Positions 1 through 64,000 of a DNA stretch of 64,000 nucleotides are shown piece by piece. A program made the position numbers and the translations under genes. Origin of the DNA: Nannochloris sp. 'desiccata' (lineage: Eukaryota; Chlorophyta; Trebouxiophyceae; Chlorellales; Chlorellaceae); contig JAGTXX020000003.1 of NCBI GenBank assembly GCA_019044685.2, positions 434,001-498,000 on the forward strand, read 5' to 3'. The notes under the pieces are model-generated. The model did not search any database, was not told the DNA's origin, and saw only the letters and a list, made by a program, of their open reading frames with translations. Within the stretch, counting starts at the first letter, position 1; each line of letters opens with the position of its first letter.

Positions 1-63
1 ACCAGACAGGTAGAGGATATCCGAGAACACGGTCTTTCGTCTTGGACTGCTTTCCTTTGGCAC
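1..63 (-). other. First codons of the exon after PCP13 (end of NRPS or next domain)
   Basis: After a 101-nt intron (64-164) with phase-1 junctions, the frame continues with a basic linker rich in K (GAKGKQSKTKDR) and then VLGYPLPVW at the window edge. This is not the usual start of a C domain (NEWPDASRPLSANQEQMW here). It could be the approach to a membrane or other terminal domain. Only 21 residues are visible. Confidence 0.5.
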
Positions 64-3000
64 CTTCAAATTCGCAAATAAGATAAATGAAAAAATGGAG
101 AGGTGAGAAGAAGTAAAATGAAAATTAGTGAGCACATAATAAAACGAAAGTGTTATAAAATTACCTCCAGAAGTGCTGTTCTTTTGGCGCAGAGCATCAC
201 AGAGTGTCTTCACCATTGGATTGCCATATACTTCCCTCACATCGAGGTTGACACCAAGCTCTCTACGCATGCGACCTACAATCAATGAAACATGCAAAGA
301 AGAGGCCCCCAGATCGAAAATATCTGTATCCAACGGAATATTGGCATTCTGTTCTAATCCAATCACTTCCAGGATAATAGAGATCACTGTATTATCATTT
401 GTATCCAAAGCAAAGGAACCATCAGCGGTAGCAACGGATCCTGTCGGAGCAGACCAATCAGGAGCTGGAAGAGTACGCACATCGATCTTACCACCAGGAA
501 GAAGAGGGAAGCTATCCAAGGCAACAATAACAGTAGGAATCATAGCAGGCACCAACAAGGTACGGCAGTGAGCTCTCACAGTAGCGGGCTCTACTGTTGC
601 TGGAGTAACATATCCTACCAAGCGCTTCTGGCCCGAAGGGTCCATCAGGGCGGTAGCTACAGACTGTGTGACGCCAGGAGTGCTCTCAAGAGCTCCTTCA
701 ACTTCGCCAAGCTCGATGCGTACACCAGTGATCTTCACCTGACGGTCAATGCGGCCAAGGAAATCAATGGTGCCATCGTTGCGCCACCGAACCAAGTCAC
801 CAGTGCGGTACGCCTTCTCATAGTAAGGAGCAAGCGATGAGTCCACACGACCAGAAACAAGGTCAAGGCAAGGATTAGGAACGAACTTCTCAGCAGTAAG
901 GTCGGGTCGGCCAGCATACCCAAGAGCCAAGCGAGGACCACTCAGCAAAAGCTCACCAGGCACGCCAACAGGCACAGCACGAAGCTCAGAGTCGACCACA
1001 TAGCAGTGAAGGTTATACACGGGGCGACCAATAGAAATGAATTCGATAGAAGGAGGGCAGAACAGGGCTGTCGCGGTAATGGTGGCTTCTGTAGGGCCGT
1101 AAACATTGACTACACAACAGCCGGGAATCTTCTCCTTAAACATTGCGATCACTTCTCTCGGCAATTGCTCGCCTCCCAACATGCAGAATCTCAAACTGCT
1201 ACACTTCTTGACATGCTTGCCCTGGAACTGGACAAGGGCCAGAGAGGGAGTGCTATTGAAATGCGTCACGCGCTGTTGATTGATAAGGCCAGTCACGTAG
1301 TCACCATCAGCATGGCCATCAGGCTTGGCAATCACCAGACCCGCACCAACAACCAAGGGCGTCAGAGCTTGCATCAAATGAGGATCGAAATTAATGGTGA
1401 TTGTCAACAGAGAAGCATCATCAGGGCCCATCGAGTAGAGTTCAGCTGTCTCTAGCACATGGTCCACGATGGCGCGATGAGGAATCATCACACCCTTGGG
1501 TCTGCCAGTAGAGCCAGAAGTGAAAATAATATAAGCAGGGTCGTCAGGCCCAGGAGAACGCAAGGCTGCAGATCCTTTGCCAGATGATAATGTACCATCA
1601 GCAGTACTAAGATCAACAACAGACACTCCTGAAGACACCATAGCACGAGCACGCTCAGCATACTCGCTGACTGTCAGCACAACAACTGCACTGGCGTCTC
1701 CCAAGTACACCTCCAAGCGATCATCAGGGTAGGAAGGATCGCAAGGAAGGTACACACCACCAGCCTTAAACACAGCCAAGATGCTGATGAGTAACTCAAA
1801 GGACCTGTCAAGCATCACACCGACTACCACACCAGGGCTCACGCCAAGGGAGGCAAGGCGATCAGCAAGAGCTGACACACGGTTGGAAACCTCCCCATAA
1901 GCCAACCACTCGCCCTCGTAGCAGAGGCAGCGGCTCTGAGGAGACGCAGCAGCAATGGCATCAAACGCATCGTGTACAAGAGGGGCAGAGAGATAAGCTG
2001 GGCGCTCCTCTCCCATAGAAAATCGTGCTGCTTCCAAAGCATCATGAGGACCTAACATGTTGCCTGCAAGGGCAGGGGCGCGAACATTGTTGACCAGCTG
2101 CTTAAGGACCATAACGAAACTGCTTAAGAGACGCTGCATAGTAATTGTATCAAACATCTCAGCCATGAAATCAGCTGAGACCTCTGCGCCGCTCAGAGTA
2201 AGAGACAAATCCAGCTTGGCGTGTTCAAGCTGAGAGTAGGCAGAAAATGGTTTCATTTTCAATGATTTTTCGCTCTGGGCAGGCCCACTCTTGGTGCCCC
2301 CAGGCAAGTACTGGAACAAGACCTGGAACAGAGGGTTGGCATTAGGCACACGAGAGACACCTGAAGCAGCAACGACCTCCTCAATGGGAAGAAGAGAGTG
2401 GTCAAGGGCAGCAAGCGTAGCAGTACTTGCCTCAAGAACCATGTCGGCAAAGCTCGCACCTTCAACAGCAACGCAACGCACTGGGAGCGTGTTGATGAAG
2501 TAACCAACCAGGCCGTGAGTCTCCTGGCGGTCGCGACCAGCGACAGGCACGCCAACTACCAAATCGTCTTGGCCCGTGTACCGCAGCAGCACTGCTTGAA
2601 GGCCAGCAAGCAACACAGCCTGCATGTTCACGCGCAAGGAACGAGCAACAGACTCGAGCTCGCCCAACAAGCCTTCCGGTAACGAGGAACGCGCAACACC
2701 AGCCAAGAAGGTGGGCTTGGAGGGACGAGGACGGTCCTGAGGAAGCTGTGCCATAGCGGGGGCGCCAGCCAAGGTCTTTCTCCAGAAAGCACGAAGGGAC
2801 TCGCCAGAAGCACCAGTCAGCTGCTCACGCTGCCAAGCAGCATAGTCGCCATACTGAATGGGTAGAGGAGACCACTCAGGAGATTTGCCGTTTAATGCTG
2901 CATCGTAAGCAGCCGACAACTCGCGCCAAAAGATGCCTTGAGACCAAGCATCACCAACAGCGTGGTGCATCGTTAAAGCAAGCACAGCACCACTGCCGCC

Positions 3001-6000
3001 AGAGAAGTCGCGCACAAGCAATCTAGCACGCACAAGAGGCTCAGTCTCAAGGTCAAACGCACGAGCTGCCTCGGCAGCAACCTCGCGAACAACCTCCTCC
3101 TCAGAAGATGCCTGCACAACCTGCACAGGCACGTGGAACTCAGCAGCAGGCAACACAGCGCCAACAATGCTGCCGTCCCTCTGGCGCTTGAATACGGTGC
3201 GCAGCACCTCATGGCGAGCAGCAACAGAGTCAAGAGCAGCACCGAGAAGCTTGGCATCAGGGGCATGATCAAAGAAATCAAGGGCGCTGGGCATGTTGTA
3301 AGCGCTGGCACCGGCAAGGCTACTCAGCAGCCACATCTGCTCCTGGTTGGCAGACAGAGGGCGTGAAGCGTCAGGCCACTCGTTGCAGGGGATAGGGGCA
3401 GCCGAGGCGCCATCCTCAGCGCCGCCACCATCAGCAATCAACTGTGTCAAGGCAGCAGCAACACGCCGGGCAGTGCGCTCAGAATGCACAAGGGTGGCAG
3501 GCACAGTAGCAATGTGCAGGGCTTTCTGCAACAAGGCAGCAGCGCGGAACACCTGCAGGGAGGTACCACCAGCAGCGAAGAAATCAGAGAGCACGCTGAC
3601 CTCCTCAGCAGGGCGGCCCAAGACCTCAGCAAACACGCTCTGAACAGCCATTTCAATGTCATCCACAGGAGCAACGTACTCCTCTTCACCAGCGCCAGTC
3701 CAATCTGGAGCTGGAAGAGCACGGACGTCAACCTTGCCGTTGGGCAGAAGAGGGAAGGCATTCAAAGCCACAACAACACTGGGCACCATAGCAGCCACAA
3801 GCAAGCCTCGACAGTGGGCTGTTATGGCAACAGTGTCTACAGTGCCTGGTGTGATGTAGCCAACAAGACGTTGCTTGCCTGTGGGGTCAGCGACAGCAGC
3901 TGCAACAGCCCCTGTCACTCCTTCAGCTCCCTCTAATGCGGCTTCAACTTCACCAAGCTCGATGCGTACACCAGTGATCTTCACCTGACGGTCAATACGC
4001 CCAAGGAAATCAATGGTGCCGTCGTTGCGCCACCGAACCAAGTCACCAGTGCGGTACGCCTTCTCGTAGTAAGGAGCAAGCGATGAGTCCACACGACCAG
4101 ACACAAGGTCAAGGCAAGGATTAGGAACGAACTTCTCAGCAGTAAGGTCGGGTTGGCCAGCATACCCAAGAGCCAAGCGAGGACCACTCAGCAAAAGCTC
4201 ACCCGGCACGCCAACAGGCACAGGACGAAGCTCAGAATCGACCACATAGCAGTGAAGGTTAGCATCTGGCTTGCCAATTACTACGGATTCGAATCCACGG
4301 TGGAAGGTGTAGTGCACAGCAACTGCCGTCACCTCAGTTGGCCCATAGGTGTTGATGGGGTTGAGGTTGGGAAAGACGTCGTGCATTTGCCGGACAACAT
4401 CAGCTGGGACACTCTCGCCTCCAACACCCCAGGCGCGCATTGGAGAGTAGCTAGGACTGCTACGCTGCTTAAGCTCTGAAACATACTCGCGTGCAAGAGT
4501 AGGCACGGTAAACATGAACCCAGTGATGCTCTGCTCAAGAATCAAATCCACCATATAAGGTGGGTCAAAGTGACCCTCAGGCTTGGCGATCACAAGGCTG
4601 GCACCCACAGTCAAAGGGGGAAAGACCTGAAGCACGTGGGCATCAAAGCTGATGGTGTTACTGAACATTATATTGTCAGCGTTGGCTGTAGCAGGGGAAG
4701 GAAAGGAAGTGAAAACGATTAGAAAATTGGGCTAAAGGCAGAAAAAGAAGCAAGTTAATACAGGGGGCATATCTAAGGTTGGAACAGACACTTACTGAGC
4801 TCATACATATCGACCAACCAAGGCATCAGATCCCTCAAACCACGATGGGCTACTACGACACCCTTGGGCCTGCCAGTAGAACCAGAAGTGAAAATAATAT
4901 AAGCAGGGTCGTCTGGACCAAGCTGGCGAAGAGGCACGTTGCCTACAGCAGCAGGAGTAACCGCAGCATCTGTAGTAATATCCAGAACAGGAATGCCATC
5001 GCCAACCATAGACTTGGCACGCTCAGCATGCTTGAGAGACGCGAGCACGAGGAACGCACTGCCATCTTCCAAATACACCGACAAGCGATCGTCGGGGTAA
5101 GCCGGGTCACAAGGCAAGTAGCAACCACCAGCCTTAAGTACTGAAAGAATGCTAATAACCAAATCGAATGATCGGTCCATCATAATACCTACTACGACAC
5201 CAGGACCTACACCCAGAGAGGCCAAGCGAGCGGCACCTGCAGCCACCCGCTGAGCTACCTCACCATAGTTCAACCATTCTCCCTCAAAGCACAGGCAACG
5301 CTTACTGGGATATGATGCTGCAATGACATCAAATGAATCATGCACCAGAGGTGCAGAAAGATAGTGTGTCCGCTGCTCACCACATGAAACAGCCATCACT
5401 TCTTCAAGGGCATCACCAGAGAGTTTTACCTGATCCTTTAGAGGCGCTTGAACATCAGTGGCTGCACTTTCCAATATAGAGTAAAGGCGGGAAATCATTC
5501 GCTTCACAGTAGGCATTGCGAACAAGTTGCCATCACTATGTAAAGCCATTTGAAGACCTTCTGAAGAAGGAACAAGACCAAGAGTAATATCTGTTGGAGC
5601 TGCAGGGGGAGCAATAAGGAATGCTTCCATTTTAAGAGCTCCGTCGTCAGCAGGAGCAGCCGCAGCATTATTAGCAGCACTCGGATCCATCCATTCTGCA
5701 TGAAAGATAGGGGTAGTATAGAAAATGTTATAGAAAAGCGTATTAGTAAGTGAGATACTCTAAGACAATGGCATAATAAACCAGGCTGGCTGTAAGGACT
5801 TACCTTCTTCGTCCCAGGTGATTGATGCTTGCCAAGCGGGGGTGCGCCCAGGAGCTCTGGGGAAGTCTGAGACCCTAATAACATCCTGAAGAGGCAAGAT
5901 ACTGTGCTCAATAGCACCAGTAAGAGTTTTCATCTCACGCTGTGCTAAAGTAGCAAAGGTATCGCCCTCCTCAAGACGGTTGCGCAATAGCAGCATGCGC

Positions 6001-9000
6001 AAGAAGTAGCCAATCAAGTCTTCAGTGCCAGGAGGTCGAATTGAATAACTTGAGGCAATGACCACATCATCGCTCGCACTAAATTCGCAGAGCATCAACC
6101 TAAATGCAGCTAAACAGAGACCATACAGAGATATCTTCAGCTTTGCAGCTACTGCCTTGAGCTTAGATACCATCTCAGCCTTCACCAACACGCCTAGGAC
6201 AGCAGGATCTCTTCCACCGTCATCGCTCCGAGGGTAATCAAACGGCAACTGAATAATAGGAGTTGCATACTGAAGCCGAGACTTCCAATAGGAAACAAGT
6301 TTATTATGATCATCACTACCTGGCTCCAATTGTTTACGTTCCCAAGCAGCAAAGTCACTGTATTGAACTGGCAATTCTGCCAACATCGTTTTTTCTCCAG
6401 GAGTAGTAATAGATGTATATAAAGCCATTATTTCGCCCCAAACTTTACTCATAGACCATCCATCCATAAGAATATGGTGCATCAAAATCATAACAACATT
6501 ATGACTAGGTGCAACTGGTGCAATCGATGCGCGTAAGAATGGTGGTGAAGACAGGTCGAATGCAACAGCACACTCCTTTTCCATTGCCACCCTAATCTCG
6601 TCTTGAGACATTCCAGACTGCAAATTAGACAGAATACAAGTATTTGCTAACCTCAAGTCAATCTAATGATAGCTATTAATATTATTATTCAGTTACTCGT
6701 ACCTCTAGTATCCTAATAGGAACATCAGTTACTGAGCTGACGTAGACTTCAACACCATTGGGGCCATGCGTGAATCCACAGCGGAAGATCTCTTGGCGCT
6801 GAATCAGTTGATTGAGGGCTGATTGGAAGGAAGACATATCGAGCTGGCCATACACATTGACGCACGATGCCTCATTCAACTGCATAGGAATAAGTTTAAT
6901 AGGTTAGTAAAATAGTTTCAAGCATTTTTATTAAGTTGCCAAAAGACCTTATCCTTACCTCTAATGCGGTAGGATCCATCAAATACGACATATAAAGAGA
7001 CTCCTGACCAGATGATGCTGGCCTGCTATTATCTTTCCATTCATTTTTAACGACGAAGGAAGCCTCCAGGCCATCCCCGTCGAGAAGTTTCTTCTGTTTG
7101 ACAACCTCCGCAACCTCCCTAACACACGGTGCACGAATAATTTCGTTGGCTGCAACGTGCACGGTAACAGCCTCCATAAGAATTGTGGAGATCTGCATCG
7201 CTTGAAGAGATGTGCCACCAATTGAGAAGAGATCAGCAAGCACGCTCACCTCCTCAGCAGGGCGGCCCAAGACCTCGGCAAATACTCGCTGAACAGCAAT
7301 TTCAATGTCATCCACAGGAGCAACGTACTCCTCTTCACCAGCACCAGACCAATCAGGAGCTGGAAGAGCACGAACGTCAATCTTGCCACCTGGTAACAAA
7401 GGGAAACTCTCCAAAGCAACAACAACACTGGGCACCATAGCTGGAACCAACAAAGTGCGGCAATGAGCAATCACCGCTGCAGGCTCTACTGTGGCTGGAG
7501 TAACATATCCTACCAAGCGCTTCTGACCAGACGCATCAGGCAAAGCAGTAGCTACAGACTGTGTGACGCCAGGAGTGCTCTCAAGAGCTCCTTCAACTTC
7601 ACCAAGCTCGATGCGTACACCAGTGATCTTCACCTGTCGGTCAATGCGGCCAAGGAAATCAATGGTGCCATCGTTGCGCCACCGAACCAAGTCACCAGTG
7701 CGGTACGCCTTCTCGTAGTAAGGAGCAAGCGACGAGTCCACACGACCAGAAACAAGGTCAAGGCAAGGATTAGGAACGAACTTCTCAGCAGTAAGGTCGG
7801 GTCGGCCAGCATACCCAAGAGCCAAGCGAGGACCACTCAGCAAAAGCTCACCCGGCACGCCAACAGGCACAGCACGAAGCTCAGAGTCGACCACATAGCA
7901 GTGAAGGTTATACACGGGGCGACCAATAGAAATGAATTCGATAGAAGGAGGGCAGAACAGGGCTGTCGCGGTAATGGTGGCTTCTGTGGGGCCATAAACA
8001 TTGTACACACGGCAACCAGGGATCTGCAAAATAGTTTAGAAATAAAGAAGAAACCGGGCATTTAGAGCAAGTTGCAGGGACACTTATATATGCTCCATGC
8101 AATGAAATTGCGCAAAGAAACATAGCACGATCGAAAATGAAATGTGGTGACTGACCTTGTCCTCAAACAGAGTAATCACTTCTCGTGGCAACTGCTCACC
8201 ACCAAACATCACAACCCTCAGAGCAGTGCACTCCTTCGCATACTTGCCCTGGAACTGGACAAGGGCCAGAGAAGGAGTGCTCACAAAGTGGGTCACGCGC
8301 TGTTGGCTGATAAGACCAGTCACGTAGTCACCATCAGCATGGCCATCAGGCTTGGCAATCACCAGACCCGCACCAACAACCAAGGGCGTCAGAGCTTGCA
8401 TCAAATGAGGATCGAAATTAATGGTGATTGTCAACAGAGAAGCATCATCAGGGCCCATCGAGTAGAGTTCAGCTGTCTCTAGCACATGGTCCACGATGGC
8501 GCGATGAGGAATCATCACACCCTTGGGTCTGCCAGTAGAGCCAGAAGTGAAAATAATATAAGCAGGGTCGTCAGGCCCAGGAGAACGCAAGGCTGCAGAT
8601 CCTTTGCCAGATGATACTGTACCATCAGCAGTACTAAGATCAACAACAGACACTCCTGAAGACACCATAGCACGAGCACGCTCAGCATACTCGCTGATTG
8701 TCAGCACAACAACTGCACTGGCGTCTCCCAAGTACACCTCCAAGCGATCATCAGGGTAGGAAGGATCGCAAGGAAGGTACACACCACCAGCCTTAAACAC
8801 AGCCAAGATGCTGATGAGTAACTCAAAGGACCTGTCAAGCATCACACCGACTACCACACCAGGGCTCACGCCAAGGGAGGCAAGGCGATCAGCAAGAGCT
8901 GACACACGGTTGGAAACCTCCCCATAAGCCAACCACTTGCCCTCGTAGCAGAGGCAGCGGCTCTGAGGAGACGCAGCAGCAATGGCATCAAACGCATCGT

Positions 9001-12000
9001 GTACAAGAGGGGCAGAGAGATAAGCTGGGCGCTCCTCTCCCATAGAAAATCGTGCTGCTTCCAAAGCATCATGAGAACCTAACATGCTGCCTGCAAGGGC
9101 AGGGGCGCGAACATTGTTGACCAGCTGCTTAAGGACCATAACGAAACTGCTTAAGAGACGCTGCATGGTAATTTCATCAAACATCTCAGCCATGAAATCA
9201 GCTGAGACCTCTGCGCCGCTCAGAGTAAGAGACAAATCCAGCTTGGCGTGTTCAAGCTCACCATGAGTCGCAAAGGGTTTAAAGTCCATGCCTGCAAAGC
9301 GAGATTCTCCGGTACGGCTTTCACCAGGCAAGTACTGGAACAAGACCTGGAACAGAGGGTTAGCATTAGGCACACGAGAGACACCTGAAGCAGCAACGAC
9401 CTCCTCAATGGGAAGAAGAGAGTGGTCAAGGGCAGCAAGCGTAGCAGTACTTGCCTCAAGAACCATGTCGGCAAAGCTCGCACCTTCAACATCAACGCAA
9501 CGCACTGGCAGCGTGTTGATGAAGTAACCAACCAGGCCGTGAGTCTCCTGGCGGTCGCGACCAGCGACAGGCACGCCAACTACCAAATCGTCTTGGCCCG
9601 TATACCGCAGCAGCACCGCTTGAAGGCCAGCAAGCAACACAGCCTGCATGTTCACGCGCAACGAACGAGCAACAGACTCGAGCTCGCCCAACAAGCCTTC
9701 CGGTAAAGAGGAACGCGCAACACCAGCCAAGAAGGTGGGCTTGGAGGGACGAGGACGGTCCTGAGGAAGCTGCACCATAGCGGGGGCCCCGGCCAAGGTC
9801 TTTCTCCAGAAAGCGCGAAGGGACTCGCCAGAAGCACCAGTCAGCTGCTCACGCTGCCAAGCAGCATAGTCGCCATACTGAATGGGTAGAGGAGACCACT
9901 CAGGAGATTTGCCGTTCAATGCTGCATCGTAAGCAGCCGACAACTCGCGCCAAAAGATGCCTTGAGACCAAGCATCACCAACAGCGTGGTGCATCGTTAA
10001 AGCAAGCACAGCACCGCTGCCGCCAGAGAAGTCACGCACAAGCAATCTCGCACGCACAAGAGGCTCAGTCTCAAGGTCAAACGCACGAGCTGCCTCGGCA
10101 GCAACCTCGCGAACAACCTCCTCCTCAGAAGATGCCTGCACAACCTGCACAGGCACGTGGAACTCAGCAGCAGGCAACACAGCGCCAACAATGCTGCCGT
10201 CCCTCTGGCGCTTGAATATGGTGCGCAGCACTTCATGGCGCGCAGCAACAGAGTCAAGAGCAGCACCGAGAAGCTTGGCATCAGGGGCATGATCAAAGAA
10301 ATCAAGGGCGCTGGGCATGTTGTAAGCGCTGGCACCGGCAAGGCTACTCAGCAGCCACATCTGCTCCTGGTTGGCAGACAGAGGGCGTGAAGCGTCAGGC
10401 CACTGGTTGCAGGGGATAGGGGCAGCCGAGGCCCCATTCTCATCGCCGCAACCATCAGCAATCAACTGTGTCAAGGCAGCAGCAACACGCCGGGCAGTGC
10501 GCTCAGAATGCACAAGGGTGGCAGGCACAGTAGCAATGTGCAGGGCTTTCTGCAACAAGGCAGCAGCGCGGAACACCTGCAGCGAGGTACCGCCACCAGC
10601 GAAGAAATCAGAAAGCACGCTGACCTCCTCAGCAGGGCGGCCCAAGACCTCAGCAAACACACGCTGAACAGCAATTTCAATGTCATCCACAGGAGCAACG
10701 TACTCCTCTTCACCAGCGCCAGACCAATCAGGAGCTGGAAGAGCACGAACGTCAATCTTGCCACCTGGTAACAAAGGGAAACTCTCCAAAGCAACAACAA
10801 CACTGGGCACCATAGCTGGAACCAACAAAGTGCGGCAATGAGCAATCACCGCTGCAGGCTCTACTGTGGCTGGAGTAACATATCCTACCAAGCGCTTCTG
10901 ACCAGACGCATCAGGCAAAGCAGTAGCTACAGACTGTGTGACGCCAGGAGTGCTCTCAAGAGCTCCTTCAACTTCGCCAAGCTCGATGCGTACACCAGTG
11001 ATCTTCACCTGACGGTCAATGCGGCCAAGGAAATCAATGGTGCCGTCGTTGCGCCACCGAACCAAGTCACCAGTGCGGTACGCCTTCTCGTAGTAAGGAG
11101 CAAGCGATGAGTCCACACGACCAGAAACAAGGTCAAGGCAAGGATTAGGAACGAACTTCTCAGCAGTAAGGTCCGGTTGGCCAGCATACCCAAGAGCCAA
11201 GCGAGGACCGCTCAGCAAAAGCTCACCCGGCACGCCAACAGGCACAGGGCGCAATGAAGAATCAACGATGTAACTATGTAGGTTCTGTACCGGTCTACCA
11301 ATGGTAATGGCATCACACCCGACAGGCAGAGCTGTTTCTGTTGCAATAACAGAGGCCTCCGTGGGGCCATAGCCATTATACATAAGAGCGCCAGGCACCT
11401 GTAGAAATACAATACTTTTTTAGCAAAGAGATTTAGAGTAGAAAAGATAGATAGTATACATTCAATGAATGTAAAAGGGAAAGATAAAAACAAGTACTTA
11501 CCTGAACTGCCAAGAAATCAATGGCCTTTTGAGGGAGGGGTTCACCGCAGAGCATGACAGAGCGCAATTGAGTGCAGTCCTTGGCCCTAGAGCCTGCAAA
11601 CTGCAGCATTGCCAAGGATGGGGTGCTCACAAAGTGGGTTGCCCCAGTTATAGCAATAAGGTCCATCATGTAATCGCCATCAGTATGCGCCTCTGGCTTG
11701 GCAATCACAAGACCACCACCCAAAATTAAGGGCATAAACATCTGAGTGATGTGAGGATCGAAATTGATAGTAATAGTAAGCAACGCTTTGTCATCCGCAT
11801 TCATCTCGTAGAACTCAATGCTACCATTTATGTGGTCTCTGAAACCACGATGAGGAACAACAACACCCTTGGGTCTACCAGTAGAGCCTGATGTGAAAAT
11901 GAGGTATGCGGGATCATCAGCACCCACTCTGCCAAGAACAGCGCCTTTAACACTGCCAGTCGGCAGCTCAGAAACATCAACCACGCGAGAATGGCCACTA

Positions 12001-15000
12001 GCAAAGCCTGCAGCTCGAGATGCGTGCTGTGACTCAACCAGTAATACCACTGCTTTGCCGTCCTCCAAGTAAATTTGAAGACGGTCATCAGGGTAAGAAG
12101 GATCGCAAGGTAAATACACACCACCAGCCTTCAGCACTGAAAGAATGCTGATAACAAGCTCAAAAGATCTGTCAATCATCACGCCTACTACTGCACCAGG
12201 ACCTACACCCAGAGAAGCCAAGCGAGCGGCACCTGCAGCCACCCGCTGAGCTACCTCACCATAGCTCAACCATTCTCCCTCAAAGTACAAGCACTGACGC
12301 TCGGGAGAAGCAGCAGCAATGGCATCAAATGCATCATGAACAAGAGGGGCAGAGAGGTAAGCTGGGCGCTCAACTCCCATAGACATCCTTGCTGCTTCCA
12401 ATGCGTCACGAGGGCCGAGGAGGCTTCCACTAAGTGCTGGATGTCTAGAGTCATCAACAAGCTGCTCCAGTATGTTGACAAAGCTACTTAACAAACGATT
12501 AATGGTTGGCGGATCAAACAGCTCAGACAAGTAGTCGATATTAATCCGGTTTCCTGAGACGGTCAGTGAAAGGTCCATCTTCGCATGTGCTAAGGAGCCT
12601 TCACCAGCATAAGGCAAAACCTTCATACCGGCCAAGCGAGATCCTCCGGTACGGCTTTCACCAGGCAAGTACTGGAACAGCACCTGGAACAAAGGGTTGG
12701 CATTAGGCACACGTGCCACACCTGAAGCAGCAACGACTTCCTCAATGGGAAGAAGAGAGTGGTCAAGGGCAGCAAGCGTAGCAGTACTTGCCTCAATAAC
12801 CATGTCGGCAAAGCTCGCACCTTCAACAACAACACAACGCACTGGCAGCGAATTGATGAAATAACCAACCAGGCCATGAGTCTCCTGGCGGTCGCGACCA
12901 GCGACAGGCACGCCAACTACCAAATCGTCTTGGCCCGTGTACCGCAGCAGCACTGCTTGAAGGCCAGCAAGCAACACAGCCTGCATGTTCACACGCAAGG
13001 AACGAGCAACAGACTCGAGCTCGCCCAACAGGCCTTCGGGTAACGAGGAACGCGCAACACCAGCCAAGAAGGTGGGCTTGGAGGGACGAGGACGGTCCTG
13101 AGGAAGCTGTGCCATAGCGGGGGCGCCAGCCAAGGTCTTTCTCCAGAAAGCACGAAGGGACTCGCCAGAAGCACCAGTCAGCTGCTCACGCTGCCAAGCA
13201 GCATAGTCGCCATACTGAATGGGTAGAGGAGACCACTCAGGAGATTTGCCGTTCAATGCTGCATCGTATGCAGCTGACAACTCGCGCCAAAAGATGCCTT
13301 GAGACCAAGCATCGCCAACAGCATGGTGCATCGTTAAAGCAAGCACAGCACCACTGCCGCCAGAGAAGTCACGCACAAGCAATCTCGCACGCACAAGAGG
13401 CTCAGTCTCAAGGTCAAACGCACGAGCTGCCTCGGCAGCAACCTCGCGAACAACCTCCTCCTCAGAAGATGCCTGCACAACCTGCACAGGCACGTGGAAC
13501 TCAGCAGCAGGCAACACAGCGCCAACAATGCTGCCGTCCCTCTGGCGCTTGAATATGGTGCGCAGCACTTCATGGCGCGCAGCAACAGAGTCAAGAGCAG
13601 CACCGAGAAGCTTGGCATCAGGGGCATGATCAAAGAAATCAAGGGCGCTGGGCATGTTGTAAGCGCTGGCACCGGCAAGGCTACTCAGCAGCCACATCTG
13701 CTCCTGGTTGGCAGAGAGAGGGCGTGAAGCGTCAGGCCACTCGTTGCAGGGGATAGGGACAGCCGAGGCGCCATTCTCAGCGCCGCCACCATCAGCAATC
13801 AACTGTGTCAAGGCAGCAGCAACACGCCGGGCAGTGCGCTCAGAATGCACAAGGGTGGCAGGCACAGTCGCAATGTGCAGGGCTTTCTGCAACAAGGCAG
13901 CAGCGCGGAACACCTGCAGGGAGGTACCACCAGCAGCGAAGAAATCAGAGAGCACGCTGACCTCCTCAGCAGGGCGGCCCAAGACCTCAGCAAACACACG
14001 CTGAACAGCCATTTCAATGTCATCCACAGGAGCAACGTACTCCTCTTCACCAGCGCCAGACCAATCAGGAGCTGGAAGAGCACGAACGTCAATCTTGCCA
14101 CCTGGTAACAAAGGGAAACTCTCCAAAGCAACAACAACACTGGGCACCATAGCTGGAACCAACAAAGTGCGGCAATGAGCAATCACCGCTGCAGGCTCTA
14201 CTGTGGCTGGAGTAACATATCCTACCAAGCGCTTCTGACCAGACGCATCAGGCAAAGCAGTAGCTACAGACTGTGTGACGCCAGGAGTGCTCTCAAGAGC
14301 TCCTTCAACTTCACCAAGCTCGATGCGTACACCAGTGATCTTCACCTGACGGTCAATGCGGCCAAGGAAATCAATGGTGCCGTCGTTGCGCCACCGAACC
14401 AAGTCACCAGTGCGGTACGCCTTCTCGTAGTAAGGAGCAAGCGACGAGTCCACACGACCAGATACAAGGTCAAGGCAAGGATTAGGAACGAACTTCTCAG
14501 CAGTAAGGTCGGGTTGGCCAGCATACCCAAGAGCCAAGCGAGGACCACTCAGCAAAAGCTCACCCGGCACGCCAACAGGCACAGCACGAAGCTCAGAGTC
14601 GACCACATAGCAGTGAAGGTTATACACGGGGCGACCAATAGAAATGAACTCGATAGAAGGAGGGCAGAACAGGGCTGTCGCGGTAATGGTGGCTTCTGTG
14701 GGGCCATAAACATTGTACACACGGCAACCAGGGATCTGCAAAATAGTTTAGAAATAAAGAAGAAACCGGGCATTTAGAGCAAGTTGCAGGGACACTTATA
14801 TATGCTCCATGCAATGAAATTGCGCAAAGAAACATAGCACGATCGAAAATGAAATGTGGTGACTGACCTTGTCCTCAAACAGAGTAATCACTTCTCGTGG
14901 CAACTGCTCACCACCAAACATCACAACCCTCAGAGCAGTGCACTCCTTCGCATACTTGCCCTGGAACTGGACAAGGGCCAGAGAAGGAGTGCTCACAAAG

Positions 15001-18000
15001 TGGGTCACGCGCTGTTGGCTGATAAGACCAGTCACGTAGTCACCATCAGCATGGCCATCAGGCTTGGCAATCACCAGACCCGCACCAACAACCAAGGGCG
15101 TCAGAGCTTGCATCAAATGAGGATCGAAATTAATGGTGATTGTCAACAGAGAAGCATCATTGGGACCCATTGAGTAGAGTTCAGCTGTCTCTAGCACGTG
15201 GTCCAGGATGGCGCGATGAGGAATCATCACACCCTTGGGTCTGCCAGTAGAGCCAGAAGTGAAAATAATATAAGCAGGGTCGTCAGGCCCAGGAGAACGC
15301 AAGGCTGCAGATCCTTTGCCAGATGATACTGTACCATCAGCAGTACTAAGATCAACAACAGACACTCCTGAAGACACCATAGCACGAGCACGCTCAGCAT
15401 ACTCGCTGATTGTCAGCACAACAACTGCACTGGCGTCTCCCAAGTACACCTCCAAGCGATCATCAGGGTAGGAAGGATCGCAAGGAAGGTACACACCACC
15501 AGCCTTAAACACAGCCAAGATGCTGATGAGTAACTCAAAGGACCTGTCAAGCATCACACCGACTACCACACCAGGGCTCACGCCAAGGGAGGCAAGGCGA
15601 TCAGCAAGAGCTGACACACGGTTGGAAACCTCCCCATAAGCCAACCACTTGCCCTCGTAGCAGAGGCAGCGGCTCTGAGGAGACGCAGCAGCAATGGCAT
15701 CAAACGCATCGTGTACAAGAGGGGCAGAGAGATAAGCTGGGCGCTCCTCTCCCATAGAAAATCGTGCTGCTTCCAAAGCATCATGAGAACCTAACATGCT
15801 GCCTGCAAGGGCAGGGGCGCGAACATTGTTGACCAGCTGCTTAAGGACCATAACGAAACTGCTTAAGAGACGCTGCATGGTAATTTCATCAAACATCTCA
15901 GCCATGAAATCAGCTGAGACCTCTGCGCCGCTCAGAGTAAGAGACAAATCCAGCTTGGCGTGTTCAAGCTCACCATGAGTCGCAAAGGGTTTAAAGTCCA
16001 TGCCTGCAAAGCGAGATTCTCCGGTACGGCTTTCACCAGGCAAGTACTGGAACAAGACCTGGAACAGAGGGTTAGCATTAGGCACACGTGCCACACCTGA
16101 AGCAGCAACGACCTCCTCAATGGGAAGAAGAGAGTGGTCAAGGGCAGCAAGCGTAGCAGTACTTGCCTCAAGAACCATGTCGGCAAAGCTCGCACCTTCA
16201 ACATCAACGCAACGCACTGGCAGCGTGTTGATGAAGTAACCAACCAGGCCGTGAGTCTCCTGGCGGTCGCGACCAGCGACAGGCACGCCAACTACCAAAT
16301 CGTCTTGGCCCGTGTACCGCAGCAGCACCGCTTGAAGGCCAGCAAGCAACACAGCCTGCATGTTCACGCGCAAGGAACGAGCAACAGACTCGAGCTCGCC
16401 CAACAAGCCTTCCGGTAAAGAGGAACGCGCAACACCAGCCAAGAAGGTGGGCTTGGAGGGACGAGGACGGTCCTGAGGAAGCTGCACCATAGCGGGGGCC
16501 CCGGCCAAGGTCTTTCTCCAGAAAGCACGAAGCGACTCGCCAGAAGCACCAGTCAGCTGGTCACGCTGCCAAGCAGCATAGTCGCCATACTGAATGGGTA
16601 GAGGAGACCACTCAGGAGATTTGCCGTTTAATGCTGCATCGTAAGCAGCCGACAACTCGCGCCAAAAGATGCCTTGAGACCAAGCATCACCAACAGCGTG
16701 GTGCATCGTTAAAGCAAGCACAGCACCGCTGCCGCCAGAGAAGTCACGCACAAGCAATCTCGCACGCACAAGAGGCTCAGTCTCAAGGTCAAACGCACGA
16801 GCTGCCTCGGCAGCAACCTCGCGAACAACCTCCTCCTCAGAAGATGCCTGCACAACCTGCACAGGCACGTGGAACTCAGCAGCAGGCAACACAGCGCCAA
16901 CAATGCTGCCGTCCCTCTGGCGCTTGAATATGGTGCGCAGCACTTCATGGCGCGCAGCAACAGAGTCAAGAGCAGCACCGAGAAGCTTGGCATCAGGGGC
17001 ATGATCAAAGAAATCAAGGGCGCTGGGCATGTTGTAAGCGCTGGCACCGGCAAGGCTACTCAGCAGCCACATCTGCTCCTGGTTGGCAGAGAGAGGGCGT
17101 GAAGCGTCAGGCCACTCGTTGCAGGGGATAGGGGCAGCCGAGGCGCCATCCTCAGCGCCGCCACCATCAGCAATCAACTGTGTCAAGGCAGCAGCAACAC
17201 GCCGGGCAGTGCGCTCAGAATGCACAAGGGTGGCAGGCACAGTCGCAATGTGCAGGGCTTTCTGCAACAAGGCAGCAGCGCGGAACACCTGCAGGGAGGT
17301 ACCACCAGCAGCGAAGAAATCAGAGAGCACGCTGACCTCCTCAGCAGGGCGGCCCAAGACCTCAGCAAACACGCTCTGAACAGCCATTTCAATGTCATCC
17401 ACAGGAGCAACGTACTCCTCTTCACCAGCGCCAGTCCAATCTGGAGCTGGAAGAGCACGGACGTCAACCTTGCCGTTGGGCAGAAGAGGGAAGGCATTCA
17501 AAGCCACAACAACACTGGGCACCATAGCAGCCACAAGCAAGCCTCGACAGTGGGCTGTTATGGCAACAGTGTCTACAGTGCCTGGTGTGATGTAGCCAAC
17601 AAGACGTTGCTTGCCTGTGGGGTCAGCGACAGCAGCTGCAACAGCCCCTGTCACTCCTTCAGCTCCCTCTAATGCGGCCTCAACTTCACCAAGCTCGATG
17701 CGTACACCAGTGATCTTCACCTGACGGTCAATACGGCCAAGGAAATCAATGGTGCCGTCGTTGCGCCACCGAACCAAGTCACCAGTGCGGTACGCCTTCT
17801 CATAGTAAGGAGCAAGCGACGAGTCCACACGACCAGAAACAAGGTCAAGGCAAGGATTAGGAACGAACTTCTCAGCAGTAAGGTCGGGTTGGCCAGCATA
17901 CCCAAGAGCCAAGCGAGGACCACTCAGCAAAAGCTCACCCGGCACGCCAACAGGCACAGGACGAAGCTCAGAATCGACCACATAGCAGTGAAGGTTAGCA

Positions 18001-21000
18001 TCTGGCTTGCCAATTACTACGGATTCGAATCCACGGTGGAAGGTGTAGTGCACAGCAACTGCCGTCACCTCAGTTGGCCCATAGGTGTTGATGGGGTTGA
18101 GGTTGGGAAAGACGTCGTGCATTTGCCGGACAACATCAGCTGGGACACTCTCGCCTCCAACACCCCAGGCGCGCATTGGAGAGTAGCTAGGACTGCTACG
18201 CTGCTTAAGCTCTGAAACATACTCGCGTGCAAGAGTAGGCACGGTAAACATGAACCCAGTGATGCTCTGCTCAAGAATCAAATCCACCATATAAGGTGGG
18301 TCAAAGTGACCCTCAGGCTTGGCGATCACAAGGCTGGCACCCACAGTCAAAGGGGGAAAGACCTGAAGCACGTGGGCATCAAAGCTGATGGTGTTACTGA
18401 ACATTATATTGTCAGCGTTGGCTGTAGCAGGGGAAGGAAAGGAAGTGAAAACGATTAGAAAATTGGGCTAAAGGCAGAAAAAGAAGCAAGTTAATACAGG
18501 GGGCATATCTAAGGTTGGAACAGACACTTACTGAGCTCATACATATCGACCAACCAAGGCATCAGATCCCTCAAACCACGATGGGCTACTACGACACCCT
18601 TGGGCCTGCCAGTAGAACCAGAAGTGAAAATAATATAAGCAGGGTCGTCTGGACCAAGCTGGCGAAGAGGCACGTTGCCTACAGCAGCAGGAGTAACCGC
18701 AGCATCTGTAGTAATATCCAGAACAGGAATGCCATCGCCAACCATAGACTTGGCACGCTCAGCATGCTTGAGAGACGCGAGCACGAGGAACGCACTGCCA
18801 TCTTCCAAATACACCGACAAGCGATCGTCGGGGTAAGCCGGGTCACAAGGCAAGTAGCAACCACCAGCCTTAAGTACTGAAAGAATGCTAATAACCAAAT
18901 CGAATGATCGGTCCATCATAATACCTACTACGACACCAGGACCTACACCCAGAGAGGCCAAGCGAGCGGCACCTGCAGCCACCCGCTGAGCTACCTCACC
19001 ATAGTTCAACCATTCTCCCTCAAAGCACAGGCAACGCTTACTGGGATATGATGCTGCAATGACATCAAATGAATCATGCACCAGAGGTGCGCAAACGTAC
19101 TCAGGACGTTCAGGACCCATAGACAGCTGCAACACCTCATCAATATCCTCCCTTGCCAATCTCACTTGATCCGTTAAAGGTTGGTCCATATCAGCGGCTG
19201 CAGCCTCAAGGATACTTACAATTCTGTTAAGCATGCGTTGAACGGTAGCAGGAAGGAAAATAGCACCGTCAGCATGTAAGGACAGATGAAGTCCATTGGC
19301 TGAAGGAATCAGACCAAGAGTGATGTCTGTCGGGGAGGTTGGTGGATGCAGAGGGAAAAGTTTAATAGCAAGGGGAGCCTCTGCTTTATTTTTAGCAGCA
19401 GAAGGGTCCATCCAATCTGAAGTAAAATAAAGTGGAATGCAGGTTAGTGCGATACACAAGTAAACAATATAACTGATTTTTTTGATTTTTTCTGCTACCC
19501 CTTTTTTCTTGCACAAGTTTCATATTTTATTGACATTATAATTGGAAAATCGTTTCAAATATGTAACCATACCTTCTTCATCCCAGGTGATTGATGCTTG
19601 CCAAGCGGGGGTGCGCCCAGGAGCTCTGGGGAAGTCTGAGACCCTAATAACATCCTGAAGAGGCAAGATACTGTGCTCAATAGCACCAGTAAGAGTTTTC
19701 ATCTCACGCTGTGCTAAAGTAGCAAAGGTATCGCCCTCCTCAAGACGGTTGCGCAATAGCAGCATGCGCAAGAAGTAGCCAAATAAGTTTTCTGTGCCAG
19801 GTGGCCGAATCGAATAACTTGAGGCAATGACCACATCATCGCTCGCACTAAATTCGCAGAGCATCATGCGATACGCAGCTGCACAGATACTGTATAGAGA
19901 AAGGCGTTTCTTAGAACCTACATCTTTCAATATCTTCACTGCGTCAAGATTAAGCGTGGTACCTAGAGCAACAGGCGGGCTCTCGCTCGCACCGTTCATG
20001 GGGCGTGGGTGATCATAAGGCAACTGCACTACCGGAGTAGCATACTTCAGCTTTCCTTTCCAATAATCCAGTAATTTATTGTGTTCAGGGGTATCTGGAG
20101 CCAACAACATGCGTTCCCAAGCAGCATAGTCACCAAATTTTACTGGAAGTGCTGGCAAATCAGCTACCGTGTTTGTTAGAGCAGCAGTATAGAGACCCAT
20201 AACATCAACCCAAAGTCTTCCAGCTGACCATCCATCCATCAAAATATGATGCATTGGAAGGAATACAATGTGTTCTTTGGGTCCAATAGGCGCAATAGTG
20301 CATCTCAACAAGGGTGGAGAAGATAAATCAAAGGGAACGGCATACTCTTTCTCCAGACGCTTTCTAATCTCGGCTTTTGTAAGCCCAGCCTAAAAATATA
20401 ATAAAACAAAAAAGTTAGCAGTTGTTGTTTGCAGCTATTTGAAACATAGATACAGAATACTGACCTCCATTATCTTGAATGGCACTTTGACCACATCAGT
20501 TAAGAAAATTTGAACACCATTGCTGCTGTGCTGGAAAGAATAGCGGAAAACTTCATGACGTTGAACAAGCTCATTAAGAGCAGCTTCGAAAACAGATAAA
20601 TTCAAGTCACCATGCAATTCTACGCAGGGGCCTTCGTTTAGCTGTATTGCAAAAAACATAGAAATAGGAAGTTTATTAGGGTCCATCGTCCGGAACAACA
20701 GAGATGACCTCCCTGATCCACAGAAAGAATCTAATTGATGTCAAATAGGTGCGCTTTGCTTACCTCTAAAGAAGCGGGATTTAATAGGAATGACATGTAC
20801 AGAGACTCTTGTCCAGACGAAACAGGGCGTTCATTATCTGTCCAATCCTTTGCATACACTATATCTAAATCCAAGGCGCCAGCCAACCGTTGCTTCTTTT
20901 TAATGATATAGGCAACCTGGCGAGCTGTAGGAGTAGCGATAAAATCAGTTGCCGGAACATGCACTCCAATTTGATCTGCTAAAAGTGCCACAGCGCGGAA

Positions 21001-24000
21001 AACCTGTAATGATGTGCCACCAGCAGCATAAAAGTCAGCCTCAACGCTGACCTCCTCAGCAGGGCGGCCCAAGACCTCAGCAAACACACGCTGAACAGCA
21101 ATTTCAATGTCATCCACAGGAGCAACGTACTCCTCTTCACCAGCGCCAGACCAATCAGGAGCTGGAAGAGCACGAACGTCAATCTTGCCACCTGGTAACA
21201 AAGGGAAACTCTCCAAAGCAACAACAACACTGGGCACCATAGCTGGAACCAACAAAGTGCGGCAATGAGCAATCACCGCTGCAGGCTCTACTGTGGCTGG
21301 AGTAACATATCCTACCAAGCGCTTCTGACCAGACGCATCAGGCAAAGCAGTAGCTACAGACTGTGTGACGCCAGGAGTGCTCTCAAGAGCTCCTTCAACT
21401 TCACCAAGCTCGATGCGTACACCAGTGATCTTCACCTGACGGTCAATGCGGCCAAGGAAATCAATGGTGCCGTCGTTGCGCCACCGAACCAAGTCACCAG
21501 TGCGGTACGCCTTCTCATAGTAAGGAGCAAGCGATGAGTCCACACGACCAGAAACAAGGTCAAGGCAAGGATTAGGAACGAACTTCTCAGCAGTAAGGTC
21601 GGGTCGGCCAGCATACCCAAGAGCCAAGCGAGGACCACTCAGCAAAAGCTCACCCGGCACGCCAACAGGCACAGCACGAAGCTCAGAGTCGACCACATAG
21701 CAGTGAAGGTTATACACGGGGCGACCAATAGAAATGAACTCGATAGAAGGAGGGCAGAACAGGGCTGTCGCGGTAATGGTGGCTTCTGTGGGGCCATAAA
21801 CATTGTACACACGGCAACCAGGGATCTGCAAAATAGTTTAGAAATAAAGAAGAAACCGGGCATTTAGAGCAAGTTGCAGGGACACTTATATATGCTCCAT
21901 GCAATGAAATTGCGCAAAGAAACATAGCACGATTGAAAATGGATGTGGTGACTGACCTTGTCCTCAAACAGAGTAATCACTTCTCGTGGCAACTGCTCAC
22001 CACCAAACATCACAACCCTCAGAGCGGTACACTCGCTCGCATACTTGCCCTGGAACTGGACAAGGGCCAGAGAAGGTGTGCTCACAAAGTGGGTCACGCG
22101 CTGTTGGCTGATAAGACCAGTCACGTAGTCACCATCAGCATGGCCATCAGGCTTGGCAATCACCAGACCCGCACCAACAACCAAGGGCGTCAGAGCTTGC
22201 ATCAAATGAGGATCGAAATTAATGGTGATTGTCAACAGTGAAGCATCATCAGGGCCCATCGAGTAGAGTTCAGCTGTCTCTAGCACGTGGTCCAGGATGG
22301 CGCGATGAGGAATCATCACACCCTTGGGTCTGCCAGTAGAGCCAGAAGTGAAAATAATATAAGCAGGGTCGTCAGGCCCAGGAGAACGCAAGGCTGCAGA
22401 TCCTTTGCCAGATGATACTGTACCATCAGCAGTACTGAGATCAACAACAGACACTCCTGAAGACACCATAGCACGAGCACGCTCAGCATACTCGCTGACT
22501 GTCAGCACAACAACTGCACTGGCGTCTTCCAAGTACACCTCCAAGCGATCATCAGGGTAGGAAGGATCGCAAGGAAGGTACACACCACCAGCCTTAAACA
22601 CAGCCAAGATGCTGATGAGTAACTCAAAGGACCTGTCAAGCATCACACCGACTACCACACCAGGACCTACACCCAGAGAAGCCAAGCGAGCTGCACCTGC
22701 AGCCACACGCTGAGCAACCTCGTCGTAATCGAGCCATTCTCCCTCGTAACACAGACAACGACGCTCTGGAGAAGCAGAAGCATTCAATTCAAACTGTTCA
22801 TGAGGTAAAACAGCAGTTATATAGCCAGGTTTCTCAACTGCCATTGATAAAGCAGCTAATTCACTAGCATCCTTTGCTCCAAGGAGAGTGCCGCTAAGTG
22901 CTGGAGCTTGAATAGAGTCTGCCATGTGTTGCAAAGTGCTAATCATACTTCCCAAAATACGTTCAATTGTTACTTCATCAAACAATTCAGCCATGTATTC
23001 AACAATGAGAAGCTTGGGGTGCATAGTCAAAGCAAAGTCCATCTTTGCTTGACCCGAAGAGCCTCCTCCACTGTACGAGTGGCAAGGAATATCACCCAAC
23101 AGGCGATCTTCATCTGTTGGAATAGTAGGGAGGTATTGGAAGAGCACTTGGAACAATGGATTTACGTTAGGCACGCGGGATACACCAGCAGCAGCGACGA
23201 CTTCTTCAAGAGGAAGCAACGAGTGGTCGAGGGCGGCAATCATAGCAGCACTCGCTCCACGTACCATGTCTGCAAAACTAGTACCTTCAACAGCCAAGCA
23301 ACGAACTGGCAGGGTATTGATAAAGTACCCTATGAGATTATGGGTCTCCTGACGGTCGCGGCCAGCAACAGGTACTCCAATTACCAAATCGTCTTGGCCG
23401 GAGTAGCGAAGTAGCACAACTTGAAGCCCAGCAAGCAACAAAGCTTGCATGTTGACCCGAATTGAAGCTGCCATTGATTTTAATCTGTCTAACAAGCCTT
23501 CAGGCACAGGGTAACGTACCATGCCAGCAGCAGACGTTGGGTTTGATGGGCGTGGGCGGTCTTGAGGAAGCTGCACCATAGCGGGGGCCCCGGCCAAAGT
23601 CTTTCTCCAGAAAGCGCGAAGGGACTCGCCAGAAGCACCAGTCAGCTGATCACGCTGCCAAGCAGCATAGTCGCCATACTGAATGGGCAGAGGAGGCCAC
23701 TCAGGAGACTTGCCGTTTAATATGGCTTTGTAAGCCGAGGAGAGCTCCCGCCAGAGAATATCTTGAGACCATCCGTCGCTCACAGAGTGATGCATGTTAA
23801 CAACAACCACAGCTCCAGTAGTATTTCCATCAATAGTTCGCAGTACCATAAGAGAACGAACAAGAGGCTCTGATTCAAGGTCAAATGGAGCTGATACTTC
23901 CGCAGTGACCGCCTTTGCTTCTTCCTCCTTTGAAGAGGCTACCACTACCCGCAAGGGCACTTTGAATTTACAAGCAGGGATTACAACTCCAACAACGCGA

Positions 24001-27000
24001 CCATCACGTTGGCGCTGGAATTGAATGCGTAAGACTTCATGACGAGTAGCAATAGCATCTAGAGCAGCTCCTAGAGCCTTGCCATCAGGAACACGATCGA
24101 GGTCTAAAGCGCTCGGCATGTTATACGCACTAGCACCGGCAAGGGTGCTTAGCAGCCACATCTGTTCTTGGTTGGCAGACAGGGGGCGCTTTTCATCATC
24201 CCATTGTTTGGCTATAATAGATTGATCCTCAGTTTCAATTCCATTTCCTGCCTGAGTTGACAAAGTTGAGGCAATACCGCGAACTGTGCGCTGTGAGTGA
24301 ATCAGTGTTGCGGCAACAGAACCCAAATCAAGATATTTGCGCAACAAGGCAGTCACTCTAAACACTTGAAGAGAGGTACCTCCGGCAGCAAAGAAATCAG
24401 CAAAGACACTGATCTCCTCAGCAGGACGGCCAAGAACTTCAGCAAATGCACGTTGAACAAGGACCTCCGTCTCGTCAGCTGGAGCCACATACTCCTCGAT
24501 TGTAAGATCGTCAGCCCAATCGGGAACAGGCAAGGAACGTACATCAACCTTTCCATTAGGCAGCAGGGGGAAACTATCAAGTGCAAGAATAACACTAGGT
24601 ACCATGGCAGCCAGTAAAGTAGCCTGACAGTGTGCAAGCACATCAGAGGGTTGTATGCCTGCAGGGGTAACATATCCCACCAGCCGCTTGGTTCCCTCAT
24701 TATCAGCTACAGCTGCTGCAACAGCAGATTTTACACCTACTGCTCCACCCAAAGCGTATTCTACCTCACCAAGCTCAATACGAACACCATTGACTTTGGT
24801 CTGTCTATCAATACGACCTGAAAAAAGAGAGGAAAGCATATTTTAAAATATAAGCAAAATAGTGTCAATTCAATAACTTCAAGTTGAAATTCTTTAATGT
24901 TCAACAAAATAAAAATCATCCTTGAATAGTATACACTCACCGAGGAATTCAAGGTTTCCATCTGTTCTCCAGCGAACTAAATCTCCTGTACGATACACGA
25001 TGCGGTAATGCTCCTGTAATTTTGTCGGTAGAGAGGCAGACATCATGTCGTAGCAAGGGTTTGACACAAATTTCTCCTTGGTCAAATCAGGGCGGCCAAT
25101 GTATCCTGCAATAGAGATAATAGAAGTAATCATATTTCGAAGGAGATAACATTAATGTGATAGTCTCTTAATTCAAAATAGCAAATACCGAATTTATAAT
25201 CTTACCCTTTGCCAGACGAGGACCACTTAGAAGTAGCTCACCAGGCACACCGACGGGCACCAATTCCATATTAGCATCAACAATGTAGCAATGCACATTA
25301 TCATCCGGTCTACCAATCAAAGGAGAACTAGAATCTTTAGAGAAACGGAACTGCGTTACCACATTTCCTTCAGTAGGACCATAACTATTCACTGGACCGT
25401 CGATGTTCGGGAACACCTCTTGCATTTTGCGAACGATGTCCAAAGGAACAGCATCGCCACCCATACCCCACATACGCATGTGAGGGTAGGGTTCATGCAG
25501 GTTATTAAGGTATTCTTTGGCAAGGAATGGCACAGTGAAGATCATACCAGTGACTTTGTGGCGCCACCAAAGTGAAGTTACCAACTCGCCATTGACGTGG
25601 CCCTCGGGCTCAACCAAAACTAACTTCGCTCCAAACATGAGTGGCGCAAAGATTTGCAAGGCATGTACATCAAAACAAATAGTATTGGTCAACATAATAA
25701 CGTCGTCAGGTCCAATTTTAAAGTAATCTCTCATACTTAAGAGAAGATCACGTAAGTGGCGGTGGGCGTGTTGCACACCCTTGGGTCTGCCAGTAGAACC
25801 GGAAGTGAAGAGAATTAGAGACGTGCTTTCTGAATCAATCTGAATACCTGGATTAATAACAGGGTAAGAATCAAGATCCAGGGTATCAATTGCTTTAATT
25901 AGAGCGCCATCACCACCAAGCTCAGCTGCGTTTGTGAGGAGGTGAGATTGTGTCAAGACGATGGCAGCCTTGGCGTCCTCTGCGTAAATAGCCAAACGCT
26001 CAGGAGGGTAGCTTGGATCAAGAGGTAGGTAGCCACCTCCAGACTTTAAGATAGCCAAGATAGATATTATCAAATCAAATGATCTCTCTACCATGACACC
26101 AACGATAGTCTCCTGCTTGACACCATTCTCAATGAGCCAGTGAGCGAGCCGATTGGCACGGTGGTTGACCTGCACAAAAATTAGAGCAGTCAAAAAATCG
26201 ATGGTGAGTGAGTGATTAAGAACAATCACAACACTAACAATTTAGATAGATAGTATACCGAAACTAACCTCTAAATAGCTTAATTCATAATCTCCATAAA
26301 CCAGGCATGTCTTACTAGGGCTTGAAGCAACAATGACTTCAAACGCCTGATGCACTAATGGCTCTGCTAAGAACTCAGGACGTGCTGCACCCTTACTAAA
26401 GCGCTGCAATAACCTCAAATCTCCTTTACCAACCATAGATAAGCCAAATACAGACTGAACAGGATTCACTAATGCGTCAGTCAGCAGGCACGCGAGACTC
26501 TCTGCAAATCTTTCTATTGTCGCACCATCAAACAACTCGGCCATGTATTCAATCGCGAATTCTCCTCCATCACTGAAATGGAAGGCAAGATCGAATTTAG
26601 CCTGTGCAAGACTACCAGCACGCATCTCATTCATCTCTAATCCGGCAAATTTAGGCTGGGAAATGTCACTCTTAGGCATGTATTGGCACATGACCTGGAT
26701 CAAAGGGTTGGCACCAGGAATGCGAGCTGCATGGGTCAATTCAACAATTTGCTGAAGAGGGAGGTGGGCATGGGCGAGTGCTGCAATAGTAGCCTGAGAC
26801 GCGTTCCTAGCCAGTTTTAAAAAGTTAGTGTCTTCAGCTGCAGCACAGCGCACAGGCATAGTGTTGATAAAGTAACCAATCAAACCATGTGTCTCAAGGC
26901 GGTCGCGACCTGCCGTAGGTACACCAATAACGAGATCATCTTGACCACTATACCGCATGAGAAGCACTTGTACAGCTGCAAGGAGAACGCTTTGCATATT

Positions 27001-30000
27001 AATATGATTTTGTGAAGCAAATTGAGCAGCTTGGCACACAAGCTCTGCATTAAATCGTCCAGAAAACTTGCATCCTTCGCCCGTTGGGCTCTCAGGGCGA
27101 GGTCTGTCAGTTGGGAGCTGCAGCATTGCGGGAACACCAGCAAGAGTCGATTTCCAAAATTGCTTCTCTTTCACTGCACCTTCACTTCGCAAATAGTCTT
27201 GTTGCCAAGCAGCATAATCAGCGTATTGGATGGGCAAAGCAATGAGATCAGCAGCAACGCCTTGCATTGCAGCATTGTATAATTGAGAGAGTTCCCTATT
27301 GAAGATTCCGATTGACCAGCCATCTGCAGCAGCGTGATGCAGAGTAATGGCGAGCAGAGAGCTGCCATCATCAACTATATACAGGCACGCAGCAAAAACT
27401 GTTCCTTTGGAAAGATCCAGCACCCGCTTGCCCTCGTTTTCAAGAGCTGCAGTAATTTTTGAGACGTTAATAGTCTCCGAATGAATGTGGAGAGGATGGG
27501 AAATTAAAGAGGTATCTACAATGCTACCAAGCACAATGCCTTCGTCACTCTCAAAGAAACGCATCCTACGAATACGAAAAAAAAAAAAAAAAGAGAATGG
27601 AATTAAGAATTAGAGTTAGAACGTGTATTTCAAGCAGATACAATGCAAACGAATGCCGTTAAAGCAAATAGTTTCTACCTAAGAATAGCATGTCGCTCCA
27701 TAATGGCAGAAATTGCAGTACGCAACGCATCAACATTCAGCGCTCCAGTCAAGTGCAGACCATATGGCATATTATATGCAGACGTCTTAGGGTCGGTGGA
27801 TAGAATAGACCACATCTGCTCCTGGTTGGCAGACAGAGGGCGTGAAGCATCGGGCCACTTGTTGCAAGGAATAGGGGCAGACGAAGCGCCATCCTCGTCG
27901 CCGCCACCATCAACAGTCAACTGTGTCAAGGCAGCAGCAACACGCCGGGCAGTGCGCTCAGAATGCACAAGGGTGGCAGGCACAGTAGCAATGTGCAGGG
28001 CTTTCTGCAACAAAGCAGCAGCGCGGAACACCTGCAGCGAGGTACCGCCAGCAGCGAAGAAATCAGAAAGCACGCTGACCTCCTCAACAGGGCGGCCCAA
28101 GACCTCAGCAAACACACGCTGAACAGCAATTTCAATGTCATCCACAGGAGCAACGTACTCCTCTTCACCAGCACCAGACCAATCAGGAGCTGGAAGAGCA
28201 CGAACGTCAATCTTGCCACCTGGTAACAAAGGGAAACTCTCCAAAGCAACAACAACACTGGGCACCATAGCTGGAACCAACAAAGTGCGGCAATGAGCAA
28301 TCACCGCTGCAGGCTCTACTGTGGCTGGAGTAACATATCCTACCAAGCGCTTCTGACCAGACGCATCAGGCAAAGCAGTAGCTACAGACTGTGTGACGCC
28401 AGGAGTGCTCTCAAGAGCTCCTTCAACTTCACCAAGCTCGATGCGTACACCAGTGATCTTCACCTGACGGTCAATACGGCCAAGGAAATCAATGGTGCCG
28501 TCGTTGCGCCACCGAACCAAGTCACCAGTGCGGTACGCCTTCTCGTAGTAAGGAGCAAGCGATGAGTCCACACGACCAGAAACAAGGTCAAGGCAAGGAT
28601 TAGGAACGAACTTCTCAGCAGTAAGGTCGGGTTGGCCAGCATACCCAAGAGCCAAGCGAGGACCGCTCAGCAAAAGCTCACCCGGCACGCCAACAGGCAC
28701 AGGGCGCAATGAAGAATCAACGATGTAACTATGTAGGTTCTGTACCGGTCTACCAATGGTAATGGCATCACACCCGACAGGCAGAGCTGTCTCTGTTGCA
28801 ATAACAGAGGCCTCCGTGGGGCCATAGCCATTATACATAAGAGCGCCAGGCACCTGTAGAAAAACAACACTTTTTTAGCAAAGAGATTTAGAGTAGAAAA
28901 GATAGATAATATACATTCAATGAATGTAAAAGGGAAAGATAAAAACAAGTACTTACCTGAACTGCCAAGAAATCAATGGCCTTTTGAGGGAGGGGTTCAC
29001 CGCAGAGCATGACAGAGCGCAATTGAGTGCAGTCCTTGGCCCTAGAGCCTGCAAACTGCAGCATTGCCAAGGATGGGGTGCTCACAAAGTGGGTTGCCCC
29101 AGTTATAGCAATAAGGTCCATCATGTAATCGCCATCAGTATGCGCCTCTGGCTTGGCAATCACAAGACCACCACCCAAAATTAAGGGCATAAACATCTGA
29201 GTGATGTGAGGATCGAAATTGATAGTAATAGTAAGCAACGCTTTGTCATCCGCATTCATCTCGTAGAACTCAATGCTACCATTTATGTGGTCTCTGAAAC
29301 CACGATGAGGAACAACAACACCCTTGGGTCTACCAGTAGAGCCTGATGTGAAAATGAGGTATGCGGGATCATCAGCACCCACTCTGCCAACAACAGCGCC
29401 TTTGGCACTGCCAGTCGGCAGCTCAGAAACATCAACCACGCGAGAATGGCCATTAGCAAAGCCTGCAGCTCGAGATGCGTGCTGTGACTCAACCAGTAAT
29501 ACCACTGCTTTGCCGTCCTCCAAGTAAATTTGAAGACGGTCATCAGGGTAAGAAGGATCGCAAGGTAAATACACGCCACCAGCCTTCAGCACTGAAAGAA
29601 TGCTGATAACAAGCTCAAAAGATCTGTCGATCATCACGCCTACTACTGCACCAGGACCTACACCCAGAGAAGCCAAGCGAGCGGCACCTGCAGCCACCCG
29701 CTGAGCTACCTCACCATAGCTCAACCATTCTCCCTCAAAGTACAAGCACTGACGCTCGGGAGAAGCAGCAGCAATGGCATCAAATGCATCATGAACAAGA
29801 GGGGCAGAGAGGTAAGCTGGGCGCTCAACTCCCATAGACATCCTTGCTGCTTCCAATGCGTCACGAGGGCCGAGGAGGCTTCCACTAAGTGCTGGATGTC
29901 TAGAGTCATCAACAAGCTGCTCCAGTATGTTGACAAAGCTACTTAACAAACGATCAATGGTTGGCGGATCAAATAAATCAGTTATGTACTCAGCCAAGAC

Positions 30001-33000
30001 AGCATCTTTGCCGACAGTGAAGAACAAATCCATCTTTGCATGACTTAACCCAGCCATTTTGTCAAAGGCGCGGGCCACTACTCCACCTCCAAACGCATAA
30101 GAAGCTCGTCCGGTGCTCTCAGGCAAGTACTGGAACAGCACCTGGAAAAGAGGGTTGGCATTAGGCACGCGAGAGACACCTGAAGCAGCAACGACCTCCT
30201 CAATGGGAAGAAGAGAGTGGTCAAGGGCAGCAAGCGTAGCAGTACTTGCCTCAAGAACCATGTCGGCAAAGCTCGCACCTTCAACAGCAACGCAACGCAC
30301 TGGGAGCGTGTTAATGAAGTAACCAACCAAGCCGTGAGTCTCCTGGCGGTCGCGACCAGCGACAGGCACGCCGACTACCAAATCGTCTTGGCCCGTGTAC
30401 CGCAGCAGCACTGCTTGAAGGCCAGCAAGCAACACAGCCTGCATGTTCACACGCAAGGAACGAGCAACAGACTCGAGCTTGCCAAGCAGGCCTTTCGGTA
30501 ACGAGGAACGCGCAACACCAGCCAAGAAGGTGGGCTTAGAAGGACGAGGACGGTCCTGAGGAAGCTGTGCCATAGCGGGGGCCCCAGCCAAGGTCTTTCT
30601 CCAGAAAGCACGAAGCGACTCGCCAGAAGCACCAGTCAGCTGGTCACGCTGCCAAGCAGCATAGTCGCCATACTGAATGGGTAGAGGAGACCACTCAGGA
30701 GATTTGCCGTTTAATGCTGCATCGTAAGCAGCCGACAACTCGCGCCAAAAGATACCTTGAGACCAAGCATCACCAACAGCGTGGTGCATCGTTAAAGCAA
30801 GCACAGCACCGGCACCGCCAGAGAAGTCACGCACAAGCAATCTCGCACGCACAAGAGGCTCAGTCTCAAGGTCAAACGCACGAGCTGCCTCGGCAGCAAC
30901 CTCGCGAACAACCTCCTCCTCAGAAGATGCCTGCACAACCTGCACAGGCACGTGGAACTCAGCGGCAGGCAACACAGCGCCAACAATGCTGCCGTCCCTC
31001 TGGCGCTTGAATACGGTGCGCAGCACCTCATGGCGAGCGGCAACAGAGTCAAGAGCAGCACCAAGAAGCTTGGCATCAGGGGCATGATCAAAGAAATCAA
31101 GGGCGCTGGGCATGTTGTAAGCGCTGGCACCGGCAAGGCTACTCAGCAGCCACATCTGCTCCTGGTTGGCAGACAGAGGGCGTGAAGCGTCAGGCCACTC
31201 GTTGCAGGGGATAGGGGCAGCCGAGGCGCCATTCTCATCGCCGCAACCATCAGCAATCAACTGTGTCAAGGCAGCAGCAACACGCCGGGCAGTGCGCTCA
31301 GAATGCACAAGGGTGGCAGGCACAGTAGCAATGTGCAGGGCTTTCTGCAACAAGGCAGCAGCGCGGAACACCTGCAGCGAGGTACCACCAGCAGCGAAGA
31401 AATCAGAAAGCACGCTGACCTCCTCAGAAGGGCGGCCCAAGACCTCAGCAAACACGCTCTGAACAGCAATTTCAATGTCATCCACAGGAGCAACGTACTC
31501 CTCTTCACCAGCGCCAGACCAATCTGGAGCTGGAAGAGCACGGACGTCAACCTTGCCGTTGGGCAGAAGAGGGAAGGCATTCAAAGCCACAACAACACTG
31601 GGCACCATAGCAGCCACAAGCAAGCCTCGACAGTGGGCTGATATGGCAACAGTGTCTACAGTGCCTGGTGTGATGTAGCCAACAAGACGTTGCTTGCCTG
31701 TGGGGTCAGCGACAGCAGCTGCAACAGCCCCTGTCACTCCTTCAGCTCCCTCTAATGCGGCTTCAACTTCACCAAGCTCGATGCGTACACCAGTGATCTT
31801 CACCTGACGGTCAATACGCCCAAGGAAATCAATGGTGCCGTCGTTGCGCCACCGAACCAAGTCACCAGTGCGGTACGCCTTCTCGTAATAAGGAGCAAGT
31901 GATGCCTCCACACGACCAGACACAAGGTCAAGGCAAGGATTAGGAACGAACTTCTCAGCAGTAAGGTCGGGTTGGCCAGCATACCCAAGAGCCAAGCGAG
32001 GACCGCTCAGCAAAAGCTCACCCGGCACGCCAACAGGCACAGCACGAAGCTCAGAATCGACCACATAGCAGTGAAGGTTAGCATCTGGCTTGCCAATTAC
32101 TACGGTTTCAAATCCACGGTGGAAGGTGTAGTGCACAGCAACTGCCGTCACCTCAGTTGGCCCATAGGTGTTGATGGGGTTGAGGTTGGGAAAGACGTCG
32201 TGCATTTGCCGGACAACATCAGCTGGGACACTCTCGCCTCCAACACCCCAGGCGCGCATTGGAAAGTACCTAGGACTGCTACGCTGCTTAAGCTCTGAAA
32301 CATACTCGCGTGCAAGAGTAGGCACGGTAAACATGAACCCAGTGATGCTCTGCTCAAGAATCAAATCCACCATATAAGGTGGGTCAAAGTGACCCTCAGG
32401 CTTGGCGATCACAAGGCTGGCACCCACAGTCAAAGGGGGAAAGACCTGAAGCACGTGGGCATCAAAGCTGATGGTGTTACTGAACATTATATTGTCAGCG
32501 TTGGCTGTAGCAGGGGAAGGAAAGGAAGTGAAAACGATTAGAAAATTGGGCTAAAGGCAGAAAAAGAAGCAAGTTAATACAGGGGGCATATCTAAGGTTG
32601 GAACAGACACTTACTGAGCTCATACATATCGACCAACCAAGGCATCAGATCCCTCAAACCACGATGGGCTACTACGACACCCTTGGGCCTGCCAGTAGAA
32701 CCAGAAGTGAAAATAATATAAGCAGGGTCGTCTGGACCAAGCTGGCGAAGAGGCACGTTGCCTACAGCAGCAGGAGTAACCGCAGCATCTGTAGTAATAT
32801 CCAGAACAGGAATGCCATCGTCAACCATAGACTTGGCACGCTCAGCGTGCTTGAGAGACGCGAGCACGAGGAACGCACTGCCATCTTCCAAATACACCGA
32901 CAAGCGATCGTCGGGGTAAGCCGGGTCACAAGGCAAGTAGCAACCACCAGCCTTAAGTACTGAAAGAATGCTAATAACCAAATCGAATGATCGGTCCATC

Positions 33001-36000
33001 ATAATACCTACTACGACACCAGGACCTACACCCAGAGAGGCCAAGCGAGCGGCACCTGCAGCCACCCGCTGAGCTACCTCACCATAGTTCAACCATTCTC
33101 CCTCAAAGCACAGGCAACGCTTACTGGGATATGATGCGGCAATGGCATCAAATGAATCATGCACCAGAGGTGCAGAAACGTACTCAGGGCGTTCGGGACC
33201 CATGGAGAACCTTGCTGCTTCAAAAGCATCGCGAGGGCCAAGGAGGCTGCAACTCAGAGCTGGACGTCTAGAGTCATCAACAAGCTGCTCTAGTAGGTTG
33301 ACAAAGCTGCTTAACAAACGATCAATGGTTGGCGCATCGAACAGCTCCGACATATACTCAGCTAACAAGGTATCACCACTAACAGTGAAGGTCAAGTCCA
33401 ACTTTGCATGGCTCAACCCAGCCATCTTACTGAAAGGGCCGGCCTCACCACTGCCAATTTTAAAAGTAGCTCTTCCGGTGCCCTCAGGCAAGTACTGGAA
33501 CAGCACCTGGAAAAGAGGGTTGGCATTAGGCACGCGAGAGACACCTGAAGCAGCAACGACCTCCTCAATGGGAAGAAGAGAGTGGTCAAGGGCAGCAAGC
33601 GTAGCAGTACTTGCCTCAAGAACCATGTCGGCAAAGCTCGCACCTTCAACAGCAACGCAACGCACTGGAAGCGTGTTGATGAAGTAGCCAACCAAACTTT
33701 GAGTCTCCTGGCGGTCGCGACCAGCGACAGGCACGCCGACTACCAAATCGTCTTGGCCCGTGTACCGCAGCAGCACCGCTTGAAGGCCAGCAAGCAACAC
33801 AGCCTGCATGTTCACACGCAAGGAACGAGCAACAGACTCGAGCTTGCCAAGCAGGCCTTCCGGTAACGAGGAACGCGCAACACCAGCCAAGAAGGTGGGC
33901 TTAGAAGGACGAGGACGGTCCTGAGGAAGCTGTGCCATAGCGGGGGCGCCAGCCAATGTCTTTCTCCAGAAAGCACGAAGCGACTCGCCAGAAGCACCAG
34001 TCAGCTGGTCACGCTGCCAAGCAGCATAGTCGCCATACTGAATGGGTAGAGGAGACCACTCAGGAGATTTGCCGTTTAATGCTGCATCGTAAGCAGCCGA
34101 CAACTCGCGCCAAAAAATGCCTTGAGACCAAGCATCACCAACAGCGTGGTGCATCGTTAAAGCAAGCACAGCACCGGCACCGCCAGAGAAGTCACGCACA
34201 AGCAATCTCGCACGCACAAGAGGCTCAGTCTCAAGGTCAAACGCACGAGCTGCCTCGGCAGCAACCTCGCGAACAACCTCCTCCTCAGAAGATGCCTGCA
34301 CAACCTGCACAGGCACGTGGAACTCAGCAGCAGACAACACAGCGCCAACAATGCTGCCGTCCCTCTGGCGCTTGAATACGGTCCGCAGCACCTCATGGCG
34401 AGCGGCAACAGAGTCAAGAGCAGCACCGAGAAGCTTGGCATCAGGGGCATGATCAAAGAAATCAAGGGCGCTGGGCATGTTGTAAGCGCTGGCACCGGCA
34501 AGGCTACTCAGCAGCCACATCTGCTCCTGGTTGGCAGACAGAGGGCGTGAAGCGTCAGGCCACTCGTTGCAGGGGATAGGGGCAGCCGAGGCGCCATTCT
34601 CATCGCCGCAACCATCAGCAATCAACTGTGTCAAGGCAGCAGCAACACGCCGGGCAGTGCGCTCAGAATGCACAAGGGTGGCAGGCACAGTAGCAATGTG
34701 CAGGGCTTTCTGCAACAAGGCAGCAGCGCGGAACACCTGCAGGGAGGTACCACCAGCAGCGAAGAAATCAGAGAGCACGCTGACCTCCTCAGCAGGGCGG
34801 CCCAAGACCTCAGCAAACACGCTCTGAACAGCAATTTCAATGTCATCCACAGGAGCAACGTACTCCTCTTCACCAGCGCCAGTCCAATCTGGAGCTGGAA
34901 GAGCACGGACGTCAACCTTGCCGTTGGGCAGAAGAGGGAAGGCATTCAAAGCCACAACAACACTGGGCACCATAGCAGCCACAAGCAAGCCTCGACAGTG
35001 GGCTGTTATGGCAACAGTGTCTACAGTGCCTGGTGTGATGTAGCCAACAAGACGTTGCTTGCCTGTGGGGTCAGCGACAGCAGCTGCAACAGCCCCTGTC
35101 ACTCCTTCAGCTCCCTCTAATGCGGCTTCAACTTCACCAAGCTCGATGCGTACACCAGTGATCTTCACCTGACGGTCAATACGGCCAAGGAAATCAATGG
35201 TGCCGTCGTTGCGCCACCGAACCAAGTCACCAGTGCGGTACGCCTTCTCGTAATAAGGAGCAAGTGATGCCTCCACACGACCAGACACAAGGTCAAGGCA
35301 AGGATTAGGAACGAACTTCTCAGCAGTAAGGTCGGGTTGGCCAGCATACCCAAGAGCCAAGCGAGGACCACTCAGCAAAAGCTCACCCGGCACGCCAACA
35401 GGCACAGCACGAAGCTTAGAATCGACAATATACACGTGCGTGTTGGGATCAGGTTTGCCAATTACCACGGATTCAAACTTACGGGGGAAGGGGTGGTGCA
35501 CAGTGACAGCAGTGACTTCAGTTGGACCATACACGTTCATGATACAAGCTTGCGGGAAAACATCTTGCATATCACGGAACAGCTCTGCTGGCACATTTTC
35601 ACCACCCACGCTCCAAGATTTCATAAGAGGGTAAGGAGTATAGCCACTACGGCGAAGCTCATTCACATACTCGCGTGCCTGTAGGAAAGAAAGAAAAATG
35701 AATCATATATAGCGAAAAGGAAATACCCCGAGAGGAATTAAAAATTGGCACTAATAACAGCAGAGCGTAGAATATAATCTTACCAAGGTTGGCACTGAGA
35801 AGATGAACTCATTCACTCTATGTTGCATTAATAGATTCACGATATATGAAGGATCCAGATGACCTTTTGATTCGGCCAGCACCAAGGAAGCTCCAACAAT
35901 CAAAGGAGGGAACATCTGGAGCGGGAAATGAAAACAAATGTTAATCAAATTTACTAAAAGCATGATTAAACGTTACTGTGCAGGCTTTGTAAACACACTG

Positions 36001-39000
36001 TACCTGAAGAACATGAGCATCAAAACTAATGGTGCTCGTCAGGATGGCCACGTCGTCAGCAACTGCAATTGCAACAGAATGGAAAGAGGGCAAAAACCAG
36101 TGAGAAAATGAAGAAATGAATTTAGAAACAAGCGGGAAAAAGAAAGTAATTCGGTAGACCAGCAACTACTGCGTACCAATCTTGTGCCTATCAACGAGCC
36201 AAGGAATCAGATCCCTCAAACCACGGTGGGCTATGACAACACCCTTGGGTCGGCCGGTAGAGCCAGAAGTAAAAATGATGTAGGCAGGGTCATCAGGACC
36301 AGGAGAACGCAAGGCGCTGCTACTGCCAACATCAGCAGCAATGCTCACATCTACCACAGGCACATCATCGCCGACCATATCCTTGGCACGCACAAGGTGC
36401 TGCGGGTTTGCAAGCAGCAGTGCTGCCTTGGCGTCTTCCAAATACACCTCCAAGCGATCATCGGGGTATGAAGGATCGCACGGCAAGTAGCAACCACCAG
36501 CCTTCAATACAGCCATAATACTGATGACCAGATCAAAGTCACGCTCTAGCAACAGACCAACGACAACACCAGGACCTACACCCAGAGAAGACAAGCGAGC
36601 GGCACCTGCAGCCACCCGCTGAGCTACCTCACCATAGTTCAACCATTCTCCCTCAAAGCACAGGCAACGCTTACTGGGATATGATGCGGCAATGGCATCA
36701 AATGAATCATGCACCAGAGGTGCAGAAACGTACTCAGGGCGTTCGGGACCCATGGAGAACCTTGCTGCTTCAAAAGCATCGCGAGGGCCAAGGAGGCTGC
36801 AACTCAGAGCTGGACGTCTAGAGTCATCAACAAGCTGCTCTAGTAGGTTGACAAAGCTGCTTAACAAACGATCAATGGTTGGCGCATCGAACAGCTCCGA
36901 CATATACTCAGCTAACAAGGTATCACCACTAACAGTGAAGGTCAAGTCCAACTTTGCATGGCTCAACCCAGCCATCTTACTGAAAGGGCCGGCCTCACCA
37001 CTGCCAATTTTAAAAGTAGCTCTTCCGGTGCCCTCAGGCAAGTACTGGAACAGCACCTGGAAAAGAGGGTTGGCATTAGGCACGCGAGAGACACCTGAAG
37101 CAGCAACGACCTCCTCAATGGGAAGAAGAGAGTGGTCAAGGGCAGCAAGCGTAGCAGTACTTGCCTCAAGAACCATGTCGGCAAAGCTCGCACCTTCAAC
37201 AGCAACGCAACGCACTGGAAGCGTGTTGATGAAGTAGCCAACCAAACTTTGAGTCTCCTGGCGGTCGCGACCAGCGACAGGCACGCCGACTACCAAATCG
37301 TCTTGGCCCGTGTACCGCAGCAGCACTGCTTGAAGGCCAGCAAGCAACACAGCCTGCATGTTCACACGCAAGGAACGAGCAACAGACTCGAGCTTGCCAA
37401 GCAGGCCTTCCGGTAACGAGGAACGCGCAACACCAGCCAAGAAGGTGGGCTTGGAGGGACGAGGACGGTCCTGAGGAAGCTGTGCCATAGCGGGGGCCCC
37501 AGCCAAGGTCTTTCTCCAGAAAGCACGAAGCGACTCGCCAGAAGCACCAGTCAGCTGGTCACGCTGCCAAGCAGCATAGTCGCCATACTGAATGGGTAGA
37601 GGAGACCACTCAGGAGATTTGCCGTTTAATGCTGCATCGTAAGCAGCCGACAACTCGCGCCAAAAAATGCCTTGAGACCAAGCATCACCAACAGCGTGGT
37701 GCATCGTTAAAGCAAGCACAGCACCGGCACCGCCAGAGAAGTCACGCACAAGCAATCTCGCACGCACAAGAGGCTCAGTCTCAAGGTCAAACGCACGAGC
37801 TGCCTCGGCAGCAACCTCGCGAACAACCTCCTCCTCAGAAGATGCCTGCACAACCTGCACAGGCACGTGGAACTCAGCAGCAGACAACACAGCGCCAACA
37901 ATGCTGCCGTCCCTCTGGCGCTTGAATACGGTCCGCAGCACCTCATGGCGAGCGGCAACAGAGTCAAGAGCAGCACCGAGAAGCTTGGCATCAGGGGCAT
38001 GATCAAAGAAATCAAGGGCGCTGGGCATGTTGTAAGCGCTGGCACCGGCAAGGCTACTCAGCAGCCACATCTGCTCCTGGTTGGCAGACAGAGGGCGTGA
38101 AGCGTCAGGCCACTCGTTGCAGGGGATAGGGGCAGCCGAGGCGCCATCCTCAGCGCCGCCACCATCAGCAATCAACTGTGTCAAGGCAGCAGCAACACGC
38201 CGGGCAGTGCGCTCAGAATGCACAAGGGTGGCAGGCACAGTAGCAATGTGCAGGGCTTTCTGCAACAAGGCAGCAGCGCGGAACACCTGCAGCGAGGTAC
38301 CGCCAGCAGCGAAGAAATCAGAAAGCACGCTGACCTCCTCAGCAGGGCGGCCCAAGACCTCAGCAAACACACGCTGAACAGCCATTTCAATGTCATCCAC
38401 AGGAGCAACGTACTCCTCTTCACCAGCGCCAGACCAATCTGGAGCTGGAAGAGCACGAACGTCAATCTTGCCACCTGGTAACAAAGGGAAACTCTCCAAA
38501 GCAACAACAACACTGGGCACCATAGCTGGAACCAACAAAGTGCGGCAATGAGCAATCACCGCTGCAGGCTCTACTGTGGCTGGAGTAACATATCCTACCA
38601 AGCGCTTCTGACCAGACGCATCAGGCAAAGCAGTAGCTACAGACTGTGTGACGCCAGGAGTGCTCTCAAGAGCTCCTTCAACTTCACCAAGCTCGATGCG
38701 TACACCAGTGATCTTCACCTGACGGTCAATACGGCCAAGGAAATCAATGGTGCCATCGTTGCGCCACCGAACCAAGTCACCAGTGCGGTACGCCTTCTCG
38801 TAGTAAGGAGCAAGCGACGAGTCCACACGACCAGAAACAAGGTCAAGGCAAGGATTAGGAACGAACTTCTCAGCAGTAAGGTCGGGTCGGCCAGCATACC
38901 CAAGAGCCAAGCGAGGACCACTCAGCAAAAGCTCACCCGGCACGCCAACAGGCACAGCACGAAGCTCAGAGTCGACCACATAGCAGTGAAGGTTATACAC

Positions 39001-42000
39001 GGGGCGACCAATAGAAATGAACTCGATAGAAGGAGGGCAGAACAGGGCTGTCGCGGTAATGGTGGCTTCTGTGGGGCCATAAACATTGTACACACGGCAA
39101 CCAGGGATCTGCAAAATAGTTTAGAAATAAAGAAGAAACCGGGCATTTAGAGCAAGTTGCAGGGACACTTATATATGCTCCATGCAATGAAATTGCGCAA
39201 AGAAACATAGCACGATTGAAAATGGATGTGGTGACTGACCTTGTCCTCAAACAGAGTAATCACTTCTCGTGGCAACTGCTCACCACCAAACATCACAACC
39301 CTCAGAGCGGTACACTCGCTCGCATACTTGCCCTGGAACTGGACAAGGGCCAGAGAAGGTGTGCTCACAAAGTGGGTGACGCGCTGTTGGCTGATAAGAC
39401 CAGTCACGTAGTCACCATCAGCATGGCCATCAGGCTTGGCAATCACCAGACCCGCACCAACAACCAAGGGCGTCAGAGCTTGCATCAAATGAGGATCGAA
39501 ATTAATGGTGATTGTCAACAGTGAAGCATCATCAGGGCCCATCGAGTAGAGTTCAGCTGTCTCTAGCACGTGGTCCAGGATGGCGCGATGAGGAATCATC
39601 ACACCCTTGGGTCTGCCAGTAGAGCCAGAAGTGAAAATAATATAAGCAGGGTCGTCAGGCCCAGGAGAACGCAAGGCTGCAGATCCTTTGCCAGATGATA
39701 CTGTACCATCAGCAGTACTAAGATCAACAACAGACACTCCTGAAGACACCATAGCACGAGCACGCTCAGCATACTCGCTGACTGTCAGCACAACAACTGC
39801 ACTGGCGTCTTCCAAGTACACCTCCAAGCGATCATCAGGGTAGGAAGGATCGCAAGGAAGGTACACACCACCAGCCTTAAACACAGCCAAGATGCTGATG
39901 AGTAACTCAAAGGACCTGTCAAGCATCACACCGACTACCACACCAGGGCTCACGCCAAGGGAGGCAAGGCGATCAGCAAGAGCTGACACACGGTTGGAAA
40001 CCTCCCCATAAGCCAACCACTCGCCCTCGTAGCAGAGGCAGCGGCTCTGAGGAGACGCGGCAGCAATGGCATCAAACGCATCGTGTACAAGAGGGGCAGA
40101 GAGATAAGCTGGGCGCTCCTCTCCCATAGAAATTTCAGCCAATTCTTGAGCATCTCCTGCAGCCAGCATGCTATTGCCCAAGGCGGGAGCACTAATATTC
40201 CCAATTAAGTGATCTAGCACGAATACGAAACTATTTAACAGCCTCTCCATAGTGACTTTATTAAACATTTCATTCATGTACTCTGCTTGGATACTCTCTC
40301 CCGTCATTATGAGAGAGAGATCTAGTTTAGCATGTTGAAGACGTCCCAAATTGACATACGCCTCGCCCCGAACACCTTGAACTCTGAAATCTTTTGAAGC
40401 AGTGCCATCAGGCAAGTACTGGAACAGCACCTGGAACAAAGGGTTGGCATTAGGCACGCGAGAGACACCTGAAGCAGCAACGACCTCCTCAATGGGAAGA
40501 AGAGAGTGGTCAAGGGCAGCAAGCGTAGCAGTACTTGCCTCAAGAACCATGTCGGCAAAGCTCGCACCTTCAACAGCAACGCAACGCACTGGGAGCGTGT
40601 TAATGAAGTAACCAACCAAGCCGTGAGTCTCCTGGCGGTCGCGACCAGCGACAGGAACGCCAACTACCAAATCGTCTTGGCCCGTGTACCGCAGCAGCAC
40701 TGCTTGAAGGCCAGCAAGCAACACAGCCTGCATGTTCACACGCAAGGAACGAGCAACAGACTCGAGCTTGCCAAGCAAGCCTTTCGGTAACGAGGAACGC
40801 GCAACACCAGCCAAGAAGGTGGGCTTGGAGGGACGAGGACGGTCCTGAGGAAGCTGTGCCATAGCGGGGGCCCCAGCCAAGGTCTTTCTCCAGAAAGCAC
40901 GAAGCGACTCGCCAGAAGCACCAGTCAGCTGGTCACGCTGCCAAGCAGCATAGTCGCCATACTGAATGGGTAGAGGAGACCACTCAGGAGATTTGCCGTT
41001 TAATGCTGCATCGTAAGCAGCCGACAACTCGCGCCAAAAAATGCCTTGAGACCAAGCATCACCAACAGCGTGGTGCATCGTTAAAGCAAGCACAGCACCG
41101 GCACCGCCAGAGAAGTCACGCACAAGCAATCTCGCACGCACAAGAGGCTCAGTCTCAAGGTCAAACGCACGAGCTGCCTCGGCAGCAACCTCGCGAACAA
41201 CCTCCTCCTCAGAAGATGCCTGCACAACCTGCACAGGCACGTGGAACTCAGCAGCAGACAACACAGCGCCAACAATGCTGCCGTCCCTCTGGCGCTTGAA
41301 TACGGTCCGCAGCACCTCATGGCGAGCGGCAACAGAGTCAAGAGCAGCACCGAGAAGCTTGGCATCAGGGGCATGATCAAAGAAATCAAGGGCGCTGGGC
41401 ATGTTGTAAGCGCTGGCACCGGCAAGGCTACTCAGCAGCCACATCTGCTCCTGGTTGGCAGACAGAGGGCGTGAAGCGTCAGGCCACTCGTTGCAGGGGA
41501 TAGGGGCAGCCGAGGCGCCATCCTCAGCGCCGCCACCATCAGCAATCAACTGTGTCAAGGCAGCAGCAACACGCCGGGCAGTGCGCTCAGAATGCACAAG
41601 GGTGGCAGGCACAGTAGCAATGTGCAGGGCTTTCTGCAACAAGGCAGCAGCGCGGAACACCTGCAGCGAGGTACCGCCAGCAGCGAAGAAATCAGAAAGC
41701 ACGCTGACCTCCTCAGCAGGGCGGCCCAAGACCTCAGCAAACACGCTCTGAACAGCAATTTCAATGTCATCCACAGGAGCAACGTACTCTTCTTCACCAG
41801 CGCCAGACCAATCTGGAGCTGGAAGAGCACGGACGTCAACCTTGCCGTTGGGCAGAAGAGGGAAGGCATTCAAAGCCACAACAACACTGGGCACCATAGC
41901 AGCCACAAGCAAGCCTCGACAGTGGGCTGATATGGCAACAGTGTCTACAGTGCCTGGTGTGATGTAGCCAACAAGACGTTGCTTGCCTGTGGGGTCAGCG

Positions 42001-45000
42001 ACAGCAGCTGCAACAGCCCCTGTCACTCCTTCAGCTCCCTCTAATGCGGCTTCAACTTCACCAAGCTCGATGCGTACACCAGTGATCTTCACCTGACGGT
42101 CAATACGCCCAAGGAAATCAATGGTGCCGTCGTTGCGCCACCGAACCAAGTCACCAGTGCGGTACGCCTTCTCGTAATAAGGAGCAAGTGATGAGTCCAC
42201 ACGACCAGACACAAGGTCAAGGCAAGGATTAGGAACGAACTTCTCAGCAGTAAGGTCGGGTCGGCCAGCATACCCAAGAGCCAAGCGAGGACCACTCAGC
42301 AAAAGCTCACCCGGCACGCCAACAGGCACAGCACGAAGCTCAGAATCGACAATATACACGTGCGTGTTGGGATCAGGTTTGCCAATTACCACGGATTCAA
42401 ACTTACGGGGGAAGGGGTGGTGCACAGTGACAGCAGTGACTTCAGTTGGACCATACACGTTCATGATACAAGCTTGCGGGAAAACATCTTGCATATCACG
42501 GAACAGCTCTGCTGGCACATTTTCACCACCCACGCTCCAAGATTTCATAAGAGGGTAAGGAGTATAGCCACTACGGCGAAGCTCATTCACATACTCGCGT
42601 GCCTGTAGGAAAGAAAGAAAAATGAATCATATATAGCGAAAAGGAAATACCCCGAGAGGAATTAAAAATTGGCACTAATAACAGCAGAGCGTAAAATATA
42701 ATCTTACCAAGGTTGGCACTGAGAAGATGAACTCATTCACTCTATGTTGCATTAATAGATTCACGATATATGAAGGATCCAGATGACCTTTTGATTCGGC
42801 CAGCACCAAGGAAGCTCCAACAATCAAAGGAGGGAACATCTGGAGCGGGAAATGAAAACAAATGTTAATCAAATTTACTAAAAGCATGATTAAACGTTAC
42901 TGTGCAGGCTTTGTAAACACACTGTACCTGAAGAACATGAGCATCAAAACTAATGGTGCTCGTCAGGATGGCCACGTCGTCAGCAACTGCAATTGCAACA
43001 GAATGGAAAGAGGGCAAAAACCAGTGAGAAAATGAAGAAATGAATTTAGAAACAAGCGGGAAAAAGAAAGTAATTCGGTAGACCAGCAACTACTGCGTAC
43101 CAATCTTGTGCCTATCAACGAGCCAAGGAATCAGATCCCTCAAACCACGGTGGGCTATGACAACACCCTTGGGTCGGCCGGTAGAGCCAGAAGTAAAAAT
43201 GATGTAGGCAGGGTCATCAGGACCAGGAGAACGCAAGGCGCTGCTACTGCCAACATCAGCAGCAATGCTCACATCTACCACAGGCACATCATCGCCGACC
43301 ATATCCTTGGCACGCACAAGGTGCTGCGGGTTTGCAAGCAGCAGTGCTGCCTTGGCGTCTTCCAAATACACCTCCAAGCGATCATCGGGGTATGAAGGAT
43401 CGCACGGCAAGTAGCAACCACCAGCCTTCAATACAGCCATAATACTGATGACCAGATCAAAGTCACGCTCTAGCAACAGACCAACGACAACACCAGGACC
43501 TACACCCAGAGAAGACAAGCGAGCGGCACCTGCAGCCACCCGCTGAGCTACCTCACCATAGCTCAACCATTCTCCCTCAAAGCATAGGCAACGCTTGTTG
43601 GGACATGAAGCGGCAATGGCATCAAATGCATCATGTACCAGAGGTGCAGAAACGTACTCAGGGCGTTGTTCAGCCATGCTAAACTTTTGTATTATTGTGT
43701 GCTCTGCATCAGGCATCACGCTCAAACCGTTGATGGTCAAAGCTTTCAAGTCAGATGCTTGGCAAAGCTGATGCAACAAGATAGTATACTGCTGACTCCA
43801 TCTCTGCACAGTATCAGCATCAAAAAGCGCAGTACAATACTCCATACGGCCTGCAAATAAATGACATATTTAAAAGAAAGGATGTGGTTACTTGACCTCA
43901 TACTTGAAAAGATCACACAGGCGATACTCGCACTTACCAAGAAGGCCAGCATCTCCCTCATCAAAAAGCTCCAAAGTGAGATCAAATTTGGCAGTTACAC
44001 CACTACTAAGACGCTGTTGTTTCATTTCCAAAGCATCGTCTAAAGAACGAGTGCTATCTAAAGCTCGTTCTTGAAGCACAAACATTAATTGAAAGATGGG
44101 AGCATAGCTAGTGCTTCTCTCAAGGCGAACGTGCTCAACAATCTGCATAAAAAAGGCAGAAACCCATTGAGTAGAGATTAGATATGTACAAATAGCAAGA
44201 ACTAGATTTTTTATCAAGTAATTTTACCTCTGCGAATGGCACCGATGCATTATCCAAGCCATCGAAAGTTGCCGTCTTCACCCTGCACCGTGATGAGGAC
44301 AAGTAAACTAGTTTATTTCATGAAGTAGAATACGTAGAACAAAATCAAATGAAGCAATGCTCAAAAACTATACCTTTCTAACAGCTCTGCCACAGTCGGA
44401 TTTCCAGAAAGATCTGCAACCAATGCAAGAGGGTTGACAAAATAACCAATAGTGCCTTCAAGAGATCGTTGACCGCGACCAGCTGCCGGGGACCCAACAG
44501 CAAAACGCTCCATTCCAGTGAGCTTGTACATATGAATCTGGAATGCAGCCAACGTAGTCATGAATAAAGTTGCGCCATGAGCCTGTGAGAACCGTTTTAA
44601 CCCAGCAAGGATGTCTGCAGAGACACGGAATGTGTGGAGAGCACCATCGTATTTTTGTACCACAGGGCGTTGATGATCAGGCTGCAGTAAGAGTGGTTCA
44701 ATACCAGTAAGCTGCTGCTTCCAATAGTTTAAATGCACTTGATACGTCTCAGAAGTAGATTGCTCTCGTTGCCAACGAGCATAGGCAGTGTACGGGACCT
44801 CTACGCTAGGTAAAGGCACAGTATCATTTACGCTGCAGCTGCTGCGATACATCGCTGCCAGCTCATTCTGAATAATGTTCATACTCCAACCATCAGTAGC
44901 AATATGGTGTACTATTAAAAGAAGCACGTGACAAGATGAGAGAGTGTACAGTTGGGCGCGGATAGGCAGTTCTTTGAATAAATTAAAGGGCATAAAGGAC

Positions 45001-48000
45001 TCTTGGACCAACATTTTTTCAAATTCACCGGAATCGATACCAAGCTCTGTGTGGCTCAGATCTACTTGCTGTAAAGTAATTTGAGGCGAAGAATGGATAC
45101 TAGCTACCCAGACGCCACCACGAGTAGTATACGTAGTTCGCAGAGCATCATGTCGTGCAACCAGAGACTGCATACCATGAAATAAATATATATATATAAA
45201 TTTTAAATAAAAGTAGTAGTTGGAAAGTACCTAGAATAGAGAAAGCATAGAGAACCAATTCCAGTTGAAAACATCAACTTTTACCTCGATGCATTTGTGT
45301 AAACGCTCAATATCTACGGAGCCAAACAGTCCCAAAATAAGAGGCTGATTGTAGAATCCACTCTTTGGATCCCTACTATGCAGCATCAACATCTGCTCCT
45401 GACCAAAAGACAGAGTAGGTGGGGACGCGACAGGAGCAGTGGCATAGTCAAGAGGGGAAGGTGCTTGAGATGGTACTGGTGAGGGGAGGCTCTCTATTGC
45501 CTTGCACAGAGCTCTCACAGAACGATGCTGCAGGACAAAAGCACCGCTGCATGACTTGGCACTGTGCTCTTGAACCATAAAAGCAATGCGAGCTGCCAGA
45601 ATGGAGGTGCCTCCCAATTCAAAAAAGTCATCAAGCACACCAATATTCAGAAGACCAAGCACCTGTAGGAAACACGGAGAATTTAAATTTGGTTACGTTA
45701 TCTCCTAAAATAGTACGACGAATTGAATATTTATTAGAATAACAATATCAACTGCGCTATTTTACCTTTTGCCAGATTTGCACGGTTGCTTCTTCCAGCG
45801 CTGATTCAGGAGGCACAAAATTTAAAGACGAGATAATACGGGCATTCAGCTGCAGTAATGAATACAGCAATTCAGTTAGAGGTATAATAAATTATATTAG
45901 AAAGTATAGAATTAATACGCGACTCAATAAGTATATGCTATGTCTCACCAATGAAGCCTCCAGGGTGGGCTCAATACCAGCAGCGGTGAGCTTGGCCAGA
46001 GTAGCCATGCGTTGAACCTTGCCAGTTGACGTCTTGGGCAGAATACTATCATCATTGAGAACAAAAATAATAGTAGGAACCATATAAACAGGGAGGCACC
46101 TTTTGCATGAAGCCAAGACTGCATAGGCAAGGCTCTCCAGCACTTCAAAGCCTGAACAAAAAGAAGAAGTAACGATTGATTAATGTTAATTAACTACAGC
46201 TACCACTAGATGTAATAATATCAAAAATACATACACAATCTCGTAATGCTTACCACTAAATCCATGTCTTCTAACGACAGCAACAGCAACTTGTTCTCCA
46301 TAAGTAGCATCTGCCATGGGAAAAGCGACAGCTTGATGGACCGCCTCCACCAGCAATGCTGCATCTTCAACCTCTGCTGGAGAGACCTTTTCACCACCAC
46401 GGTTAATCATTTCTTTCTTACGACCAGTCAACACCAACCACGGACCTGCAGAAAGGGAAGAAGAATGATTCCAAGAATTTGCATTACGCTGAACACTTAC
46501 CTCCGCTGGCCCCTTGTTAGAATGAGACAAGTATCCAAGATCTCCAGTTCTAAACCACCTATCGCCAAAGAAGCTCTCACGATTTGCTTCTGGGTTATCA
46601 ACATACCCAGGGGTAATACTGGGACCCCTCAGGCATACTTCCCCTGCCTCACCTGGAGGCATCTCTTTGCCGCCGTCGTCACAGATTTTAATTTCAAGAC
46701 TGGCAGAGATGGCAACACCAGCAGAGCCAGGAGGAGTAACAATGCCAGGAAGGGTAGAGACACAGCCACCTCCTGTCTCTGTCATTCCATACGAATCGAC
46801 AAGGGGCACGCCCAGAAGAGCTTCCAATTGCTCCACATCTTTGGAGTTCATGGCGGCAGCACCAGAGCGCACAAAGCGCAATGCCGAAGAAAGACCACTC
46901 TGATTTAAGAGAGAGAAAAAAGTTCGATCGAAGTCAGAATAATTTAATTTAATGATAACAAAATTAAAAGACCGTACCTGGGTTTCAAAGAGGCCTTTGT
47001 GCTCTAAGAGCGCCTTGAATATGGCAGGCACAGCAGTGAACCAAGTCACCTTGTGCTTGCGAAGCAGCTGGGGAAAGGCCAAAGGATCAAATACAGGGTG
47101 GATTACTACGCATCCACCAGCAGCCAATGTTGATAAGAGGCCAATGACGATACCTGCAACGTGGAAAAAAGGCAGCACGTGCAGAGCTACGTCCTTTGAT
47201 GACAGAGCGTAGGTCTTGATCAGCCCTTCCAAATTGGCTGCAACAGCTCCGTGCGTGATAGGTACAAGCTTAGGACGGCTTGTAGTACCGCTAGTATGCA
47301 GCAAGAAGGCTACATCTGTAGGCTTTGCAGCAATTGGAGCTGGGCCCCTGCATAATCAAAATATATTCGAAGGTTTGTAGGTCAGGCAGGCGACGCTATG
47401 ATGAGCAATGTGATATGAGCAATAGGTTACAGAATCATAGATTTGAAGATATTAGCACTCGTAAACGGCACTTTTTTCAATACAAAATAGAGAGATATCT
47501 TTCATTATGTACCTTTCAGGAATAGGCTGAGGGGTGATAGTTGCTTGACCAACAGGCACAACTTTGATGGCTTTCGTGCCAGGCTCGTATGGTTGAAAGC
47601 GCCAGGCAGGGATGCCAAGGCTCTCAGCAGCTTCTAATGCATAAGTACTATCAGCTTCAGTGACAGGAGGTACCTGCACGTTTAGGTTTCAATTAAAATT
47701 TGAAATTTGTGATTGCTCGAGGTTGGACAAGTCGATCTTCTTTCATGAAAATAGGCAAAAGGCCACCTACCAGCAGTAATTTTGCACCAGTCTCCTTAAG
47801 AATTTCTTCGAAACGATTTTTTGATGTGACAGGGTCCATCGGGGCACAGGTGAGCCCCGAGGTTGCCAGACCCACCAATGCCATGGCCGTGTCAAATGAA
47901 TGAGGAGAGACGAGTCCTATCACATCACCTGAGACCACGCCGGCTGTCTGGAGCTTCTCAGTAAGACTGATGCATGATTGGTGCAAGTCTCCGAAGGAAA

Positions 48001-48091
48001 TCGACAACTCTGGTCCAGCTCCCCGGGCAAGGACCAGAGCACGATCATTCTCAATTGGTGACCCAATTTGTAAAAGGCCAGTGAGCGACAT
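1..48091 (-). CDS. Giant multimodular non-ribosomal peptide synthetase, 3' end beyond window
   Basis: Template-directed peptide assembly enzyme: a loading A-PCP followed by 13 C-A-PCP modules. The ATG is at 48091, and no in-frame stop remains once introns are removed. I traced 37 coding segments from 48091 down to 63..1. Donor/acceptor phases match at every junction, except a 55-nt intron-like stretch (46446-46500) that must be read through. Coding length in the window is about 44.2 kb (about 14,700 residues, well over a megadalton). Every module shows A-domain core motifs (FTSGSTGRPKG, YGPTE, RTGDL, GKxDVR), a carrier serine (GGTSL or similar) and a condensation HHxxxD motif. Module by module details are given in separate entries. 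It is divergently transcribed from an ABCB exporter. Near-identical modules mean assembly collapse or expansion should be kept in mind. Whether it is expressed as one polypeptide is inferred from the uninterrupted frame. Confidence 0.9.
180..3384 (-). other. NRPS module 13: C13-A13(alpha variant)-PCP13
   Basis: Lies entirely in exon 4685-165. C13 has HHAVGDAWS. A13 is class alpha but lacks the intron all other alpha domains have. A patch of about 130 bp around that position (about 1110-1260) is diverged, and THFNSTPS replaces THFVSTPS, so my hand-aligned pocket is DPMNMGVIT. PCP13 is unlike all others: FDLGASSLHVSLIVGRMRRELG, with no GGTSL. It therefore probably interacts with a different downstream domain from the usual C. 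Confidence 0.78.
3385..5345 (-). repeat. Near-identical segment repeated at about 17120-19082
   Basis: The end of module 12 (A12 with intron, PCP12) repeats module 8 at an offset of about 13,736 bp with only scattered single-base differences. Similarity stops abruptly at the C/A linker (about 5345 and 19082). The 13.7-kb period equals four modules. Confidence 0.75.
3385..7049 (-). other. NRPS module 12: C12 (second C type)-A12(gamma)-PCP12
   Basis: Exons: tail of 8023-6959, 6879-6703, 6617-5804, 5695-4796, and the start of 4685-165. C12 is the second-type C domain (MHHILMDGWS, YSIRPPGTE). It shares exon layout with C8, but its N-terminal half is well diverged from C8 while the C-terminal part (about 5810-6090) is almost identical. 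A12 is class gamma (pocket DALFGGTAVK). From about 5345 down to 3385 the DNA is nearly identical to module 8 (about 19082-17120), intron included. Confidence 0.8.
7050..10404 (-). other. NRPS module 11: C11-A11(alpha)-PCP11
   Basis: Rest of exon 11398-8156 and exon 8023-6959. C11 has HHAVGDAWS. A11 is class alpha (pocket DPMVMGVIT), intron 8024-8155. PCP11 is distinctive (LFSIGGTSLQAMQISTILMEAV). It precedes the second-type C12, as PCP7 precedes C8, which suggests carrier and downstream C domain have evolved together. Confidence 0.8.
8024..8155 (-). repeat. Alpha-module intron family (four copies)
   Basis: Introns at 8024-8155 (A11), 14736-14867 (A9), 21826-21956 (A7) and 39109-39239 (A2), donor GTCAGT. 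Two variants exist. A9 and A11 share one form. A2 and A7 share another that differs near the donor (21930-21950 against 8130-8152). A13 has no intron here. Confidence 0.8.
10405..13744 (-). other. NRPS module 10: C10-A10(beta)-PCP10
   Basis: Rest of exon 14735-11502 and the first part of exon 11398-8156. C10 has HHAVGDAWS, with its own C/A linker patch at about 12530-12650. A10 is class beta like A5 (pocket DPTVMCGVI), with the matching intron 11399-11501. PCP10 reads FFAGGGTSLQVF. Confidence 0.8.
13745..17119 (-). other. NRPS module 9: C9-A9(alpha)-PCP9
   Basis: Rest of exon 18421-14868 and the first part of 14735-11502. C9 has HHAVGDAWS. A9 is class alpha (pocket DPMVMGVIT), intron 14736-14867. 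From about 14090 to 16500 the DNA is nearly identical to module 11 (about 7380-9790), intron included. PCP9 is standard. Confidence 0.8.
17120..20849 (-). other. NRPS module 8: C8 (second C type)-A8(gamma)-PCP8
   Basis: Exons: tail of 21825-20764, 20641-20465, 20389-19573, 19416-18532, and the start of 18421-14868. C8 belongs to a second C-domain type with its own introns: SSGQESLYMSFL start, MHHILMDGWS, then an unusual YSIRPPGTE-FGYFLRM stretch where VPVAGR-TH-LVGYF is usual. C12 is its only relative here. A8 is class gamma (pocket DALFGGTAVK), and its intron 18422-18531 is identical to those of A4 and A12. PCP8 is standard. Confidence 0.8.
20850..24204 (-). other. NRPS module 7: C7-A7(alpha)-PCP7
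   Basis: Rest of exon 24817-21957 and exon 21825-20764. C7 keeps MHHSVSDGWS and is diverged at DNA level from the common C type. A7 is class alpha (pocket DPMVMGVIT) and switches back to near-identity with the other alpha domains from about 22720 leftwards. Its intron (21826-21956) matches the A2 intron variant. PCP7 is distinctive (FYAAGGTSLQVFRAVALLADQIG); it precedes the unusual C8. Confidence 0.8.
24205..27859 (-). other. NRPS module 6: C6-A6(epsilon)-PCP6, divergent and intron-rich
   Basis: End of exon 28853-27679, then exons 27565-26269, 26169-25206, 25105-24941 and the start of 24817-21957. C6 has LHHAAADGWS. A6 is the only class epsilon domain: ICFDVHALQIFAPL, GMIFTVPF, MWGMGGDA, NSYGPTEGNVV. 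The hand-aligned pocket is DVLFGGSVVK. Most of C6 and A6 have no near-identical copy elsewhere in the window. This is the only module with an intron between C motifs near its start, an intron inside the A1-A2 region, and two introns around the A6-A7 motifs. PCP6 is FFAAGGTSLQVFRVTALLRK. Confidence 0.8.
27578..27592. repeat. A homopolymer in NRPS intron
   Basis: Run of about 15-16 A in the intron 27566-27678 of module 6. It is a likely site of length variation or sequencing error but lies outside the coding sequence. Confidence 0.6.
27860..31199 (-). other. NRPS module 5: C5-A5(beta)-PCP5
   Basis: Rest of exon 32504-28957 and most of exon 28853-27679. C5 has HHAVGDAWS. A5 is class beta: INFDPHITQMFMPL, THFVSTPS, VMLCGEPLP, YNGYGPTEASVIA. 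The hand-aligned pocket is DPTVMCGVI plus lysine. The intron 28854-28956 closely matches the A10 intron. The C5/A5 linker differs from that of module 10 although the A domain itself is nearly identical. PCP5 is standard. Confidence 0.8.
28854..28956 (-). repeat. Beta-module intron, two near-identical copies
   Basis: Introns at 28854-28956 (A5) and 11399-11501 (A10), donor GTAAGT, acceptor TCTACAG. They are the same length and differ at only a few bases. Confidence 0.75.
31200..34564 (-). other. NRPS module 4: C4-A4(gamma)-PCP4
   Basis: Rest of exon 35678-32615 and the first part of exon 32504-28957. C4 is of the common HHAVGDAWS type. A4 is class gamma: ISFDAHVLQVFPPL, GFMFTVPT, AWGVGGES, NTYGPTEVTAV. 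The hand-aligned pocket is DALFGGTAVK. The single intron 32505-32614 sits just before the FSNTISFDAH motif and is identical to the introns of A8 and A12. PCP4 is standard. Confidence 0.8.
32505..32614 (-). repeat. Gamma-module intron, identical in three copies
   Basis: The 110-nt intron before the FSNTISFDAH motif of A4. The introns of A8 (18422-18531) and A12 (4686-4795) read identically base for base in my comparison. Donor GTAAGT, acceptor CTACAG. Identity of non-coding sequence shows recent copying. Confidence 0.85.
34565..38109 (-). other. NRPS module 3: C3-A3(delta)-PCP3
   Basis: Remainder of exon 39108-36177, then small exons 36062-36004 and 35915-35784, then the first part of 35678-32615. 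C3 has HHAVGDAWS. A3 is class delta, like A1, with the same pocket reading (DALFSGVAVK) and the same three introns at the same positions and nearly the same sequence. The end of C3 and start of A3 (about 36590-37240) are virtually identical to the corresponding part of module 4 (about 33040-33690). PCP3 is standard (FFAAGGTSLQVF). Confidence 0.8.
35679..36176 (-). repeat. Delta-module block of three introns and two small exons, duplicated
   Basis: This block in A3 (introns 36063-36176, 35916-36003, 35679-35783) recurs almost unchanged in A1 (42987-43100, 42840-42927, 42603-42707). Exon and intron bases are equally conserved. Confidence 0.8.
38110..41489 (-). other. NRPS module 2: C2-A2(alpha)-PCP2
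   Basis: Occupies the remainder of exon 42602-39240 and the start of exon 39108-36177. C2 carries HHAVGDAWS (D then A, where DG is usual). The C2/A2 linker at about 40130-40415 is unique to this module. A2 is class alpha: INFDPHLMQAL, THFVSTPS, MFGGEQLP, YNVYGPTEATIT. The hand-aligned pocket is DPMVMGVIT plus the GK lysine. One intron (39109-39239) lies just before the IPGC-VYNVYGPTE stretch. PCP2 has FFAAGGTSLQVF. Confidence 0.8.
41490..45430 (-). other. NRPS module 1: C1-A1(delta)-PCP1
   Basis: Exons: rest of 45662-45285, 45167-44374, 44282-44228, 44142-43938, 43850-43101, 42986-42928, 42839-42708, and the first part of 42602-39240. C1 has VHHIATDGWS and is intron-rich and clearly different from the later C domains, as expected for a domain accepting the loaded starter. 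A1 belongs to class delta (ISFDAHVLQMF, SWSVGGEN, MNVYGPTEVTAV). My hand alignment to GrsA gives the pocket DALFSGVAVK, which matches no code I know. PCP1 has FFAAGGTSLQVF. Three short introns cut A1 around the A4-A5 motifs, and the same three occur in A3. Confidence 0.8.
45440..48091 (-). other. NRPS loading module: acyl-activating adenylation domain plus PCP0
   Basis: Exons 48091-47771, 47673-47513, 47347-46978, 46899-46254, 46151-45949, 45849-45766 and the first part of 45662-45285. The adenylation domain resembles acyl/aryl-CoA synthetases (4-coumarate/oxalate-CoA ligase type). Visible motifs are HTSGTTSRPKLVP, LPFFHVAG, YGMTETGG, RTGDLGYL, LTGRKKEMINRGGEKVSP and the C-terminal PKTSTGKVQR with its catalytic lysine. 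The aspartate that binds the alpha-amino group in amino-acid A domains (FDxxxx motif) is absent; PFFHVAG stands in its place. This points to a carboxylic acid without an alpha-amine as starter. The carrier domain follows, with LGGTSILAARI holding the phosphopantetheine serine. The substrate identity is not readable. Confidence 0.8.
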
Positions 48092-48429
48092 ATGTGCTAT
48101 AGATTCGGATTTGTCTTATTGTCAAATGGGGGCTGGGTTTGCGGGTTTTGTACAAGAGCGGCTGTCGGCGACCTTGATCGCCACCGATGCAGGCCACCCA
48201 ATAAGCAAACAATAGTCCAGCAAGAACACGGAGAGCAATAAAGTTATAGCAATTTGTGTAATTTGAAAGAATCACTAATACTTTACCGTTTTATGGCGTT
48301 TAAAACGGCTTAGCAACGGTTTGCGTGAGCTAATAGTAAATCTTTCTTTGAATCTTGCACGCCGCGAGGCCAAAAGTGAGATCGACACCTTATCAATCAC
48401 AAGTTTATGTCTTTTTCTGACATCTGAAG
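48092..48429. promoter_or_regulatory. Divergent promoter region between NRPS and ABC transporter
   Basis: The 338 bp between the two ATG codons must hold both 5' UTRs and both promoters. It contains a perfect 8-bp inverted repeat (48286-48308) and several AACGG/CCGTT motifs of the kind bound by MYB factors. I see no convincing TATA box. Shared control of both genes is inference from the arrangement. Confidence 0.55.
48286..48308. repeat. Perfect inverted repeat CCGTTTTA-7-TAAAACGG
   Basis: Two 8-bp arms (48286-48293 and 48301-48308) separated by TGGCGTT, near the middle of the shared promoter. Another AACGG follows a few bases to the right. It could be an operator-like site for a dimeric factor or a pair of MYB-type sites, but it may also be chance. 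Confidence 0.5.
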
Positions 48430-51400
48430 ATGTACAACATGGACAACGAATCCACGCCAGTCCCGGTAAAGATGGCATCTCCTCTGCGCCTCTTCAGGTA
48501 AAAATTCAGAAATATCTTCCTGCGAAGGCGAATCGACCCACTAAATGCTATCACTCTTTCTTATTGTAGATTTATGGATGCCAAATCATGCCTATATCTT
48601 CTAGTAGGCTTAATAGGGGCCATCGGAACAGGTAAGATTCTCCCAGAGAGAGAGAGAGAGATTTACAGCCTTATAGCGCGGAGAACGCACCCTACTGCAG
48701 GGTATACATTAATTCAAGTAGAAAGCAAGGACAAATAACAGCAGGAGAGAAGAATAAATGTTAAAAGCTGCAAGTGCAGAAAAACCATCAAGCCTATCAT
48801 CCACCTCGCCCAAGCCGACACCCCGTTACCGAAGTCTTCCCCAAGAGCTTTGAGCTCTCCTGTGATGGGACCGGCACCACGAGTCCGAGGAGGTGTAGCA
48901 GCTAGTATATCGGCCGCCGTTCGAGCATGAACGATTTGTATCCAAGGGATTCGAACATGCGCCACCAAGAATTATTTAAACTCGCTCTTAGCAACGAGGG
49001 TTTAAGATTCTCCCAGAATAAATGACACAAGTGTTGACCCATAAACCCGATAGTAAATTTAAATTTCAAAATTATTTTCGTGTTCTGCAGGTGCTTTGAT
49101 GCCCGTTATTGGCCCACTCATTGGCTCAGCTTTTAATTCCCTTGGAGGCGGCGGCACCAGCGCTGATATCGTTTCTGCTATCAACAGCGTCTGCTTAAAA
49201 ATTACTTTCGTGGGTCTTGGCCTCTTTGGCGCTGCTATATTGCAGACAACAGGGTGTGGCATTGCAGGCTCAAGAGTGATGCTCAGGGCTAAAGAAAATT
49301 GTCTTCGGGTGGCGCTGGAACAAGACTGCACTTTTTATGATTCCACCTCAGCTAGCAAGGTGGCACGCTTGATGCATACCGAATGCACACATCTAGGAGA
49401 TTTTTTTATTGATAAAGTCCCAGTTCTTACCTCGACGATTGCTACATTCATCTCAGCTTTGGTTCTTGCCTTCACAGCAGCTTGGGACGTCTCCCTTGTT
49501 GCACTGGCTACTGTGCCAGTTATTGGAATTGCAGTTTATATTACAACGAAGCTTAGTATAAGAGCTGAAAAGAAAAGCAAGGATGCGTTGAATGATGCGA
49601 GTTCGTACGCTAAAGAAGTCTTGGGTAACATTCGTACAGTGTTTAGTTTTGACGCTGGCAAAAGAAGTGCAGAAAATTATATAAAAAGACTCGATGCCCC
49701 TCTTGTCACTGGTATCCAAGCTTCACAAATGCAAGGTCTTCAACTAGGTCTGGTACGTTTCTGTTCCTTTGGAGCTATTCCTCTTATTTTGTGGTATGGC
49801 GGGCTGCAAGTAAATGACTCCAAGCTCTCTGGAGGAGATGTCTTTGCGGTGTTGTCTCCACTCCTGATGGCTGTCATTATTTTGGCTCAAAATTCTAATA
49901 GAATCAGAACTGTTCCTCTTGCTCTGATGGCTGCGGAAGATGTGCTTGCATTTTTAGATGGTGCACAACAATCGACAGTCGGGAAAGGTACTTTAATACT
50001 AATAGTAACCCTACTCATCAATACTCATAGTAACCCTAAACCCTAAATATCCATCTAAACATTTATTATTTTAATTCCTTACTTTACTTGATTATTTTTT
50101 ATTTCTGAGTACCTGCTGTTTTATAATACTGCAGATGGAGATTCTTGTCAGGAGCTAGCAGTCGTTGCTGGTGATTTAGAGCTTGATACTGTCCGATTTG
50201 CCTACCCTGTTTCTCCAGGTATGTCAATAATTTTTGTTGGTATATAACTTTTCTTAATTTGCTATTAAATTATTCCTAACTAATTCAATTCAATGTCCCA
50301 AATTATCTGCGCTAGATGTCGAAGTTCTTAAGGGAGTCTCTCTAAAAATCCCTGCTGGATATACTGCTGCCCTTGTCGGTGAAAGTGGAAGCGGTAAATC
50401 AACAATTGTCTCGTTGCTGTTGCGCCTCTACGAACCTACAGCAGGCAGGGTAAGGACATCTTATTTAAGGTTTACTCAGGTTTTTCTCTTCTCCTTTAAT
50501 AAAATAAGTAATTATATATAGCGACTAACTCTTCTTTATTATTTCAGATTCTCCTTGATGGAATGGACGCTCGTACTATTGCAATAAAATCTTACCGACA
50601 GCACATTGGATTAGTAAGCCAAGAACCTGTGCTATTTGCATCTACTATTGCAGAGAATATTGGATTTGGAAAACAAGGTAAGTGGAGTTATCTTGCTGCC
50701 TGCTAATTGCCTTTAGTATTTTATGGCAAGATGATTAAATTTCAAATTTGGAAAATCTGCAGGTGCTTCTATGGAAGAGATTATTGCAGCTGCCCAAGCA
50801 GCTCAAATCCATGAATTCATTAATACGCTTCCTGACGGATACGACACCATGGTAGGTGAAAAGGGAACCCAGCTCTCTGGTGGACAAAAACAGCGTGTTG
50901 CCATCGCTCGTGCTTTTTTAAAAGCGCCAAAAATTTTTGTACTTGATGAAGCTACTTCAGCTTTGGATACCCAGTCAGAAAAGGCCATTCACGCTGCTTT
51001 ACAGACACTTACCAGAGATTGCACGACTATTTCCATTGCCCATCGCTTATCTACCATCCAGCACAGTCAAATCATTGCTGTAATGAACAAGGGAGAGATT
51101 ATTGAGCAAGGCACTCATGCAACACTCAGTACAACCGGTGGTGCTTATGCTGCACTGTTATCCAAGTACAACAATGCAGGTAATGAAGCAGCAGAAGACG
51201 ATGTCCTTGAGGATGAAAACCCATCGGCAATTATTTGTCAAGATAAGGTATCTAGAAAGTCGCTCTCGTTATCATTATCGTCGACCAAAGATGTGATGAC
51301 AGATGTTGGTGGCGGTACCAATCGGCTGACTCTCAACCCTGCCTCGTCCTTTAACAGTGCTACTAGTACTGTTGCTCTGTCTATACGAGGTTTATCTACT

Positions 51401-53535
51401 ATGTTATCAAAGAATCTTGATCATGAGAAGGAAGATCCTGAAAAAGTAGAAAAAGCTCCCATCCCAAAACAGCGCCTGATGGCTTTGGTACAAGCAGACA
51501 AGGATATTCTTTTTGTTGGTATCTTAACAGCACTCCTGGGCGGTGCAGTGCTCCCTCTATTGACGTATTGCCTTATGTCTATAACGAACGTGTATTATGG
51601 CGAGCCTGGTACCATTATGGGGGAAGTACAAAAGTGGGCATTGATTTTAACAGGTATTGCATTGGGAAGTGGTATTTTAGAATTTGCCCAAAGTACCCTT
51701 TTTGGGAGAGTAGGGCAACGTTTAGCTTATAAAGTGCGCTCGCTTTTGATGGAAAGTCTTGTGCGCCAAGATGTGGGATTTTTTGACCAAGAAGAAAATA
51801 ACAGTTCTGCTATCGTTTCTCGTCTTGAATCTGATGCGCTCCACGTCAAAGGACAAATAAGTGATAATTTTGGCATGGCGGCGCAAGTTGTTGGTGCTCT
51901 GATAACCGGTTTTCCAATCTCGTTCTATTATTCGTGGCAAGAAGCTCTTATTATGCTTGCTGCAGTCCCTTTGCTTTTGATTACTGGGGTGTTGCTCTTG
52001 GTTTGCCTCCATAAAATCGCCTCCAAGGTAGGGTGCTTAATTTCTTCTACTTGAGTATAAGATTCTTTCATTGTCCTCGTCTGATCATTCACCTTTGTAT
52101 TTTCTGTATTTGCCCATAAATATACAGTCGCAACACATTACAAACGCAGCTGAAGGTCTTGCAACGGAGGCTATTATCAACTATAAAGTTGTTGCAGCGT
52201 TTAATTTACAAGATCCGGTGTTTGATGCATATGGAAGGCGTGCAGATCGCATTCGCTCTCTAGCAATTAAAGGAGCTATTATACAAGGTAATTGAATAAT
52301 CTAGACTATCTAATCTTAATTTCTCAGCATATTTTTCTACTTTCTAGAATCACCAGGGTTTGGACGATATTATAACTCGGATTTTCTTACAAACATTTTT
52401 TGTGCAGGCATCGGAGGTGGTTTTATCTTCTTTATGCTTTTTGGTATCTATGGTCTGGCCTTTTGGTTTGGTGGACAGCTTATGGGTGATAACCCTGAAC
52501 TGTTCAATAACATTATTCTTGTGAGTGGCGATTGTTAATCCTTTGGTTTAAGTTTCGATCTACTTCAATTGAGCTCACGGGCTGTTTAAAAGTTACACCT
52601 CATACAAAAATTCTTTCTTTTTCTCTGTTTCACAGGGCATTTTCCCTGTCTTTATTGCGCTGGTGTCCGTCGGCCAAGCTCAAGCAGCATTTCCCGATGT
52701 TGCTAAAGGCACTGCTGCTTCCGAGCGTGTCTTTGAGATCCTTGACCGCGTCCCTCCAATCGATAGTTCCAGCAATGACGGCATTGAGCCAGCGTCGTGT
52801 GCTGGTACGGTCGCCTTGCGTGATGTATATTTCTACTACCCCCAACGACCTGATGTGAAAGTATTCCGCAAATTCAACATTTCTATCCCTGCTGGCACCT
52901 CTGCCGCATTGGTTGGACCCTCTGGTAGTGGTAAATCTACAGTAGTTGGTCTGTTGTTGCGGTTTTATGACCCCGTTGGTGGTGTTGTATTGCTGGACGA
53001 ACGGCCAACGCAGAGCCTTAATATCCATTGGCTGCGTAAGCAAATTGGTTTAGTAGCTCAAGAACCAGTCTTATTCAATGGCACTGTGCTTGAGAATATC
53101 CGCTACGGTCGCCCTACTGCCAGTGTAGACGAATGTGTGGATGCTGCCAATGTCGCCAACGCAACAGAATTTATTGATGCGTTGCCTTCAGGTTTACACA
53201 CCTCTATTGGAGACCAAAGCATCCAACTGAGTGGTGGACAGAAACAAAGACTTGCTATTGCACGTGCTATTGTGACGAATCCTCGTATTCTGGTACTGGA
53301 TGAAGCCACGTCAGCATTAGATACAGCTTCTGAAGTGTCTGTACAAAAGGCGCTGGATGCGGCCATGGTGGGACGTACAGCTGTGGTAATTGCCCATCGC
53401 CTAGGTACTATTCGGCAGGTAAATAATATATATGTGCTGCACGAGGGGCGTGTCGTGGAGGAAGGTTCCCATAATGAACTTATGAGTACTAAGGGTGGAA
53501 GGTATGCAGCAATGGTGGAGCTTCAAAGAATGTAG
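48430..53535 (+). CDS. Full-length ABCB/MDR-type ABC transporter
   Basis: ATP-driven membrane exporter, 1270 residues from 10 exons: 48430-48497, 48570-48631, 49091-49987, 50135-50218, 50316-50449, 50548-50677, 50763-52027, 52128-52287, 52408-52520, 52636-53535. All junction phases agree. The layout is TMD1-NBD1-linker-TMD2-NBD2. NBD1 has Walker [10 protein letters not shown] (about residue 393), LSGGQKQR and a DEATSALD Walker B. NBD2 has GPSGSGKST (about residue 1066), LSGGQKQR and DEATSALD. Both signature motifs and switch histidines (IAHR) are intact, so both sites should be active. The linker after NBD1 is acidic and serine-rich. A second in-frame ATG at 48439 could be the start instead. 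The head-to-head position with the NRPS suggests it exports the peptide, which is inference. Confidence 0.93.
48632..49090 (+). other. Long intron 2 of the ABC transporter
   Basis: 459 nt between exon 2 (ends ATCGGAACAG) and exon 3. It contains a short GA microsatellite near 48648-48661. A stretch at about 48870-48960 resembles fragments of tRNA arms, but I could not fold it into a tRNA. No coding continuity is lost across it. Confidence 0.7.
50032..50047. repeat. Interstitial telomere-like motif (CCCTAAA)2 in ABC transporter intron 3
   Basis: Two tandem CCCTAAA units preceded by AA, and a further ACCCTA about 20 bases upstream. This is the plant/green-algal telomere unit and also the plant telo-box. 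It lies in the intron 49988-50134. Confidence 0.6.
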
Positions 53536-54295
53536 GTCTGATCACTGGGGTCTTACCTACACCCTAGTGATAGACTACTACTAAGAACACTCACTAATAA
53601 AGAAATTACAATACAATACGTATATATTACCTCTAGGATAAAACTGGCGAAGCCATAAATTTCGATACCCTTGTATACCCTTGTGAGATACGCAGTATAT
53701 ATAGGAGAGGTTGTGGTAAGCCCTTTTAAATCGAATTCAATAAAGTATCTTTCGATATATAAAAACAAAGTAGTAAAAATGGAGATATTTAACTATATGA
53801 GATATTGGGAAAAGAGGGATTCAAGCTTAATTCAAGCGCAGCGGTAATGGGTGGCGGAGGCGGCATTGGAGAGAGGTTGATCATTTTAGTTGTAAAATCT
53901 AACCATCATAGTGACCTGGCACATCGTCTTAGGCTTCAGAGATTGCTGAATAAACTAACGAGCCGTGGAATTTCTTTGCTCCGTAAAGCTCTTTCGAGTA
54001 TGATACTCGGTATGCATGATCACATCAACCTGAGGTGTGTCACATCATGATGCTTTCAAGCCAAAGTCGAAAAGAAATTCAAATATTTTTCCATCCCTTA
54101 TACTTGGAAGTTCCTTTTTGACTGCATAAACTGAATCTAAGGAATTAAGGTTCGAGGAATGGCTCTAATGCGTTGAACACTGTATTAGTAAGTCGATCTA
54201 TAAAGTGATCAACTTTATATTTGAAATTGAATTTAGAAAAAAACTGAGATACAAGCCGTTCCCATTATATTCACCTTTGTATAATCAGACAAAAG
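53536..54295. other. Intergenic region between ABC transporter and dymeclin
   Basis: 760 bp, AT-rich, with no convincing coding potential on either strand. It should hold the transporter 3' UTR and the dymeclin promoter. The only structure I see is a near-palindrome CGAGTAT-G-ATACTCG at 53995-54009. Confidence 0.6.
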
Positions 54296-56833
54296 ATGGG
54301 AAATGCGTCATCCGTCCCTCCTGCGTCAGTGGAGTTTCTCTCACAAATCGCAGGAAGTCAGCCAATCCCCCTGCAAGACCCCACTTGGAAATCTTTAGTT
54401 GCCTTTCCTACCGCATTAGCAAGCTATGATCCTATAGATGTCCAGGGCCATATCCGACCTCATACAGCTTCCCTGGGTAAGCTTCCTCTCTCACTTTGAC
54501 TTCCCTCCTCGTTTCCCGCTCATGCCAATATATTCTAACTTCCCTCTCTCTACGATATGTGGATTGTCATATTCACTATCCCCTTTTCCTTTGCAGTGTA
54601 TCACAATTCACAGACTCTTAATTGCCAGAGACTCTTATATTTACTTTGCCAGCAACTGGAGCAGCTCTTTCCCGATGCCGCCAGCGTTGCCACCGCCAAT
54701 GCCGTTTATGTTGCTAGAACCATCTTGAAAGATTTAATTGAACAGTTGAACGCCGCGCAATTACTATCTTTTGTAGAAGTACCCCCTCAGGTACTTAGTG
54801 GAGAGCTTGGGACAGATCTGCAAGAGGAATTTGCTGATCTTATCATTGACGAGCAAAAAAGAAAGGAGGGGGTGACGGGTGGTCGTGGGTCGTTGCTGGA
54901 GAGATTAGCTCAAGTGTCCTTGAAAAGCTTAGCACAGCTTCCTATGAAACCAACGTAAGTTAATTCTGGTATCTGCTTAGTAATTCAGTTAGATTCTAGT
55001 AGAGTTGAATCAAAAAAATTAGTAAAGCTTCCTCCCCCTCATCCCCATCCCCCCGCTTCTTTGTCCTCCTCTTGCAGAGCCGGAGCTTATCTATTTCAGA
55101 CAGAAATTATCCAATTGCTTGTCGTAATGGCCTCAACGCAGCTGTACACCCCACAAGGCACACCAAGAACTGTATCATCCTCACAACACATTTTCTTAGA
55201 AGCCTTGGTAGCTCAAAAAAACCTAGCAGGTCCTACCGTGCAATCGTTATTGCTTCATTATATTTCTTTCCCTGCCCCACCGTCCGGCCTTTCTTTCTAC
55301 ACCCCTACAACCCCCGGCGGAGCGCTGTATTTCGTAAAAGCTGCTGCTTCTAGCGTTATTTGGCTACCCTACTCTGCCTATTCTTTACTAAGAAGAAGAA
55401 GGAGCAGCAGCAGCAGCGGCGGGGATGGTCCAGGAATTAACAGCCCCCTCGGTGATGCCGCCATCTCTCTTCTACTCGCCCTTCATTTCTATCCTCCCTC
55501 AAATATTCAACAAGAAAACCCCTTTCGCCGTGCACTACGTAATATCCAAGACACAGATGACGTTGTAAGCAGTGATGCTGCAGCGGAGGCAGTAGAAGGA
55601 GGGCATGGAGCGGGAGCTACAACAGGCACTGCAGCCATTGTACCTTATGCTGCTCTTTTTGATAGTTTAGGCCGTTCTTTACTCCACAAAGAAGCTTCTA
55701 TTCTGTTACTCTATGCTCTCCTACATGGGACACCGCATTTCAACAATTACTGCATGGCTAGAAGCGATGTTGATACTCTAATACTTCCAATATTAGAGTT
55801 ACTCTACACCGCTCGAGGTCGAAGTGCTAATCAATTGTACATGTTGCTTATTATTTTGTTAATTTTATCCCAAGAAACGGCATTTGCCTCAAATATACAT
55901 CGCATTCCGCTTCGTACCGTGCCATTTTATAAAGAAAGACCCCTGGTTGATACTACTTTAGGCTCACTTTTAATCGTCCTCTTATTGAGAACGGCGCACT
56001 ATAATTTGGCAGCACTCAAGGATGTCTACCTTCACACCAATTGTTTAGCTACAATGGCCAACCTAGCACCTTCCATGACCAATTTAAGTGCCCATACCTC
56101 CCAAAGATTGGTCCATTTATTACAATTACTACAAAAACGGCATTCAAAACTCCTTGATATGGAAAAACAAGACCAAGAAATATTTCCAGAGTTGGGCAAA
56201 GACGCCGTGCCTTCCTCTTCCTCTTCTGTAGAACGTGAACGGCGTGTTTTAGAGCTTCAATTATACTCTGATTTCATTCGCATTGTCCTAGAAATAATCA
56301 ACGCTATATTAGTTAATGGATTACCTCAAAATCCTGAGCTGGTGTATGCTTTGCTCCATCGACGTGAAGTTTTTGAGCCCTTTGAAAAGGACTCCAAATA
56401 CACAGATCTAATGGAAAATATCCATTTAGTCATTGATCATTTCGGTAGAAAGGTAGATGCCGTGGTTTCGAATGAAAACGAAAACGTTACTGCTGAAAAA
56501 GTACTTGAAGTGATTAAAACCGGATCCATGGGGTGGCGCAAGGAAAAATTAAGAACTTTCCCAGAATTGCGGTTTTCGTATGAAGAAGAAGCCTCGCCGG
56601 AAGATTTCTTTGTTCCCTATGTATGGAGCTTGATTGTTTCTAGTTTGTCTATTCCGTGGACGTTATCTGCTATCACTGCCTTCGTGCCTGTGATGCCAAA
56701 AGAAGTTGATGATGCTGGGAGAGAGGGTTCCCTGGAGCAGCAGCAGCAAGGTGACGGTGGCGGTGGTGCAGCAAAGAGTGAAATTGAGATGCAGTCTCGT
56801 ACTGCTGCTGAGAATAGCAGTGATGCAGTATAG
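54296..56833 (+). CDS. DYM: Dymeclin
   Basis: Peripheral Golgi protein of the dymeclin/HID1 family, involved in Golgi organisation and vesicle traffic in animals. Three exons: 54296-54476, 54597-54954, 55078-56833, giving 764 residues against about 670 in human. The start MGNASS is an N-myristoylation signal like that of human dymeclin. Family blocks are readable along exon 3: LLLYALLHGTPHFNNYC, LILPILELLY, YMLLIILLILSQE, TTLGSLLIVLLLRTA, YLHTNCLATMANL, NPELVYALLHRREVFEPF, and near the end LRTFPELRFSYEEE followed by FVPYVWSLI. The C-terminal tail beyond the family end is low-complexity (Q- and G-rich, acidic) and probably lineage-specific. Confidence 0.93.
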
Positions 56834-57076
56834 TTCCCTTACGGATAAAAGTACCAATTTTGTACAAGATGTAGATCTTTTTAAATTACGAATGGTATTA
56901 AATTTTTACCGTTGATTGTTTGCAAGAAGAAAGAAAGAAAGAACAACATCAGATCGTTTGGTAGTAGTAGGAAAGGAGGTTAGATGCAGTAAATATACAA
57001 CAAGGGCTGGAGAAGAACATTTACTACAGTAGTAAATGAAAATTTTATTGAAAAAAAAAAAGCAAGAAAGCGGTTT
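56834..57076. other. Convergent 3' region between dymeclin and the next minus-strand gene
   Basis: 243 bp shared by two convergent 3' UTRs. It contains an A-run at about 57050-57061 and GAAA repeats near 56926. Nothing else is recognisable. Confidence 0.6.
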
Positions 57077-57880
57077 TTAAAAATTCAATAATAAGATTGC
57101 ATCAGGGCCGCCATCCCCCGACAGAAACCCAGTACTTAGAAAATGAAGACAAACACAAGACGCAGCTGCTATAATAACTGACGTTTTCAACGCATCTTTA
57201 AAATGCTGTGCTTCTATTTCCATATCTAATCGAGCACCTCCAAATTTAAGAAATTTCGACATATCTAAGTAGGCAGCATAGAAAGAACGCCAGATCAACA
57301 TTAGCCCCAAAATTTGGGCAGCAGAGATAAAAGGCTCTCCAGGCAACGATGCAGCTAATGGCAGTGCTCTTCCCCAACCTTCAGTACCTACTAACGCGCC
57401 ATCTTCTGCTGCAGTGACGAGTACTAATTGCGCTGCGGCTATGCACATTGAAGCGATCCACACGCGGCAGGTAGCAACAAGGGCAGATCTGACATCGGCA
57501 GAGGCTTCGTTGGTGTACGCGCCCAGTAAGATTCCTGCTGCAGCCCACGTTCCGCAGATTGTGACTACAAAGCCAAAAAATTCTTCAAAGCGGATGGGGT
57601 TGAAGTGAAGTGGGGCGAGCCAGCCTTCGAATTGCGGAGAGAGGGCAATGCCAATGATTTGTTTGTAGGTGGCAAAGCTGACTTGTGCGAGCATGTCGCC
57701 TACGAGAAGCTCGACATTCTCTACACCTCCACTACCGTTGCTTCTCTTTTGCTGCTGACATAGAATAGAAAGTCTCCTGGTAAAATTAGATCGATAATGA
57801 GATCGAGAATTGTTAGAGTTTAAATTATGAATTAAAGATCTTTGGTGCAGTGGTAACGCACACAGCGCTATGCCAACCAT
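57077..57880 (-). CDS. Probable plastid multi-pass membrane protein, possibly DUF3054-like
   Basis: Single-exon protein of 267 residues. The first about 45 residues are rich in S, N and R with few acids, which suits a plastid transit peptide. Then come a segment LLVGDMLAQVSFATYKQIIG and about four hydrophobic stretches: FGFVVTICGTWAAAGILLGA, a CRVWIASMCIAAAQLVLV block, AQILGLMLIWRSFYAAYL, and TSVIIAAASCVCLHFLSTGF. The VGD...GTWAAAGILLGAY pattern reminds me of DUF3054 membrane proteins of plants and cyanobacteria, but I am not certain. No enzymatic motif is visible. Convergent with dymeclin. Confidence 0.7.
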   Translation of the reverse strand: MVGIALCALPLHQRSLIHNLNSNNSRSHYRSNFTRRLSILCQQQKRSNGSGGVENVELLVGDMLAQVSFATYKQIIGIALSPQFEGWLAPLHFNPIRFEEFFGFVVTICGTWAAAGILLGAYTNEASADVRSALVATCRVWIASMCIAAAQLVLVTAAEDGALVGTEGWGRALPLAASLPGEPFISAAQILGLMLIWRSFYAAYLDMSKFLKFGGARLDMEIEAQHFKDALKTSVIIAAASCVCLHFLSTGFLSGDGGPDAILLLNF

Positions 57881-58266
57881 AGTTAGTGAAACTTTTATGC
57901 ATCGATTTTTACTAGTAAATTTGGACGCAATGCAGCAAATACCCCCTTATCTGTGGTTTTTCATTCTTTCTCTTCTTTCTTGCTTGGCGTCCTCGTCTTT
58001 CTGAACTAATTTAATTTTACATACTTCACAAGGGATCAACATCTATCATTACCTCCTGCTGCTGTTGATTCTTTGGAGCTGTGGGTCCCACCCAGTTACC
58101 TTGCTCATCCATAGGCAATGGGGGATTCAGCCAAAAAGAACCTTTAGAAACGATTTTTTAATGACGGTGGCGGAGGAGAGAAGAGAAAAATGAAATTGAT
58201 TAGAATAGTAATCAGATATATGTATTTAAACGCAGCTAATTCTCTAAAAGTACTATAACAAAAATC
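57881..58266. other. Region between two minus-strand genes, with a possible orphan exon
   Basis: 386 bp holding the promoter of the membrane-protein gene and the 3' UTR of the CbbY-like gene. At 58026-58141 (minus) there is an exon-like open stretch after a TTTCTAAAG acceptor-like site, reading GSFWLNPPLPMDEQGNWVGP and then a Q-rich tail before TGA. No ATG or donor exon for it is visible nearby. Confidence 0.4.
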
Positions 58267-59211
58267 TTAAGCTTCTTGGACCAGTTTACCTGGAGTCGTT
58301 AAGTCATGCAAGCTAAACCTCTCATCCCCTGCTTCTCCAATGCAATCAAACACCGCATCAGCAATTGAGAAATCTTCTCCCTTGGTATAATATGATTCAG
58401 TGACAATCACACGCATACCTGCAGCTTTCCCTGCTGCTAATCCAATTCTACTATCTTCAATAACAACACACCGGGCAGGGTCTACCTCGTATTCTTTTGC
58501 CGCCATCAAGTAGATGTCAGGGGCAGGTTTCTTTTTAGGGACCATATCTCCAGCAAAAACACGCATATGAGAAGCGATTTTCTCACCAAGCATGACACGA
58601 ACAATGTTACTGACTGCACGTTCATTTGAAGTAGAGCAGACTGCTACTTTTACGCCAGCATCGATGGCTTCATTAATAAGACGGGAGACACCAGGTCGGA
58701 CAGGTAAGCGTCCAGTCTCAATTAATTCGTTAAAGATATCGGTTTTAAGCTCATGAAGTTCCTTTAAGAATGCTTTACGAGCATCTGGGTCTTTCATTGA
58801 CAACCAGGGCTCGGTACTTTCGTTTTGAGTGAAATAAGCATTCATTCTTTCTTTGCCACCGCCAACCTCTAACAATTCTCCATACTGCTCCAAGCCCCAT
58901 TGATGAGGCAAGCCTTTACGGGTAAAGGCTTCGTTAAATGCAACACGGTGACCTTCTGCTTCAGTATCCACAAGCACGCCATCGCAATCGAAAAGGAGAG
59001 CCTCAGGCCAATCAAAATTGCGAAGGGCGGCAACTACAACACCGCTGCGGGGAGCAACGGCACGGAGAGTAGCAGCTCTTTGGCACTTTTTAGCAGTGAA
59101 AATGGAATTAACTTGTTTGTTGGTATGGACAGAGGTGAAGGCACGGGGCTGGGAGGTGCAGGTGGAGGAGGGTGCCATGACAGACAATGTGGGTGTTTTG
59201 TTCAAGATCAT
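58267..59211 (-). CDS. Plastid CbbY-like HAD-family sugar-bisphosphate phosphatase
   Basis: HAD phosphatase of the plant CbbY type. The Arabidopsis homologue At3g48420 dephosphorylates xulose-1,5-bisphosphate-type Rubisco inhibitors (xylulose-1,5-bisphosphate) in the chloroplast stroma. 314 residues in one exon. HAD motif I is LLFDCDGVLVDTE (D75, D77), motif II lies in VCSTSNE (about 192-197), motif III lysine in VPKKKPAPDIY (about 224-234), motif IV in VIEDSRIGLAAGKAAG (E252, D253). The cap has GELLEVGGGKERM as in the plant enzyme. The N-terminus is S/T/R-rich like a transit peptide. The second ATG (59178, MAPSSTCTS) looks at least as good a start as 59211. It is divergent from the small plastid gene. 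Confidence 0.9.
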   Translation of the reverse strand: MILNKTPTLSVMAPSSTCTSQPRAFTSVHTNKQVNSIFTAKKCQRAATLRAVAPRSGVVVAALRNFDWPEALLFDCDGVLVDTEAEGHRVAFNEAFTRKGLPHQWGLEQYGELLEVGGGKERMNAYFTQNESTEPWLSMKDPDARKAFLKELHELKTDIFNELIETGRLPVRPGVSRLINEAIDAGVKVAVCSTSNERAVSNIVRVMLGEKIASHMRVFAGDMVPKKKPAPDIYLMAAKEYEVDPARCVVIEDSRIGLAAGKAAGMRVIVTESYYTKGEDFSIADAVFDCIGEAGDERFSLHDLTTPGKLVQEA

Positions 59212-59787
59212 GCTGAAAATCTATAAAATTATGAGAATGCGCAGCGAGATCGTGTTTAATAAGATAGTACGACCAAGTATGATATCAAAATGGGAAGAAT
59301 TTAAGGATTTTTTTGGAAAAATTTTGCTGCGAGATAGCTCTTTCTCACTGTCACAGTGTGCTATGAACCGTGAAGCGCTTTCGAATCCAAAAGACGATTT
59401 TGTTTCGGTGCCCAACCAAATCTTGCTATCAAGACCTGAATAGAGCCTCAATACGCCTCGCAGCAGTTATCTTATTATTCCAACATTTTGTTCGGTACTT
59501 CAAAAGCTTCATATTTGCCCTCTACACTCCCTTTAAAGAACTAAAAGCCTAAATTGTCCTCATAAATGTAAGTCGGTAGAACACGCCCTGGCAGCAGGGT
59601 TTTTGGCAAGAAAAGTAGACAAATGATTTATATGACATTTGTCCTACCCAACTAGACTTGGGTGGTCCTTTAATAAGACAATTTTCAAGGTTTTATGGCA
59701 GTTTGAAATTCACAATGACATTACCAACCCTCGAGCGTCTTCTTTTTATAACCTTTGCTGACAATTTCCATTTATTCTTGCAGTGAA
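59212..59787. promoter_or_regulatory. Divergent promoter between CbbY-like gene and small plastid gene
   Basis: 576 bp with no convincing coding sequence. The right half contains a nested inverted-repeat structure (59551-59684). Just before the ATG at 59788 there is an acceptor-like TTTATTCTTGCAG (ending about 59781), and a donor-like GTAAGT lies at 59568, so a 5' UTR intron is possible. Confidence 0.45.
59551..59684. other. Multi-branched inverted-repeat structure, possible structured RNA
   Basis: An outer 8-bp perfect stem AAATTGTC (59551-59558) with GACAATTT (59677-59684) encloses three consecutive hairpins. Hairpin 1 is CCCTG-GCAG-CAGGG (59586-59599). Hairpin 2 is GACAAATG-10-CATTTGTC (59618-59643). 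Hairpin 3 is CTACCCAA-6-TTGGGTGG (59644-59665, one G-U pair). It matches no RNA family I recognise. It overlaps a possible 5' UTR intron of the neighbouring gene, so an intron-borne RNA or a promoter element is as likely as a free-standing gene. Confidence 0.35.
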
Positions 59788-60192
59788 ATGTCTTTTCAAA
59801 CGTGTGCATTCACTTCGGCAAGCTCTTCCGCCCAGAGCACCCGCTTGTCTGGAGCATCACCTGCAGCCCGCAAAATGGCAACCCTCAGAACACCACCACC
59901 AAGAACAAGCTATCGTGCTGGTCGGTGCCAGGTCGCTTCTCAGGATAACGAGTCATCTACTGCCTCTTCTTCCTCCACTGCTGGCCCTTTATCTACTCTT
60001 AGCATTGAAGAAATCTCTAAACGTTGCTCTTCCGTATTTGAACGTTACGACTTCCTAAGTGCTGGAATTGGTGCCTTGGCTGTGACGGGCGTGTGTGTAT
60101 CTCACGGACAAGACCCTGGAACTGCGCTCTCTATCACTGCTGCTTCTACTGTTGTAGCTCTTGTGGTTAATGACATTTTTTTCGAAAAATAA
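59788..60192 (+). CDS. Small putative plastid protein with hydrophobic C-terminal half
   Basis: 134 residues from the ATG at 59788. The first about 50 residues are A/S/R/T-rich with no acids until QDNESS, which looks like a plastid transit peptide. A Ser-rich linker follows, then LSIEEISKRCSSVFERYDFLSAG. Next come two hydrophobic stretches, GIGALAVTGVCVSHGQ and TALSITAASTVVALVVNDIFF, ending in EK. I do not recognise the family. The C-terminal half could be one or two membrane helices, for example in the thylakoid. The ATG choice rests on the transit-like start. An upstream in-frame ATG at 59755 would place the acceptor-like TTGCAG inside the coding sequence. Confidence 0.7.
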   Translation: MSFQTCAFTSASSSAQSTRLSGASPAARKMATLRTPPPRTSYRAGRCQVASQDNESSTASSSSTAGPLSTLSIEEISKRCSSVFERYDFLSAGIGALAVTGVCVSHGQDPGTALSITAASTVVALVVNDIFFEK

Positions 60193-60698
60193 TTTCTGCA
60201 AAACTGAGACTTCTTCCCCCTACTGGGATAATTTTGAAATATATCTGTGAGCTTGGAGGACCAGCGCACGCCTTTTACCACTGCTACTACTACTACTACT
60301 ACTGCCTGTCTCTTTCGTTTTCAACGTACGATCTGAATGAATAATTTTATTTCCAACCCCACCCACCACACCGCAATTTAAATGAATGATTGATTCTATT
60401 TTAACTGGCCCCACACCAACCGTGTTTTTCAAGATACGTTCGACTTGTCTGTCTTCTTCTTACGTATAATTGTCAATTTTGTTTTTTCCTGTACTATGAG
60501 AATATATAATGATCTAGAAGAACAAGAATAATCTAGCTTCTCTCTTGTCTTTCATTGTTAGAAACTCATTAACAACTGGTGTAAAAAAATTGAATGCCAG
60601 AGTAGAGATTAATGATATTTTGAATTGGGCAGTTTACAGTCATTTTCTGTTAAAATTTCTATACTAAATGCATCGATAGATGGGCTAGATTATTTTGA
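60193..60698. other. Convergent intergenic region
   Basis: 506 bp between the 3' ends of the small plastid gene and the SmF gene. It contains a CTA trinucleotide microsatellite at 60284-60303. No coding or RNA signal is recognised. Confidence 0.6.
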
Positions 60699-61206
60699 TT
60701 AGCTTCCCCCTTCATCTTCTGGCGCTCCTCTTAAATATAAAACATTATTGCAGCGGATGAGCACCTCTCCAAGATTACCGGTGAATTGTCCATCGATATA
60801 TTCCTCTGTGCTAGCGAGCTGTAAATTCATGTATGCATCTACAGAAACCAAGAAACCTGCAGAATTTCAGTGTTCGAAAGGAAATAAGTTAGTTTGATGG
60901 GGACAAGAAGAGGGAGAGGGGAAATTTGAAGAGTGATAGAGTAAGCTTGGCGGCAGAAATAAAGGAGGAATTTGTATGATTTGCCAGTTGCACTCACCTT
61001 TATATTCCATTCCCCATTTGAGTTTTGCGATCACTTGCTTTCCAGTGAGCTCATTAAGGAACGGTTTGGGGTTAACAGGCACAGACTGCAAAGTGATGAA
61101 AATTTATCTAAGAAATCAATCGAGGTAATCAAGACGCATAAAGACCAAACCAAGCGTGTTCTAGCTTCAAGAAATATCTTGTCTTGGAATTACTTACTGC
61201 TGCCAT
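60699..61206 (-). CDS. SNRPF: Small nuclear ribonucleoprotein SmF
   Basis: Core Sm protein F of the spliceosomal snRNPs: part of the heptameric ring around the Sm site of U1, U2, U4 and U5. Three exons: 61206-61198 (only ATG GCA GCA), 61085-60998 and 60856-60699, giving 84 residues with matching phases. The sequence reads [28 protein letters not shown], then [19 protein letters not shown], then the Sm2 motif region [15 protein letters not shown] and an acidic end. This is close to full identity with SmF proteins of plants and animals, and the length is typical. Confidence 0.95.
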
Positions 61207-61622
61207 GTTTCTAATTTCCCTGCTAGGCTGTTGCTATAATGGATTTATTTGATTTGATTTTGGAGCCTGTAAACCAATAGCTGTAGATATTCCTTAGCGT
61301 TGATGATACATCGATGTTATAAAAGGCGAACTTTTCAATTAATGCCTCGGTGCCAGCATTTCAGCATTTAAATATGAAATTTAAAAATTACAGCTAAACT
61401 GTACCGGACCCAAAACCTTAATCCAGATCCTAATGAGTCCTCCTTGGCTCTTAATATATCTTGTTAAATATATGTGATCTTTAGGATACAAGGTCTCTCA
61501 GCAGTGAAGTTAGGTTTTTCATAACAAATCAACCCTTTTGATCTTCTGATCAAATAACCTAAATTCAAGCCAACTTGAAGCCGTTTAAGCCCTCAAAGCG
61601 TTTATAATCTTAACTGTAAAAC
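61207..61622. promoter_or_regulatory. Divergent promoter between SmF and PSP-GPDH genes
   Basis: 416 bp, AT-rich, between two start codons on opposite strands. No recognised gene or clear motif. Confidence 0.55.
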
Positions 61623-63605
61623 ATGTCGAGCCCGCGCGGTGGGCTTTTAGAAGAGGTGCTAGCCCCCTCTCAACCTCCCCTCCCTACTGGTTCCCGCGCT
61701 AAACCTCCCGGCAACATCCTCCGTCTCTGGAGAAACGCCCACGCCGTCTGCTTTGATGTCGATTGCACCGTAACTGTCAATGATAGTCTAGATCTATTAG
61801 CAGAGTTTATGGGGGTTGGCAAGGAAGTTGCTGAACTTACTAATGCCGCCATGGACGGCAGCATGTCCTTAGAAAAAGCTTTAACCGCTCGCTTACTTGT
61901 AATTAAACCCAAACCTTCTGATATTCACGCATTCCTTGCTGCACACCCTCCTGAATCTCGCTTGGTCCCTGGTGCTGCCCAGCTCATCTCAGCGTTGCAA
62001 TCTCGAGGTGTTGCCGTCTACCTCATCTCAGGAGGTTTTCGAGAGCTGAGTTTACCTATTGCCCGTGCATTGGGTGTTTCTCCCAAGAATTTATTTGCAA
62101 ATCGTATGAATTGGCAATTTAACGATGATACAGGGGCTGTAGATAGACTTGCCGGTTTTGACGAGAACGAAAGTACGGGGCACCAATTTGGAAAGCCCAA
62201 AGTGATTGCAGGACTACGCAAAATGTTTCCATATGATATTGTAGTGATGATAGGAGACGGTATTACGGATGTAGAAGCTGTGCAACAAAGTGGAGGTGCT
62301 GATTTGTTCATCGGCTTTGGTGGCGTCGTCCGACGTCCTGCCGTTGTGGAGAAAGCCGAATGGTTTGTCGATGATTTTGCCACTTTAAAAGACGCATTAA
62401 AAAGATATTCTGTAGCTATGGTGGGGTCAGGAGCCTGGGCGTGCGCTGCTGTTCGTTTGGCAGCACAAAATGTATTACAACATGACCGCTTTGAAGATGA
62501 AATACGCATGTGGGTGTACGAAGAGACCATAAATGGCCGTCCATTAACTGAAATAATTAACGAAACACATGAAAATGTGAAATATTTACCTGGTGTTCAC
62601 ATAGGTGCCAATGTCAAAGCACTTTCTAGTGTAGAAAATACAGTCAAGGGGGCCGATATAATAATAATTTGTGTGCCTCACCAATTTGTGGGCGGAATTG
62701 TACGACAAATCCAAGGAATAATCTCCCCAAGTGCATTTGCAGTATCCCTAACAAAAGGAATGCGTGTGCGGCCAGAAGGGCCTCAATTGATTTCTGAGCT
62801 TGTCCGAAAAGAACTTAATATTGATTGTTCAGTTTTAATGGGTGCTAATATCGCTTCTGAGATTGCAGCAGAGGAGTTAAGTGAATGTACAATTGGGTAC
62901 ACCATTTATGACCATGCACATCAACTTCAGCTGTTGTTTGAAACTGAAAATTTTTATGTTTCCTTAGTTCCCGACGTCACCGGCTGTGAAATCGCTGGTA
63001 CATTGAAAAATATTGTAGCTCTAGGCGCAGGGTTTGTCGAAGGCCTTGGAAAAGGCTATAATACACGTGCGTCTATCATCCGTGCTGGCTTAAGTGAAAT
63101 GATGAGTCTGGCAAGAGCGCTTTCTCCTAGCGTGAGAAGTGAAACTTTTATGGAGGCCTGTGGAGTTGGAGACTTAATTGCCTCCTGCCTTGGTGGCAGA
63201 AATAGACTGATAGCAAAGACGTATGCTGAAAGGAAGAGTAGAGGCGAAGAACCAACTTTCGATAATCTTGAAGAAGAGTTGTTAAAGGGACAAAAACTTC
63301 AAGGCGCCTTGACCAGTGACGAGGTTCAAATTATTTTAATGAGAAATAATTGGGAAAGGCAATATCCATTGTTCACTACCATTAATTTGATTGTGAATGA
63401 TAGATTACCCCCATCTGCAATATTGAAATATAGGGAAGCAGCTGTGGAGCCGAAGCCAGCTGCGGTAAAGGTAAAGGCGGTGGCAAGACTTGGAGCGGGA
63501 GAACAAGAAAATGAAGAAGAAGATGATGATGTTAATGATGATGCTACCCCTGAGCTCGCAATTCTTTCCCCTAGAATTACTGGTGCCTATGGATCTTTAG
63601 CGTAA
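61623..63605 (+). CDS. Bifunctional phosphatase (PSP-like) / NAD+ glycerol-3-phosphate dehydrogenase
   Basis: Two-domain enzyme of 660 residues in one exon. It is expected to reduce dihydroxyacetone phosphate to glycerol-3-phosphate and then dephosphorylate it to glycerol, as proposed for the fused enzymes of Chlamydomonas and Dunaliella. The N-terminal HAD/SerB-like domain has FDVDCTV (D45, D47), LISGG (134-138), the lysine in FGKPK (191) and MIGDGITDVEA (209-219). The C-terminal GPDH domain has the dinucleotide motif VGSGAWACA (about 267-275), VPHQF, SLTKGMR, the catalytic lysine in GTLKNIVALGAGF (462) and YNTRASIIRAGL. The tail after about residue 610 is acidic and variable. The N-terminus has no strong transit peptide, so cytosol or plastid cannot be decided. 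Confidence 0.92.
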   Translation: MSSPRGGLLEEVLAPSQPPLPTGSRAKPPGNILRLWRNAHAVCFDVDCTVTVNDSLDLLAEFMGVGKEVAELTNAAMDGSMSLEKALTARLLVIKPKPSDIHAFLAAHPPESRLVPGAAQLISALQSRGVAVYLISGGFRELSLPIARALGVSPKNLFANRMNWQFNDDTGAVDRLAGFDENESTGHQFGKPKVIAGLRKMFPYDIVVMIGDGITDVEAVQQSGGADLFIGFGGVVRRPAVVEKAEWFVDDFATLKDALKRYSVAMVGSGAWACAAVRLAAQNVLQHDRFEDEIRMWVYEETINGRPLTEIINETHENVKYLPGVHIGANVKALSSVENTVKGADIIIICVPHQFVGGIVRQIQGIISPSAFAVSLTKGMRVRPEGPQLISELVRKELNIDCSVLMGANIASEIAAEELSECTIGYTIYDHAHQLQLLFETENFYVSLVPDVTGCEIAGTLKNIVALGAGFVEGLGKGYNTRASIIRAGLSEMMSLARALSPSVRSETFMEACGVGDLIASCLGGRNRLIAKTYAERKSRGEEPTFDNLEEELLKGQKLQGALTSDEVQIILMRNNWERQYPLFTTINLIVNDRLPPSAILKYREAAVEPKPAAVKVKAVARLGAGEQENEEEDDDVNDDATPELAILSPRITGAYGSLA

Positions 63606-63928
63606 GAATATTGTTACAGAAATCTTTTTTGCGATTAAATACTTAAAAATGCTCTTTTGTGGTTTATATCTTGTGCTTTTTGATGTAGAGATACCGACAG
63701 ACACCCCACCCCGTGTAAAAACTTTTGTGTAGAAACTGTAATTGAGAAGCAACCGAATGAAAGGAGCACGCAGAAACTGAAATTAATCTATAAACCACTT
63801 GCCATTATGATGGTAAAAAGAGAAAAAAGAAAATGGAGGGGGGAGGAGGATGGAAAAAAGAAAAAAGGCTGCTGGCAAAGACTACGTTTCATCATCTTAA
63901 TAATATTAGTTGCATTTTCATTCAAAGT
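63606..63928. other. Region downstream of the PSP-GPDH gene
   Basis: 323 bp, probably two convergent 3' UTRs. It contains TGTAA at about 63715, a chlorophyte-type polyadenylation signal, and a purine-rich tract at about 63818-63867. No gene is seen. Confidence 0.5.
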
Positions 63929-64000
63929 TTAACTTTTAATTTTTTTATCGCCTTCTGGCTTAGTAGTCTCGTTCTGCACTAATGCATCGGATTGAGGCAA
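63929..64000 (-). CDS. Possible C-terminal codons of a gene extending beyond the right edge
   Basis: On the minus strand an open frame enters from the window edge and ends LPQSDALVQNETTKPEGDKK plus a few residues before TAA (63931-63929). The hydrophilic lysine-rich end would suit a C-terminus, and convergence with the PSP-GPDH gene is plausible. Only 23 residues are visible, so this is weak. Confidence 0.3.
   Translation of the reverse strand: MPQSDALVQNETTKPEGDKKIKS

What the first reader, a model, noticed from the sequence alone, without database searches (positions are those of the whole stretch)
1..48091. A single NRPS gene with at least 13 extension modules in a eukaryotic (probably green algal) genome
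The frame can be followed through 37 spliced segments with consistent phases and no stop, giving about 14,700 residues and still open at the window edge. NRPS genes of this size are rare in any eukaryote outside fungi, and spliceosomal introns inside most modules show it is a true nuclear gene and not bacterial contamination. The product would be an acyl-capped peptide of 13 or more residues.
Basis: partly seen in the sequence, partly recalled or inferred. Interest (0 to 1): 0.92.

Follow-up and report, generated by a model that had tools for sequence, protein, structure and literature searches.

The report
Giant thirteen-module peptide synthetase, green alga
A green alga carries one huge nuclear gene, cut by 39 introns, that appears to encode a 1.7-megadalton assembly line for a 13-residue peptide, and its modules have swapped their amino-acid-choosing cores with one another.

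Summary
Confirmed and extended. On the minus strand, from window 48091 to 4,137 bases beyond the window start, lies one intron-rich NRPS gene: 40 exons, 15,947 residues, about 1.71 MDa, all 39 introns GT-AG, no stop (model set by hand). Order: acyl ligase, carrier, exactly 13 C-A-T modules, a membrane/hexapeptide domain related to the polylysine-synthetase tail (below that family's cut-off), then a thioester reductase.

The organism is almost surely Nannochloris sp. 'desiccata': a public protein of that alga equals residues 6388-7884 of a second, convergent six-module NRPS next door, 1497 of 1497.

New: the modules are mosaics. In chosen pairs, modules with different A-cores share C domains at dS 0.03-0.10 while their A-cores are near saturation; modules with the same A-core (dS 0-0.05) can have C domains at dS about 0.9-3; introns inside the cores are 97-100% identical within a class. 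This is cassette exchange with borders like those described in bacteria. Product, expression, module count in reads and single-transcript status are untested.

The parts
1..48091 (-). NRPS gene A, part in the window (exons 1-35 and part of 36 of 40); continues to C3:429863, 4,137 bases beyond the window start
   Evidence: manual splice model, no stop, 39 GT-AG introns
45972..48091 (-). N-terminal acyl/AMP ligase (loading domain), residues about 1-560
   Evidence: AMP-binding; best solved relatives are oxalate-CoA ligases 5ie0, 6qjz
45446..45957 (-). loading carrier protein (FFELGGTS), approximate limits
   Evidence: motif at residue 580
41466..45416 (-). module 1 C-A-T, A-core class alpha (all module limits are approximate)
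38092..41465 (-). module 2 C-A-T, A-core class beta
34542..38091 (-). module 3 C-A-T, A-core class alpha
31177..34541 (-). module 4 C-A-T, A-core class gamma
27843..31176 (-). module 5 C-A-T, A-core class delta
24183..27842 (-). module 6 C-A-T, A-core class epsilon; the only one of its class
20839..24182 (-). module 7 C-A-T, A-core class beta
17094..20838 (-). module 8 C-A-T, A-core class gamma, distinct C domain
13719..17093 (-). module 9 C-A-T, A-core class beta
10382..13718 (-). module 10 C-A-T, A-core class delta
7034..10381 (-). module 11 C-A-T, A-core class beta
3358..7033 (-). module 12 C-A-T, A-core class gamma, C domain nearest to module 8's within gene A
165..3357 (-). module 13 C-A-T, A-core a beta variant without the beta intron; terminal carrier GASSL
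1..63 (-). first coding bases of exon 36, which leads into the C-terminal membrane/hexapeptide domain (continues outside the window, then thioester reductase)
   Evidence: TIGR02353 261.5 bits, TIGR01746 250.2 bits on the tail
49063..53535 (+). divergent ABC transporter, three large open frames; possible export partner
   Evidence: ABC_membrane and ABC_tran, E 9e-41 to 3e-12; link to the NRPS inferred from position only

Best explanation
Gene A encodes a single 1.71-MDa NRPS of a trebouxiophyte alga. Shown by sequence: ligase, carrier, 13 C-A-T modules, membrane/hexapeptide domain, reductase. Inferred: the ligase loads a carboxylic acid on the first carrier; 13 condensations add amino acids in the class order alpha-beta-alpha-gamma-delta-epsilon-beta-gamma-beta-delta-beta-gamma-beta'; no separate epimerisation domain was noticed; the reductase frees the chain as an aldehyde or alcohol; the tail holds the enzyme on a membrane, and a neighbouring ABC transporter exports the product. 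The gene evolves by module duplication plus repeated conversion between modules: much of the C, A6-A8 and carrier 'framework' is homogenised while A-core cassettes (about motif A1/A2 to A5/A6, with their introns) sit in different modules, which rewrites the peptide sequence.
For: 40 exons, 39 GT-AG introns, 15,947 residues, no stop; 38 of 39 introns are needed for an open frame. HHxxxD, A3, A5, A8 and carrier serine in 13 of 13 modules. Two PF01648 (phosphopantetheinyl transferase) matches over the cut-off in the genome, able in principle to charge the carriers. Reductase over its cut-off (250.2 vs 213.35 bits), with Y and K of a YxxxK motif kept in A and B. Reciprocal discordance of dS between C and A-core in 11 of the 14 module pairs that I chose out of 78, and the same pattern in sliding windows of 17 chosen pairs. 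A-core pairs of different class show dN 0.37-0.48 against dS 1.3-2.6: purifying selection (7 pairs). A metagenomic relative, P0121, keeps the gamma A-core at 97% (153 residues) while its C is at most 85%.
Against: No RNA or metabolite data. The A-domain codes were read by hand from recalled positions and match no substrate that I can name. The ligase's acyl substrate is unknown. The membrane domain scores below its family's cut-off, so its role is a guess; simple hydropathy also lights up helices inside the A domains. The structure model of part of the tail is only moderate (pLDDT 66). The public annotation starts a separate 1497-residue protein inside gene B, so this kind of locus has been read as several genes. 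Recombination was not tested with a dedicated program.
Confidence: 0.85

Rival explanations
1. The module number is an assembly error: near-identical modules were collapsed or multiplied, so the true gene has more or fewer modules and some mosaic borders are chimeric joins.
For: Eight carrier-plus-C segments are 85.7-99.3% identical in protein and a 601-base probe finds eight copies at 95-100% (itself included), the kind of repeat that misassembles. No reads were available.
Against: Module pairs differ at scattered synonymous sites in C in all 14 pairs compared. The contig is only 1,061 bases shorter than the 1,642,977-base contig that encodes the public Nannochloris protein P0241, less than one module of about 3.3 kb (weak, since other changes could offset). 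The metagenomic protein P0121 has a gamma core followed by a C nearest module 13's, the order of modules 12-13 here.
Confidence: 0.12
2. The locus makes several shorter proteins from separate transcripts that act together.
For: A public protein of the sister gene B begins at its residue 6388; no RNA evidence here.
Against: No stop in 47,841 coding bases; exons run across module borders, for example 42602-39240 and 18421-14868.
Confidence: 0.12
3. Bacterial DNA in the assembly, not an algal gene.
For: Large NRPSs are mostly bacterial (general knowledge), and the named relatives of the modules in the listing are bacterial.
Against: 38 of 39 introns are needed for an open frame; neighbours are dymeclin and a HAD-G3P dehydrogenase fusion; rows with organism names reach at most 37% identity among the 120 listed of 7,699; a public Nannochloris protein has the tail of gene B with two introns removed.
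Confidence: 0.01
4. A decaying gene that makes no product.
For: Recently duplicated repeats can be neutral; no expression data.
Against: No stop in 15,947 residues and dN well below dS between A-core classes.
Confidence: 0.04

Closest known systems
Fungal peptaibol synthetases (recalled, not fetched)
   Same: Single giant gene, acyl start, more than ten modules in the larger ones, reductase at the end
   Different: Green alga, 39 introns, ligase at the start, membrane/hexapeptide domain before the reductase; amino acids unknown
Pls/PosA family, epsilon-polylysine synthetases (TIGR02353; PMC7179176, passages read)
   Same: Tail after the last carrier with hydrophobic helices and hexapeptide repeats; 261.5 bits
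   Different: Below the 423.1-bit cut-off; fused to 13 C-A-T modules and a reductase; Pls is described as A-T, six membrane helices and three tandem domains
Bacterial A-domain recombination (wollamide/desotamide, PMC9205934, passages read)
   Same: Exchange of the A-domain piece between about motif A2 and A5/A6 with the rest conserved
   Different: Nuclear gene, many modules of one gene, introns carried along, framework homogenised
Algal NRPSs of the 2015 survey (PMC4661987, section 5 and passages read)
   Same: Eukaryotic algae, two of them trebouxiophyte relatives with one NRPS of one C domain each (Chlorella variabilis, Coccomyxa subellipsoidea)
   Different: The largest counted there had 3 C domains and 490 kDa; here 13 and about 1,710 kDa
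Metagenomic proteins P0121-P0132, P0137, P0149
   Same: 57-87% identical, same C-A-T kind, probably from related algae
   Different: Fragments without organism names; full genes not seen

Membership tests
Multimodular NRPS | Repeated C-A-T modules with active-site motifs | tested here: met
   13 of 13 modules with HHxxxD, A3, A5, A8 and carrier serine; eight have HHxxxDA, not HHxxxDG
Multimodular NRPS | Dedicated release domain | tested here: met
   TIGR01746 thioester reductase 250.2 bits, cut-off 213.35
Multimodular NRPS | Carrier-activating PPTase in the genome | tested here: met
   two PF01648 matches over the cut-off; which of them serves the NRPS is unknown
Multimodular NRPS | Peptide product | not testable with these tools
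   no metabolite data
Pls/PosA (TIGR02353) | Score over the curated cut-off 423.1 | tested here: not met
   261.5 bits for the tail of gene A; exon-wise in the genome, 18 matches, none over the cut-off
Pls/PosA (TIGR02353) | A-T followed directly by the tail, no C domain | tested here: not met
   13 C domains upstream
Peptaibol synthetase | Reductase after many modules | tested here: met
Peptaibol synthetase | Fungal gene | tested here: not met
   green alga
Peptaibol synthetase | Aib-specific A domains | not tested
   codes only read by hand, no comparison made
Fatty-acyl-AMP ligase (FAAL) loading | FAAL rather than acyl-CoA-ligase type | tested here: inconclusive
   best PDB relatives are oxalate-CoA ligases; best NCBIfam FadD7, 319.9 bits, cut-off 650; FAAL insertion not examined
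A-subdomain recombination | Swapped piece between about A2 and A5/A6 | tested here: met
   identity switches between columns 360 and 560 on the left (borders vary) and near 800-840 on the right; A1 at 509, A3 at 641, A5 at 784, A7 at 883 (17 chosen pairs)

The most novel reading that the evidence does not exclude
Gene A is a eukaryotic assembly line under concerted evolution: gene conversion inside one nuclear gene keeps the framework uniform, spreads intron-bearing substrate cassettes between modules, and so makes strains of one alga differ in peptide sequence and module number, a built-in diversity generator.
Probability: 0.4. Interest if true: 0.88.

Novelty: new variant of a known kind. 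Interest (0 to 1): 0.78.

Why it matters
It shows that a small (21.5-Mb) green algal genome can hold a 13-module, 1.7-MDa NRPS with ordinary nuclear introns, several times larger than any NRPS counted in the one algal survey that I could read in detail (3 C domains at most). The order ligase, 13 modules, membrane hexapeptide domain, reductase is one that I did not find elsewhere within my searches: among 120 listed of 181 relatives of the tail, a precomputed reductase domain (PF07993) occurs only in the nine nearest rows, two of them named Nannochloris, seven without an organism name, and four bacterial reductase loci examined of 24 found have carrier and reductase or reductase alone, without the hexapeptide part. 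The mosaic gives a natural experiment in module and A-core exchange inside a eukaryote, where introns mark each transfer; it makes testable whether gene conversion rewrites a natural product between strains.

Tried and rejected
Rejected: bacterial contamination (introns); 'at least 13' (exactly 13 in this assembly); a thioesterase as the release domain (a reductase matches the end; no search for a thioesterase was run). Automatic gene finding with a home-made Markov/splice model: one search joined everything into one gene of 184 exons and was discarded; one search split gene A near its 3' end, missed two 59-base exons and used some false splice sites; the manual model replaced it. The same script on C5 and C9 gave rough models only, so module counts there (about 3 and 2) are approximate. 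I examined four of the 24 (L020, L024, L027, L042): three have carrier plus reductase, one reductase alone, none a hexapeptide or TIGR02353 match. RNA families: none at gathering score in the window. MbtH helper: none found. C domains with a dual epimerase-type signature: not seen by eye in the seven modules of gene A printed; no subtype model was run. Literature: all 10 searches used; no listed title or abstract start is about this gene.
Full report
What was checked. The window is G000:C3:434001-498000 of a 21,550,525-base genome in 18 contigs. I fetched 40 kb on the left and 10 kb on the right, read the minus-strand frames and set a splice model by hand.

The gene. Gene A runs on the minus strand from an ATG at window 48091, just after in-frame stops, to a stop at C3:429863, that is 4,137 bases beyond the window start. 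It has 40 exons, 39 introns (75-286 bases, median 108), all GT-AG, and 15,947 codons without a stop; calculated mass 1,710.6 kDa. If kept, 38 of 39 introns would shift the frame or bring a stop; the exception is the 78-base intron 46977-46900. One GTAAGT..CAG candidate of about 55 bases inside exon 4 was left in because removing it breaks the frame (sequence). The acceptor before exon 36 is AAG, unusual beside the C/T-AG of the others. Exons are 52% GC, introns 33%. The automatic runs disagreed with this model: one search ended gene A at C3:433891. The hand model instead uses a donor there; the counterpart of that junction in gene B is cut in the public Nannochloris protein P0241, which equals gene B residues 6388-7884 over 1497 of 1497 positions and so supports two splice cuts of gene B. 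P0243, a metagenomic relative at 79% identity, runs over the exon 39-40 junction (residue 15,797) without a break. The other cuts rest on frame, splice signals and domain continuity.

Domains. Residues 1-560 are an AMP ligase; its best solved relatives are oxalate-CoA ligases (5ie0, 1.2e-72) and its best NCBIfam model is FadD7, 319.9 bits, far below the cut-off of 650. A carrier follows at residue 580. Then come 13 modules, each with HHxxxD, A3, A5, A8 and a carrier serine; eight C domains read HHAVGDA. The tail matches TIGR02353 at 261.5 bits (cut-off 423.1) and TIGR01746 thioester reductase at 250.2 bits (cut-off 213.35). Hydropathy (19-residue mean, threshold 1.7) gives ten windows in eight groups in the tail of gene A and about seven groups in that of gene B; the three strongest windows of gene A (2.42-2.86) lie in the tail, but windows over 1.7 also occur in the ligase and the A domains, so the threshold is not specific. 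A model of a 792-residue public protein matching residues 15014-15798 has moderate confidence (pLDDT 66.0, pTM 0.52, 32 sequences) and, as I read its strand and helix list, shows long helices, two beta-helix-like strand series and a Rossmann-like end; Foldseek's best matches are NRPS/PKS reductase domains (E 6.7e-11), with gamma-carbonic-anhydrase-type folds lower down, all over part of the model (TM-score by query length 0.20 or less in the 50 rows shown).

Neighbourhood. Gene B, C3:402991-427913, plus strand, converges on gene A tail to tail: 10 exons, 7,884 residues, six A domains and the same tail. Its first C domain has NH instead of HH. Further NRPS genes lie on C5 and C9, and pieces of the same tail are found at all four loci, none over the family's cut-off. 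ABC transporters stand beside gene A (window 49063-53535) and upstream of gene B. Two PF01648 matches and no MbtH were found.

Organism. A dymeclin gene in the window has its nearest named relatives in trebouxiophytes such as Micractinium, Coccomyxa, Elliptochloris and Myrmecia. P0241 and P0245 are named Nannochloris sp. 'desiccata' and come from contigs whose longest are 1,642,977 and 823,710 bases; contigs C3 and C5 here are 1,641,916 and 823,134. Table 1 of PMC12636532 gives N. desiccata UTEX 2526 as 21.6 Mb, 45.0% GC (passage). Which strain or haplotype G000 is, I cannot tell; the 18S search did not complete.

Mosaic modules. A domains fall in five classes: alpha 1, 3; beta 2, 7, 9, 11 and a variant 13; gamma 4, 8, 12; delta 5, 10; epsilon 6. 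Within alpha, gamma, delta and the four main beta members protein identity is 97.8-100%; module 13 is 88.3-88.9% to beta. Segments from the preceding carrier through C of modules 2, 3, 4, 5, 9, 10, 11, 13 are 85.7-99.3% identical whatever their A class, while those of 1, 6, 7, 8, 12 differ. Of 78 module pairs I took 14 for dS. Seven pairs of different class with a shared C domain (2-3, 2-4, 2-5, 3-5, 4-5, 9-10, 10-11) have dS 0.03-0.10 in C and 1.3-2.6 in the A-core. Four pairs of one class with different C domains (1-3, 4-8, 8-12, 2-7) have dS 0-0.05 in the A-core and 0.9-3.2 in C. Three pairs (2-9, 9-11, 5-10) are close in both, though 2-9 and 5-10 differ in the C-A linker and 9-11 in the carrier. 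Introns inside the cores are 97.1-100% identical within a class in the six intron groups compared. Sliding windows of 17 chosen pairs place the left border anywhere from the end of C (column 360) to just before A2 (column 560) and the right border after A5, with smaller patches elsewhere, for example columns 280-360 in modules 8 and 12. PMC9205934 (passages) describes an exchanged piece between motif A2 and motifs A5/A6 in Streptomyces. A 601-base C-domain probe finds eight places at 95-100% identity, all in gene A (itself included); the other eight places, in modules 6 and 7 of gene A, in gene B and on C5, are at 78% or less. Homogenised C domains have third-position GC 0.52-0.55, the five others 0.40-0.43, as GC-biased conversion would give; the copies are not independent, so this is a hint. 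Codon usage of gene A correlates less with neighbouring genes (r 0.53) than that of gene B (0.80).

Codes. Read by hand with positions recalled from GrsA-PheA: alpha DALFSGVAVK, beta DPMVMGVITK (module 13 DPMNMGVITK), gamma DALFGGTAVK, delta DPTVMCGVIK, epsilon DVLFGGSVVK (sequences). I can assign no amino acid with confidence; the aspartate that holds the alpha-amino group is present in all 13.

Relatives. One large exon against 5.8 billion proteins gave 7,699 matches; of the 120 listed, 14 are metagenomic proteins without organism names at 57-87% identity, and the other 106 are at 31-37%. The length filter hides full-length giants, so this does not show that none is annotated. P0121 is 97% identical to the gamma core (over 153 residues) but at most 85% in C and 88% in the A-tail/carrier part: the core is better kept than the framework, in this one protein. 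Its order, gamma core then a C nearest module 13's, is that of modules 12-13. The tail search listed 120 of 181 rows; the nine nearest carry PF07993, eight of them with PF00132; none of the other 111 lists PF07993.

Verdict. Shown: gene, order of domains, module mosaic. Inferred: loading, peptide length, reductive release, membrane location, export. Not tested: expression, single transcript, product, module count in reads.

Noticed in passing
C3:402991-427913 (outside the window, L009-L012): Second NRPS gene, convergent with gene A: 10 exons, 7,884 residues, six modules, same tail; its first C domain has NHCVMDG instead of HHxxxDG.
   Followed up: yes
L014-L015, L018-L019 (C5) and L016-L017 (C9): Two smaller NRPS genes, about three and two modules by rough models, with pieces of the same membrane/hexapeptide tail.
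   Followed up: partly
window 1-45416, homogenised segments: Third-position GC is 0.52-0.55 and third-position A about 0.07 in the eight homogenised C domains, against 0.40-0.43 and about 0.2 in the five others; may mark GC-biased gene conversion.
   Followed up: partly
window 48092-49062: About 970 bases between gene A and the first large open frame of the divergent ABC transporter: a likely shared promoter region.
   Followed up: no
C3:398834-401834 (L009): ABC transporter with membrane and ATP-binding domains directly upstream of gene B.
   Followed up: partly
window 61620-63605: Fusion of a HAD hydrolase with glycerol-3-phosphate dehydrogenase, both Pfam parts over cut-off.
   Followed up: no
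window 57077-57946 and L013:4478-5728: Open frames of 289 and 417 residues with no Pfam match at E 0.001.
   Followed up: no
P0323: A chytrid (Spizellomyces punctatus) protein carries a Pls-like tail with an adenylation domain, so such tails occur in other eukaryotes.
   Followed up: no
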